Shown here: piece by piece, positions 1-64,000 of the stretch
Layout of the letters: each line of letters starts with the position of its first letter
Numbering within the stretch: position 1 is the stretch's first letter
Assembly (NCBI GenBank): GCA_938074325.1
Contig: CALJFZ010000015.1
Location: 1 to 64,000 of the forward strand
Source of the DNA: an uncultured Flavobacteriales bacterium
GTDB taxonomy: Bacteria > Bacteroidota > Bacteroidia > Flavobacteriales_D > Sanyastnellaceae
Direction: 5' to 3'
Length of the DNA stretch: 64,000 nt
Notes under the pieces: generated by a model
What the model was told of the DNA's origin: nothing
The model's input: only the letters and a program-made list of their open reading frames with translations
The model's database searches: none
Translations under genes and position numbers: made by a program

Positions 1-1632
1 GTTGTCCTTGGGTGCAAAAGCGATGAAAACGGAGTGGTTTCCGTCTGGGTTTTGCACGGTTCCTGTTTTTCCGCACACCTCCACGCCCGGCGTTTCTGCT
101 CGGCGGCCAGTGCCATCCGATGCGGTGATGACCGTGGACATGGCGCGGATCACGGAAGTGAATAGTTCCGGTGCAATTCCCGTCTCGATGCGCTCAATGC
201 CATCACTGCCGCGCACGGCATGGGGGGTGATGTAATGCCCGCGGTTGGCGAGGGTGGCTGCGAGGTTGGCCATGTGGAGCGGCGTGGTCAACAACTCACC
301 TTCCCCGATTGAAATGGAATAGATGGTCGAATACGCCCAGCGCTTGCGCCCGTACATGCGGTCGTAATCGGTGGTGTCCGGAACCGTTCCCGAACGCAGC
401 GCTGGAAAATGCCCACCGAGGTCCGTGCCGAGTCCGAATTTGCGGATGGAACTCGACCATTCCGCCAGGTTTTTGTGCGCGTCGCTGAATATGCTCCCCG
501 TCGATCCGTCTTGGATCATGCGCTTCATCACCTCATGGAAGTAGGGATTGCACGAATGCACGATGGCCTCCTCCAAATTGTCGTAGGAATGGGGACCGTG
601 GCACCCGATGATGTTGCGGTCGCAGACGATGCGGTGCGTGGGCCGCAAAACCCCTTGGTCCATCGCAATCAGCCCTTGGACCATCTTGAAAATACTCCCA
701 GGCCGGTACGTGGCTCGGAGCGTGCGGTTGAACAGGGGCTTGTTCGGGTGATTGATGAGGCTGTCGTAATTCGCACCTCGTTCCCGTCCAGTGAGCAGGT
801 CGGTGCCGTAGCTCGGTGCACTGACTATGGCGAGCACCTCTCCGGTCGCGGGATCAATGGCGACAATGGCACCGCGCTTGTTGGTCATGATTTGTTCGCC
901 GTATGCTTGGAGGTCAAGATCAAGAGTGAGGTGCAGGTCCTCGCCTGGGACAGGCATGGTGTCCAGTCGTCCTGCTTGGGCGGGTTCCCGAAAGTCGTTT
1001 CGGATGTCCACGATGTGGTGCCGGGCCCCGCGTGCGCCACGCAAGCGGGTTTCCCATTGCAGTTCCAAACCGGATTTGCCCTTGTAATCTCCGAGGCGGT
1101 ACCCTTGATTGGCAGCGAGATCGTTTTGGTCTACTTCTCTGAATTCTCCGACCAAGTGACTGGCTAGCCCTGAAGGGTTTGTGCGGATGGACCTTCGCCG
1201 GACTTCCACCCCCGGGAAGCGCCATAGTTCACCCGAAATTCGCGCATAAGCCTCAGCAGTGAGTTGCTTTTGGATGCGCGAAGGGCGATAGGTGGCATAC
1301 GCCTCAGCCCGTCGGAAGGCGCGCGCCAATTCCGCTTCCGTCAAGCCAATCATTTCAGCAAGCCGCAAGGAATCCAATCCCCCAGCGGCTTTGCATTTGC
1401 GCGGGGTAAACCAAATGTCATACCCTGCTTTGTTGTTGACGAGTATCTCTCCGTTTCGGTCCCTGATCAATCCACGCGCGGGTTCCAGCGTTTCAGTTTC
1501 CTCCGTCAGTCGCGCAGCATAGGCCTTCCATTCTTGGGAGAACAACTGCATTTGGACCAGCCGCCCCATGAAAATGAGCGTGATGAGCAAGAAAATGCCC
1601 CCGATAATCCATTGCCGTTCCCTGAGGTTCAT
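1..1632 (-). CDS. mrdA: Penicillin-binding protein 2, elongasome transpeptidase (partial at left edge)
   Basis: Class B penicillin-binding protein that cross-links peptidoglycan during side-wall growth; periplasmic with one N-terminal anchor. The frame starts at an ATG overlapping the mreD stop (ATGA) and stays open for 544 codons to the window edge, so the C-terminus is missing. Visible are a hydrophobic anchor at about residues 8-28, a dimerisation region at about 50-230, and the three active-site motifs in order: S313-I-F-K316, S360-C-N362 and K522-T-G. It follows mreB, mreC and mreD as in other Bacteroidota, where rodA usually comes next (outside the window). Identity is secure from motif order and context. 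Confidence 0.95.
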   Translation of the reverse strand, partial: MNLRERQWIIGGIFLLITLIFMGRLVQMQLFSQEWKAYAARLTEETETLEPARGLIRDRNGEILVNNKAGYDIWFTPRKCKAAGGLDSLRLAEMIGLTEAELARAFRRAEAYATYRPSRIQKQLTAEAYARISGELWRFPGVEVRRRSIRTNPSGLASHLVGEFREVDQNDLAANQGYRLGDYKGKSGLELQWETRLRGARGARHHIVDIRNDFREPAQAGRLDTMPVPGEDLHLTLDLDLQAYGEQIMTNKRGAIVAIDPATGEVLAIVSAPSYGTDLLTGRERGANYDSLINHPNKPLFNRTLRATYRPGSIFKMVQGLIAMDQGVLRPTHRIVCDRNIIGCHGPHSYDNLEEAIVHSCNPYFHEVMKRMIQDGSTGSIFSDAHKNLAEWSSSIRKFGLGTDLGGHFPALRSGTVPDTTDYDRMYGRKRWAYSTIYSISIGEGELLTTPLHMANLAATLANRGHYITPHAVRGSDGIERIETGIAPELFTSVIRAMSTVITASDGTGRRAETPGVEVCGKTGTVQNPDGNHSVFIAFAPKDN

Positions 1633-2147
1633 CGCTTCCGGCGTTGGCTTTGTGTGAGCATCAAGACCAACAGGAAAGCCGTGGTCGAAAGCAAAGTTGA
1701 GGCCATGACCTTTCCGAACGCTTGGCCCAATAGGTCCCACCTTCCCGCTTCCAATGTGAACAGCCATACGTGGTGAGCGAACAGGAGCAAAAGGGTTCGC
1801 ACGGTAAACCACCGAATGCCCATGGAGGCGATAGTAGGTTGATCGGTGATTTCATACCCTTCCCGGGGAGCCAGCAACCGGTTCACAGCTGGAATCGCGA
1901 GTGCCATCCAGACAGCCGAGGACATGAACAAACCACCCTCCAGGGTGGCCGCGTCTACGATGGCACCGAAGCTGGCCCCAACGAGGAGCAGGAACAGGGG
2001 AGATGCCTGCAGGGGAATGAGCAACAAGCCCAACAGGTGGAAGCCGAGGAACCACCATCCCCCGGCAAACGTCGCATGCTGAAAGAAAAAGATGTGCAGC
2101 AGCAAAGGCAGCAGAACCCGACCGTATGTGAGAAGCTGGGAATTCAT
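1629..2147 (-). CDS. mreD: Rod shape-determining membrane protein MreD
   Basis: Small integral membrane protein of the elongasome, linking MreC and the synthases to the cytoskeleton. The 172-residue product is almost entirely hydrophobic, with about five predicted membrane segments, as expected for MreD, which is poorly conserved in sequence. Assignment rests on size, topology and its position between mreC and mrdA. Its ATG overlaps the mreC stop and its TGA overlaps the mrdA ATG, so translation of the three is probably coupled. Confidence 0.85.
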   Translation of the reverse strand: MNSQLLTYGRVLLPLLLHIFFFQHATFAGGWWFLGFHLLGLLLIPLQASPLFLLLVGASFGAIVDAATLEGGLFMSSAVWMALAIPAVNRLLAPREGYEITDQPTIASMGIRWFTVRTLLLLFAHHVWLFTLEAGRWDLLGQAFGKVMASTLLSTTAFLLVLMLTQSQRRKR

Positions 2148-2941
2148 GGCAGGGTTCCGGTGTTGCTGGGGTTAAGCGCTTGAACTTCGGTTTGCCCCTG
2201 TACGGAGGCGAGTTCAACGTAGCGGATGGATCGGAAATCAGCAGCCAGTTCAACAGGGACATTGAGGAATTGCCCATCGAATTCAGGTTCTTCCTCCGCG
2301 ATGTTGCCCACCATGAGTCCTGCAGGGAAATAGCCCTGGAAACCGGACGAAACCACCGAATCGCCCACCGCAAAGACCGCGCTTCGAGGGACGTCGTAGA
2401 GCACAGCACGGGTCACATCGCCTCCTTCCCAAACCAACCGAGCAACGGGACCGGTTGCCCCGATGCGGACACTCCATTCCACCTCTTGGTTGATCAATGG
2501 CAGAGCCAATGCAAAGTGTTCCGACGCCTCAATGACCCGTCCAATTGCTTTGTTGTTGCGCAGCAATCCTTGTCCGCGACTCACCCCCTCTGCGGAGCCT
2601 CGGTTGATGACGAGGTAGTTCGCACCTCGGTTCCATGTGGACCGAATGACCTCCGCGGCTTGGTAGGACGTTGTGGGGGCTTCCCCACGCACTGCATGCA
2701 ATTCAGCGCGCAGGGTGGCATTTTCCGCCAGCAGTTCACGGTTTAAATCTGCTAATTCAGACCGCCGATCCCACTGACTCAGCTGTTGATTCCAGCTCCC
2801 TTGCCAGGCAAGCGAACGCTGGACCCATCTTCCCCTGGGGTATCCATGACTGCCGATGAACCACGAGATGGCCAAAGCTTGGAACAGGATGAAGACCAAG
2901 GCCACATGGTATTGGACGATGAGGTTCCAGAGGTTACGCAT
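2144..2941 (-). CDS. mreC: Rod shape-determining protein MreC
   Basis: Periplasmic scaffold of the elongasome that binds MreD and PBP2. The 265-residue protein has an N-terminal membrane segment at about residues 9-28, a predicted coiled coil at about 60-90 (rich in Leu, Glu and Ala), then the beta-rich MreC domain with typical patterns such as NYLVINRGSAEGV and VVSSGFQGYFPAGL. It starts 16 nt after the mreB stop and overlaps mreD by four bases, so it is probably in one transcript with mreB, mreD and mrdA. Confidence 0.93.
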   Translation of the reverse strand: MRNLWNLIVQYHVALVFILFQALAISWFIGSHGYPRGRWVQRSLAWQGSWNQQLSQWDRRSELADLNRELLAENATLRAELHAVRGEAPTTSYQAAEVIRSTWNRGANYLVINRGSAEGVSRGQGLLRNNKAIGRVIEASEHFALALPLINQEVEWSVRIGATGPVARLVWEGGDVTRAVLYDVPRSAVFAVGDSVVSSGFQGYFPAGLMVGNIAEEEPEFDGQFLNVPVELAADFRSIRYVELASVQGQTEVQALNPSNTGTLP

Positions 2942-2957
2942 CCGCTACCTGCTGGGA

Positions 2958-3983
2958 TTAGTTGCGCATCAAGAAGGTGAAGCGGTCGATGTTTTTCAGG
3001 GCGATTGCTGTGCCCTTGGCAACTGCGTGCAGCGGGTCATCCGCCACGTGGACGGGTAACTTCGTCTTGGCCGAGATGCGCTTGTCCAATCCGCGTAACA
3101 AGGCGCCGCCTCCCGCGAGGTAGATGCCCGTCTTGTAGATGTCAGCGGACAATTCTGGGGGCGTTTGTTCCAGTGCGCTGTGGATGGCCTCCTCAATTTT
3201 GGAAATGCTCTTGTCGAGTGCCTGGGCGATTTCCACGTAGGAGACGAGGATTTCTTTCGGAATGCCCGTCATCAGGTCGCGGCCGCGCACCGGGTAGTCC
3301 TCCGGTGGGTTATCAAGATCCGCCGTAGCTGCGCCGACTTCAATTTTGATTTGCTCTGCTGTGCGCTCTCCGATGAGAATGTTGTGCTGCCGACGCATGT
3401 ACTCCTCTATGTCAGAGGTGAATTCATCTCCAGCCACGCGGATGTTTTTGTCGGTGACGATGCCACCCAAGGCGATGACGGCAATTTCGGAGGTACCCCC
3501 TCCGATGTCGATGATCATGTTGCCCATCGGCTCTTCCACGTCAATGCCAATACCGATTGCTGCGGCCATCGGTTCGTGGATGAGGTACACGTCCTTTCCT
3601 CCAGCGTGTTCAGCGCTGTCACCAACCGCGCGCTTCTCCACTTCGGTGATGCCGGAAGGGATGCAAATGACCATGCGGAGTGAAGGAGTGAACCAAGACT
3701 TCCGGTTGTTGATCATTTTGATCATGCCCTTGATCATTTCTTCGGCTGCTTGGAAGTCAGCGATTACCCCGTCTTTCAGGGGACGGATGGTCTCGATGTT
3801 CTTGTGTGTTTTTCCATGCATTTGCTGCGCCAATCGACCGATAGCGACCACGCGGTTCGATCCTCTGTCCTTCGCCACGATGCTGGGCTCATCCACCACC
3901 ACCTTGTCTTCGTAGTAGATAATGGTATTAGCGGTACCGAGATCAATGGCGATCTCTTGCATGAAAAAATTGAACAAACCCAT
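2958..3983 (-). CDS. mreB: Rod shape-determining protein MreB (actin-like)
   Basis: Cytoplasmic actin homologue that polymerises under the inner membrane and positions side-wall synthesis. The start is taken at the ATG giving MGLFNFF, 341 residues, the usual family length; the open frame extends further upstream through noncoding sequence. Visible are the phosphate-1 loop D14-L-G-T-A-N19, the phosphate-2 loop DIGGGTSEIA, and a C-terminal adenosine region YLAGGGALL. A TATATTTG promoter element lies 39 nt upstream, giving a leader longer than most genes here. It heads the mreB-mreC-mreD-mrdA run. Confidence 0.97.
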   Translation of the reverse strand: MGLFNFFMQEIAIDLGTANTIIYYEDKVVVDEPSIVAKDRGSNRVVAIGRLAQQMHGKTHKNIETIRPLKDGVIADFQAAEEMIKGMIKMINNRKSWFTPSLRMVICIPSGITEVEKRAVGDSAEHAGGKDVYLIHEPMAAAIGIGIDVEEPMGNMIIDIGGGTSEIAVIALGGIVTDKNIRVAGDEFTSDIEEYMRRQHNILIGERTAEQIKIEVGAATADLDNPPEDYPVRGRDLMTGIPKEILVSYVEIAQALDKSISKIEEAIHSALEQTPPELSADIYKTGIYLAGGGALLRGLDKRISAKTKLPVHVADDPLHAVAKGTAIALKNIDRFTFLMRN

Positions 3984-4022
3984 GGGCTTCAAATGTGTGG
4001 AGAACGTGACGAAGTGAACACT

Positions 4023-4030
4023 CAAATATA
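4023..4030 (-). promoter_or_regulatory. Putative -7 promoter element of mreB
   Basis: On the minus strand the sequence is TATATTTG, an exact match to the Bacteroidota -7 consensus TAnnTTTG. It ends 39 nt before the mreB ATG, predicting a leader of about 35 nt. No clear TTG -33 element is seen at the usual distance. Confidence 0.6.
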
Positions 4031-4112
4031 ACAAAGCACCCCCCGCGACTTGCAGGGAATTTTGCACAAATTCTCAGGCCCCACTTAGAAGAAATAGCGG
4101 GGTGAAGACGGG

Positions 4113-5645
4113 TCAGTGACGGAAGTGACGAACACCGGTCATGAACATCGCTAGGCCGTTTTCGTCGCAGTAGTCGATGCTCAGTTGATCCTTGACAGAA
4201 CCTCCGGGTTGGATGACGGCTTTGATGCCTGCATTATCGGCCAACTCCACGCAGTCGGGGAATGGGAAGAATGCATCGGAAGCCATGACTGCACCGTTCA
4301 AATCGAATCCAAAGCTGTTGGCCTTCACCACGGCCTGTTTCAAGGCGTCGACACGGCTTGTTTGACCTGTCCCGCTTCCAAGCAATTGCTTGTTCTTAGC
4401 GAATACGATGGTGTTGGACCGGGTGTGCTTGGCAATTTTCATGGCGAAGATCAAGTCCTCCTGCTCGCTGGTAGAAGCGCTGGCCTTGGTAACCAAATTC
4501 AAATCAGCTACTGCTTCAGTTTGTGTGTCCGTGGATTGTACCAAATAACCGTTCAAGGCACTGCGCACGCTGACGCCGGGCATCGCGCATGGCTTTTGCA
4601 CGAGCAGAATGCGGTTCTTCTTTTGCTTCAACACTTCCAGTGCATCGGCATCGTATGCCGGGGCAATGGCCACCTCGAAGAACAATTCGTGCATGGCCTC
4701 CGCGGTCGCCTTATCGATGGTGCTGTTGGTGATCAACACCCCGCCAAATGCGGATACCGGGTCCCCGGCCAACGCATCGGTCCACGCTTCCAACACCGTC
4801 GATCGCGTCGCCAGGCCACAGGCATTGTTGTGCTTGAGCACGGCGAAGGTGGGGTCGTCTGATTGGAATTCTCGCATCAGCTGCACGGCTGCATCGATGT
4901 CCAGCAGGTTGTTGTACGAAAGTGCCTTGCCGTTGAGTTGATCGAACAGGGCATCGAGGTCGCCAAAGAAGCGGCCCGGCTGGTGCGGGTTCTCGCCGTA
5001 TCGGAGGGATTTAGACGTGGTTTCCGATAGGTTGAGTTCGTCGACAGAAGTACCTCCCTGCATCCATTCGTGAATCCGGGTGTCGTAATGCGAGCTGATT
5101 CGGAAGGCGCGGGTCGCCAATGCATGTCGGTCTTCGCGGGAAGTAACCCCTTCGCCGCTTTCGAGCAGTTCGAGGAGGGTGCTGTAATCGTCCTGGCTGG
5201 GGACGATCACCACATCTTCGAAGTTCTTGGCTGCGGCCCGGATGAGCGAAATGCCGCCAATGTCAATTTTCTCGATGATTTGCTGGTGGCTGCCCCCCTG
5301 TGCGACCGTGGCTTCAAACGGATAGAGGTCGACGATGACCAAGTCGATGTGTGGTAAGTTGTACTCCTCCATGTGGGCCGCATCTTCCGGGAGGTCGCGG
5401 CGGTTCAGAATGCCACCAAACACCTTCGGGTGCAATGTTTTTACGCGTCCTCCCAGTATGGAAGGATAGTCTGTGATGGATTCAACGGGTACAACCTCTG
5501 CGCCCATGGCTTCCACGGCTTTCTGTGTTCCACCGGTGGAGTAAATCGTGACACCGAGGCGTTGCAACTGTGCTACGATGGGTTCGAGTCCTTCTTTGTG
5601 AAAAACAGAAATGAGGGCAGATTGAATGCGGCGAGGGGCGTTCAT
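4113..5645 (-). CDS. purH: Bifunctional AICAR formyltransferase / IMP cyclohydrolase PurH
   Basis: Catalyses the last two steps of de novo IMP synthesis in the cytosol: formylation of AICAR with 10-formyl-THF, then ring closure. The 510-residue product has the N-terminal MGS-like cyclohydrolase domain (about residues 1-150, with YSTGGTQ and GRVKTLHP) and the C-terminal transformylase domain containing KHNNACG (usual form KHTNPCG). The ATG giving MNAPRRIQ is chosen; an upstream in-frame TTG adds three residues. purH lies upstream of mreB in many Bacteroidota. A TAGTTTTG element lies 33 nt upstream. Confidence 0.97.
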   Translation of the reverse strand: MNAPRRIQSALISVFHKEGLEPIVAQLQRLGVTIYSTGGTQKAVEAMGAEVVPVESITDYPSILGGRVKTLHPKVFGGILNRRDLPEDAAHMEEYNLPHIDLVIVDLYPFEATVAQGGSHQQIIEKIDIGGISLIRAAAKNFEDVVIVPSQDDYSTLLELLESGEGVTSREDRHALATRAFRISSHYDTRIHEWMQGGTSVDELNLSETTSKSLRYGENPHQPGRFFGDLDALFDQLNGKALSYNNLLDIDAAVQLMREFQSDDPTFAVLKHNNACGLATRSTVLEAWTDALAGDPVSAFGGVLITNSTIDKATAEAMHELFFEVAIAPAYDADALEVLKQKKNRILLVQKPCAMPGVSVRSALNGYLVQSTDTQTEAVADLNLVTKASASTSEQEDLIFAMKIAKHTRSNTIVFAKNKQLLGSGTGQTSRVDALKQAVVKANSFGFDLNGAVMASDAFFPFPDCVELADNAGIKAVIQPGGSVKDQLSIDYCDENGLAMFMTGVRHFRH

Positions 5646-5678
5646 GTCAAGCAAATTTGGTTGTGCGAATCAAAGGCG

Positions 5679-5686
5679 CAAAACTA
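5679..5686 (-). promoter_or_regulatory. Putative -7 promoter element of purH
   Basis: Minus-strand TAGTTTTG matches TAnnTTTG and ends 33 nt before the purH ATG. It predicts a leader of about 28 nt. Confidence 0.55.
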
Positions 5687-5728
5687 CAATTAAACACGGA
5701 CAAATACCGGGAGTTGACGGGGAGGAAT

Positions 5729-5736
5729 TAGCTTTG
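5729..5736 (+). promoter_or_regulatory. Putative -7 element abutting the permease start
   Basis: TAGCTTTG matches the consensus exactly and is separated from the ATG at 5741 by only TTCC. The predicted transcription start falls on the A of the ATG, suggesting a leaderless mRNA. Confidence 0.65.
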
Positions 5737-5740
5737 TTCC

Positions 5741-6982
5741 ATGCTCTGGCTCCGCCTGCTTTTTGAAAGTTTTGCCTTCGCTTGGTCGGCCATCGTCACC
5801 AACCGATTGCGAACGTTTCTGTCGCTGCTTGGCGTGATGGTGGGAATCTTCATGATCACAGCGGTATTTGCTGTGGTCGATTCGTTGGAAGATGGGTTGA
5901 AGAGCACCTTCAACATGCTGGACGATGAAGTGCTGTTCATTCAAAAGTGGCCATGGGCGTTTGACGAGGAGTACCCCTGGTGGAAATACGTTCAGCGCCG
6001 GGAGGTTAGTTTGGCCGACGCGGACCTTTTGGAGGAGCGCTTGACGCTGGCGAAGGATGTTGTGTTCCAAGCCAAAGCCTCATTGCCCATGGAGTCCAAA
6101 AACAGCCGCATGGATGGGGTGTTTGTCGCAGCAGTCTCCGAGGGGTACAGCGATGTCATTGCCTTGAACATTGCCAACGGTCGCTATTTCTCGCCCATGG
6201 AGGTTCAGTCGGGCCGGGCCGTGATGATCATCGGGCACGACGTGGCCGTTGAGTTGACGGGAGATGCCGATGCTGTCGGACAGCTTTTGGACGTCAAGGG
6301 TCAGCGTCTGGAGGTCGTAGGCGTATTTGCCAAAGAAGGAGCTTCGGCCATCAATGAAGGGTTTGACCGGGCGGCCCTGGTGCCGGCCAAATTCGGCCAC
6401 CGAATCATGGATTATGGTTTGGGCACGCAAATCATGGTCAAGCCGAAGGAAGGCATTACGACAGAGGCCCTCTCGGATGAGATTGTCCAACAATTCCGTT
6501 CGGTACGTCGCCTGCGTCCACGGGAGGAAGACGACTTTTCCATCAACCAAATTGACATGTTGACCACCATCTTGGATTCCATTTTCCAACAAGTGGAATA
6601 CGGCGGCTGGTTCATTGGCATTTTTGCCATCCTCGTGGGCTGTTTCAGCATCGCCAACATCATGTTTGTCAGTGTCCGCGAGCGCACGCGCATCATTGGG
6701 GTGCAAAAGGCCATCGGCGCCAAATCTTCCTTCATCATGCTGCAGTTCTTGTTTGAAGCGGTCGCTTTGTGTGTGATTGGAGCGCTGTTCGCCTTGTTGG
6801 CCATCGAGGCCATTGTCTTGGTTGTCAATGCCATCGATATCGGCTTTGCTATGAACGTGCGGCCATCGCGCATCATTGTTGCCCTGAGTGTTGCCGTGGC
6901 CTCGGGTTTAATTGCCGGGCTGGCTCCTGCCCGACGTGCGGCAGAGATGGAACCGGTTGAAGCCATGAGAACCAACGGATGA
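5741..6982 (+). CDS. MacB/FtsX-type ABC transporter permease
   Basis: Inner-membrane permease of the MacB/LolC mechanotransmission type. The 413-residue protein has one N-terminal membrane segment (about 25-45), a large periplasmic MacB-PCD domain (about 50-270), then three C-terminal membrane segments with the FtsX signature region RERTRIIGVQKAIGAKSS. The substrate cannot be told. No ATPase partner is adjacent, so it must use one encoded elsewhere. It is first in a likely run with rfbD and a phosphohexomutase, although rfbD has its own promoter element. Confidence 0.88.
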   Translation: MLWLRLLFESFAFAWSAIVTNRLRTFLSLLGVMVGIFMITAVFAVVDSLEDGLKSTFNMLDDEVLFIQKWPWAFDEEYPWWKYVQRREVSLADADLLEERLTLAKDVVFQAKASLPMESKNSRMDGVFVAAVSEGYSDVIALNIANGRYFSPMEVQSGRAVMIIGHDVAVELTGDADAVGQLLDVKGQRLEVVGVFAKEGASAINEGFDRAALVPAKFGHRIMDYGLGTQIMVKPKEGITTEALSDEIVQQFRSVRRLRPREEDDFSINQIDMLTTILDSIFQQVEYGGWFIGIFAILVGCFSIANIMFVSVRERTRIIGVQKAIGAKSSFIMLQFLFEAVALCVIGALFALLAIEAIVLVVNAIDIGFAMNVRPSRIIVALSVAVASGLIAGLAPARRAAEMEPVEAMRTNG

Positions 6983-6994
6983 TGGACAATTCGC

Positions 6995-7002
6995 TACCTT
7001 CG
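6995..7002 (+). promoter_or_regulatory. Putative -7 element deciding the rfbD start
   Basis: TACCTTCG lies 3 nt upstream of the ATG at 7006 but downstream of two earlier in-frame ATGs (6979 and 6982). A message starting at this promoter would use 7006, which also gives the expected Rossmann N-terminus. Confidence 0.6.
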
Positions 7003-7005
7003 ACC

Positions 7006-7878
7006 ATGCGGAAAGTGTTGGTGACGGGGGCCAAAGGCCAATTGGGTTCGAGGTTGCTGGAATGCGTTCACCCCGGCCTCCAAGTCGTGGGTTTGGACCG
7101 AGAAGTCCTCGATCTCACCGATTCGGATTCCGTCGACTCCGCCCTCCAGGCCCACTTGCCCGACGTGGTCATCAATGCAGCAGCGTACACAGCTGTGGAC
7201 CAAGCGGAGACAGAACGTGATCAAGCCCACTCCGTGAATGCCACCGGTGCAGAAATCCTTGCCCGAGCCTGTGCTCAGCGAGGAGTGGACCTCATTCACA
7301 TCAGCACAGACTATGTTTTCGACGGGACGGGCTCACGGCCCTACCGACCTGAAGACTCCCCTCGTCCAATTGGCGCCTACGGGGCATCCAAACTCGCCGG
7401 CGAACGTGCCGTGCAAGCAGCATTTGAAGCTGCACAGGCTGGATGGTGGGTGATTCGCATCGCATGGCTGTGTGATGTGCGCGGTCAAAACTTCATGCAG
7501 ACCATGTTGCGTTTGGGGCGTTCAGGCAAGGCGTTGAAGGTGGTAAACGATCAATACGGGACGCCGACTTTTGCCCGGCCCTTTGCCGAAGCCTTGATGA
7601 ACTTAGCAGCTCATCCACACGCTGCAGCAAGGGGTGTTCACCACTACAGCCACTTGGGCCAGACAACGTGGCACGGGTTTGCTCAGGCCATTTTTGACTT
7701 CCACGGACTGGAGGTAAATTTGGCCGCCTGCTCTACGTCGGAGTACCCTACACCCGCACAACGGCCTGCCTATTCTTGTTTGGATGGAAGGGAATTTGCC
7801 CGGTTAATCGAGCAGGAACAAAGGGATTGGAAAGACGTGATGGCATCGGAATTGAAGCGAGATCAACAGGAGAATTGA
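7006..7878 (+). CDS. rfbD: dTDP-4-dehydrorhamnose reductase
   Basis: NAD(P)H-dependent reductase that finishes dTDP-L-rhamnose, a precursor for surface polysaccharide. The 290-residue product begins directly with the Rossmann nucleotide loop (VTGAKGQLG), carries NAAAYTAVDQAE and STDYVFDG, and has the extended-SDR Y-x3-K in YGASKLAG. The third in-frame ATG is chosen because it gives the normal N-terminus and follows a promoter-like TACCTTCG. The ATG at 6979 overlaps the permease stop and would add nine residues unlike the family. rfbA, rfbB and rfbC are not in the window. Confidence 0.9.
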   Translation: MRKVLVTGAKGQLGSRLLECVHPGLQVVGLDREVLDLTDSDSVDSALQAHLPDVVINAAAYTAVDQAETERDQAHSVNATGAEILARACAQRGVDLIHISTDYVFDGTGSRPYRPEDSPRPIGAYGASKLAGERAVQAAFEAAQAGWWVIRIAWLCDVRGQNFMQTMLRLGRSGKALKVVNDQYGTPTFARPFAEALMNLAAHPHAAARGVHHYSHLGQTTWHGFAQAIFDFHGLEVNLAACSTSEYPTPAQRPAYSCLDGREFARLIEQEQRDWKDVMASELKRDQQEN

Positions 7879-7881
7879 ATC

Positions 7882-9642
7882 ATGGACGGACAGGAACTCT
7901 TAGAATTTGCAGCGAATCAAGCTGCCTGTTGGACACAAGAACCGTACGACTCAGCGACACAAGCAGAGACCAAAGCACTGCTTGAGGCAGGCGGTGATGC
8001 CCTCATTGAGGCCTTTTACACCGATTTGGAATTTGGGACTGGCGGATTGCGCGGCCTGATGGGGGTTGGCACCAACCGCATGAATGCGTACACGGTCGCT
8101 CAAGCAACCCAAGGGTTGGCGAACTACATGCTTCAAGCCGTTCCGGAGGGTGCGTCTATTGCCATTGCCCACGATTCGCGCAACCGCAGTGCAGAATTTG
8201 CCCGTGTCGCCGCTGACGTGATGGCTGGAAATGGCATCGAGGTGCACTTGTTTCCTGCCCTGCGTCCGACGCCGCAGTTGTCGTTCACGGTGCGTCACTT
8301 GGGCTGCACAGCAGGAATCGTCGTCACAGCAAGCCACAACCCCAAGGAATACAACGGGTACAAGGTGTACTGGAGCGACGGAGGCCAAATCGTACCTCCG
8401 CACGACAAGGGCATCATCGATTGCGTGCGTGCGGTCGCTGGTCCTGCAGAAGTCAAGTGGGGTAAGAATGAGGCAGACCAAAAACGCATTCACCTCCTCG
8501 ACGGGGCCGCCGACCAGGCGTACTGGGATACGGTCCTGAATCTCCGCCTCAGCGAGAATTTAAAAACAAACGGATCGGACCTGAGCATCGTATATACGCC
8601 CTTGCACGGAACGGGTTCGGCCTCGGTGATCCCAGTGTTGAATGCTGCGGGCTTCCGAAACGTCCACATCGTGGAAAGCCAACGTGAGCCAGACGGTAAT
8701 TTCCCTACCGTTCACAGCCCGAACCCCGAAGAGGGAGCGGCCTTATCCGAGGCCATTGAGTTGGCGAAAACGGTGGGAGCACACCTTGTTTTGGGCACGG
8801 ACCCGGATGCAGACCGGGTTGGGATTGCGGTGCCAGATGACCGTGCGGAAGGCGGATGGCGCCTCCTCAATGGAAATGAGACGGGCGCCTTGCTGGTCGA
8901 TTACGTGGTGTCAGAACGCCACCGTCGCGGGCTATTGAAGGCCGGTGATTTTGTAGCCAAAACCATCGTGACTTCGGATTTAATGGCCGAGGTAGGCAAA
9001 TGTGCTGGTCTGGCCGTGCACGAGACCCTCACGGGATTCAAGTGGATTGCCGATGTCATCCGTCGCATGGAAGGCAAGGGTGCGTTCATCGCTGGAGGCG
9101 AAGAGAGCTATGGCTACATGATTGGTGACAAAGTGCGGGACAAGGACGCAGTAGCAGCGGCTTGCATGCTCTGTGAATTGGCCCACGAAGCCCATGCCTC
9201 AGGCACGGACCTCGTCGGTCGACTGGAGAAGATTCACGCAGAGCACGGGGCGTTCAAAGAAGCCTTGGTTTCCCAAACGAAACACGGCCGATCTGGCAAG
9301 GCAGAGATTGCGGCGCAAATGGAAGGTTTTCGGAGTTCGCCTCCCCAAACCTTGGCAGGTGAAACCGTTGTAGAAGTGCGGGACTACGCCGCCCAATCCG
9401 CGATCGATCCACGCGATGGGACCGAGCGTAAACTCGATCTGCCGTCGTCGAATGTGGTGCAATTGGTGACAGAAAACCAAACCGTAGTCACCGCGCGTCC
9501 TAGCGGCACAGAGCCCAAAATCAAATTCTATTTTTCAGTCCGCCAGGCGACCGAGGATTGGCTGAATGGGGATTACCAGCAGACCATGGCAGCTTTGGAA
9601 AACCGGATTGGGGAGTTGAAGAAGGAGATGGGCGTGGCCTGA
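7882..9642 (+). CDS. Phospho-sugar mutase (phosphoglucomutase/phosphomannomutase, PGM2-like)
   Basis: Alpha-D-phosphohexomutase that interconverts hexose 1- and 6-phosphates (or pentose phosphates in the PGM2 branch), feeding sugar-nucleotide synthesis. The 586-residue length fits the long PGM2-like branch. Visible are the phosphoserine loop T-A-S151-H-N-P, the metal loop D307-P-D309-A-D311-R, the sugar-binding GGEESYG and the phosphate-binding RPSGTEPK near the C-terminus. It starts 3 nt after the rfbD stop, so co-transcription is likely and fits a nucleotide-sugar role. Exact substrate preference is not readable. Confidence 0.93.
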   Translation: MDGQELLEFAANQAACWTQEPYDSATQAETKALLEAGGDALIEAFYTDLEFGTGGLRGLMGVGTNRMNAYTVAQATQGLANYMLQAVPEGASIAIAHDSRNRSAEFARVAADVMAGNGIEVHLFPALRPTPQLSFTVRHLGCTAGIVVTASHNPKEYNGYKVYWSDGGQIVPPHDKGIIDCVRAVAGPAEVKWGKNEADQKRIHLLDGAADQAYWDTVLNLRLSENLKTNGSDLSIVYTPLHGTGSASVIPVLNAAGFRNVHIVESQREPDGNFPTVHSPNPEEGAALSEAIELAKTVGAHLVLGTDPDADRVGIAVPDDRAEGGWRLLNGNETGALLVDYVVSERHRRGLLKAGDFVAKTIVTSDLMAEVGKCAGLAVHETLTGFKWIADVIRRMEGKGAFIAGGEESYGYMIGDKVRDKDAVAAACMLCELAHEAHASGTDLVGRLEKIHAEHGAFKEALVSQTKHGRSGKAEIAAQMEGFRSSPPQTLAGETVVEVRDYAAQSAIDPRDGTERKLDLPSSNVVQLVTENQTVVTARPSGTEPKIKFYFSVRQATEDWLNGDYQQTMAALENRIGELKKEMGVA

Positions 9643-9648
9643 GGAAGG

Positions 9649-10233
9649 TCAGTCTTCGCGGTTGCGCAACTGCAAGGTCGCGTCCTCCAGTTGTTCCATG
9701 CCGTCTTCCAGTCGGTCCTTGATCACACCCCATGGCGTGTTGCGGTGCATGGATGGCACGACGTATTCAATGGCCGTCTCCACGCGCGGGTACAACACAG
9801 AGCGCTCAATGTGCTCCTCCGGCAACCACTTCCTCGGTCCAAATACACCGTCCAATGCAAAGGTCAGGGCGCTCAGAAAAAACAAGGTTTGAACCAAGCC
9901 AAGGAGGAGGCCGCCCAGTTTATTCACTAGACTCAACGCCGTGAGGTCCACAATGCGTTCCAACACTTTTGCCAGGAAATGCACGCCCACTACCACGGCG
10001 ATGAAGGTCAAGGCAAATGCGCCGACTTCCGTGGTACGGGTGGACCAATCGAATTGGTCATTCAGCCATTCTGCGGCAAAGCTTGAAAAGTGGAATCCCG
10101 CGAATATTCCTGCGACCAGCGCGACGATGGAGGCTACCTTGATAATGAGCCCTTTACGGAATCCATTGAACATGGCCCAAGCGAGCAAAACGCCCAGCAC
10201 AGCATCCAACGCACCTATTTGATCCCATTCCAT
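9649..10233 (-). CDS. cvpA: CvpA family membrane protein
   Basis: Integral membrane protein of the CvpA family (194 residues), whose members are linked to colicin V export and envelope stress; the molecular role is unsettled. Four hydrophobic segments are visible (about residues 8-24, 28-48, 64-84 and 100-122) followed by a polar C-terminal tail. It converges on the phosphomutase with six bases between stops and diverges from the acetyltransferase upstream. Confidence 0.85.
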   Translation of the reverse strand: MEWDQIGALDAVLGVLLAWAMFNGFRKGLIIKVASIVALVAGIFAGFHFSSFAAEWLNDQFDWSTRTTEVGAFALTFIAVVVGVHFLAKVLERIVDLTALSLVNKLGGLLLGLVQTLFFLSALTFALDGVFGPRKWLPEEHIERSVLYPRVETAIEYVVPSMHRNTPWGVIKDRLEDGMEQLEDATLQLRNRED

Positions 10234-10237
10234 GCCG

Positions 10238-10244
10238 CAAAATA
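10238..10244 (-). promoter_or_regulatory. Weak -7-like element abutting cvpA
   Basis: Minus-strand TATTTTG is one base shorter than TAnnTTTG and sits 4 nt before the cvpA ATG, matching the spacing of stronger elements in this window. Reported with low confidence because of the missing base. Confidence 0.3.
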
Positions 10245-10259
10245 GAAAGAATGCGGCGC

Positions 10260-10267
10260 TACCTTTG
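10260..10267 (+). promoter_or_regulatory. Putative -7 element abutting the acetyltransferase start
   Basis: TACCTTTG, an exact consensus match, is followed by GACC and then the ATG at 10272. It overlaps the reading frame of the upstream ATG at 10251, arguing that 10272 is the real start and that the mRNA is leaderless. Confidence 0.65.
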
Positions 10268-10271
10268 GACC

Positions 10272-10766
10272 ATGTTGGATTCGAATGAAGGCTTTGTTGT
10301 TCGTGAGGGTACGCCTGATGACGTCCCGGCGGTTCATCGCCTCATCGTGGAGTTGGCCATTTACGAAAGGGCGGAGAAAGAGGTGACGAATTCAGTGGAG
10401 CAGCTGCTGGCGGACGGGTTTGGACCCCACGCGATTTACCGGCTGTTCGTCGCTGAGCATGAAGGAGAAGTCGTAGGAATGGCGCTGTGGTACGAGAAGT
10501 ACAGCACGTGGAAAGGGCGGTGTGGATTCCTAGAAGACTTGGTGGTCCGGAAAGACATGCGCGGAAAAGGCATGGGCAAGGCCTTGTTCCTCGCCGTTGC
10601 AAAGGCTTGTGCGGAGGCCGATTACGGCCGGATGGAATGGCAGGTGTTGAATTGGAATGAGCCTGCGATTGGCTTTTACAAGTCGCTTGGCGCAGAACTG
10701 GATCCGGAGTGGTTGAACGGCAAACTCACCCGAGCGGGGTTGAGCGCCTTGAGTGAAGGCCGCTAG
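10272..10766 (+). CDS. GNAT family N-acetyltransferase
   Basis: Acetyl-CoA-dependent N-acetyltransferase of 164 residues. The GNAT fold is recognised by the N-terminal REGTPDDVPAVHRLI, the acetyl-CoA loop region VVRKDMRGKGMGKAL (Q/R-x2-G-x-G/A pattern) and the C-terminal WNEPAIGFYKSLGA. The arrangement resembles spermidine/thialysine acetyltransferases, but the substrate is inferred only loosely. The ATG at 10272 is preferred over 10251 because a promoter element lies between them. Its TAG shares the bases CTAG with the stop of the convergent DUF2795 gene. Confidence 0.85.
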   Translation: MLDSNEGFVVREGTPDDVPAVHRLIVELAIYERAEKEVTNSVEQLLADGFGPHAIYRLFVAEHEGEVVGMALWYEKYSTWKGRCGFLEDLVVRKDMRGKGMGKALFLAVAKACAEADYGRMEWQVLNWNEPAIGFYKSLGAELDPEWLNGKLTRAGLSALSEGR

Positions 10767-10984
10767 TATTCGTCTTCGTTGAAGAAGAAGTCCTCCTTGC
10801 TCGGGTAGTCAGGCCAAATGTCCTCGATGGTTTCGAACGCATCGCCCTCGTCCTCCAACTGCTGCAAGTTCTCGACCACTTCCAAGGGTGCGCCGGTGCG
10901 CATCGCGAAGTCAATCAATTCGTCTTTGCTAGCTGGCCAAGGGGCGTCTTCGAGGTACGAAGCCAATTCAAGTGTCCAATACAT
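10763..10984 (-). CDS. DUF2795 family small acidic protein
   Basis: 73-residue protein of a family widespread and strongly conserved in Bacteroidota; function unknown. The sequence is acidic with a helical DUF2795-like region (DELIDFAMRTGAP at about residues 21-33) and an acidic aromatic tail ending FFFNEDEY. Part of the DUF2795 family is thought to adopt a small helical nucleic-acid-binding-like fold, which I cannot confirm here. A TATTTTTG promoter element lies 19 nt upstream. The stop overlaps the acetyltransferase stop on the other strand. Confidence 0.85.
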   Translation of the reverse strand: MYWTLELASYLEDAPWPASKDELIDFAMRTGAPLEVVENLQQLEDEGDAFETIEDIWPDYPSKEDFFFNEDEY

Positions 10985-11003
10985 GGTAAGCGTCTTCAGC
11001 GCG

Positions 11004-11011
11004 CAAAAATA
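11004..11011 (-). promoter_or_regulatory. Putative -7 promoter element of the DUF2795 gene
   Basis: Minus-strand TATTTTTG matches TAnnTTTG and ends 19 nt before the ATG. It suggests transcription independent of the upstream adenosyltransferase gene. Confidence 0.5.
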
Positions 11012-11054
11012 GAAGATTCACAATCACATCCAAGAAAATCTTCAGAAAGGAGCA

Positions 11055-11080
11055 GATTTCCCCGTAAAATGGCGGAAATC
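11055..11080 (-). terminator. Possible hairpin downstream of the adenosyltransferase gene
   Basis: GATTTCC (11055-11061) and GGAAATC (11074-11080) form a perfect 7-bp inverted repeat with a 12-nt loop, starting just after the adenosyltransferase stop at 11087. No T-run follows, so it may be a weak or factor-dependent terminator, or an RNA 3' end stabiliser. Confidence 0.3.
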
Positions 11081-11086
11081 AGCCCG

Positions 11087-11641
11087 TTATGAAGAGGCCG
11101 ACCAAGGCGTTTCGGGCGTATTCGTCGCCAGGTGAAGGTGACGGCTCCAAACAAAAAACAAGTCGCTGAGCCGGTTCAAGTAGGCAATCAGCCCGTCCGG
11201 TATGTCTTCGTCTCGCCCAAGCGCAATGACCCGCCGTTCGCCTCTTCTGCAGATGACACGGCACTGGTGTGCGGCGATGACCGCTGGATGTCCGACGGGG
11301 AGTATGAACTGGCTGAGTGCAGGCAGGGCCTCATTTTTTGCATCCATCCAAGCCTCCATTTCTGCCACGCGTTCTGAGGGAATGGTAGGGAGGTGAGCGG
11401 CCATTTTGGGATCAACGGTGGCGAGGTGACTGCCCCAAGAGAAGACATCCGATTGGATTGTTGTCAAGAATGCTGCATCGCCTGAATGGGAGACAACCTC
11501 TTGCGTAGCCAATGCGCCGATGTACACGTTTAGTTCGTCCAATGTGCCGTACGCTTCAATCCGCAAATCATCCTTGCTTAGGCGCTGTCCGCCAAACAAC
11601 GAAGTGGTGCCATCATCCCCGGTACGCGTATAGATTCGCAT
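11087..11641 (-). CDS. Cob(I)alamin adenosyltransferase, PduO type
   Basis: Transfers adenosyl from ATP to Co(I) corrinoid, making adenosylcobalamin in the cytosol. The 184-residue length and the motifs YTRTGDDGTTSLFGG (ATP-binding N-terminus), GTLDELN and a CRVICRRGERR helix are those of the PduO/MMAB family. A likely client is methylmalonyl-CoA mutase; the epimerase of that route is encoded at 22976, although the mutase is not in the window. A TAGCTTGC sequence about 20 nt upstream is a partial promoter match. Confidence 0.93.
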   Translation of the reverse strand: MRIYTRTGDDGTTSLFGGQRLSKDDLRIEAYGTLDELNVYIGALATQEVVSHSGDAAFLTTIQSDVFSWGSHLATVDPKMAAHLPTIPSERVAEMEAWMDAKNEALPALSQFILPVGHPAVIAAHQCRVICRRGERRVIALGRDEDIPDGLIAYLNRLSDLFFVWSRHLHLATNTPETPWSASS

Positions 11642-11684
11642 TTCGCATTCTTTCTTGATGGCAAGCTACGAAGCAACAGATAGA

Positions 11685-11700
11685 CCCCTACCTTTAGGGG
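11685..11700. promoter_or_regulatory. Hairpin overlapping the putative dCMP deaminase promoter
   Basis: CCCCTA-CCTT-TAGGGG is a perfect 6-bp inverted repeat with a 4-nt loop. The embedded TACCTTTA (11689-11696) is a one-mismatch -7 element ending 20 nt before the GTG start. The palindrome could be an operator or a 5' structure; neither is shown. Confidence 0.4.
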
Positions 11701-11716
11701 TGCAAATTGCCCCGTT

Positions 11717-12181
11717 GTGGAATTGGATCCGAATCAAACACCCGAAGCTTTGAAGCAGCTGCGCTACGATGAAGCGTACATGCGCATGGCCAATGAATGG
11801 GCGAAATTGTCCCATTGCGTTCGCAAGCAGGTGGGCGCGCTCATCGTCAAGGACCGCATGATCATCGCCGATGGATTCAATGGGACACCCACAGGTTTTC
11901 CGAACGTGTGCGAAAACGAAGAAGGCGAAACGAATTGGTACGTCCTTCACGCAGAGGCCAATGCCATCACCAAATTGGCTCGCTCAAACAACAGCGCCGT
12001 AGGAGCCACCCTCTACATCACCATGTCTCCTTGCCGGGAATGTTCCAAATTGATTCACCAAGCGGGCATCAGCCGGGTGGTCTATCGGGACGAGTACAAA
12101 GACCCTCAAGGGTTGGAGTTTTTAAAGCAAGCCGGAGTGGAGCTCGTTCACCTCGAACAACGACGGACGTTGAGGAGTTAA
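11717..12181 (+). CDS. Deoxycytidylate (dCMP) deaminase
   Basis: Zinc deaminase converting dCMP to dUMP for thymidylate synthesis. Over 154 residues it shows the zinc and catalytic motif HAEANAI and the second zinc motif PCRECSKL (P-C-x2-C), with NGTPTGFPN shaping the nucleotide site. The start is a GTG; the next in-frame ATG would remove a conserved N-terminal helix. It is followed after seven bases by the S41 protease gene. Confidence 0.92.
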   Translation: MELDPNQTPEALKQLRYDEAYMRMANEWAKLSHCVRKQVGALIVKDRMIIADGFNGTPTGFPNVCENEEGETNWYVLHAEANAITKLARSNNSAVGATLYITMSPCRECSKLIHQAGISRVVYRDEYKDPQGLEFLKQAGVELVHLEQRRTLRS

Positions 12182-12188
12182 TAGGGGG

Positions 12189-13823
12189 ATGAGCGAAAAC
12201 CAGAAATCACCTTCACCTTCTTGGCAACCGCTGGCGTATGCGGTGGTGTTGATTGTGGGCGTTTACATCGGTTTGAAGACCGGTGGAGGAGGGGCCGAAG
12301 GGCTGCGCATGGTCAGTCCGCGAAGTGCGCTGAACGGTGTTTTAGACCGCGTCGAGCAAACGTACGTCGACCCCGTTATCCGTGAAGAGTTGGAGCAAAT
12401 TGCCCTCGATGCTGTTCTCGAAGAATTGGATCCTCACAGCCTGTTCATCAGTGCGGAGGAACTCGCCGCTTTGGCCGAGCCCATGGAGGGAAATTTCGAA
12501 GGCATCGGCGTGGAGTTCATCATCCAACGCGATACGTTGATGGTGGTAGCCGCCATCCCGGGTGGCCCGTCCGAAAAGGCAGGGGTCCGCGCCGGCGACC
12601 GGATTTTAACTGTGGATTCCGTACCCATATCTGGACCGGACCTCTCCAACCAACGGGTAATGGAATTGCTCAAGGGGCCCCGAAACACGACGGTAGTCGT
12701 GGGGATCGACCGGGCTGACAGCGTCAAGCACGTACTGTTGCGACGCGATCGCATTCCCATCCACAGCGTGGTGTGCGCAGCCAATTTGGATGGCGAGCGG
12801 GGATACATCAAGGTCATTCGTTTTGCTCAAAATACCGCGGACGAGTTCGAACAGGCGATGGAGGAGTTGGCCGCTCAAGGCCTGACGGAGGTCATCGTGG
12901 ACTTGCGGGGCAATGGCGGTGGCTACTTGAATGCCGTGGTGCCCATGGTGGAGTCGTTTCTGGAAGAAGACGATTTGGTGGTGTACACAGAAGGAGAGCA
13001 CGTGCCGCGAAGGACCTATCGCGCTCGCCGCGACGGACGCTGGAAGGACTGGGATGTAGCGGTTCTCGTGGATGAGTCTTCGGCCTCGGCCTCCGAGATT
13101 TTTGCCGGCGCGATTCAAGACCAAGACCGCGGACCTGTCATCGGGCGACGCACCTTTGGAAAAGGGCTTGTTCAAGAGGAGTTCTCCATCGCTTCCCTCG
13201 GTGCGTTGCGGCTGACAGTGGCCCGTTTTTACACGCCCACCGGCCGTGCCATCCAACGTCCATATGGAGGAGAAGTGGCGTACGGCGATGATTATTTCGA
13301 GCGGTACGAGCGGGGGGAGCTGTTTCACCAAGACAGCATCATCACTGCGGATTCGCTGATGTATACGACACCTGCAGGGAAGATTGTGCACGGCGCAGGC
13401 GGTATTACGCCGGATGTCTTCGTGCCCTTGGATACGGTCCGTTGGTCGAGCTACCTCTCGGACTTGAGCTGGAGTGGGGTGTTGCGCGATGCGGCTTTCG
13501 CGTACGTGGATGCCCACCGCGCCGATGGGTTGGCTTCACCCGAAAATCGGGAATGGGACCGAGACGTCCTGCTGGCATTCCTCATTGATTACGCCAGTGA
13601 CGAGGGGATTGCACCGGTGGGTGAACTGACGGATGAAGAACGAGTTGAATTGGCCGATCGGATGACCGCTCAAGTGGTGCGAAACGTGGCAGGCGAACAG
13701 GCCTATCACGCCTATTTGGCCCAAGACGACAAAGCCGTGGCACGTGCACTTTTTTGGCTAGATAACAAAGCCGATGTGGTGGTCGTCGACGGTCGATTAA
13801 CTTTGCAGCAAGAATTGAATTAA
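12189..13823 (+). CDS. C-terminal processing peptidase, S41 family
   Basis: Envelope serine protease of the CtpA/Tsp family, 544 residues. There is an N-terminal membrane anchor or uncleaved signal at about residues 14-30, a PDZ domain at about 95-180 (ending in [14 protein letters not shown]), and the S41 core with the Ser/Lys dyad S300 (in SSASASEIF) and K325 (in FGKG), 25 residues apart as in the family. Such proteases trim C-termini of envelope proteins. An AGGGGG tract precedes the ATG, a rare Shine-Dalgarno-like site in this window. Probably co-transcribed with the dCMP deaminase. Confidence 0.93.
13798..13805 (+). promoter_or_regulatory. Putative -7 promoter of superoxide dismutase inside the protease gene
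   Basis: TAACTTTG, an exact consensus match, lies within the last codons of the S41 protease and ends 40 nt before the dismutase ATG. It would allow separate expression of the dismutase. Confidence 0.45.
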
Positions 13824-13845
13824 ATCATCAAACCAAGAACGAATC

Positions 13846-14451
13846 ATGGCTTTTGAACTCCCGAATTTGCCCTACGCCTACGACGCACTCGAGCCGCACA
13901 TTGATGCCCGCACGATGGAAATCCACCACAGCAAGCACCACGCTGGCTACACGGCGAAATTGAACGCAGCCATCGAAGGAACAGAAATGGAGGGCAAGAG
14001 CATTGAAGCCTTGCTCGCTGACCATTCCGATAACGGCGCTGTTCGAAACAACGGCGGCGGCTTTTATAACCACAGCCTGTTTTGGAGCATCATGTCACCC
14101 AACGGTGGTGGCAACCCTTCCGGAGATTTGGCTGCGGCCATTGAATCCGATCTCGGAGGATGGGACGCATTCAAGCAAGCATTTGCCAACGCTGCAGCGA
14201 CCCGTTTCGGCTCTGGGTGGGCGTGGGTATGCGTGAAGGACGGTAAACTCGAAGTTTGCTCCTCTGCAAACCAGGACAATCCACTCATGCCCGGCGTGGG
14301 TTGCGGTGGCACACCCATCATGGGATTGGACGTTTGGGAACACGCATACTACCTCAACTACCAAAACCGCCGTCCCGACTACATCGCGGCATTCTTCAAC
14401 GTGATTGACTGGGACGTAGTAGCTCAGCGATACGCAGCTGCTCGCGCGTGA
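13846..14451 (+). CDS. sod: Superoxide dismutase, Fe/Mn family
   Basis: Converts superoxide to peroxide and oxygen. The 201-residue protein has no signal peptide, so it is probably cytosolic. Metal ligands are visible: H27 in MEIHHSKHH, the second His in FYNHSLFW, and the Asp and His of DVWEHAYY. The GGGFYNH context resembles manganese or cambialistic enzymes more than strict iron enzymes, but the metal cannot be fixed from sequence alone. Its TGA overlaps the GTG start of ispD. Confidence 0.96.
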
Positions 14452-15128
14452 ACCGTTACCTCATATTGGTTGCCGGAGGCACAGGTACGCGCATGGCGCA
14501 GCCTGTGGCAAAGCAATTTCTTCTTTTGGAGGGTCTGCCACTGATGTGGTGGACCCTTCAACGTTTTCGCGCGGCATATGCCGATTTGCGCGTGGTGTTG
14601 GTGCTGCACGAAAGCTTGTTCGACTCGTTCCGCGGCTTAGAAGCAGCCCACGGACCCGCAGGTGTGGATCAGCTGGTCTCAGGCGGGGCAGAGCGTTGGC
14701 ACTCGGTGGCCAACGGATTGGCGGTTCTTCCGGATGATGGCGTGGTAGCCATTCACGATGCGGTGCGTCCGTTTGTCTCGGTGGAGACCATTCGGCGTTG
14801 CTACGAAGAAGCTGAAAAATCGGGCAGTGCCGTACCCGTGGTCCCTGTAAAGGACAGCATCCGCGAGGTCAACGGTGCAGCCTCCCATGCGCTGGTGCGC
14901 GACCGTTTGCGCGCGGTTCAGACTCCCCAGTGTTTCACCCTGGATGGGCTTAAAACCGCTTACGGAAGTGGATATCGCCCAGAATTTACCGATGACGCGA
15001 GCGTGTATGAATTTGCAGGAAAGCCTGTGCAGTTGGTGGATGGTGACCTGGAAAACATCAAAATCACCACCCCGGAAGACCTGCACGTGGCGCAAGCGTT
15101 CATTCGCGAACAGCGCAAGCTTCAGTGA
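14448..15128 (+). CDS. ispD: 2-C-methyl-D-erythritol 4-phosphate cytidylyltransferase
   Basis: Makes CDP-methylerythritol in the non-mevalonate isoprenoid pathway. 226 residues with the CTP-binding glycine-rich loop VAGGTGTRM, the following conserved lysine in [12 protein letters not shown] and the C-terminal ITTPEDL. The start is GTG within the dismutase stop (GTGA overlap), indicating coupled translation. The 3' end overlaps the convergent CPBP protease gene by seven bases. Confidence 0.95.
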
Positions 15129-16048
15129 ACCGGGTGACGCCCCGTCCACTGGCCATTTTTGCGAACCCAACGGATGAGATAAATCCCAACAGAGAAGGAG
15201 ATCGCCGCGACTCCGTAATCTGACCATGCCCATTCAGGGGCTGCATTCATCTCCTGCTTGATCCACTCCGGGCCGTAGACAGCGGCCATGAGGATGGCTC
15301 CTGCGTTGTTGAAGAAGTGAGCGGCGATGGCCGGCCACAAGCTGTTGCTGTAAATGACCAAATAGCCCAATCCTGCTCCGAGGACCATGCGGGGAAGGAA
15401 CCCATGGAATTGGAGGTGTATGGCGCTGAAAAGAAAACCTGATAGCCAGACCGCTGCGTGTACGTTGTTGGTCCACTTGGCCGCCAGCGGTTGGATCACG
15501 CCGCGGAAGGTAAACTCTTCACAAATGGCAGGAAGCAGGGCTACCGTGAGCAGGGTGGCGGGGAACTGCCAGGCCGAGTCGAAGGCCAACATTGATTGGG
15601 TCACTTCGGATGCCAAGGCCTCAAACCGATCCGCCTGTTCTACCCAACTTTTTGGAAACCAACTTAACAGGGATCCATTGAGTCGGAAGGTCAAGTCGAT
15701 GACAGGTTGAGCGGCCCAAGCCAATCCCACTCCCACCAACAGCCAAGATGCCTTGGTGGGTTTCAAGGCCAAGAAGGTTCTTCCGGCGAACAGTTTGCTC
15801 GCCAACCACGCCATCAAACCAAAGGAAAGCACTTGGTTGAAGCCGTTGATAATGAGGTTGTAGAGTTTGCCTTCGTTCGATGCAGCATCCGACGCGAACG
15901 CCATGGCCTGCTCTGTGGTGTGCCCGAAAACAGACGCCAACCCAGCCAGTCCGAGGCCGGATGCCAAGCCCATCCCGGTGAGGACCATGCAGAAGAAAAA
16001 GATCAGTTGCCCAAAAGGGTGCATGGTTTGAAATGCGGTTCGGATCAT
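15122..16048 (-). CDS. CPBP family intramembrane glutamic endopeptidase
   Basis: Membrane protein of the CAAX protease and bacteriocin-processing (Abi) family, 308 residues from the ATG at 16048. About eight hydrophobic segments; the family motifs are E177-E178-x3-R182 (EEFTFRG), an HLQFHG motif and HFFNN near the end. Bacterial members have roles in prenyl-protein-like processing or bacteriocin self-immunity, but no substrate is suggested by context. An upstream TTG would add ten residues. Its start lies 14 bases from the dusB ATG in the divergent direction. Confidence 0.85.
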   Translation of the reverse strand: MIRTAFQTMHPFGQLIFFFCMVLTGMGLASGLGLAGLASVFGHTTEQAMAFASDAASNEGKLYNLIINGFNQVLSFGLMAWLASKLFAGRTFLALKPTKASWLLVGVGLAWAAQPVIDLTFRLNGSLLSWFPKSWVEQADRFEALASEVTQSMLAFDSAWQFPATLLTVALLPAICEEFTFRGVIQPLAAKWTNNVHAAVWLSGFLFSAIHLQFHGFLPRMVLGAGLGYLVIYSNSLWPAIAAHFFNNAGAILMAAVYGPEWIKQEMNAAPEWAWSDYGVAAISFSVGIYLIRWVRKNGQWTGRHPVH

Positions 16049-16052
16049 GGTG

Positions 16053-16060
16053 TAATTTTG
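16053..16060 (+). promoter_or_regulatory. Putative -7 element abutting dusB
   Basis: TAATTTTG, an exact consensus match, ends 2 nt before the ATG at 16063. A TTG at 16028-16030 gives a plausible -33 element with 22-nt spacing. Transcription would begin at or just inside the ATG, so either the mRNA is leaderless or the GTG at 16117 is used. Confidence 0.6.
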
Positions 16061-16062
16061 TA

Positions 16063-17106
16063 ATGCCTGCGAACGCAAGTTCGCCGAAATCCTACAAATT
16101 CAAAGCCGCTCATTCCGTGGTCCGCATTGGTGACATCGACATCGCAGAGTTTCCGTTCCTTTTGGCCCCAATGGAGGACGTAAGCGATCCGCCGTTTCGT
16201 GCGCTGTGCAAGAAATACGGAGCGGATTTGATGTACACAGAGTTCATCAGTTCTGAGGGTCTCATTCGGGATGCGGCAAAGAGTCGAGCGAAGTTGGACA
16301 TCTTTGAATACGAACGTCCCGTAGGTATTCAAATCTTCGGAAGTGAGATTGAGTCCATGCGGCAGGCTGCGGAAATCACAGAAGCTGCCCAACCGGATAT
16401 CATCGACATCAACTACGGTTGTCCCGTAAAGAAGGTCGCCTGCCGCGGAGCCGGCGCTGGTATTCTGCAGGACATCCCGAAGATGGTGGCGATGACCAAG
16501 GAAATCGTGGATACGTGCACCCTGCCTGTGACGGTGAAGACGCGATTGGGGTGGGACGAAAACAGCAAGTACATTGTCGAAGTGGCGGAGCGCCTGCAAG
16601 ATGTTGGCATCCAGGCCATCAGCATCCACGGTCGAACCCGGGCCCAGATGTATAAAGGCCAGGCGGACTGGTCCCTGATCGCGGAGGTGAAAAACAACCC
16701 GCGCATGCACATTCCGGTCTTTGGCAACGGGGACATCGATTCCCCGCAAAAGGCCATGGAATACAAGGGTCGCTACGGCGTGGATGGCATCATGATTGGG
16801 CGTGCGAGCATCGGCGCACCGTGGGTATTCCGCGAGATGAAACATTACATGGCCACGGGCGAACTCCTCCCTCCACCGGGCATGGCGGAACGCGTGGCAG
16901 CTGCACGTGAGCACTTTGACAAAGGCGTTGAGTGGAAGGGAGAGCGGTTAGGCGTCGTGGAGATGCGCCGGCATTATGCCAACTATTTCAAGGGATTGCG
17001 GGACTTCAAGCAGCACCGACTGCAGTTGGTTACCCTCGACGGAGTAGACGAAGTCCGAGCAAAACTGGATGAGTTGCTGACCATTCCATTCGAGCCAGCC
17101 GTCTGA
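16063..17106 (+). CDS. dusB: tRNA-dihydrouridine synthase
   Basis: FMN-dependent reductase of uridines in the tRNA D loop. 347 residues from the ATG at 16063: LLAPMEDVSDPPFR at the flavin site, INYGCPVKK, catalytic Cys127 in ACRGAGAG, and GNGDI and IMIGRASIG for phosphate binding. Homologues I recall begin near MVRIGDI, which here would be the GTG at 16117 (329 residues). Because a promoter element abuts the ATG, the N-terminal 18 residues are doubtful. It converges on the LolC-like gene with three bases between. Confidence 0.93.
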   Translation: MPANASSPKSYKFKAAHSVVRIGDIDIAEFPFLLAPMEDVSDPPFRALCKKYGADLMYTEFISSEGLIRDAAKSRAKLDIFEYERPVGIQIFGSEIESMRQAAEITEAAQPDIIDINYGCPVKKVACRGAGAGILQDIPKMVAMTKEIVDTCTLPVTVKTRLGWDENSKYIVEVAERLQDVGIQAISIHGRTRAQMYKGQADWSLIAEVKNNPRMHIPVFGNGDIDSPQKAMEYKGRYGVDGIMIGRASIGAPWVFREMKHYMATGELLPPPGMAERVAAAREHFDKGVEWKGERLGVVEMRRHYANYFKGLRDFKQHRLQLVTLDGVDEVRAKLDELLTIPFEPAV

Positions 17107-17109
17107 TTC

Positions 17110-18360
17110 CTACGTTGCGGCGAATCTCCTGACGAGGTTGCGCACCATCCAGCCGGACCCAATTCCCCCGATCAACACCACCACGCCCAACGTTCCCAGT
17201 ACGTCTGTGGCGACCAGCTCAACCGGGTAAGCGGGGATGACCGAACCTTGGAGTTTGACCCAGCCAAATTGGTGCTGCCCCCAGACCAAACCCATCCCAA
17301 TACCGGCACCAACCAATCCTCCGATGGCGTTAATCAGCACGCCTTGCCAAGCGAATACTTGCTCGAGTCGCCAACCGGTCAGGCCCATCGCACCCAACAC
17401 TTCGATGTCCTGGCGTTTTTCGAGCAGCAGCATCGTCAACGAGGCCATGACGTTGAAAGCGGCGACAACCAAAATGAACGAAAGAATGACAAACGTGGCC
17501 CATTTTTCGGCGCGGTTGGTCTGGGTGATGAGCGCGTTTTTCTCTTCCCGGGTCCGCACACGCCAAGGTTCACCTGCAGCTTCCAGGGCGGATTGAATCA
17601 CCCGTGCAACGTCCGCGCTGCGCTCCGTATCAAATAGGCCCAATTCAATGCGAGAGACGGCGTCGGGCCGTTGAAACAGCGCGCGCGCAAATTCCAAGGA
17701 AGTCAACGTGTACTTGCGGTCAATTTCCGCATTGACGGAAAACACATCGCATGCAAACGCCGACTCGGCGTGGAAGGCCCGTTCCCGGTGGCGTGTGAGT
17801 TTCTTCCCGCGAATGGGTGCACGGAACTGCAACGAAGGCAGTCCTTTTTCTGCGTCGAGGCTCCCCACCCCCAGCAGGTTGCGCACCCCGAGGCCCAATG
17901 CGGCGCAGGGTGCACCTGGTGTGAATTCCGGGGACCAAGTCCCGGTGCGCAGGGCCGATTCGATGGGCGCCGCTTGGAGCATGTCTTCGCTGAATCCGAG
18001 AACGGTCACGACGTGCGGTTGGCCGTCGCCCCACGCCACCACCGCTTCGTCCTCGATCACAGGCGCTACCGCAGTCAAAAGAGGTTCGGTTCCATCCGGT
18101 CCAAAACGAGCCTCCAACCAATCGACCGCCCGGTCGGGCACCGTGGCTCCTTCCGTGGGCACAATGGCCAAAGGTGCGTCCAGGGTGCCAAACAGATCCG
18201 TCACCACGGATTCGATGCCATTGAACGCGCTCAAGATGGCAATCATGGCTGCGGTTACGGCCGCGATGACAAACATGGAAATTCCCGAAATCAGGTGCGT
18301 CAGGCTGCGGTTCCTGCGTGTCCACGCGTAGCGCCAAGCGAGCCGAATCGGGAGACGCAT
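17110..18360 (-). CDS. LolC/LolE-type lipoprotein-releasing ABC permease
   Basis: Inner-membrane permease of 416 residues from the ATG giving MRLPIRL. Topology is one N-terminal segment (about 27-48), a periplasmic domain, and three C-terminal segments; the FtsX domain includes LLEKRQDIEVLGAMGLTG. The N-terminal LAWRYAWTRR pattern is typical of LolC/E, which extract lipoproteins from the inner membrane with LolD and LolA. The start lies four bases after the rbfA stop. The longer open frame begins inside rbfA and is not preferred. Confidence 0.87.
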   Translation of the reverse strand: MRLPIRLAWRYAWTRRNRSLTHLISGISMFVIAAVTAAMIAILSAFNGIESVVTDLFGTLDAPLAIVPTEGATVPDRAVDWLEARFGPDGTEPLLTAVAPVIEDEAVVAWGDGQPHVVTVLGFSEDMLQAAPIESALRTGTWSPEFTPGAPCAALGLGVRNLLGVGSLDAEKGLPSLQFRAPIRGKKLTRHRERAFHAESAFACDVFSVNAEIDRKYTLTSLEFARALFQRPDAVSRIELGLFDTERSADVARVIQSALEAAGEPWRVRTREEKNALITQTNRAEKWATFVILSFILVVAAFNVMASLTMLLLEKRQDIEVLGAMGLTGWRLEQVFAWQGVLINAIGGLVGAGIGMGLVWGQHQFGWVKLQGSVIPAYPVELVATDVLGTLGVVVLIGGIGSGWMVRNLVRRFAAT

Positions 18361-18364
18361 GCCC

Positions 18365-18703
18365 TTATTTCTTGAGGGCTTGGTCGATGGCCTCGTAGTA
18401 GTCAAGGCTATCGTCGAGGTAGAAATTCAGCTCGGGAATGATGCGGACTTGTTTGCCAATTTTGGCACCCAATTCCTTTCGAATACGCCATCCTTCCTGG
18501 CGAACGGCTTGGAGAGCAACCTGCTTGTCCGGCACGGCCATGAAGCTCAAGTACACTTTGGCCAACCCCAAATCAGGAGCCATGCGCACTTGGGTAACAG
18601 AGATGAACATGCCTCCAAGCCAAGCATTGGCATTGCGCTGGAAAATCACACTCAAATCGCGCCGAATCAGTTCGGCCATTTTTTCTTGACGGATGCCTGC
18701 CAT
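18365..18703 (-). CDS. rbfA: 30S ribosome-binding factor RbfA
   Basis: Small KH-like protein that binds the 16S 5' domain and helps 30S maturation. The 112-residue length and pattern (RQEKMAELIRRDLS at the start, ISVTQVRMAPDL, then VRIIPELNFYLDDS) are typical. It sits 17 nt downstream of hflX, so two ribosome-linked factors share a probable transcript with the LolC-like permease. Confidence 0.95.
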   Translation of the reverse strand: MAGIRQEKMAELIRRDLSVIFQRNANAWLGGMFISVTQVRMAPDLGLAKVYLSFMAVPDKQVALQAVRQEGWRIRKELGAKIGKQVRIIPELNFYLDDSLDYYEAIDQALKK

Positions 18704-18720
18704 GGTCTAAAGGTCGGAAA

Positions 18721-19899
18721 CTAATACAAGAAATTGTGGTAGGGGTACCGTTTCACGTGGATTTCCTTCACGGCCTCGAACATGACCTCCCGCATCTCGT
18801 CCATGCCCCACTTTTCTTTGGCGGAGATAAAAATCACTTGCCTGTCGCTGCGCTCAAACCGTTCGCGGATGCCGGCCATGATGTCCTCTTTGGTGGGCCC
18901 AAAGGGCTCCACTTCAATGCGGTCTACTTTGTTGAAGACAATCATCGTGGGCTTGTCGTCGCTGCCAATTTCGGCCAAGGTCTTTTCCACTACGGCCAAG
19001 TGATCTTCAAATTGCGGATGGCTTACGTCCACCACGTGGAGCAACAAGTCGCTTTCCCGTGTTTCATCCAAGGTGGATTTGAAACTTTCGATGAGCTGAT
19101 GCGGAAGTTTCCGGATGAAGCCGACCGTGTCGCTCAACAAGAACGGGAGGTTTTGCAGCACCACCTTTCGAACGGTGGTATCCAAGGTGGCGAACAGCTT
19201 GTTTTCAGCGAACACGTCGCTCTTGGACATCAACGTCATCAGGGTACTCTTACCGGCGTTCGTGTAGCCGACCAACGCTACCCGCACGAGCGCTCCCCGG
19301 TTTCCGCGCTGGGTGGCCATCTGCCTGTCGATGGCTTTGAGTTCTTTTTTCAGGTGGGCAATGCGGTCTCGGATGATGCGGCGGTCGGTCTCAATTTCTT
19401 TTTCACCGGGTCCTTTCATCCCAATCCCCCCTTTTTGCTTCTGCAGGTGCGTCCACATGTTGGTCAACCGCGGCAGGAGGTATTGGTACTGGGCCAATTC
19501 AACCTGGGTTTTTGCGTGGGCTGTGCGGGCGCGCTGGGCAAAAATGTCCAAGATCAAATTCGGACGGTCAAGGATTTTGCGCTCTGGGATTTCGCGTTCA
19601 ATGTTGCGCAACTGCGTCGGAGTCAACTCGTCATCAAAAATGAGGATATCGATCTCCGCTTCCTCGACGTATTCCTTGATTTCCTGAAGTTTTCCGCTCC
19701 CTACAAACGTCCGGGTGTCAGGACGTTCCAGACTCTGCACGAAAGTGCGCTTGTTGATGGCATCGGCAGTGGTCGCGAGGAATGCGAGTTCTTCCAAATG
19801 CTCGGCCACTTCCTCCCGGGTTTCCCGGTTTTGAACCAGGCCAATGAGTACGCAGGTTTCTGGCTCTAACGCCGTTGAATGCAGTTTTTTCTCGAGCAT
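18721..19899 (-). CDS. hflX: GTPase HflX
   Basis: Ribosome-associated GTPase that can split stalled 70S ribosomes under stress. Over 392 residues: N-terminal nucleotide-binding-like domain with TFVGSGKLQEI, a coiled-coil linker with the conserved KGPGEKEIETDRR, then the G domain with GYTNAGKST (G1), DTVGFI (G3) and NKVD (G4). Its ATG shares a base with the stop of the preceding cytochrome c gene. Confidence 0.96.
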   Translation of the reverse strand: MLEKKLHSTALEPETCVLIGLVQNRETREEVAEHLEELAFLATTADAINKRTFVQSLERPDTRTFVGSGKLQEIKEYVEEAEIDILIFDDELTPTQLRNIEREIPERKILDRPNLILDIFAQRARTAHAKTQVELAQYQYLLPRLTNMWTHLQKQKGGIGMKGPGEKEIETDRRIIRDRIAHLKKELKAIDRQMATQRGNRGALVRVALVGYTNAGKSTLMTLMSKSDVFAENKLFATLDTTVRKVVLQNLPFLLSDTVGFIRKLPHQLIESFKSTLDETRESDLLLHVVDVSHPQFEDHLAVVEKTLAEIGSDDKPTMIVFNKVDRIEVEPFGPTKEDIMAGIRERFERSDRQVIFISAKEKWGMDEMREVMFEAVKEIHVKRYPYHNFLY

Positions 19900-20243
19900 T
19901 ATTGGTCTTCCCTGAAGGTCTCGATGTAACGGGCAATGCCTCGAATGGTCGCTGCATCCAGGATGCCTTTCTGTGGGGGCATGGTGCCTTTCCCGTAAGT
20001 GATCAATGCCACGCGGCTTTCGAAGTCAAGGGTGGAGGTGCTCAAATCCGGCGCCTTTGAGGCCATGAGTTTTCCATCGGAACCGTGGCACAGTGAACAC
20101 TTCATGGTGTAAGCGCGCTTGATGCTGGCTTCGGAGGGCGGGGCGGCTGAAGGCGTGGGTGAATCGTGTTCACCGCCTCCGCATTGGCTCAAGGAGACCA
20201 CAGCGGCGGCGGCAGCGCACCAAATCCAATGGACCTTGCGCAT
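19899..20243 (-). CDS. Small exported c-type cytochrome
   Basis: 114-residue protein with a hydrophobic N-terminus and one haem-binding motif C49-S-L-C52-H53; a later MPPQKG supplies a plausible axial Met. The export signal ends in S-L-S-Q-C21, which looks like a lipobox except for Gln before Cys, so lipidation is uncertain. A low-complexity Gly/Ser/Pro/Ala linker follows. The start overlaps the stop of the upstream membrane protein (ATGA). An electron carrier is likely; its partner is unknown. Confidence 0.88.
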   Translation of the reverse strand: MRKVHWIWCAAAAAVVSLSQCGGGEHDSPTPSAAPPSEASIKRAYTMKCSLCHGSDGKLMASKAPDLSTSTLDFESRVALITYGKGTMPPQKGILDAATIRGIARYIETFREDQ

Positions 20244-20689
20244 CAGAACCAGCCGTACGCTTCAAATCCTGGACGGAAAGGCCAAGGAATGCTAGCGACG
20301 ATGATGAGCAACGCCAAGCCAAAGTAGCGGAGCTGCCGCTTGTGCTTCATCTCGTCGGTTTGCGCGCGTTTCACCAAACTGTGGCCGAGGGTACCGAAGA
20401 GGATGGCCAAAAGCATGCCCACCAAGTGCTCCACAGTAAAGAAGCGCATGACGGTGTTTTGCATGACGCCGGGCTGCCCCAGCATGGACATCCATCCTTT
20501 CATCATGTACAGCGCGAGTCCCAACACGAGTTGAATGTGCATGCTGATCATGGTGAACAGGCCCAGTTTGCCTTGGCCTGAGGTGAAGGTATTGTTGCGG
20601 TTTTGCCACGCCTTGACCAAGGTCACGACAAGCAAAGCGAGTACCACCCAGCGCAACGCGCTGTGCATGTGTTGGAATCCAGTAATCAT
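20243..20689 (-). CDS. Conserved four-helix membrane protein (cytochrome-b-like family of Bacteroidota)
   Basis: 148-residue integral membrane protein with four hydrophobic segments and several membrane-proximal His residues (HMHSALRW at the N-terminus, MHIQLVLG, VEHLVG, LGHSL). Bacteroidota homologues are often labelled cytochrome B, because the paired His could bind haem, but this is not established to my knowledge. Overlap with a cytochrome c gene supports a redox role. A TATCTTTG element ends 4 nt before the ATG. Confidence 0.8.
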   Translation of the reverse strand: MITGFQHMHSALRWVVLALLVVTLVKAWQNRNNTFTSGQGKLGLFTMISMHIQLVLGLALYMMKGWMSMLGQPGVMQNTVMRFFTVEHLVGMLLAILFGTLGHSLVKRAQTDEMKHKRQLRYFGLALLIIVASIPWPFRPGFEAYGWF

Positions 20690-20693
20690 GGCG

Positions 20694-20701
20694 CAAAGAT
20701 A
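20694..20701 (-). promoter_or_regulatory. Putative -7 element abutting the five-gene cytochrome-hflX run
   Basis: Minus-strand TATCTTTG (exact match) is followed by CGCC and then the ATG at 20689. It would drive the run membrane protein, cytochrome c, hflX, rbfA and LolC-like permease from a leaderless start. Confidence 0.65.
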
Positions 20702-20716
20702 GCGCCGCAGACGGGG

Positions 20717-22072
20717 TTAAACGACGCCTTGATCGATCATGGCGTCAGCCACCTTCACGAATCCGGCAATGTTGGCTCCCTTGACGTAATCGACGTACCC
20801 AGAAGCATCGGTGCCGTAAGTGACGCATTGCGTGTGGATGTCCTTCATGATGTTGAGCAGGCGCTCGTCGACTTCCTCACGGGTCCAGTTCATGCGCAGG
20901 CTGTTTTGGGACATTTCCAAGCCGCTGGTTGCGACACCCCCGGCATTGGAGGCTTTGCCCGGTGCAAAGAGAACTTTCGCATTTTGGAACACCTCAATGG
21001 CCTCGGGAGTCGACGGCATGTTGGCGCCCTCAGCAACCACTTGGCAGCCGTTGGAAACCAATTGCTGTGCTTCGTCTCCGTTCAATTCGTTTTGGGTTGC
21101 GCACGGGAACGCGGCCTCGCACTTGACACCCCACGGACGCTCGCCCGCGTGGAAGGACGCGGTGGAGTGCGCATCTGCGAATTCAGAAATGCGGCCTCGG
21201 CGAACGTTTTTCAGGTCTTTGATCCAGTCCAGTTGCTCCGTGGTCAAGCCATTCGGTTCGTAGATATAGCCCGATGAATCGGACATGGTGACCACTTTTC
21301 CGCCCATCTGAATGACCTTTTCGGCAGCAAACTGAGCCACATTCCCGGAACCGGAAATGACCACGTGCTTGCCTTCAAAATTTTGGCCTTTGGTATCGAG
21401 CATTTCGGCCGCAAAGTACACGGCACCGTATCCAGTGGCTTCCGGGCGAATCAATGAACCGCCCCAGTTGCGACCCTTTCCGGTCAATACGCCCGTGAAT
21501 TCATTTCGAAGGCGCTTGTATTGTCCGAACATGTAGCCAATTTCTCGGCCACCCACTCCGATGTCTCCGGCAGGCACGTCCGTGTTGGGTCCGATGTGCC
21601 GTGCCAACTCCGTCATGAAGCTTTGGCAGAAGCGCATCACTTCGTTATCGGATTTGCCCTTGGGGTTGAAGTTGGATCCACCCTTTCCACCGCCCATGGG
21701 CAAAGTGGTGAGGCTGTTCTTGAATACCTGTTCAAAACCGAGGAATTTCAAGACGCTCAAATTGACCGTTGGGTGGAAGCGAAGGCCTCCTTTGTACGGC
21801 CCAATGGCAGAATTGAATTCGATGCGGTAGCCTTTATTGACCTGCACTTGGCCGTTGTCATCGGTCCAAGGAACGCGGAAGAGGATGGTGCGTTCGGGTT
21901 CGACCATACGCTCGAGAATGCGATGCTCTGCGTACTTCGGGTGGTCGGCAATAAATGGAATTACGGTTTCGGCAACTTCTTGTACCGCTTGAATGAATTC
22001 AGGTTCATTCGGATTCTGAGCCGTTACTTCGGCCATGAAGGCCGCGATTTGCTCGTGGTGAGGGTCAGTCAT
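20717..22072 (-). CDS. gdhA: NADP-type glutamate dehydrogenase
   Basis: Reversible reductive amination of 2-oxoglutarate to glutamate; the hexameric ~450-residue class, usually NADP-linked and biosynthetic. 451 residues from the ATG. Visible are the substrate region [10 protein letters not shown], the catalytic lysine region [32 protein letters not shown], and the Rossmann loop [14 protein letters not shown]. Cofactor preference is inferred from family. A TAGATTTG promoter element lies 28 nt upstream. Confidence 0.96.
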
Positions 22073-22100
22073 CAACGTATCTATTAACGTTTAAGCGAGG

Positions 22101-22108
22101 CAAATCTA
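22101..22108 (-). promoter_or_regulatory. Putative -7 promoter element of gdhA
   Basis: Minus-strand TAGATTTG matches the consensus and ends 28 nt before the ATG. It lies just after the SDR stop codon, so gdhA probably has its own transcript. Confidence 0.55.
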
Positions 22109-22110
22109 AC

Positions 22111-22914
22111 TCACAGGGAAGAAGTTCGGCCTCCGTCGACCGGTAAATTAATGCCGGAGATGTAACTCGCTGAGGGTGAGGCTAAAAAGGCGATGGCCCG
22201 CGCCACTTCTTCCGGTTCTCCGGTGCGTTTCATGGGCACAACATTGGCCATTTGTGCCCGAATTTCTGCGGTTGAGGCTCCGGTTTTGCTCGCCTTGTTG
22301 GCAACGATCTGCTCCAACCGGGCTGTGTTCGTGGCGCCTGGCAACACGTTATTGACCGTAATGCCGTGCACGCCTACTTCGTTGGCCCAGGTCTTGGCCC
22401 AATTGGCGACGGCTCCGCGGATGGTGTTGCTGACCCCCAAGTTGTTCAGGGGCTGCTTGACACTTGTGCTGATGACATTGATGATGCGACCATATCCGGC
22501 GGCTTTCATGCCTGGAAGCACCGCTTGAGCAAGCAGGTGGTTGCATACCAAATGCTGTTGGAAGGTGTTCAAGAATGCTTCGACTTCTGCCTCTACGATG
22601 GGGCCCCCGGCGGGTCCGCCGGTGTTGTTGATGAGGATGTGTGCCGGGTGCGCTTCGACCACCTTGGCAATGGCGGTTTTCACTTCCTCCGGACGACTGA
22701 AATCGGCCTGGGCAACGGCGTGGCGTTCGGGGTTGGGCAGCTGTTTCAGAGCAGCGTCGAGCCGTTCAGCGTTCCGGGCTACCAATGTGACTTGCGCACC
22801 GAGGCCGGCCAAATGTTGCGCTGCAGCCAACCCAATTCCCTGGGTTGCACCGCACACCACCGCGTGCTTGCCCTCAAGCCCCAGTGGCATCCATGTATTC
22901 GTCGAATCCGTCAT
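22111..22914 (-). CDS. SDR family oxidoreductase with atypical active site
   Basis: 267-residue short-chain dehydrogenase-like protein. The Rossmann loop GATQGIG (residues 22-28) and the NNTGG motif are present, as is the C-terminal GINLPVDGG. The catalytic Y-x3-K is absent: the equivalent stretch after the serine of VISTSVKQ reads LGVSNTIRGAVANWAK, without Tyr. A FabG-like SDR subgroup shows this change, so it is probably natural rather than damage. Activity and substrate are unknown. The start follows a TACCTTCG element by 4 nt. Confidence 0.85.
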   Translation of the reverse strand: MTDSTNTWMPLGLEGKHAVVCGATQGIGLAAAQHLAGLGAQVTLVARNAERLDAALKQLPNPERHAVAQADFSRPEEVKTAIAKVVEAHPAHILINNTGGPAGGPIVEAEVEAFLNTFQQHLVCNHLLAQAVLPGMKAAGYGRIINVISTSVKQPLNNLGVSNTIRGAVANWAKTWANEVGVHGITVNNVLPGATNTARLEQIVANKASKTGASTAEIRAQMANVVPMKRTGEPEEVARAIAFLASPSASYISGINLPVDGGRTSSL

Positions 22915-22918
22915 GCGA

Positions 22919-22926
22919 CGAAGGTA
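22919..22926 (-). promoter_or_regulatory. Putative -7 element abutting the SDR start
   Basis: Minus-strand TACCTTCG, then TCGC, then the ATG at 22914. The same octamer lies upstream of rfbD and tRNA-Pro. Confidence 0.55.
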
Positions 22927-22932
22927 GCGACT

Positions 22933-22958
22933 CACCCGTCAAATTGGGTGTACTTTTA
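22933..22958 (+). promoter_or_regulatory. Inverted repeat and putative -7 element upstream of methylmalonyl-CoA epimerase
   Basis: CACCC (22933-22937) and GGGTG (22946-22950) form an inverted repeat with an 8-nt spacer, directly followed by TACTTTTA (22951-22958), a one-mismatch -7 element 17 nt before the ATG. The repeat could be an operator between the divergent genes; this is a suggestion only. Confidence 0.35.
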
Positions 22959-22975
22959 CCTGCAAACCCGCGCTG

Positions 22976-23374
22976 ATGAAACGCATAGAACACATTGGAA
23001 TCGCTGTTGCGGATTTGCGCGCAGCAGAGCAAATTTTCGAAGATGTATTGGGCGAATCGGCGTTCAAGCGGGAGCAGGTGGAATCAGAGGGAGTGGAAGT
23101 AAGCTTCTTCCAAACCGGGGAAAGCAAGGTTGAATTGCTGGCGAGTACAACACCTGAAGGCCCCATCGGCCAACACATCGCGAAGCGCGGCGAAGGCCTG
23201 CACCATTTGGCTTTTTCAGTGGACGACTTGCGCGGTGAAATCGAGCGCTTACAGTCGCTCGGCTACCGCGTCATCAGCGGCCCCAAAGACGGAGCGGATA
23301 ACAAGGAAATTGCCTTCCTGCACCCCGGGGACACCAACCGTGTTTTGGTTGAGCTCTGTGCGGAGCGTATCTGA
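22976..23374 (+). CDS. mce: Methylmalonyl-CoA epimerase
   Basis: Interconverts (2R)- and (2S)-methylmalonyl-CoA next to the B12-dependent mutase. 132 residues of the VOC fold; metal-ligand regions are visible at the start (RIEHIGIAV, His6), in the middle (GLHHLAFSV) and at the end (VLVELC, Glu). Both the glyoxalase-like repeats and the length fit the family. The mutase itself is not in the window, but the cobalamin adenosyltransferase at 11087 supports the route. It converges on the next gene with a four-base gap. Confidence 0.92.
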   Translation: MKRIEHIGIAVADLRAAEQIFEDVLGESAFKREQVESEGVEVSFFQTGESKVELLASTTPEGPIGQHIAKRGEGLHHLAFSVDDLRGEIERLQSLGYRVISGPKDGADNKEIAFLHPGDTNRVLVELCAERI

Positions 23375-23378
23375 TCCG

Positions 23379-24302
23379 TTACCAACGGTTCTTTTTCGCC
23401 CGACGCTTCTGCTTCTTGCGTTGTTTGCGCCGGTCCTTTTCCATCTGCTCGCCGAAAAGCACTTCTCCGGGGCGCTCTGCTACAGGGGGTCGTGCACAAT
23501 CGATGGCCGGTTTGGGTCGAAGTAAGTCCCAATGCAGGCTAAGGTTCCAAGGTTGGAATTGGCCTTCGTACCATTGAACCCGACCGTCGCCCTCTTCTGC
23601 AGTTGGAGCCAACTGGATGCCATCGTACGTAGCGATGAGGCGCAGGTAACGTCCGGACCGCGTTCGCACACCCGCACCGAGTCCGAGCTCCAATGCCAGC
23701 CGATCCGTCGCCGGCGCGGCCCGGGGAATGAACAGGGAATCCGGCCCCGTGCGGCTGAATTCGCCTCCCCATTCTCGGTCCCACCCCAGTCCGAGCTGGG
23801 CTTCGAGGAAAAAGTCCGTTTTGACTTCAAAGGCGCGCATCAAACGGAACGTGAGTTCGGAGGTCACGGCGGCGCGACCGCTGTCGATTAAGGCATTGGG
23901 TTGTAGGATGCTGTCCGCATCAGCAACGAGGCCTTGAAACGTGGAAACCGCAGCGTTGCGGGTGCCATTGAGTTCCAGGCACCACCGGTCCCAAATCAGT
24001 GGGCGCTTCGCGACGCCCCAGTACCCCACACCGAGCCGAAGAGCGGAATGCCCCGAATGGTTCCACATGCCTTGGTGAAGGGTGTCCAAGGAGCCATTGG
24101 GTTGAACCGTCTGATAGAGCGACGGGAGCGAGTCGGGCTGGGCCGAAAAGCCGTGGTAGCCAGCTGAGAAGGTCCATCCCGATCCGCGGTAATTTCTCCG
24201 GCCCGCATCAAACAGCTCAGGCGATTGAGCGGCCGCGATGTGGGCAAAAGCGACCAAGCATGCTGCAACGCAGACTTGGCTTAGGCGCCTGTTGATTCCC
24301 AT
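23379..24302 (-). CDS. Secreted protein, probable outer-membrane beta-barrel, unknown function
   Basis: 307 residues from the ATG giving MGINRRL, with a signal peptide to about residue 25 (cleavage near AHIAAAQ). The mature part has alternating aromatic and polar strands (WTFSAGYHGF, ALRLGVGYWGV, AQLGLGW, YLRLIATYDG), suggesting a small outer-membrane barrel, and ends in a strongly basic Lys/Arg tail unusual for a barrel terminus. Its start overlaps the end of kmo by 22 bases. I recognise no named family. The longer open frame upstream lies wholly inside kmo and is rejected. Confidence 0.65.
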   Translation of the reverse strand: MGINRRLSQVCVAACLVAFAHIAAAQSPELFDAGRRNYRGSGWTFSAGYHGFSAQPDSLPSLYQTVQPNGSLDTLHQGMWNHSGHSALRLGVGYWGVAKRPLIWDRWCLELNGTRNAAVSTFQGLVADADSILQPNALIDSGRAAVTSELTFRLMRAFEVKTDFFLEAQLGLGWDREWGGEFSRTGPDSLFIPRAAPATDRLALELGLGAGVRTRSGRYLRLIATYDGIQLAPTAEEGDGRVQWYEGQFQPWNLSLHWDLLRPKPAIDCARPPVAERPGEVLFGEQMEKDRRKQRKKQKRRAKKNRW

Positions 24303-25687
24303 GCGTTGAGGATGCTTTCGAACACTTCCGGACGGTCCCAATTGGTCGCAATGCCTTCTTGGGCCAGGATGCCTTCCATGATTTGGTCTTGGCGTTTCCC
24401 CGCCTGAAGGGCCTCTTCGTAAGGCGTGTGACTGAAGGTAACTTGGGAGTACAACGGCAACCACCTCCCGGGGTAATTGGTGGCCAATTTGGCTTCAATT
24501 TTTTTGCGAAGCAGGAAGGAGGGATCTCCTGTCTTATCCCGCATTTCGATGTAATTCCTAAGGGCCAACTCGAGGATGGCGTCACCCGAGGGCTTCCGGA
24601 GTTCGGTGTATCGCTTCATGGTCGCATCCCAATCGGAAGGCGATTCCATTGCGTCGAGCAGTTCGCTCAGAACCGAACAGTCTTCCATGCCGCTGTTCAT
24701 GCCTTGCCCGTAAAACGGCACAATGGCATGGGCCGCGTCGCCCATGAGGCAGATGGCATCGCCATGGTGCCAAGGGTAACACTGCGTCATGACCAAGGAA
24801 CTGGTTGGATTGGCCAACCACTGTTCTGCAAAATCCGGAATCAACGGAATCACGTCGGGGAAGTGAGCCGTGAAATAAGCGTGGACGGCTTCGGGTGTTT
24901 CGAGTTGGTTCAGACCATTGGGGCCATCGTATGGAGCGAATACGGTGCACGTGAACGTGCCATCGGGATTGGGCAGGCCCATCAACATGAATTCGCCGCG
25001 GGGCCAGATGTGCAATGCGTCCGCTTCCATTTTGAATGCGCCGTCAGACGTGGGGCGCATCTCAATCTCTTTGTAGCCGTGGGTCAAGTACCGTTGTGCG
25101 AAATCGAAGCGATCTGTGCGCATCAGTCGGTCGCGAACGGCGCTGAACGCTCCGTCTGTGCCGAAAATGCGATCGTACTTGAGTGCTTGCGATTGGCCCT
25201 GCCCATCCTCGATGGACAAGGTGTTGGCTTGCAGGTCGATGTCGGTGCATTTGTGGTCGAAGCGATACTGCACCTGGGCGTGCTTTTCGGACTCCTCTAC
25301 CAACAACCGGTTGAGCAAGGCGCGCGAGACGGAGTAGATGCACTGGGGGTCATCGAACTTTCCTTGGGCCTCGGGAAGGCCATAGGGCTGTCGTGTCAAG
25401 GTGCCGTCAGTGGCGTGCATCGTCCGGTGCGTAATCGGCAAGGCGATTTTGCGGACTTCGTCGGCGATGCCCGCTTTTTCCAGTGCGCGCCAGCCTCGGT
25501 CGCTCAAGGCCAAATTGATGCTGCGCCCGCCCTTGTACGCCCCCGCTCGCGGATCGGGACGGCGCTCGAACACGTCAACGTGGTGACCGCGTTGGGCAAG
25601 CATCAATGCCCAAAGGCTGCCCACCAATCCAGCGCCGACTACGGCCATCTTCTCCGGGGGCAAAGCGTGGTTGATTTGTGCAGACAT
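24281..25687 (-). CDS. kmo: Kynurenine 3-monooxygenase
   Basis: FAD- and NADPH-dependent hydroxylase converting kynurenine to 3-hydroxykynurenine in aerobic tryptophan catabolism. 468 residues from the ATG giving MSAQINH. Present are the FAD loop VVGAGLVGSLWA, the substrate-site FERRPDPR and GRSINLALSDRG, and the second FAD motif GDAAHAIVPFYGQGMNSG. The C-terminal membrane helix of eukaryotic enzymes is not obvious. Kynureninase and tryptophan dioxygenase are not adjacent. It lies third to fourth in a five-gene run, ten bases after the PLP-enzyme gene. Confidence 0.94.
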   Translation of the reverse strand: MSAQINHALPPEKMAVVGAGLVGSLWALMLAQRGHHVDVFERRPDPRAGAYKGGRSINLALSDRGWRALEKAGIADEVRKIALPITHRTMHATDGTLTRQPYGLPEAQGKFDDPQCIYSVSRALLNRLLVEESEKHAQVQYRFDHKCTDIDLQANTLSIEDGQGQSQALKYDRIFGTDGAFSAVRDRLMRTDRFDFAQRYLTHGYKEIEMRPTSDGAFKMEADALHIWPRGEFMLMGLPNPDGTFTCTVFAPYDGPNGLNQLETPEAVHAYFTAHFPDVIPLIPDFAEQWLANPTSSLVMTQCYPWHHGDAICLMGDAAHAIVPFYGQGMNSGMEDCSVLSELLDAMESPSDWDATMKRYTELRKPSGDAILELALRNYIEMRDKTGDPSFLLRKKIEAKLATNYPGRWLPLYSQVTFSHTPYEEALQAGKRQDQIMEGILAQEGIATNWDRPEVFESILNAWESTGA

Positions 25688-25697
25688 GATCAGGCGA

Positions 25698-26867
25698 TTA
25701 GCGCACAGTGGCGTCGATGGCTTGGGCGAGGTCGGCAATCAGGTCGTCGGCGTCTTCAACCCCGACGCTTAAGCGCACAAACCCATCGGAAATCCCGAGT
25801 TCTGCGCGGATCTCCGCAGGAACGCTCGCATGCGTCATGGCAGCGGGATGCTCAATCAGCGATTCGACACCGCCCAAGGATTCTGCCAACGCAAAAATGC
25901 GCGTCGCCGCTACGAGATTTTTGGCTTGTTCGAGGTCATTGCCTTTGATCTCGAACGCAATCATGCCGCCAAAATCGTCCATTTGACGGGCGGCGATGTC
26001 ATGACCGGGGTGGTCTTCAAATCCAGGCCAGTAGACTTTTTCAATTTTGGGATTGTCGCGCAACCAATGCGCCACTTTTCGGCCATTGGCACATGATCGT
26101 TCCACACGCAAATGCAGTGTTTTCAATCCACGTAGCACGAGGAAAGAATCAAAGGGCTGGGCGATGGCGCCGCAGTTGTTTTGGATGGTGCGCAGCGGGC
26201 CGTCAATGTCGGCGTTCTTCGTGATGAGCGCGCCCATCACGACGTCGCTGTGTCCGCCCAAGTACTTGGTGACAGAGTGCATCACGATGTCGGCTCCGTG
26301 CTCAAGCGGCCGCTGCAACATGGGGGAGGCGAAGGTATTATCGACCGCCAGTAGAATGCCACGCGGTTGAGTCAATGCGGCGATGGCTTGGATGTCCGTG
26401 ATCTGCATCAACGGATTGGTCGGGCTTTCCAACCAGACCAACTTGGTGCGTTCGGTAATGGCCGCTTCGACCAGCTCGGGTTTTTGGGTGTCGACAAAGT
26501 GAAAGACCAGGCCCATGGGAGCGTGGTTCGTGCGGAACAACCGAGCAGTCCCTCCGTACAAATCTTGACCCGCGATGATTTCGTCGCCGGGCTTCAGCGT
26601 CTTGAGCACCGCATCAATGGCGGCCAACCCGGAGGCAAAGGCCAATCCGTGGGTGCCGCCTTCCAATTCGGCAAATGCCGTCTCCAACGCCGCGCGCGTG
26701 GGGTTGTGGCTTCGGGAGTACTCCCACCCTTTGTGGACGCCAACGGCTTCCTGTACGTAGGTTGAAGTTTGAAAAATGGGGGTCATGATCGCCCCGGTCG
26801 AAGGGTCCGGCTCAACGCCAGCGTGCACCGCACGCGTACCCTTTCCGAATTGTTGCAGGTCTTTCAT
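25698..26867 (-). CDS. metB: Cystathionine gamma-synthase/lyase family PLP enzyme
   Basis: PLP-dependent trans-sulfuration enzyme, 389 residues. The catalytic lysine is K201 in HSVTKYLGGHSD; other markers are YSRSHNPTRAALE, FASGLAAIDAVL and SLGGVESLIEHP. The family includes cystathionine synthase, cystathionine lyase and methionine lyase, which cannot be separated reliably by eye. It starts 11 nt after the YbhN-like gene and is followed by kmo. The longer open frame runs back into the preceding gene and is not used. Confidence 0.88.
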   Translation of the reverse strand: MKDLQQFGKGTRAVHAGVEPDPSTGAIMTPIFQTSTYVQEAVGVHKGWEYSRSHNPTRAALETAFAELEGGTHGLAFASGLAAIDAVLKTLKPGDEIIAGQDLYGGTARLFRTNHAPMGLVFHFVDTQKPELVEAAITERTKLVWLESPTNPLMQITDIQAIAALTQPRGILLAVDNTFASPMLQRPLEHGADIVMHSVTKYLGGHSDVVMGALITKNADIDGPLRTIQNNCGAIAQPFDSFLVLRGLKTLHLRVERSCANGRKVAHWLRDNPKIEKVYWPGFEDHPGHDIAARQMDDFGGMIAFEIKGNDLEQAKNLVAATRIFALAESLGGVESLIEHPAAMTHASVPAEIRAELGISDGFVRLSVGVEDADDLIADLAQAIDATVR

Positions 26868-26878
26868 CGGAATCAAAG

Positions 26879-27961
26879 TTACGGCGCCTTCCGCTGTGTT
26901 CGCACCAGCCAACTCGGCAGTGCAAACGCACCAGCCACCAGGTAAATGAAGTAGGTGAATGTGCGCCAAAGCAGGACCACTGCTGCGATGTACGCCAACC
27001 CAGTTAGGTCACTTAAGAAAGCGGGTAGGCCGAGTTCAGCGGCACCCGAAGAGCCAGGGGTGGGGCTAATGGAAAGCACCAGCCAAAGCAAAAGTTGACG
27101 GGCTAAAACCGCAGCGTGCTCAACTTGAGGGTAGAATACGAGCAGTACCATATTCAACGTCACAAAGCGGGCCGTCCAACTCGAGCAGGTCGCTGCAAAC
27201 CCTTTTACCCAATACCCCAGCGGTGCATTTCGAATGGTGTGAGAAGCTTCGAGCAGATCATCGGCCCATGCTCCGATGCGCTCACTCCAGCGTTTGAGTA
27301 CCCGCGTCGATTTGGCCCACAGCAAAAGCCGGTGGGTCGACTGCGGTTTGAGCACAAGTCCAAACAGCATGGTAGCTGTCAACGTGGCAATGAAAGCATA
27401 GGCCAGCCAGAACACCGACTGGGCACCCCATGCGGCAGATTCAAACCCGGCCGGAACGTCCGGAAAAATCGCATGCCCGCCGGATGTCGCCCACAAGAAA
27501 GCCAACGGCACAGCCAACAGGTAAAAGGCCTCGTCCATCATGGCCGTGGCAAACACCGTGGCCAAACTCTTTCCCCAGCGCAGGCCATCGCGTTTCAGAA
27601 TCACCACTGCAACGGCAGATCCGCCCACCACACTGGGGGTCAGCGCAGAAGCCAGTTCCCACAGCAAAATGTTTTCCGTTGCTTGCCGCCAGGTGAACGC
27701 GCCAAAGGACAGCACACGCAGCCGGATGATGTAACCCAAGTCCCGCACCAACACGCAACCCAACACGCCCAACAAAGCGTAGCTCGAGCGCGTAGACCAC
27801 GCAAATTCCCGGAGGAGTTCCCAGGAGGTTGAGGTCGCCCCGGTCTCCGGATTTGTCACAGGGTACTGGGCCCCAAACCAAATCAAGGCTGCAGCAGCGG
27901 CGACACCGATGACCACCGGTGCAATCCATTGGTTCCATTTGAAAACGGTGCCCTCCGCCAT
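26879..27961 (-). CDS. YbhN/AglD-type flippase-like membrane protein
   Basis: 360-residue polytopic membrane protein of the lysylphosphatidylglycerol synthase transmembrane region family (PF03706). About eight hydrophobic segments and the characteristic LTPSVVGGSAVAVVIL and SISPTPGSSGAAELGLP segments are visible. Members are proposed lipid or lipid-linked-sugar flippases. No synthase domain is attached. A paralogue lies at 31523. It follows the radical SAM gene by 20 nt. Confidence 0.83.
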   Translation of the reverse strand: MAEGTVFKWNQWIAPVVIGVAAAAALIWFGAQYPVTNPETGATSTSWELLREFAWSTRSSYALLGVLGCVLVRDLGYIIRLRVLSFGAFTWRQATENILLWELASALTPSVVGGSAVAVVILKRDGLRWGKSLATVFATAMMDEAFYLLAVPLAFLWATSGGHAIFPDVPAGFESAAWGAQSVFWLAYAFIATLTATMLFGLVLKPQSTHRLLLWAKSTRVLKRWSERIGAWADDLLEASHTIRNAPLGYWVKGFAATCSSWTARFVTLNMVLLVFYPQVEHAAVLARQLLLWLVLSISPTPGSSGAAELGLPAFLSDLTGLAYIAAVVLLWRTFTYFIYLVAGAFALPSWLVRTQRKAP

Positions 27962-27981
27962 GCCCTCAAGTTACGCTGAAG

Positions 27982-29025
27982 TCAAGCGTACGCGTGGCTT
28001 CCTTCGGAACAATTTTGGCACATTTCGACACCTGCACGGTCGGTGAAAATTTGCTTTCGAAACGCATCGTACTCCGGGCTGAACCAGATGTCTTTGAAGG
28101 GCTGTTGGCCGACCTGGCCCATGGTGTGGTGGGCGTCCTTGTCAAAGCAACAAGGAACCACGCGGCCGTCCCAAGTCATGACACATCCTTGCCACATCCG
28201 CCAGCATTCATCGGCCAACGGATTGCGCAGTTTCCACACCCCGTTTGCATCCCGATCGTACCTCCTCAATTCAGGGGACTGCGTCAAAAGGGGGTGTCCA
28301 TCCTCGGGTTGGTCTATCTGCGCTGTTTTGATGACCAGCTCGTCCACACCGATTTGCCGGGCGTGTTCCTGCACTTCTTGCACTTCGTGTTCATTGGGCC
28401 CCACGACCAGGAACTGCCAAACGAGGTGGGGGCCGCTTCCGTTGTTGGCTTTTCGCGCCGCGACCATGTTGCGCGTGCCTTCCAATACTTTGTCCAACTG
28501 CCCTCCAACGCGGTAGGAGGCATACGTTGACTGGGTCATGCCATCGATGCTGATGATCAGCCGGCTGAGGCCGGAGGCAACGATTTCCGCACATCGCTCG
28601 GGGCGCAGGAAATGCGCATTCGTGGAGGTCGAGGTGTACAGGTTGTGTTTGGCCCCCATGGCGACCAATTCATTCATCTGCGGATGGAGGTAGGGTTCAC
28701 CTTGGAAGTACAGGTTCAAGTAGACCAATTTTGGCCCTACCTCATTCAATACCGCCTCCAAGACTTCGGGGTCCAACATGCCGGTTGGCCGGGTAAACGA
28801 CCGCAGTCCAGAAGGGCATTCCGGACAACGCAAGTTGCAGGAAGTGGTGGGCTCAATGCTCAAACTCATGGGCCACGCTTGTTGCGCGCTCCAACCGCCT
28901 TTTTTGTTTTGGGCGTAGCTTCTATAGGCCACGTAGGCATTGGCCACCCGCTTCGCATTCAAGGGTTTCAACCGTTTGAATCGATCCCGAATTGTCGCGC
29001 GTGTATTCCTCCATCCCAAGGCCAT
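27982..29025 (-). CDS. Radical SAM / SPASM domain protein
   Basis: 347-residue enzyme expected to cleave S-adenosylmethionine with a 4Fe-4S cluster. The cluster motif is C-N-L-R-C-P-E-C (C-x3-C-x2-C) after SLSIEPTTS, followed by FQGEPYLHP. A C-terminal SPASM-like cysteine set (ECWRMWQGC, VVPCCFD, MCQNCSEG) suggests a second cluster. Substrate is unknown; no small peptide precursor gene is seen next to it. The ATG at 29025 is chosen because a TACCTTTG element ends 3 nt upstream; the open frame beyond it overlaps the divergent DUF3109 gene. Confidence 0.88.
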   Translation of the reverse strand: MALGWRNTRATIRDRFKRLKPLNAKRVANAYVAYRSYAQNKKGGWSAQQAWPMSLSIEPTTSCNLRCPECPSGLRSFTRPTGMLDPEVLEAVLNEVGPKLVYLNLYFQGEPYLHPQMNELVAMGAKHNLYTSTSTNAHFLRPERCAEIVASGLSRLIISIDGMTQSTYASYRVGGQLDKVLEGTRNMVAARKANNGSGPHLVWQFLVVGPNEHEVQEVQEHARQIGVDELVIKTAQIDQPEDGHPLLTQSPELRRYDRDANGVWKLRNPLADECWRMWQGCVMTWDGRVVPCCFDKDAHHTMGQVGQQPFKDIWFSPEYDAFRKQIFTDRAGVEMCQNCSEGSHAYA

Positions 29026-29028
29026 AAC

Positions 29029-29036
29029 CAAAGGTA
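29029..29036 (-). promoter_or_regulatory. Putative -7 element abutting the radical SAM gene
   Basis: Minus-strand TACCTTTG (exact match), then GTT, then the ATG at 29025. It probably drives the whole five-gene run down to 23379. Confidence 0.65.
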
Positions 29037-29057
29037 CGCAGGTTCGAGGTTCTCGTT

Positions 29058-29065
29058 TAATTTCG
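29058..29065 (+). promoter_or_regulatory. Putative -7 element abutting the DUF3109 gene
   Basis: TAATTTCG, then TCCC, then the ATG at 29070. Together with 29029-29036 it gives two divergent, apparently leaderless starts within 44 intergenic bases. Confidence 0.55.
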
Positions 29066-29069
29066 TCCC

Positions 29070-29648
29070 ATGATTGCGATCGGTGATACGTTGATTTCTG
29101 AGGATGTGTTCGATACGCTCTTTGCGTGCGACTTGAAAGCGTGCAAAGGCGCTTGTTGCGTGGAAGGTGAAAGCGGCGCACCACTCACCGAAGAGGAGGT
29201 GGACCGCATTGAAGAAGCCTTCGAGGTGGTCAAATCCCAACTCCGTCCTGAAGCGTTGGCAGTCATCGATGAGGTCGGGCTTTTTGAAGTCGACCAGGAC
29301 GGCGATTACGTCACCCCCATCATCAACGGACGGGAATGCGTTTACGCGACTTTCGAGGCGGACGGCACTGCGAAATGTGCGTTTGAAGCGGCCTGGCGGG
29401 AAGGCAAGTCGGATTGGCCGAAGCCCATTTCGTGCCACCTGTATCCCATTCGCCTTAAAGAGTTGCAAGATTTCACAGCACTCAATGTCCACCGCTGGCC
29501 CATTTGTGATGGCGCCAGAACGTGCGGTGCCAAGGCGAATGTCACCGTATTGGACTTTTGCAAAACGGCTCTGGTCCGTCGCTTCGGGGAAGCTTGGTAC
29601 GAGGAAGCTCAAACCGTTTGGAAAGCATGGAAAGCCCAGCAAGGATGA
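29070..29648 (+). CDS. DUF3109 family cysteine-rich protein
   Basis: 192-residue cytosolic protein of a family conserved in Bacteroidota; function unknown. Conserved cysteines cluster at C20, C25, C29 and C30 (ACDLKACKGACC), with more in GRECVY, AKCAFE, ISCHLYP, ICDGARTC and DFCK, a pattern that suggests metal or cluster binding akin to the YkgJ zinc/iron-chelating family. Its TGA overlaps the ATG of the OmpA-like gene. Confidence 0.87.
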   Translation: MIAIGDTLISEDVFDTLFACDLKACKGACCVEGESGAPLTEEEVDRIEEAFEVVKSQLRPEALAVIDEVGLFEVDQDGDYVTPIINGRECVYATFEADGTAKCAFEAAWREGKSDWPKPISCHLYPIRLKELQDFTALNVHRWPICDGARTCGAKANVTVLDFCKTALVRRFGEAWYEEAQTVWKAWKAQQG

Positions 29649-31099
29649 TGCGTCTCTTTGCCTTTTTGTTGGGGTGGGTATGGCTCGCAGGTGCCGCGCA
29701 AGAAGGCACCGTACTGGAACCGCTGACATCTCTGAACACCCCGAACGATGAGGTCATTCTCGGATGGGACGGCCATTCGCTTTTTTACCGCAGCATCCCG
29801 CGTGCATCCGATACGGCGAAATCTGGCCTTTGGTTTTTGACGCCCGGGCAGGAATATGCCGCGGAATTGCAAAAAGGATGGACGGGTTTCACTCCTGCCG
29901 ACCCGATGAATTTGAGGGCCTGGAGTGCAGCGGACTGGCCGGGAATCGGCCCCATTCAGCACGTGGCCATTGACGCAGAGCGGGGCGTTCTGGTCTTAAG
30001 TGCCCAACAACCTGCGGGAGATTTCGATTTGTTCATGGCACAGCGGGACGGAGATTCTTGGACGGTTCCGGTGGCATTGACGGGGTTGAACACTAGCAAG
30101 GACGAAGTGTTTCCGAATTTCGAACAGGGCGCCCTCTTGTTTGCCTCCAATGGGCACGACGGTCCAGGCGGATTCGATGTATTTCAATCGGCGCGCAGTA
30201 CCCACTACCAAAGCTGTTTGCCCTTGCCAATCGGTGTGAACACTTCGGGAGATGAATTGGCAGCCGTTCCAGTCAGCAAATCGGCAGGCGGTGGCTATTA
30301 TGTTTCGGCGGTGCGCATGAACGGTAGCGGTGTGGATTTGTGGTGGACAAGCTTGCAGCGCCCTGATACCCCAGCTTCTTCCAAAGCCTTGGCGGCAGAA
30401 TTGGTGCACCGACGGGAGCCTGTGCAAGGAGCTCAAATGGAGGTGAAGCGCCGCAGCGGAGAGGTGTTGGTGCAGAAAACAACAGACGTTCAAGGGCGGA
30501 TGGAGCTTGGTGCTGTGGCGTTGGACGCGGCATTGGAGGTCACGGTCAGCATGGCCGATGGCCGGTCTGAGTTGGCCGATGGCACCATCTGCCACATCTA
30601 TGAACGGTGCAGTTCACCGAATTGTGGGGAGGGGCATTGGCCGGGATGGAAACGGGTACGGAGCTACCGCATTGAAGGAGGGAAGGCATTCGTATTCGAT
30701 TTGCTCCCCCTCGACGCATTGGCACGCTGGCCTCGGCCGAGCAGTTTGGACGGGGCGATTTGGCAATCCAATGCACCGGCATGGGTAGCCTACTTCCCGT
30801 CATCGGAATCCGCATTGGATGCAACGTCCGAAGATGCCTTGAGGCAGTGGCTTCGCACGCATGAATGGGAACAGTTGCCCGGGTATTTTGAGGCGATAGG
30901 GTACACCGACGCGCGAGGGGAGGTGGTGAGAAATCAATTGCTCAGCGAGCAGCGAGCGGCGTCCACTGCGGCTGCCTTGGAGCGAGCGGGCGTTCCTGCC
31001 CACCGGGTGAAATGGAGCGGTCACGGTGTGGCGCCTGCGGTGGGGAAGGAGATGGAACAACGGCGGGTGGAAGTGCGTTGGGTAGCCACCGGGCGATAA
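29645..31099 (+). CDS. OmpA-like envelope protein with PD40-type repeats
   Basis: 484 residues from the ATG overlapping the upstream stop; a second ATG follows at once. A short signal peptide ends near AGAAQ. The N-terminal half has WD40-like PD40 stretches, including the repeated pattern of a DEV..-F/NF-LLFASNGHDGPGGFDVF type. A carboxypeptidase-like or transthyretin-like linker follows (about 260-330), and an OmpA/MotB peptidoglycan-binding domain closes the protein (IGYTDARGEVVRNQLLSEQRA). Likely tethered to peptidoglycan. The open frame extends upstream inside the DUF3109 gene, which is a shadow. Confidence 0.82.
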   Translation: MMRLFAFLLGWVWLAGAAQEGTVLEPLTSLNTPNDEVILGWDGHSLFYRSIPRASDTAKSGLWFLTPGQEYAAELQKGWTGFTPADPMNLRAWSAADWPGIGPIQHVAIDAERGVLVLSAQQPAGDFDLFMAQRDGDSWTVPVALTGLNTSKDEVFPNFEQGALLFASNGHDGPGGFDVFQSARSTHYQSCLPLPIGVNTSGDELAAVPVSKSAGGGYYVSAVRMNGSGVDLWWTSLQRPDTPASSKALAAELVHRREPVQGAQMEVKRRSGEVLVQKTTDVQGRMELGAVALDAALEVTVSMADGRSELADGTICHIYERCSSPNCGEGHWPGWKRVRSYRIEGGKAFVFDLLPLDALARWPRPSSLDGAIWQSNAPAWVAYFPSSESALDATSEDALRQWLRTHEWEQLPGYFEAIGYTDARGEVVRNQLLSEQRAASTAAALERAGVPAHRVKWSGHGVAPAVGKEMEQRRVEVRWVATGR

Positions 31100-31146
31100 A
31101 CCGAGACAAAACCCCACCGGTGAGCGCAATGCGCCTTGTGAATTCG

Positions 31147-31154
31147 TACTTTTG
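31147..31154 (+). promoter_or_regulatory. Putative -7 element abutting panD
   Basis: TACTTTTG (exact match), then CGCCC, then the ATG at 31160. It would give a leaderless panD mRNA. Confidence 0.65.
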
Positions 31155-31159
31155 CGCCC

Positions 31160-31513
31160 ATGCTTGTAACCCTCATGCGATCCAAACTCCACCGGTTGTC
31201 GGTGACACGGGCCAATTTGAACTACATCGGTTCCATTACCTTGGATCCCGACTTGCTCGATGCAGCGGGACTGTTCGAAGGAGAAAAGGTCCAGATCGTC
31301 AACATCAACAACGGTGAGCGCTTTGAAACCTATACAATCGTGGGCGAGCGAGGCTCAGGCCAAGTGGAGCTCAACGGACCAGCTGCCCGCCGTGTCCAAG
31401 TAGGGGACGTCATCATCGTCATTGCATATGGTCACATGACCCCAGAGGAAGCAGCAAACCACAAACCCGTCTTGGTCTTCCCCGATACGGAAACCAACCG
31501 CCTCAACGCGTAA
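31160..31513 (+). CDS. panD: Aspartate 1-decarboxylase proenzyme
   Basis: Makes beta-alanine for pantothenate and CoA. 117 residues; the self-cleavage site that produces the pyruvoyl group is G24-S25 in NYIGSITLD. The N-terminal SKLHR and the later [13 protein letters not shown] are family hallmarks. It is followed nine bases later by a YbhN-type gene, then rfaE2. Confidence 0.96.
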
Positions 31514-31522
31514 TTTGCCTTC

Positions 31523-32497
31523 ATGAACGTCAAACAAGTCCTCACCTACGTCGTTTCATTGGGCATTGGTGTGGTTTTGTTTTACCTGGCGTTTTCCTTC
31601 ATTGACGATAAGGATGCACTGTGGGAAACCATGCGCTCTGCGAGTTGGGAGGGCATTGCAGCCTCTTTCGTCATGGGCTACCTCGCCATTGTAAGCCGAG
31701 GGTTGCGGTGGGGCATTTTGCTTGAACCGCTTGGTCGAAAGGCCGGTGCGGCACGAAGTGTGCACGCCGTCGCTTTTGCTTATTTCGCAAATACGTTCGT
31801 CCCGCGCAGTGGAGAACTGGCGCGGTGTGCCGCGCTGAATCAGACCGATGACATCCCGGTGGATGAGCTTTTTGGTACGGTCATCAGCGAACGGGTCATC
31901 GATTTTGCCTTCTTGATGGTGTTGACGGCAGCTGCTGTCCTGGGTAATATTCCGGCCTTTGCGCAATTGTTGGAAGGGGCGGTGTTGCCGGATCTGACCA
32001 ATTTGATGGCCTTGGGTGCGGCAGCTTTGGGCTTGATCGGGGTGCTCATCTGGAAGCGGAAAGAATTATTGGCTTTGCCGTTTGCCCGAAAAATTGCGGA
32101 CTTTCTGACCGGTGTCTGGAGCGGACTGAACAGCATCCGCCACATGAAACAGAAGGGACGCTTCATGGCCCACACGTTTTTCATTTGGTTCATGTACTTC
32201 TTTATGGCTTGGGTGATTTTCAAGTCCTTCGACGAAGTACAGGACATTTCCATCTTGCAAGCGCTGTTCATCATGGTGGCTGGAGGCTTTGGCATGGTGA
32301 TCCCAGCACCCGGAGGGGTGGGCTCTTACCAATGGGCGGTCATGACCGGCTTCATGGCGTTGGGCTACGGCAAGGCCTTGGGGCTAGCGGTCGCCAACAT
32401 CATTTGGTTCACCCAAACGGCCATGATCGTGACGATGGGAGGCATTGCGTACCTCTATTTGTTGGTCTATCGGTTGCGCAAAGACCGGAAAGCATGA
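31523..32497 (+). CDS. YbhN/AglD-type flippase-like membrane protein (second copy)
   Basis: 324-residue polytopic membrane protein, PF03706 family, with about eight hydrophobic segments. Markers are [20 protein letters not shown] and [17 protein letters not shown], the latter corresponding to the SPTPGSSGAAELGLP segment of the paralogue at 26879. The two share family but little direct identity, so they look like old paralogues. Its TGA overlaps the rfaE2 ATG, and a role near LPS or other glycolipid assembly is inferred. Confidence 0.85.
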
Positions 32498-32973
32498 CCG
32501 GGGAAGCGTTGAATGCAGTGAAGGCGTGGAGAGACACCGGTGAAACCGTTGTCTTCACGAACGGGGTATTCGACATTCTGCATGCTGGGCATGTCACCTA
32601 CCTCGAAGCGGCCAAAGCGATGGGTACCAAGCTGGTTGTTGGCCTCAATTCAGATGCGAGTGTGCGGAGATTGGGGAAAGGACCGGAGCGTCCGATCAAT
32701 CCCGAGGAGGATCGCCAAACAGTGCTGGGCGGTTTGCGCGCGGTGGACTTGGTCGTAGTCTTCGATGGCGATACACCCGCGGAACTGATCGAGGCGGTCC
32801 AACCGGATGTCCTGGTCAAAGGCGGAGACTACCATCCAGAAGCCCCTGTGGGCACCTCCGAGCACATCGTCGGATCGGAATCGGTCCGATCGCGTGGAGG
32901 CAAGGTCGCTGTCATTCCACTTCTACCAGGCCGTTCCACAACCAACATCATAAAAAAAAGCCGATCGAAATGA
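32494..32973 (+). CDS. rfaE2: D-glycero-beta-D-manno-heptose 1-phosphate adenylyltransferase
   Basis: Activates heptose 1-phosphate with ATP to ADP-heptose for LPS core. The 159-residue stand-alone protein corresponds to the C-terminal domain of bifunctional HldE. The nucleotidyltransferase motif is H-A-G-H in [11 protein letters not shown], with [17 protein letters not shown] and VKGGDYHPE. The ATG overlaps the preceding TGA. The last codons and stop form one arm and part of the loop of a terminator hairpin shared with the convergent accC. Confidence 0.94.
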
Positions 32974-32984
32974 CCGGCTTTTTT
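32954..32984. terminator. Bidirectional terminator between rfaE2 and accC
   Basis: AAAAAAGCCG and CGGCTTTTTT form a 10-bp stem around an 11-nt loop, with U-runs in both directions. The hairpin includes the last codons and the TGA of rfaE2, an economical arrangement. Confidence 0.85.
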
Positions 32985-33005
32985 GATTGAGTGCTTGAGA
33001 AGATA

Positions 33006-34340
33006 TCAGACGTCTTCTTCTTCCATGAATTTCGTGGTGAAATCTCCGCTGCGGAAGCGCTCGTGGCGCATGAGTCGCTGGTGGAAAGGGATGGTGGTCT
33101 TGATGCCCTCAATGACGTATTCGTCCAAAGCCCGCTGCATTTTCAGAATGGCCTCTTCGCGCGTTTGCGCTACCACGATCAACTTGGAGATCATGGAATC
33201 GTAGAATGGCGGGATTTGGTATCCTGAGTAGACGTGGGTATCCAGTCTTACGCCGTGTCCTCCGGGAGCATGGTAATCTGTAATGCGACCGGGGCAAGGG
33301 GCGAAGTTGCGCGCTGGATCCTCCGCATTGATGCGGCATTGGATGGCGTGCATTTGCGGGTAGTAGTTTTTGCCGCTGATGTTTTCTCCTGCGGCCAACT
33401 TGATTTGCTCCTTGATGAGATCGTAGTCCACGACTTCCTCCGTGATGGTATGCTCCACCTGGATGCGCGTGTTCATCTCCATGAAGTAGAAGTCACGGTT
33501 GGCATCCACAAGGAATTCCACGGTTCCTACGCCTTCGTAGTTCACTGCTTCTGCCGCTTTGATAGCCGCCTCACCCATTTTCTCACGCAACTCGTCGGTC
33601 ATGTAAGGCGACGGGGTTTCCTCCACTAGTTTCTGGTGGCGCCGCTGGATGGAACAGTCGCGTTCAGAAAGGTGGCAAGCTTTTCCTCGTTGGTCTGCAG
33701 CCATCTGAATTTCGATGTGGCGGGGTTCAACGACGAACTTTTCCATGTACATGCCGTCGTTTCCGAATGCCGCACCGGCCTCACGGCGGGTGGAATCCCA
33801 ACCATCGGCTAGTCCTTCGTCGTCGTGGCAAACCTGCATGCCCTTTCCGCCGCCGCCTGCGGTGGCTTTGAGCATCACGGGGTAGCCGATTTCGTTCGCG
33901 ATTTTGGTCGCTTCCTCAAGGCTTTCCAAGATGCCCTCGTTCCCGGGAATGGTGGGTACGCCGGCTGACTTCATGGTGGCTTTGGCAGAAGCCTTGTCTC
34001 CCATGGCCTCAATCATCTCGGGGCTTGCCCCGATGAACTTGATGTGGTTTTCCTTGCAAATGCGCGAGAACTCGGCATTTTCTGACAAGAAGCCGTAACC
34101 CGGGTGGATGGCATCTGCATTGGTGATTTCTGCAGCGGCGATGATCTTGGGAATGGCCAGGTAGGAGTCAGCACTCTTAGGTGGGCCAATGCAAACGGCT
34201 TCATCCGCAAAGCGCACATGCAGGCTATCTGCGTCAGCAGTCGAGTAGACCGCTACGGTTTTGATGCCCATTTCTTTGCATGTGCGAATCACACGCAGGG
34301 CAATTTCCCCGCGGTTGGCAATCAGGATTTTCTTAAACAT
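33006..34340 (-). CDS. accC: Acetyl-CoA carboxylase biotin carboxylase subunit
   Basis: ATP-dependent carboxylation of biotin on AccB, first step of fatty-acid synthesis. 444 residues with N-terminal [19 protein letters not shown], the ATP-grasp glycine loop [21 protein letters not shown] and [11 protein letters not shown]. It lies 12 nt downstream of accB and shares its transcript. Confidence 0.97.
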
Positions 34341-34352
34341 GACGAGGGATGT

Positions 34353-34850
34353 TTAGGAAGGATCCACCAAGAAGAGTGGCTGATCGTATTCAACAGGGCT
34401 GTTGTCGTCGACGAGGATCTTGACAATTTTGCCGCTGACTTCCGATTCGATTTCGTTGAAGAGTTTCATCGCTTCAATGACGCACAAAACGTCGCCGTTG
34501 CCCACGGTTGAACCGACTTCCACAAATGTGGGCTTGTCGGGTGCAGAACGGCGGTAGAACGTGCCGATCATCGGGGATTTAACGGTGATGTAGTTGTCTT
34601 CATCGGAGGCAGCCTTCGGTGCCTCGGCAGCAGGAGCAGCAGGGGCTGCTTGTACCACTGGGGAAACAGGAGCCGCAGGCATGGCCGCAACGGGTACGGG
34701 TACCTGGATGGTTGCTTCCGTCCCTGCGCCCTTCTTTTTCGGCATTTCGGACTTGATGGTAATCTTGAAGTCCTTTTTCTCAATCTCAACTTCTGTTACA
34801 CCGGCTTTTGCGATGAACTTGATCAGGTCTTGAATTTCAGAAATGTCCAT
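34353..34850 (-). CDS. accB: Acetyl-CoA carboxylase biotin carboxyl carrier protein
   Basis: 165-residue carrier. The N-terminal part is predicted to interact with AccC; an Ala/Pro-rich linker spans about residues 50-85; the C-terminal biotinyl domain carries the modified lysine K129 in [17 protein letters not shown] promoter element ends 20 nt upstream, so accB-accC appears separate from fabH. Confidence 0.96.
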
Positions 34851-34870
34851 GGTTGTGACGATTTAAGCGC

Positions 34871-34878
34871 CAAAGGTA
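34871..34878 (-). promoter_or_regulatory. Putative -7 promoter element of accB-accC
   Basis: Minus-strand TACCTTTG (exact match) ends 20 nt before the accB ATG, predicting a leader of about 15 nt. Confidence 0.6.
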
Positions 34879-34922
34879 GGCAGTTTTAATTGGTCTCTTT
34901 TGAAGTAAGGGTCTAGATGGGA

Positions 34923-35906
34923 TCAGCTGTTGTATGCCCATTGAAGGTATACAGCACCCCAGGTGAATCCGCCGCCAAAGGCTGCCAGGATGATGTTGTC
35001 ACCGGCCTTGAGTTGCTTCTCCCAATCGCGAAGGCAAAGCGGAATGGTCGCTGCTGTGGTGTTGCCGTATTTCTGGATGTTGATCATCACCTTTTCAGCA
35101 GGCAAGCCCATGCGGCGTTGCGTGGCATCAATGATGCGCAAGTTGGCTTGGTGGGGTACGAGCCAGGCAACGTCCTCCGGAGCGAGGTTGTTCTGCTGCA
35201 TGATGTCGTAACTCACATCGGCCATTCCCTTGACCGCTGCTTTGAAGACTGGCTGTCCATCTTGCGTGATGTAGTGTTCTTTCGCGTCCACTGTTTCATG
35301 GGTCGGAGGGAACAAGGAGCCGCCCGCCTTTTGGCGCAAGAAGTTGGCCCCCGTGCCGTCCACGTGCAACTTGTGGTCGATGACGCCGTATTCCTCCGAT
35401 GGTTCGAGGAGCACCGCCGCTGCCCCGTCTCCGAACAGGATGCAGGTGGTGCGATCGGTGTAGTCAATGATGGAGCTCATTTTGTCCGCACCGACGATGA
35501 CCACTTTCTTGTATTGACCGCTCTCGACAAATTTGGCACCGGTGGTCAGAGCGAAGATGAAGCCAGAGCATGCAGCGCTCAGATCGTATCCCCACGAGTT
35601 TACCGCACCTACCTTGTCAGCGATGAGGTTGGCAGTGGCGGGGAAGTGCATGTCCGCAGTGACCGTGGCACAGATGATGAGGTCCACTTCAGTGGCGTCG
35701 ATTCCGCGCTTTTCCAACAATTCCTTCACGGCTTCGGCGCCCATGTCGGACGTGGCTTTCGTGGGGTCTTTGAGGATGCGTCGTTCTTGGATTCCGGTTC
35801 GTGATCGAATCCATTCGTCGTTGGTGTCGACCATCTTTTCCAAATCGGCGTTGGTCAAGACGTCATCGGGCAAGTATCCTGCTACGGCAGTAATGGCAGC
35901 GCGCAT
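34923..35906 (-). CDS. fabH: Beta-ketoacyl-ACP synthase III
   Basis: Condenses an acyl-CoA primer with malonyl-ACP to start fatty-acid synthesis. 327 residues; catalytic triad visible as C113 (SAACSGF), the His of VPHQANLRI and the Asn of YGNTTAAT. A TATCTTTG element lies 29 nt upstream and a terminator separates it from rpmF, so it may be transcribed on its own. Confidence 0.97.
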   Translation of the reverse strand: MRAAITAVAGYLPDDVLTNADLEKMVDTNDEWIRSRTGIQERRILKDPTKATSDMGAEAVKELLEKRGIDATEVDLIICATVTADMHFPATANLIADKVGAVNSWGYDLSAACSGFIFALTTGAKFVESGQYKKVVIVGADKMSSIIDYTDRTTCILFGDGAAAVLLEPSEEYGVIDHKLHVDGTGANFLRQKAGGSLFPPTHETVDAKEHYITQDGQPVFKAAVKGMADVSYDIMQQNNLAPEDVAWLVPHQANLRIIDATQRRMGLPAEKVMINIQKYGNTTAATIPLCLRDWEKQLKAGDNIILAAFGGGFTWGAVYLQWAYNS

Positions 35907-35935
35907 GTGCTATTGATTTCGGTTGGAATAGCCGC

Positions 35936-35943
35936 CAAAGATA
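35936..35943 (-). promoter_or_regulatory. Putative -7 promoter element of fabH
   Basis: Minus-strand TATCTTTG (exact match) ends 29 nt before the fabH ATG and lies downstream of the rpmF terminator. Confidence 0.6.
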
Positions 35944-36011
35944 GCGGGTGGAATCATGCGATTCAGCCCTTTTTTCCACGGTATCCCGGACGGATTGTGG
36001 AAGACTACGCA

Positions 36012-36040
36012 TAAAAAAAGGAGGCGCGAGCCTCCTTTTC
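36012..36040 (-). terminator. Rho-independent terminator after rpmF
   Basis: AAAAGGAGGC and GCCTCCTTTT form a perfect 10-bp stem with a 4-nt loop; on the minus strand seven Ts follow. It ends the yceD-rpmF transcript before fabH. Confidence 0.85.
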
Positions 36041-36086
36041 CGTGTTTCGACCGCGTGCGATCGATACAGACATCAAATCGGTTTGG

Positions 36087-36275
36087 TTAGGCTTCCGCCT
36101 TCTCCATGACCACCTTGCCTTTGTAGTACAGCTTTCCTTCGTGCCAGTGGGCGCGGTGGAAGAGGTGTGGTTGGCCAGTGGTTGGGCATGCAGCTACCTG
36201 TGGTGCTGTCAGTGCGTCATGAGCGCGACGCTTGCGCGTGCGGGCCTTACTTTGGCGTCTTTTAGGATGTGCCAT
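36087..36275 (-). CDS. rpmF: 50S ribosomal protein L32
   Basis: 62-residue basic ribosomal protein with the L32 N-terminus [18 protein letters not shown]. Of the two cysteine pairs in zinc-binding L32, only a single Cys remains ([13 protein letters not shown]), so this is a zinc-independent type. It follows the DUF177 gene by seven bases, the usual YceD-L32 pairing. Confidence 0.96.
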
Positions 36276-36282
36276 GATGGTA

Positions 36283-36828
36283 TTATTTCAAGTCTTTCAA
36301 TGCATTCCAACGCGGGTCAATTCCGTCGTTCTCATCTGTCCCCTCATCGTCCGATGACCCATCCGGATCGGTCGATTTTGTTCCATCACCGTTCAGGTAA
36401 GCAGTCATGGCAGGATCGCATTGGTCAATGGAGCCGTGCAAGCGCCGCGAAGGCAAATGCAAGAGCATCCATTCGAAGATGGGCTGGCTGAGGTCCAATT
36501 CATGGCACTCGGGCCCGAGCGTCCAAATCTCTTCCTCGGTGTTGGTGGCTTCGCCAAGTTGTACAACTAGGCGCTCATCAAACGTGAGGGGGATTTGAAC
36601 ATCTCCTAAGCACCGGTCGCAAGGCAGCATCGCATCGCCTGTGAAGCGAACAATGCAGTCCATTTTCGAGCCGAGCTTGTCAATGGTCACTTCTGCTGTG
36701 CCACTGATTTGATCAGTTTCAGAAGAAGGGAAAGATTCAAAGAACAACGAATCCACCTCCATTTGAAAGTCGTGTTGACCGGGCTTTAGTCCCACGAACG
36801 GGATACGAAAGAGTGCCAAGTGATCCAC
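36283..36828 (-). CDS. yceD: YceD/DUF177 family protein
   Basis: DUF177 proteins accompany rpmF in most bacteria and are linked to 23S rRNA handling. The DUF177 pattern includes [15 protein letters not shown] and the paired cysteines in [10 protein letters not shown]; an acidic tail ([16 protein letters not shown]) precedes the end. The start is uncertain: ATGs at 36879 and 36861 exist, but a perfect TACCTTTG promoter element (36851-36858) immediately follows the latter, so a GTG at 36828 with an AGGAGG just upstream is preferred (181 residues). Confidence 0.85.
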
Positions 36829-36850
36829 AACCTCCTCATTTTGGGGAGTG

Positions 36851-36858
36851 CAAAGGTA
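36851..36858 (-). promoter_or_regulatory. Putative -7 promoter element of yceD-rpmF
   Basis: Minus-strand TACCTTTG (exact match) lies directly after the ATG at 36861, which would therefore not be transcribed from it. It argues for a start further downstream. Confidence 0.6.
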
Positions 36859-36935
36859 CATAGAACGAACCGTATGCACAAATTTGATTTCTGTGCCCGC
36901 TGGAAAGGCTCGTGGGGCTTTTCCTCCGAAGCGAT

Positions 36936-38003
36936 TCAGTAACGCTCTTTGCGCTTGGGCGGGGCAATCTCCAGTGGATTTGCCGTCAGCTCGCGGTGTT
37001 CGATTCGGTTGAAACGTATGTCACGCGCCATGAAAATGGCGGCGCGGAGTGAATCTGGATGTGCATCTCCTTGGCCGGCGATGTCAAAGCCCGTTCCGTG
37101 GTCAGGACTGGTGCGAACGATGGGCAAGCCAGCCGTGAAGTTGACGCCATTCCCAAAGCTCAACGCCTTGAACGGACCGAGGCCTTGGTCGTGGTACATG
37201 GCCAAAACCCCGTCGAATTGTTTGTGTGTGCCTGCGCCGAAAAATCCGTCTGCGGGGTAAGGACCCATGACAAATTTGCCTTCGGCGCTCAAGTCTTTGA
37301 TGGCCGGCGCGATGATGCGCTTTTCCTCGTCGCCCATCAGGCCGTTGTCGCTTGCATGCGGGTTGAGGCCGAGGACCGCAATGCGTGGCTGGGCAATGCC
37401 ATAGTCCCGGACCAATGCGTCGTGCATCAGCCGCGCCTTTTTCTTGATGAGGTCTGGACTCAAAAGATTGGATACGTCTTTGAGGGCTACATGACCAGTG
37501 CACATGCCTACACGGAGGTCACCGGAGACGAGCAACATCAGGACATCGTCCACATTCGCAAAGTCAGCGAGGTACTCGGTGTGCCCGGGGTGCTTAAAGG
37601 CACCTTGGCGCATGGCTTCCTTGTGGATGGGCAGGGTGACGAGCACATCCACTTTCGTGCTGGCCAAATCATTGACCACGGTTTCCAATGACTTCATAGC
37701 GAAGTCCCCGGCTTTGCCATCCACTTGTCCCCATTGGATGTCCCAGGGTTCTTCTTGAATGGCAACGATGTTGATCTGGTCTTGTTTGGCCTTGTCGGCG
37801 CTTTCGACAACCGCCCACGCCACTGCGGGTTCCCCCAACTTTTCAGCCATGGCTTCGAGCAGGTTCGGTGTGCCGTAAAATACAGGCGTCGCTTCACGGA
37901 ACATACGGTTGTCCTGGAAGACTTTGATCAGGATTTCTGCGCCAATTCCGTTGGGGTCGCCGCAACTAAATCCGATGGTTGTTGGTTTTTTTTTGGAAGC
38001 CAT
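36936..38003 (-). CDS. pdxA: 4-hydroxythreonine-4-phosphate dehydrogenase
   Basis: NAD-dependent enzyme of the DXP-dependent pyridoxal phosphate pathway. 355 residues from the ATG giving MASKKKP. Markers are FSCGDPNGIGAEI, the metal His in GHTEYLAD, NPHASDNGLMGDEE, and YHDQGLGPFK. The longer open frame has a basic leader and overlaps the divergent type IX cargo gene; it is rejected because a TAACTTTG element ends 9 nt before the chosen ATG. Confidence 0.95.
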   Translation of the reverse strand: MASKKKPTTIGFSCGDPNGIGAEILIKVFQDNRMFREATPVFYGTPNLLEAMAEKLGEPAVAWAVVESADKAKQDQINIVAIQEEPWDIQWGQVDGKAGDFAMKSLETVVNDLASTKVDVLVTLPIHKEAMRQGAFKHPGHTEYLADFANVDDVLMLLVSGDLRVGMCTGHVALKDVSNLLSPDLIKKKARLMHDALVRDYGIAQPRIAVLGLNPHASDNGLMGDEEKRIIAPAIKDLSAEGKFVMGPYPADGFFGAGTHKQFDGVLAMYHDQGLGPFKALSFGNGVNFTAGLPIVRTSPDHGTGFDIAGQGDAHPDSLRAAIFMARDIRFNRIEHRELTANPLEIAPPKRKERY

Positions 38004-38012
38004 TTGTACCCC

Positions 38013-38020
38013 CAAAGTTA
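38013..38020 (-). promoter_or_regulatory. Putative -7 promoter element of pdxA
   Basis: Minus-strand TAACTTTG (exact match) ends 9 nt before the pdxA ATG, predicting a leader of only about 5 nt. Confidence 0.6.
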
Positions 38021-38039
38021 ACGGTTGGCCTCCTTGTCC

Positions 38040-38047
38040 TAACTTGC
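38040..38047 (+). promoter_or_regulatory. Weak -7-like element before the type IX cargo gene
   Basis: TAACTTGC keeps TA and TT of the consensus and ends 6 nt before the ATG at 38054. It is a degenerate match and only suggestive. Confidence 0.3.
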
Positions 38048-38053
38048 ATCGAG

Positions 38054-40729
38054 ATGGTTTTTCAACGCTTTTTTGAGCCCTTTTTTTTGCTGCTTTTCGG
38101 CATGCTTTTTTGGGCGTCATCTGCAAGCGCTACCCACAACCGTGCGGGTGAGATTACATATACCCATGTGGAGGGATTGACCTATGAAATCCTCATCACG
38201 ACGTACACGAAAACCAGCGCTCCTGCCGATCGTCCATGGCTCTATCTGTACTGGGGAGACGAGGTCGACGAGCCCATCGATAGCCTCGAACGAGAAACCG
38301 TGCAGCTTCTGCCGGATGACATTCAGATCAACCGGTACCGAGGGAACCACACGTACGGGGGACCCGGTATTTTCGAGATCCGCGTGGAAGACCCCAACCG
38401 CAACCAAGGGGTATTGAACATTCCGGGCTCAGTGGACGTGCCGTTTTCCATCAGCAGCTTGCTCATCATTGACCCCCTCGCGGGGCACAACAATTCGGTG
38501 CAATTGCTGAATCCTGCCCAGCAGAACGCCTGCCTCCTACAGCCCTGGATCCACAACCCGGGCGCACACGACCCCGACGGGGACCTCTTGACATACGATT
38601 TGGTTCCGTGCCGCGGGTTTGATTCCGAGGTCATACCCGATTATGTGCCACCGGACCAGGTGAGTCCCGGTGACGACAGTTTTACCATCGACGTGGATTA
38701 CGGGGACCTCGTTTGGGAGGTGCCGCAAATTGCAGGCATCTACAACGTCGCCTTGCGCATTCAAGAGTGGCGAGACGTGGACGGGACGTTGATCAAGGTG
38801 GGTGAAGTGGTCCGGGACATGCAGATTACAGTGGAGTCTTGCACAAATCAGCCGCCCGTGTTGGCGGACATTCCTGACACCTGTGTTGTGGCAGGTGATT
38901 TCCTGTCGCTGGTTGTAAACGCCAGCGATCCCGACGGCGATAGCGTCGACTTGGATGCGATTGGTGGTCCCCTTTCTGAGGTGGAAAACGAGGCGAATTT
39001 TACAGACTTGGGAGCGGGGATTGGCCAATTCGTATGGTCGCCCGAGTGCACGGAGGTGCGGGAGGCGCCGTACCAGGTGGTCGTCCGAGCGGAGGACAAC
39101 AGCGGTCAAGTGCAATTGATGGACCTGGAGACCTTCCAAATTCGGGTAGTGGCACCGGGGGTGACCATGACCGCCGCCGAACCCGTGGGGAATGCCATCC
39201 TATTGGATTGGAGCCCGCACCCGTGCACGGTGGACTTGCCCGATTGGAAAGCATCCGCAGGACTATATCACATCTACCGCCGCGTGGACTCGCTAGACTG
39301 GATGCCTGAGTCCTGCGAGACAGGCATGCCCGAGGAATACGATTTCACCTTAATCGCCACGGTGGGCGGCTTGGATAACACCGCTTTCATCGATGAAGAC
39401 CTGCTTTCGTTTGGCGCGACGTATTGCTACCGAGTTGTGACGGAATGGCCGGGGAGCGGAGAGTCACTTTCCAGCAACGAGGTATGCGCTACCATTCGAA
39501 AGGATGTGCCTGTGATGACTCGAGTTTCTGTCGAGACAACCGGGCTGGAGAACGGTGAAGTGGCGCTGCGGTGGTCGCCTCCCACGGATGCGGATACGGT
39601 TGTTTTCCCTGGCCCCTATTTCTATCAAGTCTGGGGAGCGCAAGTTGGAAGCGGCGAATTGGAATTGCTCCACACGACAGATTCCGGTCCGTACCTGAAT
39701 TCACCGGACACGGTCTGGCAACACGGGGGAGTGGATACCGAGACTTCGAGCTGGATTTACCGGGTTGAATGCGTGAGTTCGACAGGGGAGATGGGCATGT
39801 CGGCCCCGGCAGAGAGCCCTTGGTTGGCCTTGGATCCAGACGACAACCAATTGACGCTGACGGTCTCTGGTTCCTTCCCCTGGTGGGTAGATGCCTACGA
39901 TATTTACCGCGAAAGCGCTTCGGGCTTCGAATGGATAGCCACTTCCACCGAAGCCACCTACATCGATACGGGTTTGGTTAACAACCAGACTTATTGCTAC
40001 CGCGTGCAGACCATTGGGCATTACGATGGAGATGCCATACCCGGGCCATTGTTGAATTGGAGCCAGACGGCATGCGCGAAACCGTTTGATTATACGCCGC
40101 CGTGCCCGCCCAACTTTGCGATGGAATCCGATTGCGTGGAGGAGGAAAACGAGTTCACTTGGGTCAACATCCTCGGGTGTGCGGACGACGTCATGGCCTA
40201 CCAGTTGTACTGGGCTCCAACCTTGGGTGACACGCTGCGTCCGGTGGAGATTTTTTCTGATCCTGAACAGTTGGCATACACATGGAATGAGCAAGGGGAG
40301 CGTGGGACCATCGCAGGCTGTTTCGCAGTCACCGCTTTGGACAGCTTGCAACCCGGGCCGGATGGCGTTTTGCGGCGAAATGAAAGCGCATTGAGCGATA
40401 CCCTTTGTGCGGATAATTGTCCGTTTTACTTCTTGCCCAATGTGTTTACGCCCAATCTGGACAACCTGAACGATGCATTTGAAGCCTTTCCGTGGAAGTT
40501 CATCGACTCGGTGGACGTGCGGATTTACAACCGACTGGGGGAAGAGGTGTTCCAATCGTCAAATCCTGACATCGGGTGGACTGGAGAGCACCGAGACGGA
40601 GGAATGTGCGCTGACGGCGTTTACTTCTACACGGCAAGAGTTTGGACGATTCGACTGGTGGGCTTGGTGGAAGAAAAGTTCAGCGGTGAACTTCACCTTA
40701 TGGGAGGTGTTGCACCCGTAACCGAATAG
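38054..40729 (+). CDS. Secreted multidomain protein with type IX (type B) sorting domain
   Basis: 891-residue cell-surface or secreted protein. A signal peptide ends in SASA before THNRAGEI. The N-terminal domain (ATHNRAGEITYTHVEGLTYE type, about 27-270) is shared by many large gliding-motility-associated proteins. PKD/cadherin-like and FN3-like modules follow (repeated YCYRV..-T patterns at about 475, 665). The C-terminal ~90 residues, from FLPNVFTPNLDNLNDAF with VRIYNRLGEEVF, are the CHU_C / gliding-motility C-terminal domain that directs export by the type IX system. The last 22 residues are an unusual extension (WTIRLVGLVEEKFSGELHLM). ribE follows after one base. Confidence 0.88.
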   Translation: MVFQRFFEPFFLLLFGMLFWASSASATHNRAGEITYTHVEGLTYEILITTYTKTSAPADRPWLYLYWGDEVDEPIDSLERETVQLLPDDIQINRYRGNHTYGGPGIFEIRVEDPNRNQGVLNIPGSVDVPFSISSLLIIDPLAGHNNSVQLLNPAQQNACLLQPWIHNPGAHDPDGDLLTYDLVPCRGFDSEVIPDYVPPDQVSPGDDSFTIDVDYGDLVWEVPQIAGIYNVALRIQEWRDVDGTLIKVGEVVRDMQITVESCTNQPPVLADIPDTCVVAGDFLSLVVNASDPDGDSVDLDAIGGPLSEVENEANFTDLGAGIGQFVWSPECTEVREAPYQVVVRAEDNSGQVQLMDLETFQIRVVAPGVTMTAAEPVGNAILLDWSPHPCTVDLPDWKASAGLYHIYRRVDSLDWMPESCETGMPEEYDFTLIATVGGLDNTAFIDEDLLSFGATYCYRVVTEWPGSGESLSSNEVCATIRKDVPVMTRVSVETTGLENGEVALRWSPPTDADTVVFPGPYFYQVWGAQVGSGELELLHTTDSGPYLNSPDTVWQHGGVDTETSSWIYRVECVSSTGEMGMSAPAESPWLALDPDDNQLTLTVSGSFPWWVDAYDIYRESASGFEWIATSTEATYIDTGLVNNQTYCYRVQTIGHYDGDAIPGPLLNWSQTACAKPFDYTPPCPPNFAMESDCVEEENEFTWVNILGCADDVMAYQLYWAPTLGDTLRPVEIFSDPEQLAYTWNEQGERGTIAGCFAVTALDSLQPGPDGVLRRNESALSDTLCADNCPFYFLPNVFTPNLDNLNDAFEAFPWKFIDSVDVRIYNRLGEEVFQSSNPDIGWTGEHRDGGMCADGVYFYTARVWTIRLVGLVEEKFSGELHLMGGVAPVTE

Positions 40730-40730
40730 C

Positions 40731-41327
40731 ATGTTTACAGGAATCATTGAGCAAAACGGCCGCATTGAAAAGGTCGAACACGAAGGCAGCAATGTTCACT
40801 TCACCGTGGCGGCTTCTTTTGCGGACGAGTTGCAAGTCGATCAAAGTGTGGCGCACGACGGCGTGTGCTTGACGGTCGTGGAACAAACGCCACACACCTA
40901 CATGGTGACGGCCATTCAAGAAACGATGGAACGCACCAGTTTGGGGCAATGGAAGCAAGGCAGTGTGGTGAACTTGGAGCGCTGCACCCAATTGGGTGGG
41001 CGCCTCGACGGCCACTTGGTTCAAGGCCACGTAGACACGACGGCACAGTTGAAGGAGGTCCGCGACGAAGACGGAAGCTGGGTGCTGCATTTTTCCCACG
41101 GGGTGCACCCTGAATACGTCACGGTTCCGAAAGGTTCCATCACGGTCAACGGCATCAGTTTGACGGTTGTTGATTCCCATCCAGACGGCTTCAGCGTGGC
41201 CATCATTCCCTACACTTGGGAGCATACCAACTTGCATACCCTCCGCCCAGGTGACGCGGTCAATTTGGAATTTGATGTGATCGGAAAGTACGTGGCCCGC
41301 TTGCTCAGTCAGCAAGGTCGGATTTAG
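40731..41327 (+). CDS. ribE: Riboflavin synthase, alpha chain
   Basis: Dismutates two 6,7-dimethyl-8-ribityllumazines to riboflavin. 198 residues made of two lumazine-binding barrels, starting [10 protein letters not shown] and with GHLVQGHVD at the end of the first and NGISLTVV in the second. It starts one base after the stop of the type IX cargo gene, so they are probably co-transcribed. Its 3' end overlaps the convergent lptB by 23 bases. Confidence 0.96.
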
Positions 41328-42069
41328 GGCGCAACACAAAGTTTTGCCCAAGGTAGACCCGGCGCACTTGTTCGTCGGAAGCCAGTTCTTCTGCGGTGCC
41401 GTGCTTCAGAATGCGCCCTTCGAATAGCAAGTAAGCACGGTCGGTGATGTGCAGTGTTTCTTGGACGTTGTGGTCCGTGATGAGGATGCCAATGTTCCGG
41501 CGGCGCAGTTTTTCTACGATGCGCTGAATATCTTCCACGGCAATGGGGTCGACCCCTGCAAACGGCTCGTCGAGCAGGATGAACTGGGGGTCGGTTGCCA
41601 GCGCCCGTGCGATTTCCGTTCGGCGTCGCTCACCGCCACTTAGCACGTCGCCGTTCGACTTGCGCACCTTTTCCAGGCCGAACTCCCGAATGAGTTCTTC
41701 GAGCCGTTCCTTTTGCTCGGCTTTGGAAAGGGATTGCAATTCCAAGATGGCCATGATGTTGTCCTCCACCGTGAGTTTTCGGAATACCGATGCCTCTTGA
41801 GGAAGGTAGCCAATGCCCATTCGCCCCCGCTTGTACATGGGCAGGTCGGTGACTTCATGGCCATTGACGAACACCTGGCCTTCATCGGGTTGCACCAGGC
41901 CTACTACCGTGTAAAAACTGGTGGTTTTGCCGGCACCATTGGGCCCCAATAATCCGACGACCTCTCCCGGATTGACTTCGAGCGAGACACCGTCCACCAC
42001 TCGGCGCTTGCCGTATTGCTTGACGAGGCCTTCGGCTCGGAGCTTTGCGTTGGTGGCTGAGGTGTTCAT
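41305..42069 (-). CDS. lptB: LPS export ABC transporter ATP-binding protein
   Basis: ATPase powering LPS extraction by LptFG. 254 residues with Walker [10 protein letters not shown]-loop YLPQEASVF, signature LSGGERRR and Walker [16 protein letters not shown]; the latter two sequences are typical of LptB. LptF and LptG are not nearby, as is common. The start at 42069 follows a TACTTTTG element by 5 nt. Confidence 0.95.
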
Positions 42070-42074
42070 GGTTT

Positions 42075-42082
42075 CAAAAGTA
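42075..42082 (-). promoter_or_regulatory. Putative -7 element abutting lptB
   Basis: Minus-strand TACTTTTG (exact match), then AAACC, then the ATG at 42069. It predicts a leaderless lptB mRNA separate from the upstream DUF5686 gene. Confidence 0.65.
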
Positions 42083-42096
42083 AGGGGCAAACCGCG

Positions 42097-44574
42097 TTAT
42101 ATCCCGACAGAGAAACCAATGCGCAGGCCTCGGCTTGCAGGGTCGGAAAGGGGCAAATCGGTCCGCCACACCCCATCAACGCGCAGAAAGCCAAAGATGT
42201 TTTCCAAGCCCGCGCTGCATTCTGCATAATGCCCTTGCATGCCCGTGGTTCCCTCCGGCAATTCGAGCAACGCTTCATGCCGTTCATCCCAACTGCCCGT
42301 GATGCCCTTAACGGTCAATACTTCGCGCAATTCCAATCGACGCAGCAACGGCAGGTGATTGAACAAAATGCCTTCGCCGTGCCACTCGACGTGGGCGCTC
42401 ACCCACTCATCTGTGACCCGTTCGAAGAGTTGCAGCATGTTGAATGCCTCGGGTGTCATGAAGAATGTTCCGCTGGTCGGCACCACTTCCATCAAGGGGA
42501 ACGGTGCGGTTCCGAAGTACTTACCCGCTTGCGCCAACCACTCCAAGCTGCCCCACCACCCCAGGCGCACTTCGTCGTAACCTTCGAGGGTGCAGCGCGT
42601 GTAGTTGTACTGCGAACCGAGGACATTGGGCATCGCCCACGTCACGGTCGCGTTGAGCTCGGGCCACTCGGTGCCCAGGCTGTACCGGTCAAATTCGCCG
42701 CCCACGAACTGCTCGCCTTTGGCATACCGCAATGCCACTGTGGCCTCTGTGGTGATGAGCCGATCAATGGGGATGCCCAAATTGGGATCGATGAAGGCCC
42801 ATTCGCCTTGCGTGCCGACCTGGCGGTGCCGCCATTCGAAAAAGCAAGTAAAGCCCGCGCCAAACTCATGCAGGATGGAAGCTTCGGTGCGGAAGACTTC
42901 CGAAAGCAGGTTGGTCGTGTCGGTGCGGAAGGCAGAGGTGAACGCCTCACCTTGGGCGAGTAGGCCTTCCATTCCGAGTTGCTCGACGTCTCGTTTGATT
43001 TCAAAATACGCTTCGGTGCGGGGGGTCTTTCGCAGGATAAAATCGGTGCTGAATCCCGCCTTCCAACGCTGGTCGTAGGTGCCGTAAGCCGCAAAAACAG
43101 AGGGCATAAAACGGGTGCTGAAGGCATTGGATGTTTGCAGGTCGAGGCGGAAGCGGTTGCCTTCAGTGGGGTTCCGGGTGTAGGCAGACCACCACGCACC
43201 GACTTCCAGTGGACCAGCCAGGACAAAACCCGTCCCCATGAAGTAACCAAGTCCTTTCATGACGCGCCATTGCGGCATGGACGTGACGGAATCTGTCATT
43301 TGGAAGATGCCGGCCTCCCGATCCAACAAAGGCACGGACCGCATCAAGGCCCATTCTTCGCGTGTGCGTTCAATGGCGAGGGAATCCAGGGTCATGCTGC
43401 GCCCTTTTGCAACGGAGGTGTCCTGCCGCGCAGAAGACCACTGTTGCTCGGTCATGGAAGTGGTTCTGCGGAGGTAGGCACCGAAGGAACGGTCCGCGAT
43501 GCTCATGTCAAAGACCATGGAGTCCATTTCCAACATCCAGCGGCTTTCCCCATCATCACCTTCTACCGCCGTGTAGGATTGGGCCCACTGCATGCCGCGC
43601 ACAAAATTGACATTGGCCGATGGACTCAATTGGGCTTTGACCCGGGCCAATCCCATGGACAGTGTGTCGATCCACATCTCGCCTTCAAAGGTCATTTCCC
43701 CTTTCCGGCGAGGCATGAAGGCCATGTGGTACGTGCTGCGTCCGTTGTAATCGAGCGTATCTAGAATGTAGAAACGATAATGCGCGTTGGCTCTGTCGTG
43801 AAGGGGTGAGGTGAACACCCGGTCGAGCATGAGCAGTTGGTTCTCGTAGAGGTTGATTTCGGGAAACCGCCCGCTCATCGCTGCCGCGGATCGGTCGCCA
43901 CCGGAGCCGAAATCACCGCTGACTTGTGAGGCCAAAACGTGGGTCGTTTTTCGCTTGGGCTTGGATTGCCATTCCTCCTCGGCAATGATTTCCCCGAACA
44001 AAACCGGCAAGGCGCTTCGCTCGTCGTCGTCGCGCAAGTAATCAAAGACAAATCCAAATGCCCCCCAGTACCAAGCCTGCCCTTGTGCCGAGTCGATGTC
44101 GTTGAAATCCACCTCGATGCGGCTGTGGATGCGGTGGCGCCCTGTGGGCAGGGTGGCGGGGTTGTTCCGGTTTTTGGCATCGACGATGCGCTGCATCAGC
44201 GGCTTGGCGGGGTTTTTCTCTTTCCGATCAGGCCGCACTTCAGCCGCTCCGAGATCAAAGGCTTTGGGCTCCAGGCTCACATTGATTTGCTGCGCAATTC
44301 CACGAACGACAGAGAAGGATTGACCGGTGTAGCCGAGGAAGGTCACTGTGAGTCGGCCCGGTCGGTCCTCGGTTGAAATGGCATAGCGGCCGTCGGCATC
44401 CGTCATCGTCCCATTGCTCCCGCTGCCAAGCACGACATTCACGTACGGCAAGGCCTCTCCTGTATAAGCGTCGAACACCCGGCCTTGAACCGTCGTGGTT
44501 TGCGCATGGAGTTGCAGGCCGGTGACTGCGATTGCTGCGCAGACCAACACCAGGCGCAGAAGGGTCTTACGCAT
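42097..44574 (-). CDS. DUF5686 family outer-membrane protein with carboxypeptidase-like regulatory domain
   Basis: 825-residue envelope protein typical of Bacteroidota. A signal peptide ends near LHAQ; residues about 28-115 form a carboxypeptidase-regulatory-like beta domain (VQGRVFDAYTGEALPYVNV, DGRYAIS); the rest fits DUF5686, probably a large beta-barrel ending in strands with a C-terminal aromatic-poor GFSVGI. Function is unknown. The start overlaps the end of tatC by eight bases. Confidence 0.85.
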   Translation of the reverse strand: MRKTLLRLVLVCAAIAVTGLQLHAQTTTVQGRVFDAYTGEALPYVNVVLGSGSNGTMTDADGRYAISTEDRPGRLTVTFLGYTGQSFSVVRGIAQQINVSLEPKAFDLGAAEVRPDRKEKNPAKPLMQRIVDAKNRNNPATLPTGRHRIHSRIEVDFNDIDSAQGQAWYWGAFGFVFDYLRDDDERSALPVLFGEIIAEEEWQSKPKRKTTHVLASQVSGDFGSGGDRSAAAMSGRFPEINLYENQLLMLDRVFTSPLHDRANAHYRFYILDTLDYNGRSTYHMAFMPRRKGEMTFEGEMWIDTLSMGLARVKAQLSPSANVNFVRGMQWAQSYTAVEGDDGESRWMLEMDSMVFDMSIADRSFGAYLRRTTSMTEQQWSSARQDTSVAKGRSMTLDSLAIERTREEWALMRSVPLLDREAGIFQMTDSVTSMPQWRVMKGLGYFMGTGFVLAGPLEVGAWWSAYTRNPTEGNRFRLDLQTSNAFSTRFMPSVFAAYGTYDQRWKAGFSTDFILRKTPRTEAYFEIKRDVEQLGMEGLLAQGEAFTSAFRTDTTNLLSEVFRTEASILHEFGAGFTCFFEWRHRQVGTQGEWAFIDPNLGIPIDRLITTEATVALRYAKGEQFVGGEFDRYSLGTEWPELNATVTWAMPNVLGSQYNYTRCTLEGYDEVRLGWWGSLEWLAQAGKYFGTAPFPLMEVVPTSGTFFMTPEAFNMLQLFERVTDEWVSAHVEWHGEGILFNHLPLLRRLELREVLTVKGITGSWDERHEALLELPEGTTGMQGHYAECSAGLENIFGFLRVDGVWRTDLPLSDPASRGLRIGFSVGI

Positions 44575-45394
44575 GGGTTCGATTGCGGTGTACGCGTTTC
44601 GCGATAACAATGCTGAGCTCGTACAGCACGAGTACCGGCAACGAGACCAGGACTTGGCTTGTGACGTCCGGTGGCGTGATCAACGCGGAAAGGACCAAAA
44701 TCGCCACGAGGGCGTGCCGACGGTATGTCTTCAAGATGGCCGGAGTCAAAAGGCCTGCACGGCTCAGGAAGTACACGATGACCGGCAACTGAAAGACCAT
44801 TCCTGCGGCCAAGGTGATGGAGGCCACGGTCTTCATATAGGACATGACCGAAATCCGCGATTGTACATCGCCCAACTCGTAGTTTCCCAAGAATTGAAGC
44901 GAAAGCGGGGCAATGACGTAATAGCCAAAAGCGACCCCAGTGAAGAAGAGGAGGGACGAACTGAAGCCAATGCCTCGAGCAGAACGGCGTTCACTTTCTT
45001 TCAACGCCGGCCGCACAAAGAGCCAGCCTTGCCAAAAAACGAACGGGAAAGCGGCGATGAATCCAGCGATGGCGGAGACCAAAATGTGCGTGGTGAAGTT
45101 GCCGAGCATGGTGGTGTTGATCAGCTCGTAGTTGATGCTGTCTACACACAGTGCTTCACCTGCACCCACCCATTCCGAAAGTTGACACCAAGCACGGAAC
45201 GTGATGAAATCCACATTGCGCGGGCCGAACAGGACCACGTCAAACAGCCAATCCTTTGCTAAGAACAGTCCGATGCCTCCGGCAACCACAAAAAATGCCG
45301 CGTAGAAAAGCCGCTTCCTCAGCTCTTCCAAGTGGTCCAGGAAGCCCATTTCGACATCCTGGCCCGGTTGCTCATCCAATTGATCCAACGGCAT
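44567..45394 (-). CDS. tatC: Sec-independent protein translocase TatC
   Basis: Core receptor of the twin-arginine export channel. 275 residues with six hydrophobic segments, the N-terminal FLDHLEELRKRL motif, and the FQLPVIVYFLSRAGL segment. tatA/B are not in the window. The ATG follows TAATTTTG by 4 nt. kdsD lies upstream, as in relatives. Confidence 0.95.
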   Translation of the reverse strand: MPLDQLDEQPGQDVEMGFLDHLEELRKRLFYAAFFVVAGGIGLFLAKDWLFDVVLFGPRNVDFITFRAWCQLSEWVGAGEALCVDSINYELINTTMLGNFTTHILVSAIAGFIAAFPFVFWQGWLFVRPALKESERRSARGIGFSSSLLFFTGVAFGYYVIAPLSLQFLGNYELGDVQSRISVMSYMKTVASITLAAGMVFQLPVIVYFLSRAGLLTPAILKTYRRHALVAILVLSALITPPDVTSQVLVSLPVLVLYELSIVIAKRVHRNRTHA

Positions 45395-45398
45395 GGTG

Positions 45399-45406
45399 CA
45401 AAATTA
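45399..45406 (-). promoter_or_regulatory. Putative -7 element abutting tatC
   Basis: Minus-strand TAATTTTG (exact match), then CACC, then the ATG at 45394. A TTTG at 45422-45425 with 15-nt spacing is a possible -33 element. Confidence 0.65.
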
Positions 45407-45420
45407 GCCCGGAACGGGAC

Positions 45421-46371
45421 TCAAATGATGCCCTCTTTGATGAGGTCGTGCAGGTGGACCATGCCCGTATACGCACCTTCGTGGGTCACAATGATTTGTG
45501 AAATGGCGTGTTCCTCCATGATTTGAAAGGCATGGACGGCGAGGTGACTCCCTTCCAGTGTTTTGGCTGCCGACGACATGAGGTCTTGGGCTGTTGTCGT
45601 AGCAGATTGAGCTGTTTCCAAATGGCGGCGCAGGTCGCCGTCTGTGATGATGCCCACGACTTGTTCCTGATCGATGACTGCAGTGGCGCCGCAGCGTCCT
45701 TGGCTCATTTGCAAGACGACCTCCGATAGACTGGACGTAGGAGTGACCTGTGGCTTACGTTGAGCATCTAACAAATCATTGAGCCGGGTGTACAGCCGTT
45801 TGCCCAAGGCGCCGCCGGGGTGCATCTCTGCGAAATCTTCTGCCTTGAACCCACGCGCTTCCATGAGGCAAGTCGCCAAGGCGTCTCCAAGGGCCATTTG
45901 CGCAGCCGTGCTCGAGGTAGGAGCCAAGTCCAGCGGACAGGCCTCCTCTGAAACCGTGGTGTCGAGGATGTAATCCGATTGTTGAGCGAGGTGCGAATCC
46001 AAATTACCCACCATGCCAATGAGCTGAATGCCCCTGCTTTTGATGAGCGGCGACAATGCTTTGATTTCCGGGGAATTGCCGCTTTTGCTGATGCAAATGA
46101 CCATATCGTCTTTCTGCACCAGGCCCAAGTCTCCGTGGATGGCGTCTGCCGCGTGCATGAATACCGCCGGCGTACCAGTCGAATTGAACGTCGCGACTAG
46201 CTTTTGTGCGATGATAGCGCTCTTGCCGATGCCCGTCATTACGACGCGTCCTTGCAACTGAAGGATGCGTTCGCCAACTGCCTCAAATGCATCGTCCAAG
46301 CGTGCAACCAATTGTGCGATGGCTTGGCTCTCGAGTTCCAGTGTGCGCTGCGCCCGTTGTTTCCAATTCAT
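45421..46371 (-). CDS. kdsD: Arabinose-5-phosphate isomerase (KpsF/GutQ family)
   Basis: Converts ribulose 5-phosphate to arabinose 5-phosphate, the first step to Kdo for LPS. 316 residues: an SIS domain at about 30-170 (MTGIGKSAIIAQK, ISKSGNSPEI, STAAQMALGDA) followed by two CBS domains from about 205. Besides a strong promoter element 91 nt upstream, an AAGATTTG close to the ATG resembles the leaderless elements elsewhere. Confidence 0.94.
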   Translation of the reverse strand: MNWKQRAQRTLELESQAIAQLVARLDDAFEAVGERILQLQGRVVMTGIGKSAIIAQKLVATFNSTGTPAVFMHAADAIHGDLGLVQKDDMVICISKSGNSPEIKALSPLIKSRGIQLIGMVGNLDSHLAQQSDYILDTTVSEEACPLDLAPTSSTAAQMALGDALATCLMEARGFKAEDFAEMHPGGALGKRLYTRLNDLLDAQRKPQVTPTSSLSEVVLQMSQGRCGATAVIDQEQVVGIITDGDLRRHLETAQSATTTAQDLMSSAAKTLEGSHLAVHAFQIMEEHAISQIIVTHEGAYTGMVHLHDLIKEGII

Positions 46372-46447
46372 GGGGTCAAATCTTCGTCGTCAACAACGCC
46401 GTGCCTCCCATTCACAGATTTTGCGTCGAGTGAAGGGCAAAACGATG

Positions 46448-46455
46448 TATCTTTA
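46448..46455 (+). promoter_or_regulatory. Putative -7 promoter element of recQ
   Basis: TATCTTTA has one mismatch to the consensus and ends 56 nt before the recQ ATG. It points toward recQ while a reverse element for kdsD begins 8 nt further on, so the two promoters face across each other. Confidence 0.45.
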
Positions 46456-46462
46456 GTTAGCG

Positions 46463-46470
46463 CAAAGCTA
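46463..46470 (-). promoter_or_regulatory. Putative -7 promoter element of kdsD
   Basis: Minus-strand TAGCTTTG (exact match) ends 91 nt before the kdsD ATG. The two transcripts in this gap would overlap at their 5' ends only if both promoters are used. Confidence 0.5.
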
Positions 46471-46511
46471 CGCTTTTCGCCCGGCCTTGGTCGGAACCAA
46501 ACGTCTGATTG

Positions 46512-48710
46512 ATGAGTACACTAGAACTGACGCCCGCAAAGGCGCTCAAGCATTTTTTTGGATTCGACGAATTCAAAGGCGAGCAAGAGCAAGTCGTGCA
46601 AAGCGTCCTTGACGGAAATGATGCCTTTGTCATCATGCCCACGGGAGGCGGGAAGTCGATGTGTTATCAATTGCCGGCGCTGATGATGGAAGGAACGGCC
46701 ATCGTCGTTTCACCCCTTATTGCCCTGATGAAAAATCAGGTGGATGCGATCCGTGGTCACCACGAAGGGGATTCGATTGCACACTTTTTGAATTCGAGCT
46801 TGTCCAAGGCTGAGGCGGTGCAAGTGCGAGAGGACGTCAGCACAGGCTTGACCAAGTTGCTCTATGTGGCACCTGAAAGCCTGACCAAGGAAGACAACAT
46901 CAACTTCTTGCGGAGCGTCCGCATCAGTTTTGTCGCCGTCGATGAAGCCCACTGTATTTCGGAATGGGGACATGATTTCCGCCCGGAATACCGTCGAATC
47001 CGCACCATCGTGAATCAAATCGCGGAGGTGCCCATCATTGCATTGACCGCCACAGCAACGCCCAAAGTCCAAGCGGATATCCAAAAGAACTTGGGCATGA
47101 AGGATGCGCACCTGTTCAAGGCTTCCTTCAACCGCGAAAACCTATTCTACGAAGTGCGCCCGAAAAAGGACGCGCTGAAGCAGATTGTTCGACACGCTAA
47201 AACCAACGTTGGCAAAAGCGGCATCGTTTATTGCCTCAGTCGAAAGAAAGTAGAGCAGATCGCGGAGGTATTGCGGGTTAATGGCATCAAAGCCCTCGGC
47301 TACCATGCTGGAATGGACGCCCACCAACGGAGCAGCATCCAGGACCAGTTCTTGATGCAGGATGTGGACGTAATTGTTGCGACCATTGCTTTTGGAATGG
47401 GCATCGACAAACCCGACGTTCGGTATGTCATCCACTATGACATGCCCAAGTCACTGGAGAGCTATTACCAAGAGACGGGCCGAGCGGGCCGTGACGGAGG
47501 CGAAGGCCACTGCATCGCTTTCTACAGTCACCGCGACATTGAAAAACTCGAAAAGTTCCTTCAGGGGAAACCGCTCGCTGAACAAGAGATCGGAGCGCAG
47601 TTGCTGCAGGAGGTCATGGCCTATGCCGAGACGTCCATGAGCCGAAGGAAGTTCTTGTTGCATTACTTCGGTGAGGCATACGATGAGGTGAACGGTCCCG
47701 GGGCACTGAACTGCGATAACATGGCCAACCCGCCCAAGTTGCGCGACGGCCAGGAAGAGGTCCACCTCATTTTGAGCGCAATCCTCGAGCACAAGCAAAC
47801 ATTCCGTGCGCCTTTCTACACAGGCATGTTGTGCGGACAAGAAAACCGGGAAATTCAGGATTACAAGGGAACGACCAGTCCCTTCTGGAAGCGCGGAACG
47901 GAGCACGATGAAAAGCACTGGAACGGCATCATCCGACAGATGTTGGTGCTGGGTTTCCTGCGCAAGGAAGTCGAGACGTTTGGCGTGCTGAAGATTACCG
48001 AGGTGGGGATGGAATTTTTGACCAATCCCAAACCCGTCATGGTAGCGGAGGAAAGGGACTACTCAGATGTTGACTCGATTGACAGCATGAGCCAAACGCG
48101 TTCCAGCCAAGGCGGAGCAGCAGATGTAAAGTTGCGTGACATGCTCAAGGCCCTGCGAAAGGAAATCGCAGATGCGGAATCTCTGCCACCTTACGTCATC
48201 TTCCAAGACATCAGTTTGGATGAGATGGCCATCCATTATCCGCTCAATGAAGATGAGTTGCTTCGCATTTCAGGCGTAGGATCTGGAAAGGCCAAGAAGT
48301 TTGGAACGCCTTTCTTGGAGCTCATTGCGAAGTACGTGAAGGAGGAAGGAATCGAACGCGCAGAGGACTTACTGGTGCGTTCAACGAGCGCTCGTTCTTC
48401 ATCGAAGGTGCACATCATCCAGCGGATTGATCGCCAAATTGACCTATCGGACATCGCAAAAGACTTGAACCTGAGCCTGGAAGATGTGCTGGGGGAGATT
48501 GAGAACATCGTCTACGCTGGAACGAAAGTGAACTTGGATTACATCATCAACGAGGCGTTGGATGAAGAGAGTTTGGAGGAACTGTTCGAATTCTTGAAAG
48601 AAAGCGATGACGACGGCACCGATGAGTTGATTTCGGAATGGAACGACGTCTACAGCGAAGAAGAGCTGCGGATGGCGCGCATCAAGTTTTTGAGCGAATT
48701 CGCGAACTAA
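46512..48710 (+). CDS. recQ: ATP-dependent DNA helicase RecQ
   Basis: 3'-5' helicase for recombination and repair. 732 residues from the ATG: Walker A TGGGKSMCYQ, DEAH box, ALTATATPK, and ETGRAGRDG of motif VI. The zinc-binding region that follows keeps the helical RRKFLLHYFGE but has only one cysteine (GALNCDN) of the usual four. A winged-helix region and an HRDC-like domain (about 575-640, ISGVGSGKAKKFG) follow, then an acidic C-terminal extension. The upstream TTG is not used. Confidence 0.95.
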   Translation: MSTLELTPAKALKHFFGFDEFKGEQEQVVQSVLDGNDAFVIMPTGGGKSMCYQLPALMMEGTAIVVSPLIALMKNQVDAIRGHHEGDSIAHFLNSSLSKAEAVQVREDVSTGLTKLLYVAPESLTKEDNINFLRSVRISFVAVDEAHCISEWGHDFRPEYRRIRTIVNQIAEVPIIALTATATPKVQADIQKNLGMKDAHLFKASFNRENLFYEVRPKKDALKQIVRHAKTNVGKSGIVYCLSRKKVEQIAEVLRVNGIKALGYHAGMDAHQRSSIQDQFLMQDVDVIVATIAFGMGIDKPDVRYVIHYDMPKSLESYYQETGRAGRDGGEGHCIAFYSHRDIEKLEKFLQGKPLAEQEIGAQLLQEVMAYAETSMSRRKFLLHYFGEAYDEVNGPGALNCDNMANPPKLRDGQEEVHLILSAILEHKQTFRAPFYTGMLCGQENREIQDYKGTTSPFWKRGTEHDEKHWNGIIRQMLVLGFLRKEVETFGVLKITEVGMEFLTNPKPVMVAEERDYSDVDSIDSMSQTRSSQGGAADVKLRDMLKALRKEIADAESLPPYVIFQDISLDEMAIHYPLNEDELLRISGVGSGKAKKFGTPFLELIAKYVKEEGIERAEDLLVRSTSARSSSKVHIIQRIDRQIDLSDIAKDLNLSLEDVLGEIENIVYAGTKVNLDYIINEALDEESLEELFEFLKESDDDGTDELISEWNDVYSEEELRMARIKFLSEFAN

Positions 48711-48713
48711 GTA

Positions 48714-49100
48714 TCACGAACTAAGGTCGTGCCAAGCGCGCACGATGAGCCTTCCAGCTGCGAAAAGCATGAAGGTACCGAACACAAGCCGCACCACGGC
48801 GGGATTGATTTTCAACGCCCATTTGCTGCCCAACCAGGCGCCTAGAACGAACGTTACCGCCAACACAGCTGCATACTCGAGTTGGATTTGACCGGCACGG
48901 TAGTAACTCATAACGGCCAAGATGCCGATGGGTGGAATCATCATGGCCAAAGATGTTCCCTGCGCCATGTGTTGGCTGAGGCCCAGTCCAAAAACCAAGG
49001 CGGGCACGATGATCATCCCTCCACCGATGCCGACAAATCCACTGGCGATTCCGGCAATCAGTCCAATGCAGAGAAGGAGGATTAGGGTGTTCATGTCCAT
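48714..49100 (-). CDS. Half-length TauE/SafE-type membrane protein
   Basis: 128-residue protein with four hydrophobic segments matching one half of the TauE/SafE (sulfite/organosulfonate exporter-like) family: GFVGIGGGMIIVP at the start and VLGAWLGSKWALKI later. Full-length members repeat this unit twice, so this one may work as a dimer. Substrate unknown. Its ATG shares bases with the stop of the large upstream gene and it converges on recQ. Confidence 0.8.
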   Translation of the reverse strand: MDMNTLILLLCIGLIAGIASGFVGIGGGMIIVPALVFGLGLSQHMAQGTSLAMMIPPIGILAVMSYYRAGQIQLEYAAVLAVTFVLGAWLGSKWALKINPAVVRLVFGTFMLFAAGRLIVRAWHDLSS

Positions 49101-52100
49101 CAGAAATCCAATTGGAGGGAGAGGTTAAAAATTCGGTCTTGCCAACGGCCATCGTCCACACCCCAGCTCCAGTCGGTGCGCAGCCAGTAGCCAAGCACCT
49201 TTGCTCGGAAGCCAAAGCCGGTTCCCCAAATGATGGGCTCGCGGTTGTTGTCGATGGTCACCGTGATGGGGTTTTGCGTGACGGTGACTTGATTGAAGGT
49301 GTTGGCGTCGTCGTATGGATGGCTGCCGTTCCACGCCGATCCAATGTCAAAGAACCCCACGCACTGCAAGGTCTGAAGCAGCTCGGTTTCGACGGGTTGA
49401 GCGCTCAGGGTGCTCCATACGGGCACACGCAGTTCGCTGTTGAACAAGGCCATGTGCGAGCCGTTGCGCGCGTTGGCATTGAATCCACGTAATGGCGCCA
49501 GGCGGGTTTGGTACGCGTAATTGATGTTGGGGTCGATGGGCGATTGGGCGTTTGCCGCCAGGGAAAGGGTGTTGTCAACACCGCCCACCATGTGCAACAA
49601 GCGCTGTTCGCCGATGGACCAATCCATGGCCAAACGATTGGCCCAAATGACGTTGCGCCAGATGGGTTTGTACGTGCGGAAGTCCATTCCCACGGTACCG
49701 AAGGTTGCAGCCGTCTCATTGGGATTGATGAAATACTCCGCCCAAATTCGGTAACGGGTCCCTTCCGGGATGTTGATCATGCGCTGGCGCGTATTGTCGA
49801 AGACGTAGGCCAATTGCCCCCCAACCTGTCCGGCGAATTGCGTGGGTTTGGTCAAATTGAACGCGTCGGTGGAAAGCGGCGTGATGCGGTCCAAACGGTA
49901 CGTGCCTTGGATGCGAAAGCTTCTTACTTCATCAATAGCATACTTCCACTGCCTCCGGAGGATGTGGATGTGGGTTCGGGTGAAGGTTTGGTTGTTGTCT
50001 ACCCCTTGGGTAACTCCTTGTCGCTCAATCACCCAAGACTTGTCCCAGCGGCCCGTTAGGTCTTCGTACGCAAACAAATAGCGGCTGTTCTCCAGGCTGC
50101 CTGCCAATCGGAATCCGGCAGTGAATCGACGGTTTTCAAAGAGGTCCGTAACGGAAATCTGGGAGAGTCCCCCGAGTCCGGGTTGGACGGCGATGTTGCC
50201 GGAGTACGCTTGATAGAATGTGGACCCAAACGAATTATCTAGTTGGCCCGTCACCGATTCGATGGCGTAGTTCAATCGGTAGTTCCGGGGCTTGGGCAAA
50301 TTGAACGGTGTCCAGTCTGTAGCGGTTGCCTCGTCAGGGGCGACTTCAACCGATGTGGGCTCTTCCGGCTCCTCAGCTGTCCAAGGCCCGAAGACGTAAT
50401 TCCGAAAGTCGGCTTCGGTGGGGCTTGGTTTCCAGTCCCAGTCCAATTGCACTTCCGACGATTGAATGGCCAGTCCCGTGGGATTGATATCCTCCCAATC
50501 TGCCCGATTTTCCGCGGTTTCAACCCAGAAGGGGTGGCCCTGAAGCTGGTGAGTGAATGCCGCCGTTCCTCGGGACGGGATCCATTGGAAATCGGAAACG
50601 GGCTGCGCGATGCGGGTGGCCAATCGCTGCTGTGTAAACCACCGGTAGTGGATGGTGGTATCGATGTAGGCCACCGCACTGTCGCGCCAAGAGGTCCATC
50701 GCTCCTGTGAACCGTCCTCCAATTCGACCAAAAAGGTGAGGTGTTCGTCGTCTTGTACCTGGGGGTGGGTTTCATCGCGCAGATCGGTGTTGACCCAATG
50801 CACCAATTCAGGCACTTCTTCGTTCCACTGCAACGCGAAGATGTCGTGATTGGGGTCAAGGGGCTGGCCGAGAATCCACTCCTTGTCCAATTGCGTATTG
50901 GGCCGGTTTGAAGCGAAGTAAATGGTGCCACCGTCTTCGCTGTAAACAGGCTGCAAATCGTCGTACGGATCGGACCAGAGAGCGGTGTGGTTGTTGCCCA
51001 GGACCTGGTAGCGGTAAAGATCAGATTGGCCGTCCTTGACCCCGCTCCAAATCATGGACAGGCCATCCGGGGCATAGGCCATGGACAGGATTTTGTCAAT
51101 GCGGAAAACCTCTTTTTCAATGGATTCCCAGGTGGTCAAATCAATGGAATACAAAAGGGTACGTGAGCCTTGCTCCAAGGCGTAGGTCAGGACGTTGCCG
51201 TTGGGATGCCAAGCCATCGCCGGGAGCGTACGGTCTTGGATGCGGTCAATTTTGTGCCCGTGCCGACCGACGCGTTGGGACGTACCCGTGGAACGGTTTC
51301 CAACCCATATTTCAAGTTGCCCTCGTTCGTCCCGCGCCCACGCATAAATATCTCCATCTGGGTGCACAGTCAGGGAGCGAAAGTCCACATCACGCCGGAG
51401 CGGTAATGCCAGATCGCCGGAGTTTTTTCGGGCCATTCGCAAATCCCGGCGACTCGCTAGGGGCGGGAAGATTTCTGCCTCACCCGCAGTGTCTTGGTGG
51501 TACCGACTGGCCTCTTCCAACAGCAATACAAGGTCCATGCCTGTGGCGTATTGAAGCCCCTTTTCGAGGTTGCTGGATACGCGAACCATGTAGAGCGCAT
51601 TGGCGATGACCCCTTCACCGAAGACATCTGCGATGTATTTCCAGACGCCGTGTCCTACCCAACGGGCAAGGCTCCCTGTGGTGCGGTGGGCGTGCACGAT
51701 GTCCCCGCAACGTGCGGCGTCCCATACGTGGAGGCCCGCTTCAGCTGACCACGGCTGAGCAACATAGCTGTGCAGGCCTTCCGTGAACCATTCTGGGAAG
51801 GTGATACCGGTCGTAGACGAACGCAACGCCTCTTGCCAATTGCCGCCATACAGAATTTGATTGAACAAGAGGTTAGAGAGACTTTTCCGGAGGTCTTCGG
51901 CCGTGTGTTCCCAGGTTCCATCGGCGTAGACGAAGATTTTTGAGCCGACCAGTACGGCCGTTCCCCCGATGTTTTGGGTGTCAACCGCATTGCTGCCGAT
52001 GTTGGATTGGCGGAATTCCGCTTGCTTGTTGTAGACGAGGATTTGGACCGTTCCCTCGATGCTGCGGTCGTAAAGGGTTTCAACCTGTTCGATCCAATTG

Positions 52101-52336
52101 GCCACTTCCGCTGTGATGCGGTTGGCGTAAGCCTTTCCCCCTTGGTAGTAGTAGACTTCAGCCCGAGACGTGGGCAGATACTGCCATTCAAAGGTGCGGT
52201 GTTGGACGCGGTTTTTGCCGTATTCGACGTTTGAACCGTCATAGAATTGCCCCCAACTGACTGCGGTCACCAAGGCCATGCCGGCGCACCAAACTGCACG
52301 TGAAATGCACCGTATGAAATAGCTTTGTGACCGCAT
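49100..52336 (-). CDS. Large envelope protein: peptidase MA-like domain, PD40 propeller, BamA-like barrel
   Basis: 1078 residues from the ATG giving MRSQSYF; signal peptide to about residue 29. Residues about 50-290 resemble the gluzincin peptidase MA fold (ILVYNKQAEFRQSN, FPEWFTEGLHSYVAQPW) but no H-E-x2-H is present: the equivalent helix reads RKSLSNLLFNQ. A WD40-like PD40 propeller (about 320-600; YSEDGGTIYFASNRP) follows, and the last ~400 residues look like a surface-antigen (BamA/Omp85-like) barrel ending in RIFNLSLQLDF with a terminal Phe. This architecture occurs in Bacteroidota, often labelled TolB-like; function unknown. The longer open frame overlaps the divergent MBL gene and is rejected. 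Confidence 0.82.
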   Translation of the reverse strand: MRSQSYFIRCISRAVWCAGMALVTAVSWGQFYDGSNVEYGKNRVQHRTFEWQYLPTSRAEVYYYQGGKAYANRITAEVANWIEQVETLYDRSIEGTVQILVYNKQAEFRQSNIGSNAVDTQNIGGTAVLVGSKIFVYADGTWEHTAEDLRKSLSNLLFNQILYGGNWQEALRSSTTGITFPEWFTEGLHSYVAQPWSAEAGLHVWDAARCGDIVHAHRTTGSLARWVGHGVWKYIADVFGEGVIANALYMVRVSSNLEKGLQYATGMDLVLLLEEASRYHQDTAGEAEIFPPLASRRDLRMARKNSGDLALPLRRDVDFRSLTVHPDGDIYAWARDERGQLEIWVGNRSTGTSQRVGRHGHKIDRIQDRTLPAMAWHPNGNVLTYALEQGSRTLLYSIDLTTWESIEKEVFRIDKILSMAYAPDGLSMIWSGVKDGQSDLYRYQVLGNNHTALWSDPYDDLQPVYSEDGGTIYFASNRPNTQLDKEWILGQPLDPNHDIFALQWNEEVPELVHWVNTDLRDETHPQVQDDEHLTFLVELEDGSQERWTSWRDSAVAYIDTTIHYRWFTQQRLATRIAQPVSDFQWIPSRGTAAFTHQLQGHPFWVETAENRADWEDINPTGLAIQSSEVQLDWDWKPSPTEADFRNYVFGPWTAEEPEEPTSVEVAPDEATATDWTPFNLPKPRNYRLNYAIESVTGQLDNSFGSTFYQAYSGNIAVQPGLGGLSQISVTDLFENRRFTAGFRLAGSLENSRYLFAYEDLTGRWDKSWVIERQGVTQGVDNNQTFTRTHIHILRRQWKYAIDEVRSFRIQGTYRLDRITPLSTDAFNLTKPTQFAGQVGGQLAYVFDNTRQRMINIPEGTRYRIWAEYFINPNETAATFGTVGMDFRTYKPIWRNVIWANRLAMDWSIGEQRLLHMVGGVDNTLSLAANAQSPIDPNINYAYQTRLAPLRGFNANARNGSHMALFNSELRVPVWSTLSAQPVETELLQTLQCVGFFDIGSAWNGSHPYDDANTFNQVTVTQNPITVTIDNNREPIIWGTGFGFRAKVLGYWLRTDWSWGVDDGRWQDRIFNLSLQLDF

Positions 52337-52342
52337 TCCATT

Positions 52343-52350
52343 CGAAGTTA
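52343..52350 (-). promoter_or_regulatory. Putative -7 element before the propeller/barrel gene
   Basis: Minus-strand TAACTTCG ends 6 nt before the ATG at 52336. It fits the TAnnTTCG variant and predicts almost no leader. Confidence 0.5.
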
Positions 52351-52357
52351 CAGCGAG

Positions 52358-53032
52358 ATGATTGAACTCCACACGTTTACTTTTAACGCCTTCTCTGAGC
52401 AGACGTACCTCGTCGACCACGGAAACGGCGAAGCCACGGTGATTGACCCAGGAATGAGCCGTGCAGAAGAGCAAGTAGCGTTTGCAAATTTTTGCGTGGA
52501 GCGCGGCCTGACACCCGTGCAAGTGGTGTTGACCCATGCCCACTTGGACCACGTGTTGGGAGCGGGTTGGGTCTACGAGCAGTGGGAATTGTGCCCGCGA
52601 CTGCATCCGTTGGATGTCCCCACCTACGAGCAAGCACCCCGTGCGGCTCAGGTCTATGGCGTGCCGATGGACGCACTTCCACCGCTCGGTGAACCCCTCG
52701 AAGAGGGTGGAGTGGTCAAATGCGGCGAGGCTGAGTTGCACATTCGACTTACCCCGGGCCACGCGCCGGGTCACGTGGTTTTTGTCTACGCGACGGGCAA
52801 ATGGATTGTTGGGGGCGATGTGTTGTTTCAACGGAGCGTAGGCCGAACCGATTTACCCGGGAGTTATGCGCCGGATTTGGTTGCGAGCATTGAAAATCAG
52901 CTCTACACATTGCCCGATGATTATGAGGTATGGCCCGGCCACGGTCCTTCTACGACCATCGGTGGGGAGAAGGCATCGAACCCGTTTGTCAATGCCGCTG
53001 GTACGGGCATGATGCAGACAGGCGCCCTTTGA
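52358..53032 (+). CDS. MBL-fold metallohydrolase (glyoxalase II-like)
   Basis: 224-residue cytosolic metallo-beta-lactamase-fold hydrolase. Metal ligands are visible in T-H60-A-H62-L-D64-H65, the His of TPGHAPGH, the Asp of GGDVLF and the His of GHGP. Such proteins are often thioesterases of the hydroxyacylglutathione hydrolase branch, but C-terminal substrate residues are not diagnostic. The ATG lies 21 nt from the divergent propeller/barrel gene. Confidence 0.87.
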   Translation: MIELHTFTFNAFSEQTYLVDHGNGEATVIDPGMSRAEEQVAFANFCVERGLTPVQVVLTHAHLDHVLGAGWVYEQWELCPRLHPLDVPTYEQAPRAAQVYGVPMDALPPLGEPLEEGGVVKCGEAELHIRLTPGHAPGHVVFVYATGKWIVGGDVLFQRSVGRTDLPGSYAPDLVASIENQLYTLPDDYEVWPGHGPSTTIGGEKASNPFVNAAGTGMMQTGAL

Positions 53033-53034
53033 GG

Positions 53035-54114
53035 CTAGTTGATTTGCGGTGCGTCGAACTGGACGTTGCGCTTTTCCGCCTCCACATCCAAGTTGACCAA
53101 ATCAAATGAGAAGGCCGTCCCTTTGCCCAATTGGGATTGGACGCGGATCGTTTGGCCATGTGCCTCAATGATGTGCTTCACAATGGCCAACCCCAGCCCC
53201 GAACCTCCTGCATGCCGTGAACGGCTTTTGTCTACCCGGTAGAAACGTTCGTAGATGCGGCTCAGGTCTTCTTCCGAGATGCCAATGCCGTCGTCTTCAA
53301 CGGTCAAGCGAACAGTTTCCCCCAGGTTTTCTAAACGTAAGATGCTGCGCCCACCAGCCTTGCCGTAGTGAATGGAATTGACCAACAGGTTGGTCAATAC
53401 CTGACGAATTTGCATGGGGCCACACAGGACGTGCAGGCTTTCCATGTCTGATTCGGGCAGTTCCAACTGCACCTCAATGTCCATTTTTTGGGCTTTGGAC
53501 TCCACACCTTCCAGTGCCTCTTTGCAGGTCTCGATGATGTTGCAAGGGGCAAGGGTGAGGGCGAGGCTGTCGGATTCCAATTTGGTAATGGTGTCCAAGT
53601 CTTCAATCAACTCGGCCATCCGGCTGACATTGTTGTCGGCTTTTTGGAGGAATCGGCGCACCAACTCCTCGTCTTTGAGGTCGGACTCAATCAAGGTCAA
53701 AATGAATCCTTGGATGTTGAACAAGGGCGTCTTCAACTCGTGGGCGAGGTTGCCAATGAATTCTTTTCGAAAGGAATCTTTCGCCTTGAGCGATTTGATG
53801 TCCGCGATTTGGTTGTTGGCCCACGTCAGGATGTCGTCAAGCGACTGCTGTTCCAACCGTACTTCGCGGTCGTTGTTTGATTCGGAGATGGCATCGGATA
53901 AGTCCTTGACACGGCGTTGGAGAAATTTCTCCACCGACCACTCAATGATCAAGGTGCTTGCCGTTTCTGTGAGCAACGCTGCTAGAATGGCCAACGCCCA
54001 CAGGTGCATGGCGCCCAATGCACGCAGCAGCAAAAGGGTGGCGACTCCCGCCAAAGCGGCCAGCAACGGCGACGTTTTCTTCGCCAGTTCACGTGGGGTC
54101 GAATCCGGACTCAC
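53035..54114 (-). CDS. PhoR-like sensor histidine kinase
   Basis: 359-residue membrane kinase: two closely spaced hydrophobic segments (about 18-55) with little periplasmic loop, a HAMP-like linker, HisKA with H125 in NLAHELKTP, then HATPase with NLLVNSIHYG (N box), DDGIGIS (G1) and GSGLGLAI (G2). Lack of a sensory domain suggests it senses through the membrane or a partner, as PhoR does with Pst/PhoU. Its start overlaps the upstream regulator stop by four bases (ATGA). Confidence 0.93.
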   Translation of the reverse strand: MSPDSTPRELAKKTSPLLAALAGVATLLLLRALGAMHLWALAILAALLTETASTLIIEWSVEKFLQRRVKDLSDAISESNNDREVRLEQQSLDDILTWANNQIADIKSLKAKDSFRKEFIGNLAHELKTPLFNIQGFILTLIESDLKDEELVRRFLQKADNNVSRMAELIEDLDTITKLESDSLALTLAPCNIIETCKEALEGVESKAQKMDIEVQLELPESDMESLHVLCGPMQIRQVLTNLLVNSIHYGKAGGRSILRLENLGETVRLTVEDDGIGISEEDLSRIYERFYRVDKSRSRHAGGSGLGLAIVKHIIEAHGQTIRVQSQLGKGTAFSFDLVNLDVEAEKRNVQFDAPQIN

Positions 54115-54782
54115 GAACCAAATTTATAGCCCACGCCCTTGACGGTTGTGAACAGTTCGTCTCCCAGTTTGCTCCGTAATTTTCGGATGTGCACATCGAT
54201 GGTCCGGTCCCCAACGACTACGTCGTTGCCCCAGACGTGCGTGAGAATAGCTTCTCGCGTGAACACCTTTCCGGGCTCAGACCAAAGCAAGTTGAGCAGT
54301 TCAAACTCTTTTTTGGGCAGGGTCAATTCCTTCCCGTTTTGCAAAACGGTGAAGCGATCGTGGTCAATGGCCACCCCCGAACGTTCTTGGGGAAGGGGTG
54401 CTTGATTCGGGACTGAGCGGCGCAACAGGGCCTTCACTCGGCTAACCAACACCTTGGGTTTCACGGGCTTGGTGATGTAGTCATCGCCTCCCGCATCAAA
54501 GCCAGCAACCTGGCTGTAGTCTTCGCCACGGGCCGTGAGAAAGGCGACGGTGGTGTCTGCGAGTTTGGCATCTGAACGAATGATGTTGCACACCTCCATG
54601 CCATCCATTTCTGGCATCATCACGTCGAGGATGATGAGATCGGGGTGCACGCTGCGGGCCATGTCAATGCCCTCTTTTCCGTTGTTGGCAGTAAACACGT
54701 CGTACCCTTCTTGGCGGAGGTTGTATCCGATCAATTCCAGGATGTCCGGTTCGTCGTCAACGAGGAGGATTTTCTTCTTCAT
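54111..54782 (-). CDS. OmpR/PhoB family response regulator
   Basis: 223 residues. The receiver domain has acidic pocket D9-D10, phospho-acceptor D53 in IILDVMMPE, and K in TKPVKPK; the C-terminal winged helix (about 130-220) carries LTKEAILTHVWGND-like TREAILTHVWG and RTIDVHIRKLRSKLG. Partner of the adjacent kinase, probably PhoB-like, but no phosphate-uptake gene is nearby. Confidence 0.94.
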   Translation of the reverse strand: MKKKILLVDDEPDILELIGYNLRQEGYDVFTANNGKEGIDMARSVHPDLIILDVMMPEMDGMEVCNIIRSDAKLADTTVAFLTARGEDYSQVAGFDAGGDDYITKPVKPKVLVSRVKALLRRSVPNQAPLPQERSGVAIDHDRFTVLQNGKELTLPKKEFELLNLLWSEPGKVFTREAILTHVWGNDVVVGDRTIDVHIRKLRSKLGDELFTTVKGVGYKFGS

Positions 54783-54862
54783 GTCCGAGTGAAATTGAAC
54801 GAAAGATGTTGCGCATTTCGTTCCACACTGTTAGGCCAATGTAAAGGAATTGTGACTGAATA

Positions 54863-55939
54863 TCAGTCTTTCACCCGACTGAAGCGAAGGGCTTTCAGCA
54901 TCCAGCGCGGCAAAGGCTCGTCGGCTCCTCGCTTTTGAACATCCAAGAACAACCCCCACTTTTCGATGATGGGCACCTTGTACACTTCAATCATTTCCAA
55001 CCAGCACTCATCGGGATCGTCGATGTAGGTGCAGTGAACCTTCGTTTCCCCCATGCCGATGGCATCGGCTGTGTCGCAGCGGAATCCAAAGCCTTTTTTG
55101 TCGAGGGCGTCACCCAGTGCTGCCATGCCACGCACGTCAAAACCCAGGTGGGCGAATCCGATGTCGCACCAGATTCGGTCTTTGAAAATGAACGGCCCCT
55201 TGCGTTCCATGGCTTGGACAAGCTCGATGTATGTGCGGCCTGTCAATTTGCCGAACCCGCCTGCGCCGGGCGCGGATTGGGTCAACCTCACGCGGCGGTA
55301 CGGCTGTTCGCTGTGGGGCATGCCATCCCAATCGCTTTGGACGCCGGTTGAATCGTGGAGCACTTGATCAAATCCAAGGACGTCCGCGTACAGTTTCATT
55401 GCTGCATCGATGTCCGATACGCCAATCGTACAGCCGAGTACACCACCGGATGGGTGCCCGTTGTTTTCAAACCAATCATCGGCCTCCAATACTTGGAAAC
55501 GATTGCCATCTGGGTCTTTCAGGTAAAATGTAGGTGCTCCCCAAGGCGTTTCGGAAAGACGAGCATCGCAGCTGTCGCCCGCAATTTTCAGCGCGTGCGC
55601 ATGCATTTTTTGGATGTCGCGGGTCTTCATTTGGACCGTCGTGATGCCCAAGTCTCCCGGGGCAATTTCCCAATCCGCAGGCACCGGCTCAAACGAATCC
55701 GCACGCAGTACCTCGAAAGCACATCCGCCCTGAAGGTTCATCACCATGCTTGCTCGTTTGGTGATGGTTTCCCCGCGCGTATGGCTATCCATCAAAGGAG
55801 CGGCTTGCACTGAATCAAAAAACGGAATGTCCATGCCGAAGAGTTGGCGGAAAAACCGCAGGGATTTGTCCATGTCCGAGGTGGCAACACCGATGTGTTG
55901 CATCCCTTGAATCCGGTAATCAGCGTTGGGTGAATTCAT
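54863..55939 (-). CDS. Two-domain VOC family protein
   Basis: 358-residue protein with two tandem glyoxalase/bleomycin-resistance (VOC) units: residues about 10-150 start GMQHIGVATSD and about 165-320 start GGVLGCTIGVSD, with the second-unit metal-like motif IGFAHLGFDV. Resembles dioxygenases or isomerases of this superfamily (for example HPPD-type), but a ring-cleaving signature is not clear. Its ATG overlaps the acyltransferase TGA, so the two are probably co-translated. Confidence 0.8.
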   Translation of the reverse strand: MNSPNADYRIQGMQHIGVATSDMDKSLRFFRQLFGMDIPFFDSVQAAPLMDSHTRGETITKRASMVMNLQGGCAFEVLRADSFEPVPADWEIAPGDLGITTVQMKTRDIQKMHAHALKIAGDSCDARLSETPWGAPTFYLKDPDGNRFQVLEADDWFENNGHPSGGVLGCTIGVSDIDAAMKLYADVLGFDQVLHDSTGVQSDWDGMPHSEQPYRRVRLTQSAPGAGGFGKLTGRTYIELVQAMERKGPFIFKDRIWCDIGFAHLGFDVRGMAALGDALDKKGFGFRCDTADAIGMGETKVHCTYIDDPDECWLEMIEVYKVPIIEKWGLFLDVQKRGADEPLPRWMLKALRFSRVKD

Positions 55940-57261
55940 GCCTTGATGTGGGATTTTACGGTTGAAATGTAGGATTGCCATGCTGCGGCTTGAGCGAGGT
56001 CAGCGTACGCGCTTCGGGCTTCTTTGGCACCCTTCCAGTCGAGGTACCCTCCGTACCACCAGCCAGCGATACGGCTACCGATGAGGTTAAACAGGTAGGC
56101 ACCGATAACCGGCCATCCACCCCATTCGCCGGAGGCCAATCGCGCCAGAGGCCAAGCCAAGGCGAATAGGTAAATCGGAAACAGAAACATACCGGCCGAT
56201 ACCTTGAACGTGCTCGTGAAGCAAGGGTCTTTCACGCGTTTTGCTTCTTGCTGCTGAACGAATTTGGAGAAAGGGTAGGCGCATGCGCCACCGATGATTG
56301 CCAAGGGTGCCATGGGCCAAAACCACCACGGCGTGCGTCGCACATCTTCCGCACCGTGCCCGAGGTCCTCGGGTCGGGCCGCCTTCAGTGTACCTGCTTT
56401 CAAAAGCGCAGCATGCGATTCCTGAATGGCTTCGAGTCCAGTCTCAGGGATGGACTGCATGGTCCGGATTTCATCCCGCGTGGTAATCCAGTCTTCGGTC
56501 TCGGTGGTCCGGAGTGCCTGTACGTAGGGCAATAGCACATCGTAGTGGCTGTCCGGTTGAATGTTGACCAAAAGGTCATTCAATGCATCCTTGATTCGAT
56601 CAAGCAACAGCCCTGGGGGGATGCTACCTGTGCTTTCATCGATGAGGTCCGCAAAGGGAATGGGTGGCCCGATGCGGTAACTCATCCGCCGGCGGAAGTC
56701 GGTCATTTGCTCATAGTCGATGCCCACTGGGACCAACTTCAATGCCTTCATTTCGGGATTCAACTGGATGGCACTGTTGACCATATCAACCACTCCGCGG
56801 CGGAGTGGGCGCAGGGTTTTGCTCGCACGGTGATTCCCTTCAGGAAAGAGCCCGATGGATGCCCCGATGTTCAATCGCTCAGCACAGATTTCAAAAATCC
56901 GTTGGTTGCGCTCGCGTGCATCGGCGAGGCGGTCCCGCTGACGGAAGATGGGCATTTGGTTGAAAGCGAAAAGCAGCTTGCGCACGGTCTTTTGGTAGAA
57001 GACATCGGCGCGGGTCAGAAAATGAATCTGGTTGGGGCTGAGCATGGCGCTCTGCACGATCGCATCCATCAATCCGTTTTGGTGGTTGGCCACGTAGATT
57101 GCGGGCTCCATGGGGTCGGGGAGGTTTTCTTGCCCTTCGACGCGTTCGATGCGGTGAAAACGGGTCACCCCCGATCGGACCAAATGCACCGCTGTTCCGT
57201 ATCCAATGTGCCACCGCTGAATCGGTGGTTCGACAAAGGCTTTGTTTCGAGTTTTCGCCAC
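55936..57261 (-). CDS. PlsC-like glycerol acyltransferase family protein
   Basis: 441-residue membrane acyltransferase-like protein. The catalytic block reads NHQNGLMDA, an H-x5-D spacing instead of the usual H-x4-D, and is followed by the FPEGNHR box (PEG). H-x5-D occurs in a subgroup of 1-acylglycerol/DHAP-type acyltransferases in Bacteroidota. A C-terminal part (about 310-440) has three hydrophobic segments. It follows pheT by 13 nt and overlaps the VOC gene. Probable role: phospholipid or ornithine/aminolipid acylation. Confidence 0.85.
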   Translation of the reverse strand: MAKTRNKAFVEPPIQRWHIGYGTAVHLVRSGVTRFHRIERVEGQENLPDPMEPAIYVANHQNGLMDAIVQSAMLSPNQIHFLTRADVFYQKTVRKLLFAFNQMPIFRQRDRLADARERNQRIFEICAERLNIGASIGLFPEGNHRASKTLRPLRRGVVDMVNSAIQLNPEMKALKLVPVGIDYEQMTDFRRRMSYRIGPPIPFADLIDESTGSIPPGLLLDRIKDALNDLLVNIQPDSHYDVLLPYVQALRTTETEDWITTRDEIRTMQSIPETGLEAIQESHAALLKAGTLKAARPEDLGHGAEDVRRTPWWFWPMAPLAIIGGACAYPFSKFVQQQEAKRVKDPCFTSTFKVSAGMFLFPIYLFALAWPLARLASGEWGGWPVIGAYLFNLIGSRIAGWWYGGYLDWKGAKEARSAYADLAQAAAWQSYISTVKSHIKA

Positions 57262-57274
57262 GTGCTATGTGCTT

Positions 57275-59767
57275 TTAATCGCGGAGTTGCGCTCCGGTTG
57301 CTTCCACAATGCCATCCAAAATGCGCTTCACGCTTTGCTCAATGCGCTTGTCGTTCAAGGTTTTTTCCTCGTCCTGCAGGATGAGGGAAACGGCATAGGA
57401 GACGTGTCCGGGTTCCAGTTTGTCTCCTTCGTATACATCAAATAAACCTACGCGCTTAAGCAACTTCTTTTCTGCTTTCATCGCGGCATCTCGAATGGCG
57501 CCAAACGATGTTCCTTCTTTCAGGATCAACGAAAGGTCCCGACGCACCGATGGGAACTTGGCCAATTCTTGCGCTTTCACCTTCGTGCGGTTGGAGATTT
57601 TGACCAAGGGTTTTACCGCAAAATCTGCCCAATACACGGGCTGTTTGACGCCGTGTTGCTGGGCAAGGGAGGTTCGAACCTTTCCGATGCGGCCGATGAC
57701 TTGACCTTGGCATGTGAGTTCCAGGCCTTCCGATAACAAGGGCGTTTGAATGCTGGCTTCGCGCAACGATGAGGCATCAATGCCCATGGAGGCGAGCAGG
57801 TTGTACGCTTCGCCTTTCAGTTCATATGCGCCGGTGCGATTGTTCGAATTGTTCCAATTTTCAGGAGCCTCCGCACCCGTCATGAACAATGCCAACCGTT
57901 CGGTTTCTTCGTAGCGTTGGGCGGCGTTCTGGGATTGGGAATCCGCTTTTTCGCGGTGTTGGTACACCTTGCCCAATTCGAACAAACGCAGGTTTGGGCG
58001 TTGGTGGTTTGCGTTGCGAACAATGGCTTCTAACCCTTGAAACAGTAACGACTGACGCATCACTCCGAGGTCCGAACTCAAGGGGTTCATCAGGGCAATT
58101 TGGCGCGATAAGTCCCATCCATCGGCTCCATCTTCGCCCAGGTCAGCCGTGTACGCCGCCCGGGTCATGCTGTTGTTCATCATTTCCTGGAAGCCACGGC
58201 TAACGAGGAAATTGGACGTTTGCAAGCGGAACGCTTCTGCGGGCACACCGGCTTGGTGCGCAGCTGTTGAGATCAAGCGTTCGGGAAGCGGAATTTTGTC
58301 GAAACCGTAGATGCGCAATATCTCTTCGACGACGTCCGCCGGCCGGGTGACATCGTGCCGGTATGCCGGCACCTCCAACGTCCATACAGATGGGGTTTCC
58401 TCAGCAACGGCGATGTCGAGGTCATTGAGAATGGCGCGGACCGCAGTCGCTTCCATGGGAATCCCGATCAACCGTTCGAGGTAAGCCCACTCCAATTCAA
58501 TGGTTTGACCCGACGGGAGGTCGGCGGCAGTGGCTTCATGCAGTGCGGTTGCCTTGCCTCCAGCCCATTCGGCAATCAATGATGCGGCTCGGGCGAGTGC
58601 ATCCTCGATCAATGCAGGGTCCACACCGCGCTCAAATCGGAAGGAGGCATCGGTGGACAAACCGTGGCGCTTGGCCATCTTGCGGGTGACGACAGGATTG
58701 AAATATGCCGATTCCAAAAAGACGCGGGTGGTGGTTTCTGAAACACCACTGGTTTCACCGCCGAAAACGCCGGCAAGGCAAAGGGCCTGGTTGGCGTCTG
58801 CAATGACCTGGTCGTTGGGGTCGAGGGTTCTTTCTTCGCCGTCCAAGGTGGTCAACTTTTCCCCCTCGCGCGGTTGCCGGACGACGATTTTGTTGCCTTC
58901 AATTTGGTCCGCATCAAATGCGTGCAGCGGCTGTCCCAATTCATGCAACACGTAATTCGTTGCATCCACGACATTGTTTTGCGGATTGACGCCAATGGCA
59001 CGCAGGCGCTGCTGGATGACGTCTGGAGAGGGTCCGACCTGAACACCTTCAATCAACAATCCGAGGTAACGCGGGCATCCTTCACCGGTTTCGATCGACA
59101 GTTCAAACGGACCGGAATCGCTGGGGAGTGCAGCCTTCGTGGGCATTTCCACAACGCCGACTTTCTCGCGGATGCCTTCCACGGTTTCATGGAGCAAGCC
59201 AGCCCGCAAATCGCGGGCCACGCCGAAGTGACTCATGCCGTCCGTACGGTTGGGAGTCAGTCCAATTTCCAGGACGGAGTCGGATTCCAAATTGTACACC
59301 TCTGATGCGGGTGTGCCCGGCGTCCATTGGGCGTCCAATTCGATGATGCCGTCGTGGGACTTGCCTACTCCGATTTCATCTTCAGCGCAGATCATTCCCA
59401 TGCTGACTTCTCCGCGAATCTTGCCCTTTTTGATCTTGAAAGAATCGCCTTCTGTGGGGTGCAGGGTCGTTCCCACCGTTGCCACGATCACCCGCAAGCC
59501 TTGGCGGGCGTTTGCGGCTCCGCAGACGATGGGGAGGGGCTCAGCTTCGCCGATGTTCACCTCACAAACCTGCAAACGGTCGGCATTGGGATGCTGGGCG
59601 CAAGCCGTGATTTCGCCGACGACGAGCCCATTCAACCCTCCGGGAATGCTCTCGACGGTTTCAACACCTTCGACTTCCAACCCTGTGGCGGTGAGCACAG
59701 CCGCAGCGTCTTCAGCAGAGGTTGTGACCGGCAGCAGGTCTTTGAGCCATTGAAACGAGATTTTCAT
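57275..59767 (-). CDS. pheT: Phenylalanyl-tRNA synthetase beta subunit
   Basis: 830-residue beta chain. Domains: N-terminal tRNA-binding OB fold (about 40-150), B3/B4 editing domain, B5 with QHPNADRL-like features, and the C-terminal anticodon-binding ferredoxin-like domain ending in VKRILDGIVEATGAQLRD. The ATG giving MKISFQW is the usual start. pheS is not next to it but lies 1.8 kb away on the other strand. A TAACTTTG element lies 20 nt upstream, and an inverted repeat sits between it and the ATG. Confidence 0.97.
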   Translation of the reverse strand: MKISFQWLKDLLPVTTSAEDAAAVLTATGLEVEGVETVESIPGGLNGLVVGEITACAQHPNADRLQVCEVNIGEAEPLPIVCGAANARQGLRVIVATVGTTLHPTEGDSFKIKKGKIRGEVSMGMICAEDEIGVGKSHDGIIELDAQWTPGTPASEVYNLESDSVLEIGLTPNRTDGMSHFGVARDLRAGLLHETVEGIREKVGVVEMPTKAALPSDSGPFELSIETGEGCPRYLGLLIEGVQVGPSPDVIQQRLRAIGVNPQNNVVDATNYVLHELGQPLHAFDADQIEGNKIVVRQPREGEKLTTLDGEERTLDPNDQVIADANQALCLAGVFGGETSGVSETTTRVFLESAYFNPVVTRKMAKRHGLSTDASFRFERGVDPALIEDALARAASLIAEWAGGKATALHEATAADLPSGQTIELEWAYLERLIGIPMEATAVRAILNDLDIAVAEETPSVWTLEVPAYRHDVTRPADVVEEILRIYGFDKIPLPERLISTAAHQAGVPAEAFRLQTSNFLVSRGFQEMMNNSMTRAAYTADLGEDGADGWDLSRQIALMNPLSSDLGVMRQSLLFQGLEAIVRNANHQRPNLRLFELGKVYQHREKADSQSQNAAQRYEETERLALFMTGAEAPENWNNSNNRTGAYELKGEAYNLLASMGIDASSLREASIQTPLLSEGLELTCQGQVIGRIGKVRTSLAQQHGVKQPVYWADFAVKPLVKISNRTKVKAQELAKFPSVRRDLSLILKEGTSFGAIRDAAMKAEKKLLKRVGLFDVYEGDKLEPGHVSYAVSLILQDEEKTLNDKRIEQSVKRILDGIVEATGAQLRD

Positions 59768-59795
59768 CGGTACTGATTTGGTACCGACAAAGTTA
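59768..59795 (-). promoter_or_regulatory. Putative pheT promoter and 5' leader hairpin
   Basis: Minus-strand TAACTTTG (59788-59795) ends 20 nt before the pheT ATG. The leader contains the inverted repeat GTACC/GGTAC spanning 59768-59786 with a 7-nt loop, directly in front of the start codon, which could affect translation. Confidence 0.45.
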
Positions 59796-59881
59796 GCAGG
59801 AGCGGCCGTGCAGACCATGGCAATGCCCGTTCTTTTGGCAGAATGAAGCGGAAAATCTTTCGGCCAAAAAAGAAAGTTGAG

Positions 59882-59889
59882 TACCTTCG
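59882..59889 (+). promoter_or_regulatory. Putative -7 promoter element of tRNA-Pro
   Basis: TACCTTCG ends 28 nt before the tRNA. This octamer also occurs before rfbD and the SDR gene. Confidence 0.55.
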
Positions 59890-59917
59890 CCGTCCCAACT
59901 TTTAACAGGAAGGGAAT

Positions 59918-59990
59918 CGGGATGTAGCTCAGTTGGTAGAGTACGCGTCTGGGGGACGTGTGGTCGCTGGTTCAAGTCCAGTCATCCCGA
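59918..59990 (+). tRNA. tRNA-Pro (anticodon GGG)
   Basis: A 73-nt cloverleaf without encoded CCA. Acceptor stem CGGGATG pairs fully with CATCCCG; D arm GCTC/GAGT; anticodon stem CGCGT/ACGTG with loop CTGGGGG, giving GGG at positions 34-36; T arm loop TTCAAGT. Discriminator base A. A terminator follows. Confidence 0.96.
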
Positions 59991-59994
59991 CAAC

Positions 59995-60024
59995 AAAACC
60001 CGGGGCAATTGCCTCGGGTTTTTT
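59995..60024 (+). terminator. Rho-independent terminator after tRNA-Pro
   Basis: AAAACCCG and CGGGTTTT form an 8-bp stem, further stabilised by the inner palindrome GGCAATTGCC, followed by a T-run. It lies between the tRNA and the small protein gene. Confidence 0.8.
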
Positions 60025-60044
60025 GCACCAAAGTGGAGCGGATT

Positions 60045-60389
60045 ATGGATTACACGTTTGAAAAAGACTGGATTAAATTGGAGCGCCTCATGGAGGAGCG
60101 CTTTGGTGAGCCCCCGGATCTGACAACCATGATCTTTACCGTGGGGCTGCAAGAATGCGGTCAAGGATTCAAACGCTTCAAGAAAGACGAGAAGATGGAG
60201 GTCATGCACGTAGGTGTGTGTACGCTCCTGGAGCCGTTGGGTTTTTACAAAGCCCTAGGGACGGATGAGGATGGTTGGCCGCATTTTGAACGCACAGCAG
60301 AGATTCCTGCAGTCACAAAACCGGAGCAGGAGTTGCTCATGAAGCGAGCGTTGGTGGAATACTTTGCGGCGTGGATCGCCGGTGAATGA
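60045..60389 (+). CDS. Conserved Bacteroidota protein of unknown function
   Basis: 114-residue protein that I cannot tie to a named domain, although similar small proteins occur across Bacteroidota. It is mildly acidic, cytosolic, with a pattern GEPPDLTTMIFTVGLQECGQG, a central EKMEVMHVGVC and TDEDGWPHFERTAEIPAV. A GGAG six bases before the ATG is a plausible ribosome-binding site. The longer open frame includes tRNA and terminator sequence and is rejected. Confidence 0.75.
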   Translation: MDYTFEKDWIKLERLMEERFGEPPDLTTMIFTVGLQECGQGFKRFKKDEKMEVMHVGVCTLLEPLGFYKALGTDEDGWPHFERTAEIPAVTKPEQELLMKRALVEYFAAWIAGE

Positions 60390-60408
60390 GCCTTTCTAAT
60401 CAGGAGGC

Positions 60409-60786
60409 TTACTCGATGTAAACCGTGGCCTCGTTGGTCATTTCTTCCTCAATCTTGATGAGGCCCGTGCCGTAGAGCGCCGCTTTGGTCGCTTCTATGT
60501 CCAGCACTGCGAAACCGGCTTGGCCTTCCACGTAAAATTCAGAGAAGTTGAAGCTGACTTGACCGGCCGCATTGGACACCGCTGTGGTGTCGAACCGAGG
60601 TTCACCTACGAAGTCCTCATCCACCGAGCCGAAGGCATAGAGGCGAACCGTTGCCCCTTGGACCGGAGCTCCGAGGTCATTCAGTACAACCACGTTGGCA
60701 ATGGTCTCTTCCACTTCATGACAGCTGGAAAGGCTAAAAATGGCGCAGATGGCCATTGCACCGAGGGAAAGGGAAACATTTCGCAT
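60409..60786 (-). CDS. Hypothetical lipoprotein
   Basis: 125 residues from the ATG giving MRNVSLS. The signal ends in F-S-L-S-S-C, a good lipobox, so a lipid-anchored envelope protein is likely. The mature part is acidic, with a carboxypeptidase-regulatory/transthyretin-like strand pattern (LNDLGAPVQGATVRLYAFG, AAGQVSFNF). Function unknown. It diverges from the cyclophilin gene with 54 nt between starts. Confidence 0.7.
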   Translation of the reverse strand: MRNVSLSLGAMAICAIFSLSSCHEVEETIANVVVLNDLGAPVQGATVRLYAFGSVDEDFVGEPRFDTTAVSNAAGQVSFNFSEFYVEGQAGFAVLDIEATKAALYGTGLIKIEEEMTNEATVYIE

Positions 60787-60795
60787 GAGGTCGTC

Positions 60796-60803
60796 TAACT
60801 TTG
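60796..60803 (+). promoter_or_regulatory. Putative -7 promoter element of the cyclophilin-pheS transcript
   Basis: TAACTTTG (exact match) ends 37 nt before the ATG at 60841, predicting a leader of about 32 nt. Confidence 0.6.
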
Positions 60804-60840
60804 CAGGCTTAGATTGAACACCAAATATCTTCAAAAAGTC

Positions 60841-61596
60841 ATGAATTTCAATAAGTCAGTGCATTATATCGTGGTTGCCTTTGCCATCTTCTTTGGGTTT
60901 GGGCTGGTAAGTTGTGGGGATACGGCACCTGCGGATGGGCAAACGGAGGAGGTCCAGGTGGTCGCTTCTGAAGACGAAACGCTTCGTCGGGTGCGCATTG
61001 AAACGGACATGGGAAACATGGTTGTTGAGTTGTCGAACAAGACGCCTCAGCACCGTGATAACTTCATTGAATTGGTAGAGAAGGGCTTTTACGACAGCCT
61101 TTTGTTTCACCGTGTCATCAATGAGTTCATGATCCAGGGTGGAGATCCGGTGAGCCGTGCCGCATCGCTGTCCACTCCTTTGGGCTCCGGGGGCCCCGGT
61201 TACCAAGTGCCTGCTGAGATCACAACCGACCTTCTGCACTTCAAAGGTGCTTTGGCAGCAGCGCGTCAAGGCGATGCGGTAAACCCTGAGCGCAAAAGCT
61301 CAGGCAGCCAGTTTTACCTGGTGCACGGCCGCACGTTCAAGAAAGAAGAAATCCTCACAATCGAGACGCGCAACTTCGGTCCGGGTGTGGACGCCGGTGA
61401 GCCTTTCAAGTATTCCGATGAGGCCATCGAACGTTACATGACCGAGGGCGGCACTCCTTTCTTGGACAACAACTACACCGTTTTTGGCTACGTGGTTGAA
61501 GGATTGGATGTCATCGATTCCATTGCTGCAGTGGAGACAGGAGCTGGAAACCGTCCACGTACGGATGTTCACATGGCCATGGAGGTAATTCGATAA
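60841..61596 (+). CDS. Cyclophilin-type peptidyl-prolyl isomerase, lipoprotein
   Basis: 251 residues from the ATG; the signal ends in F-G-L-V-S-C, a good lipobox, so it is probably a periplasmic lipoprotein foldase. The cyclophilin core has FHRVINEFMIQGGDP, the active-site arginine region, and GSQFYLVHGR. A TTG start 27 bases upstream is possible but weaker. Transcribed from its own TAACTTTG promoter with pheS directly downstream (one-base gap). Confidence 0.92.
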   Translation: MNFNKSVHYIVVAFAIFFGFGLVSCGDTAPADGQTEEVQVVASEDETLRRVRIETDMGNMVVELSNKTPQHRDNFIELVEKGFYDSLLFHRVINEFMIQGGDPVSRAASLSTPLGSGGPGYQVPAEITTDLLHFKGALAAARQGDAVNPERKSSGSQFYLVHGRTFKKEEILTIETRNFGPGVDAGEPFKYSDEAIERYMTEGGTPFLDNNYTVFGYVVEGLDVIDSIAAVETGAGNRPRTDVHMAMEVIR

Positions 61597-61597
61597 G

Positions 61598-62626
61598 ATG
61601 GGATTGAAAGCACAATTAGAGCAGTGGGCGGCGGAGGTTGAAGCCGTGCAACTCAGCACAGCCGAAGAGGTTGAGGCGTTTCGCATTACGTGGCTGGGAC
61701 GAAAGGGCAAGATGAAGGAGGCCATGGCCGATTTCAAAGCGGCGCCCAATGAGGAAAAGCGAGAGCTTGGCAAGCTGATCAACGAATTCAAACAACGCGT
61801 CGAACAACGCGTGGCTGAAGGCGCTACCGGTGGACAACAAGGCACCAATGAGGAAGGGCCGGAGTTTGACTGGACCCGTCCGGATGGGGGCATTCCTGTG
61901 GGGGCTCACCATCCGTTGAGTGTGGTGCGCCGAGAGATCATTGGCATCTTGGAACGCATGGGATTTGTGGTCTCGGAGGGGCCGGAGATCGAAGACGATT
62001 GGCATGTCTTCAGCGGATTGAATTTTCCAGAAGAGCATCCAGCGCGTGACATGCAGGACACATTCTTCGTGGATCGAAACCCGGACATGCTCCTGCGAAC
62101 TCACACATCATCGGTTCAGGTACGCGAGATGGAAAAGCGCAAACCACCCATGCGCATTATCATGCCGGGTCGAGTATTCCGAAACGAAGCCATCAGCGCT
62201 CGGGCGCACTGCATGTTCCACCAAATCGAAGGCCTTTACATCGACAAGGGCGTTTCATTTGCGGACCTGAAACAAACGTTGTTGCGATTTGCACAGGAGT
62301 TCTTCGGTGCAGACACAAAAATTCGCCTGCGCCCGTCCTACTTCCCCTTCACAGAACCAAGCGCCGAGGTTGATGTCTACTGGGGGTTGGAGACAGAAGT
62401 AGACAAACGAATTACCAAGGGTACGGGTTGGCTCGAGATTCTGGGCTGTGGGATGGTGGATCCGGCTGTTTTGGAAGCATCCGGCATCGATTCGCGCGAG
62501 TATTCAGGATTTGCCTTCGGAATGGGGGTGGAGCGCATCACCATGTTGAAGTACCAAATCGGTGACTTGCGTGCGTTCTTCGAAAGCGACATGCGATTCT
62601 TGGAACAATTCCAAGGCCAAGGCTAA
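61598..62626 (+). CDS. pheS: Phenylalanyl-tRNA synthetase alpha subunit
   Basis: Class II synthetase catalytic chain, 342 residues. N-terminal coiled coil (about 1-85), motif 2-like MPGRVFRNEAISARAHCMFHQIEG, Phe-binding LRPSYFPFTEPSAEVDVY and motif 3 region GFAFGMGVERITMLKY. It pairs with pheT, which is transcribed in the opposite direction from 59767. It converges on the TPR gene with a two-base gap. Confidence 0.97.
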   Translation: MGLKAQLEQWAAEVEAVQLSTAEEVEAFRITWLGRKGKMKEAMADFKAAPNEEKRELGKLINEFKQRVEQRVAEGATGGQQGTNEEGPEFDWTRPDGGIPVGAHHPLSVVRREIIGILERMGFVVSEGPEIEDDWHVFSGLNFPEEHPARDMQDTFFVDRNPDMLLRTHTSSVQVREMEKRKPPMRIIMPGRVFRNEAISARAHCMFHQIEGLYIDKGVSFADLKQTLLRFAQEFFGADTKIRLRPSYFPFTEPSAEVDVYWGLETEVDKRITKGTGWLEILGCGMVDPAVLEASGIDSREYSGFAFGMGVERITMLKYQIGDLRAFFESDMRFLEQFQGQG

Positions 62627-62628
62627 TC

Positions 62629-64000
62629 TCAGACGTAGGGGAGTGTCAGGGTGACGCGTTCCTCCAACGGGGACAAGCGTTCGATGTTGATTTTACCCGC
62701 CAATTTCCTCAGCTGTGCATGGAGTTCATTCCAGCGAGAGGAAGCGAGTGCGTCCTTGCCGTAGAACAGCCCCTCGAATGCCTTCGATGCACCCGTGTGT
62801 TGGCTGTTCAACCTCAGCACCCAGTGAGACTTTTCGCTCGCCTCAACGCCCAGTTCGATGGGCCGTTCTTCCGAGCTCAAATCGGCCAAGCCCCTCAGCA
62901 GGTTTCGGATGACAACACGCACTTCAGGCCCAATGTTGAATTGCACGTCGCTTTCAAGGTTGAAACGGATGCGGTGCTGCAGGTCGGCATCCAGTTCGTT
63001 CAGGAAGTCCTGGATTGACTGCGAGCGTGCATCCTCGTCACTGGTGTGGATCAACTCCCCATTCGGCATCAGGCTGCTGCCGCCAAGTTCCGGGCTCGTT
63101 GCGGGTACGGCCTTCGCTGCATTTTGTGGCAATCGGTCCGCCGGCACCAGTGACCGCAGTCGGATGATGCGGCGACGTTCCTTGTGCAACGCAGATTGGA
63201 GGTAGCGTTGCTGCCGGGCATAGGCAATGATTCCAATGGCGAGGATTCCGGCAATCCAAGGCCAACTGCTCGAACGGTAGGGTTGGTGCTGAGCCTGTTG
63301 CATCTCCAAGGCTGCAAGATCGAAGGGGTCCAATGCCGGGAGGACCTGCTCTTCAAACTGCCGGGTTTCGCGTGGGGATCGGTCTGGTGCCGAGGCCAAT
63401 AGGGCGGTGTGGATTTCATCCAATTCGATGAAGGCCGCCAGGGCCTCGACTTGATTGCCACGTTCCTTCTCGAACAGGCCCTTTTGGCGCAGGGATTCAG
63501 CAAGCAATGTGGGATCACCTGTTCGCCTTGCTGCTTTGATGGCTTCGTGATAACCAATCAGTGCGTCGAGCGGTCGGTGGGCGAATTGGGCGCTGTTTGC
63601 GATGCGCAGGTGGGCCACGGCGGCACTTGCGTTGTCCTCGTTCGGCGTGTGGCGTAAAATGGTTTGAGCCCATTGCATAGCGTGCATGTGCATTCCTTGC
63701 ATGGAGAGAACGAGGTGCACCTGTTCTCGGTAGGCCTGAGCTGCGGAGGTAGCGAGTCCGGCTGCCTCCTCTTCGAAACAAACCCGAAGGGAATCAGCAG
63801 GAGACTGACCGCTAACAGCGTCGATTTGAATCAATGCGCTCAACCAATCTGCGCGTTGTTCTGTGGGGATAGACGCGGCGTTTTGTAAGCACTGCTCGTA
63901 TTGAATGCGGGCTTTTTCCCAATGGCCTCCCGTGTACCACAAGTCTGCCAGCTTGGCCTGTAACGACGAAGATGCGGGATTCAATTCCAACTCGCGTTGA
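62629..64000 (-). CDS. TPR protein with membrane segment and degenerate histidine-kinase-like C-terminus (partial at right edge)
   Basis: The frame is open to the window edge, so the N-terminus is missing; at least 457 residues are seen. TPR-like helices fill the first ~220 residues (ELNPASSSLQAKLADLWY, AAVAHLRIANSAQF). A single membrane segment follows (SSSWPWIAGILAIGIIAYA), then a basic juxtamembrane helix and a C-terminal part resembling the dimerisation and ATPase lobes of LytS/NarL-type kinases (VVIRNLLRGLADLSSE, WVLRLNSQ, EERVTLTLPYV). No phospho-acceptor His or N/G boxes are recognisable. Role probably signalling scaffold. Confidence 0.7.
   Translation of the reverse strand, partial: QRELELNPASSSLQAKLADLWYTGGHWEKARIQYEQCLQNAASIPTEQRADWLSALIQIDAVSGQSPADSLRVCFEEEAAGLATSAAQAYREQVHLVLSMQGMHMHAMQWAQTILRHTPNEDNASAAVAHLRIANSAQFAHRPLDALIGYHEAIKAARRTGDPTLLAESLRQKGLFEKERGNQVEALAAFIELDEIHTALLASAPDRSPRETRQFEEQVLPALDPFDLAALEMQQAQHQPYRSSSWPWIAGILAIGIIAYARQQRYLQSALHKERRRIIRLRSLVPADRLPQNAAKAVPATSPELGGSSLMPNGELIHTSDEDARSQSIQDFLNELDADLQHRIRFNLESDVQFNIGPEVRVVIRNLLRGLADLSSEERPIELGVEASEKSHWVLRLNSQHTGASKAFEGLFYGKDALASSRWNELHAQLRKLAGKINIERLSPLEERVTLTLPYV

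Follow-up and report, generated by a model that had tools for sequence, protein, structure and literature searches.

Does the window, by which we mean the whole 64,000-nt stretch of DNA analyzed here, hold genes whose mRNAs begin at the start codon itself? A preliminary description had listed twelve genes in which the -7 element TAnnTTTG or TAnnTTCG ends 2–6 nt before the ATG, and had proposed that their mRNAs are leaderless and that they coexist with a class of leadered genes. The reading we favor, with a probability of roughly 0.87, is that these are Bacteroidota-type primary-sigma promoters set so that transcription would start on the A of the AUG or 1–2 nt before it. A leaderless mRNA is the best reading for nine of the twelve genes. 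It probably fails for dusB and is weak for the GNAT acetyltransferase, and the barrel gene at 52336 (d6, as defined below) would probably have a leader of 1–2 nt instead.

Putative promoter elements beside start codons in the window

All twelve motif/ATG pairs were recovered in a direct scan of the window, with coordinates and spacers as first described. Distances are given as d, the number of nucleotides between the -7 element (TAnnTTTG or TAnnTTCG) and the start codon. On the forward strand, the element precedes a MacB/FtsX-type permease identified with Pfam (5729..5743, TAGCTTTG-N4-ATG at 5741, d4), rmlD/rfbD (6995..7008, TACCTTCG-N3-ATG at 7006, d3), the GNAT acetyltransferase (10260..10274, TACCTTTG-N4-ATG at 10272, d4), a DUF3109 gene (29058..29072, TAATTTCG-N4-ATG at 29070, d4), and panD (31147..31162, TACTTTTG-N5-ATG at 31160, d5). 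The dusB element TAATTTTG (16053..16060, forward strand) lies at d2 from the claimed ATG 16063, and the start of this gene is probably GTG 16117. On the reverse strand, the element precedes a small membrane protein (20687..20701, TATCTTTG-N4-ATG at 20689, d4), an SDR oxidoreductase (22912..22926, TACCTTCG-N4-ATG at 22914, d4), a radical SAM/SPASM protein (29023..29036, TACCTTTG-N3-ATG at 29025, d3), lptB (42067..42082, TACTTTTG-N5-ATG at 42069, d5), tatC (45392..45406, TAATTTTG-N4-ATG at 45394, d4), and a PD40 beta-propeller protein assigned with Pfam, the barrel gene (52334..52350, TAACTTCG-N6-ATG at 52336, d6). One further reverse-strand site, overlooked earlier, precedes a Cys/Met-metabolism PLP enzyme at 26867 (26865..26881, TAACTTTG-N6-ATG, d6). 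The radical SAM and DUF3109 genes are divergent, with ATGs 44 nt apart and both -7 elements between them.

Some neighboring sites were set aside or noted separately. A GTG at 54114 on the reverse strand has the motif at d4, and this match was rejected as a coincidence, the motif being the coding end of an upstream response regulator. The possibility that the region upstream of the barrel gene is coding was also rejected; the conserved upstream sequence belongs to a divergent metallo-beta-lactamase-fold gene at 52358. Divergent promoters overlap at 52320–52358, where TAGCTTTG, the -7 element of the forward gene (52358), falls within the first codons of the reverse-strand beta-propeller gene, and CAAAGCTA is conserved in these early codons among the relatives compared.

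Spacing compared with chance

A count of motif-to-start distances across the genome, proposed in the preliminary description, gave a spike at 4 nt. The genome that holds the window is 2.15 Mb in 59 contigs and 88% complete, and the sample drawn from it comprises 464 kb (the 64-kb window plus 400 kb). Counting ATGs that open frames of at least 100 codons, distances of 0 to 8 nt yielded 2, 1, 1, 2, 16, 6, 4, 2, and 0 sites for TAnnTTTG and 1, 0, 1, 1, 12, 4, 1, 4, and 2 for TAnnTTCG. Both motifs thus peak at 4 nt (16 and 12 sites), and the remaining distances up to 30 nt hold 0–6 sites. Nine control motifs (permuted, reversed, complementary, or with altered last bases) gave 0–5 sites per distance in the same 464 kb. 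The close spacing first claimed was confirmed and its width of 2–6 nt was not: the effective range is 3–6 nt, with a mode of 4. Over the whole genome, TANNTTYG-N4-ATG occurs at 120 sites, as against 17 with N10.

A motif-blind gene caller, whose start calls are crude, predicted 352 genes in the 464 kb. The element lies at d4 in 22 of them and at d3–7 in 34, where 0.09 genes per distance are expected from motif density and 0.77 from the mean over d8–60; with nearby alternative starts in the same frame admitted, 41 of the 352 have it at d3–6. The caller chose the identical start at 6 of the 12 genes first listed (P = 2e-10) and another start in the same frame at the remaining six. For the window, the earlier chance estimate of 0.15 was of the right order (motif density gives 0.075 for 59 blind-called genes at five distances). 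AUG is preferred, with a d4 element at 26 of 758 in-frame ATG codons near called starts, 5 of 512 GTG codons, and 1 of 830 TTG codons. The element lies at the distance that would place +1 on the start codon, and the pattern is neither chance nor confined to the window. The two coexisting classes were likewise borne out, with 34 elements at d3–7 and 41 at d8–60 in this sample.

The 34 leaderless-type genes include 17 with a divergent neighbor, 15 with a same-strand neighbor at least 10 nt away, and two with a closer one; same-strand neighbors under 10 nt occur at 89 of 352 genes overall. Because such a close neighbor is found in just 2 of 34, most leaderless-type genes head transcription units. 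Longer transcripts may additionally cover those that lie behind a same-strand neighbor.

Start codons and conservation in orthologs

Protein family models begin at residue 1 in panD (TIGR00223) and DUF3109 (PF11307) and at residue 3 in rmlD (TIGR01214), so that the ATG beside the element is very probably the true start of these three genes. For the other genes the models stop short of the N terminus. In dusB, where the claimed ATG lacks this support, the Dus models begin at residues 23 and 33, and GTG 16117 opens the conserved part. Neither of two close relatives keeps ATG 16063: in G312 (94% identical) the element is followed 4 nt later by a GTG, and G300 (86% identical) has no start codon at this position. 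The motif lies at d3–6 of a start in 3 of 29 dusB orthologs, and in two the start is 54 nt downstream. Most likely, dusB is leadered and starts downstream of ATG 16063, with TAATTTTG as its promoter, and the G312 gene could itself be leaderless.

Ortholog sets were restricted to alignments starting within residue 30, with at least 35% identity, half coverage, and distinct upstream sequences; loci from the window's own genome and two thaumarchaeal loci (L041 and L042) were removed. Counts are of distinct upstreams with the element at d3–6 of an in-frame start. By this measure, the element is present in 6 of 6 orthologs of the permease, 5 of 6 of panD, 12 of 17 of the barrel gene (d6 every time), 19 of 28 of DUF3109 (d4 in 10, d5 in 9), 13 of 20 of tatC, and 7 of 13 of the radical SAM gene. 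Among 19 tatC loci compared, TAATTTTG occurs in 14, at d4 in 13 and d6 in one, with differing spacer letters; in the distant L038 and L039 the element is absent, and the tatC start either overlaps the upstream stop codon or lies no more than about 10 nt from it. SDR orthologs carry the element in 19 of 30 cases, at starts displaced by -6 (1), 0 (5), +6 (3), +24 (8), and +48 nt (2), and the motif therefore moves with the start codon. The strict element was found in 8 of 19 lptB orthologs, several more having TAnnTTAG or TAnnTTTA at d4. The small membrane protein has it in three of four relatives and GNAT in one of five, with near-matches in the others. Gene 26867 has the strict element at d3–6 in two of five orthologs, and among close relatives three have it at d5, d6, and d7; for rfbD the count is 5 of 29. 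Conservation is poor in rfbD, lptB, 26867, and GNAT. In sum, many orthologs retain the element and its spacing while spacer and flanks have diverged. A reversed-motif control gave zero in all 14 gene sets, and the motif at d9–12 was found 0–2 times per set, except in pdxA (9 of 15).

This last gene, at 38003 on the reverse strand, has no ortholog with the element at d3–6 (0 of 15). Its -7 element is conserved 9 nt ahead of the ATG, which would give a leader of about 5 nt. At 36861 (reverse strand), three relatives share a conserved TACCTTTGCACTCCCCAAAAT that falls barely within the open reading frame as called, and the gene start is thus probably downstream.

Predicted promoter geometry

The -7 element of the Bacteroidota primary sigma factor, TAnnTTTG, is present, and TAnnTTCG spikes too. 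Published spacings from this element to the transcription start site (TSS) are 4–5 nt in Flavobacterium johnsoniae (PMC6847099), and the box lies at -12 to -5 in Flavobacterium psychrophilum (PMC9723704). Since the 4-nt spacer equals the published -7-to-TSS spacing, the A of the ATG would be +1. The base before the ATG was compared between gene classes, using d4 elements whose ATG had been called as the start. In the window's genome, C occupies -1 in 19 of 20 such genes; the corresponding counts are 14 of 29 for leadered genes (Fisher P = 6e-4) and 39 of 77 for operon-internal genes (P = 2e-4), and about half of all starts in this genome have C at this position. In a pool of four relatives, the excess was not significant (9 of 11 d4 genes versus 16 of 28 and 20 of 42), and the d4 genes of G264, a member of the same family, have C in 3 of 6 and a pyrimidine in 6 of 6. 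A C at -1 fits a pyrimidine-purine start. No TTTG or TTG peak was found in the -33 region of 108 promoters, likewise chosen as d4 elements before a called ATG; the -33 TTTG is likewise described as not evident in F. johnsoniae (PMC6847099).

Frequency across the family, order, and phylum

Genomes were compared by their share, meaning the background-corrected fraction at d3–7 among all consensus -7 elements no more than 60 nt from a called start. It is 0.48 in the window's genome (34 at d3–7 versus 41 at d8–60) and 0.40 in the pool of relatives (24 versus 39), which consists of three same-genus genomes and G293 of the same family and is not independent of the window, its members having been picked for synteny with it. 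Other members of the family have shares of 0.52 (G327; 12 versus 12), 0.53 (G264; 17 versus 18), 0.41 (G330; 8 versus 15), and 0.30 (G309; 4 versus 11). The arrangement is thus seen in all six family samples, with shares of 30%–53%, as against 13%–22% in samples from three further families of the order (G350, 0.13, 5 versus 37; G248, 0.22, 10 versus 40; G268, 0.17, 5 versus 28). Four family samples (own, pool, G327, and G264) compared with these three give an odds ratio of 4.15 (Fisher P = 1.3e-7), the relatives not being independent; G330 and G309, added to the sampling later, are outside this test. By these counts, the arrangement would be used by about a tenth of called genes and about half of the genes in the window's genome that have a consensus -7 element within 60 nt. 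More distant genomes gave 0.34 (G115; 8 versus 17), 0.27 (G033; 4 versus 12), 0.11 (G166; 1 versus 8), and 0.43 (G144; 6 versus 9, none of the 6 at d4, in a 140-kb sample).

The ratio of d4 to d10 sites, which is inflated at high GC because the d10 background falls, has a median of 3.89 in the window's family (41 genomes, range 1.99–13.38), 2.13 in family f2 (41 genomes), and 1.38 in family f45 (39 genomes). Median excesses per Mb are 36.8, 26.3, and 8.6, respectively. The window's genome ranks fourth by this ratio among 150 genomes of the order. On a by-eye reading of 247 genomes across the phylum, no other genome with 20 or more d4 sites has a higher ratio. High ratios also occur in G136 (73/12) and G144 (76/14), which belong to f24 of another class, and in G115 (97/22) of another order, all with genomes of 2.0–2.6 Mb; these are perhaps independent gains.

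Larger genomes in the window's family tend to have lower ratios (Spearman -0.63, 41 genomes) and a lower excess per Mb (-0.53). In f2 only the excess per Mb is significantly related to size (-0.49; for the ratio, -0.22), and in f45 neither measure is. On the question of genome streamlining, the 4.1-Mb G264 looks no less leaderless than other members of its family. GC content alone is no explanation, on small numbers, because the share stays high in family members at 42%–43% GC (0.41 in one, 0.30 in the other) and is low in another family's genome at 61% GC (0.11, 9 sites). The relatives with names are Flavobacteriales metagenome assemblies, and isolate names hint at a possible seawater habitat.

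Anti-Shine-Dalgarno sequence and rpsU

No 16S rRNA gene was found in the window's assembly. Matches were found in 2 of 16 genomes of its genus, with a readable 3' end in one, G303 (L194). This end reads GGATTATCTCC versus GGATCACCTCC, with UCUCC replacing CCUCC in the core. In a wider survey, 27 of 80 genomes had a 16S match and 25 were tried for the 3' end, that of G144 being unreadable. Loss of the anti-Shine-Dalgarno (anti-SD) core as the driver of leaderless use was considered and rejected. CCUCC is also lost in G332, G350, G261, and G012, which have d4/d10 ratios of 1.21, 2.14 (share 0.13), 1.27, and 1.50, and is kept in all six other members of the window's family with a readable 3' end. 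Since low-ratio genomes lose CCUCC and family members keep it, the change has no clean link to leaderless use.

Chryseobacteria are reported to pair UCUCA with a matching SD sequence before rpsU, and many Flavobacteriales to have a strong rpsU SD sequence (PMC9976891). Fifteen S21 loci were found in the window's genus, 11 of them with readable upstreams (L287–L290, L292–L294, and L296–L299, with L293 from the window's genome). An SD-like purine run was absent in all 11. In the same 11, a -7 element lies exactly 18 nt ahead of the ATG, and the leader has a common CCAATT motif. Tentatively, and with the balance against it, leaderless initiation might be the main route in this family, joined in the window's genus with abandoned SD pairing (UCUCC and the SD-less rpsU).

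Proposed mechanism and alternative explanations

The motif TAnnTT[TC]G is present in the DNA, and a sigma-ABfr-type RNA polymerase would bind it. The polymerase would melt the DNA and begin transcription 5 nt past the final G, at a purine that is the A of the ATG; we infer this start from the published spacing together with the C at -1. A ribosome with initiator tRNA bound would then accept the resulting leaderless mRNA at its 5' AUG, with no SD pairing, as has been described for other leaderless mRNAs (PMC10783764).

An improbable alternative is that the promoters are real and the true start codons lie farther downstream, behind ordinary leaders, with the nearby ATG incidental. This probably describes dusB, given the unconserved ATG 16063, the later domain models, and the conserved part from GTG 16117, but the families of panD, DUF3109, and rmlD begin at the near ATG, the SDR motif follows its start codon, and DUF3109, tatC, and the permease retain motif and ATG jointly. 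Nor would downstream starts yield a 4-nt spike to the ATG. We consider it slightly less probable again that the element is a translation-initiation signal or a compositional bias at start codons, with transcription from upstream. Bacteroidota do show an A/U-rich bias ahead of start codons (PMC5397173 and PMC6847099), and C at -1 is general in the window's genome. However, the 8-mer is the published -7 element, it occurs farther upstream of other genes (the 41 elements at d8–60), and it is rare at genes with a same-strand neighbor under 10 nt (2 of 89 at d3–7 and 1 of 89 at d8–60). Chance matches of a loose motif account for some sites, such as 54114, but are by far the least probable general account and are refuted as such by 22 elements at d4, where 0.09 or 0.77 were expected, and by ortholog conservation. 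Promoters that would start transcription at or next to the AUG thus remain the preferred reading.

Relation to known systems

Leaderless or very short leaders, the TAnnTTTG -7 element, and the -7-to-TSS spacing are shared with three Bacteroidota species: F. psychrophilum, for which 5.5% leaderless mRNAs are reported (PMC9723704), F. johnsoniae, with 13% of leaders at most 10 nt (PMC6847099), and Bacteroides thetaiotaomicron, with 3.7% under 10 nt (PMC7366714). Unlike in those species, about half of consensus -7 elements within 60 nt lie here at leaderless distance, a sequence count whose denominator differs from that of TSS maps. TAnnTTCG is also nearly as frequent here as TAnnTTTG, unlike in the three species. 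As in Actinobacteria and Deinococcus-Thermus (Zheng et al. 2011, PMC3160421), a -10-like element abuts the start in a sizeable share of genes, but theirs is a Pribnow-like TANNNT about 12 bp before the start. The same study reports its signal in 1 of 37 Bacteroidetes/Chlorobi genomes, in 2.4% of its genes, and acknowledges as a limitation that it considered Pribnow-like signals alone. Nakagawa et al. 2017 (PMC5397173) describe a bias at -20 to -10, in four Bacteroidetes genomes among others, that may reflect a leaderless promoter box; in contrast to the present counts, the accessible portion of that paper gives none that is TAnnTTTG-specific or at the gene level. Among the matches listed from the open-access literature, there was no report of a Bacteroidota lineage at a comparable leaderless level. 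Leaderless Bacteroidota mRNAs are already known, and their predicted extent in this family looks new.

Bacteroidota initiate translation without SD pairing, and leaderless mRNAs of F. johnsoniae were judged too few to explain this (PMC6847099). A family in which about half of the genes with consensus promoters look leaderless is a natural system for studying the choice that ribosomes make between a 5' AUG and an A-rich leader. For practical work, the promoter box is an aid in locating start codons and TSSs where metagenomes are the sole source of a genome.

A related motif, TAnnTTG[CA], lies 3–6 nt before the ATG at 10233 and 27961 on the reverse strand and at 31523 and 38054 on the forward strand, with similar arrangements in some close relatives. 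It resembles the SM5 alternative-sigma box TAnnTTGY of F. psychrophilum, and TAnnTTGY occurs in the 464-kb sample in small counts (two at d3 and three at d4). The TAnnTTG[CA] sites are possibly a second leaderless promoter class.
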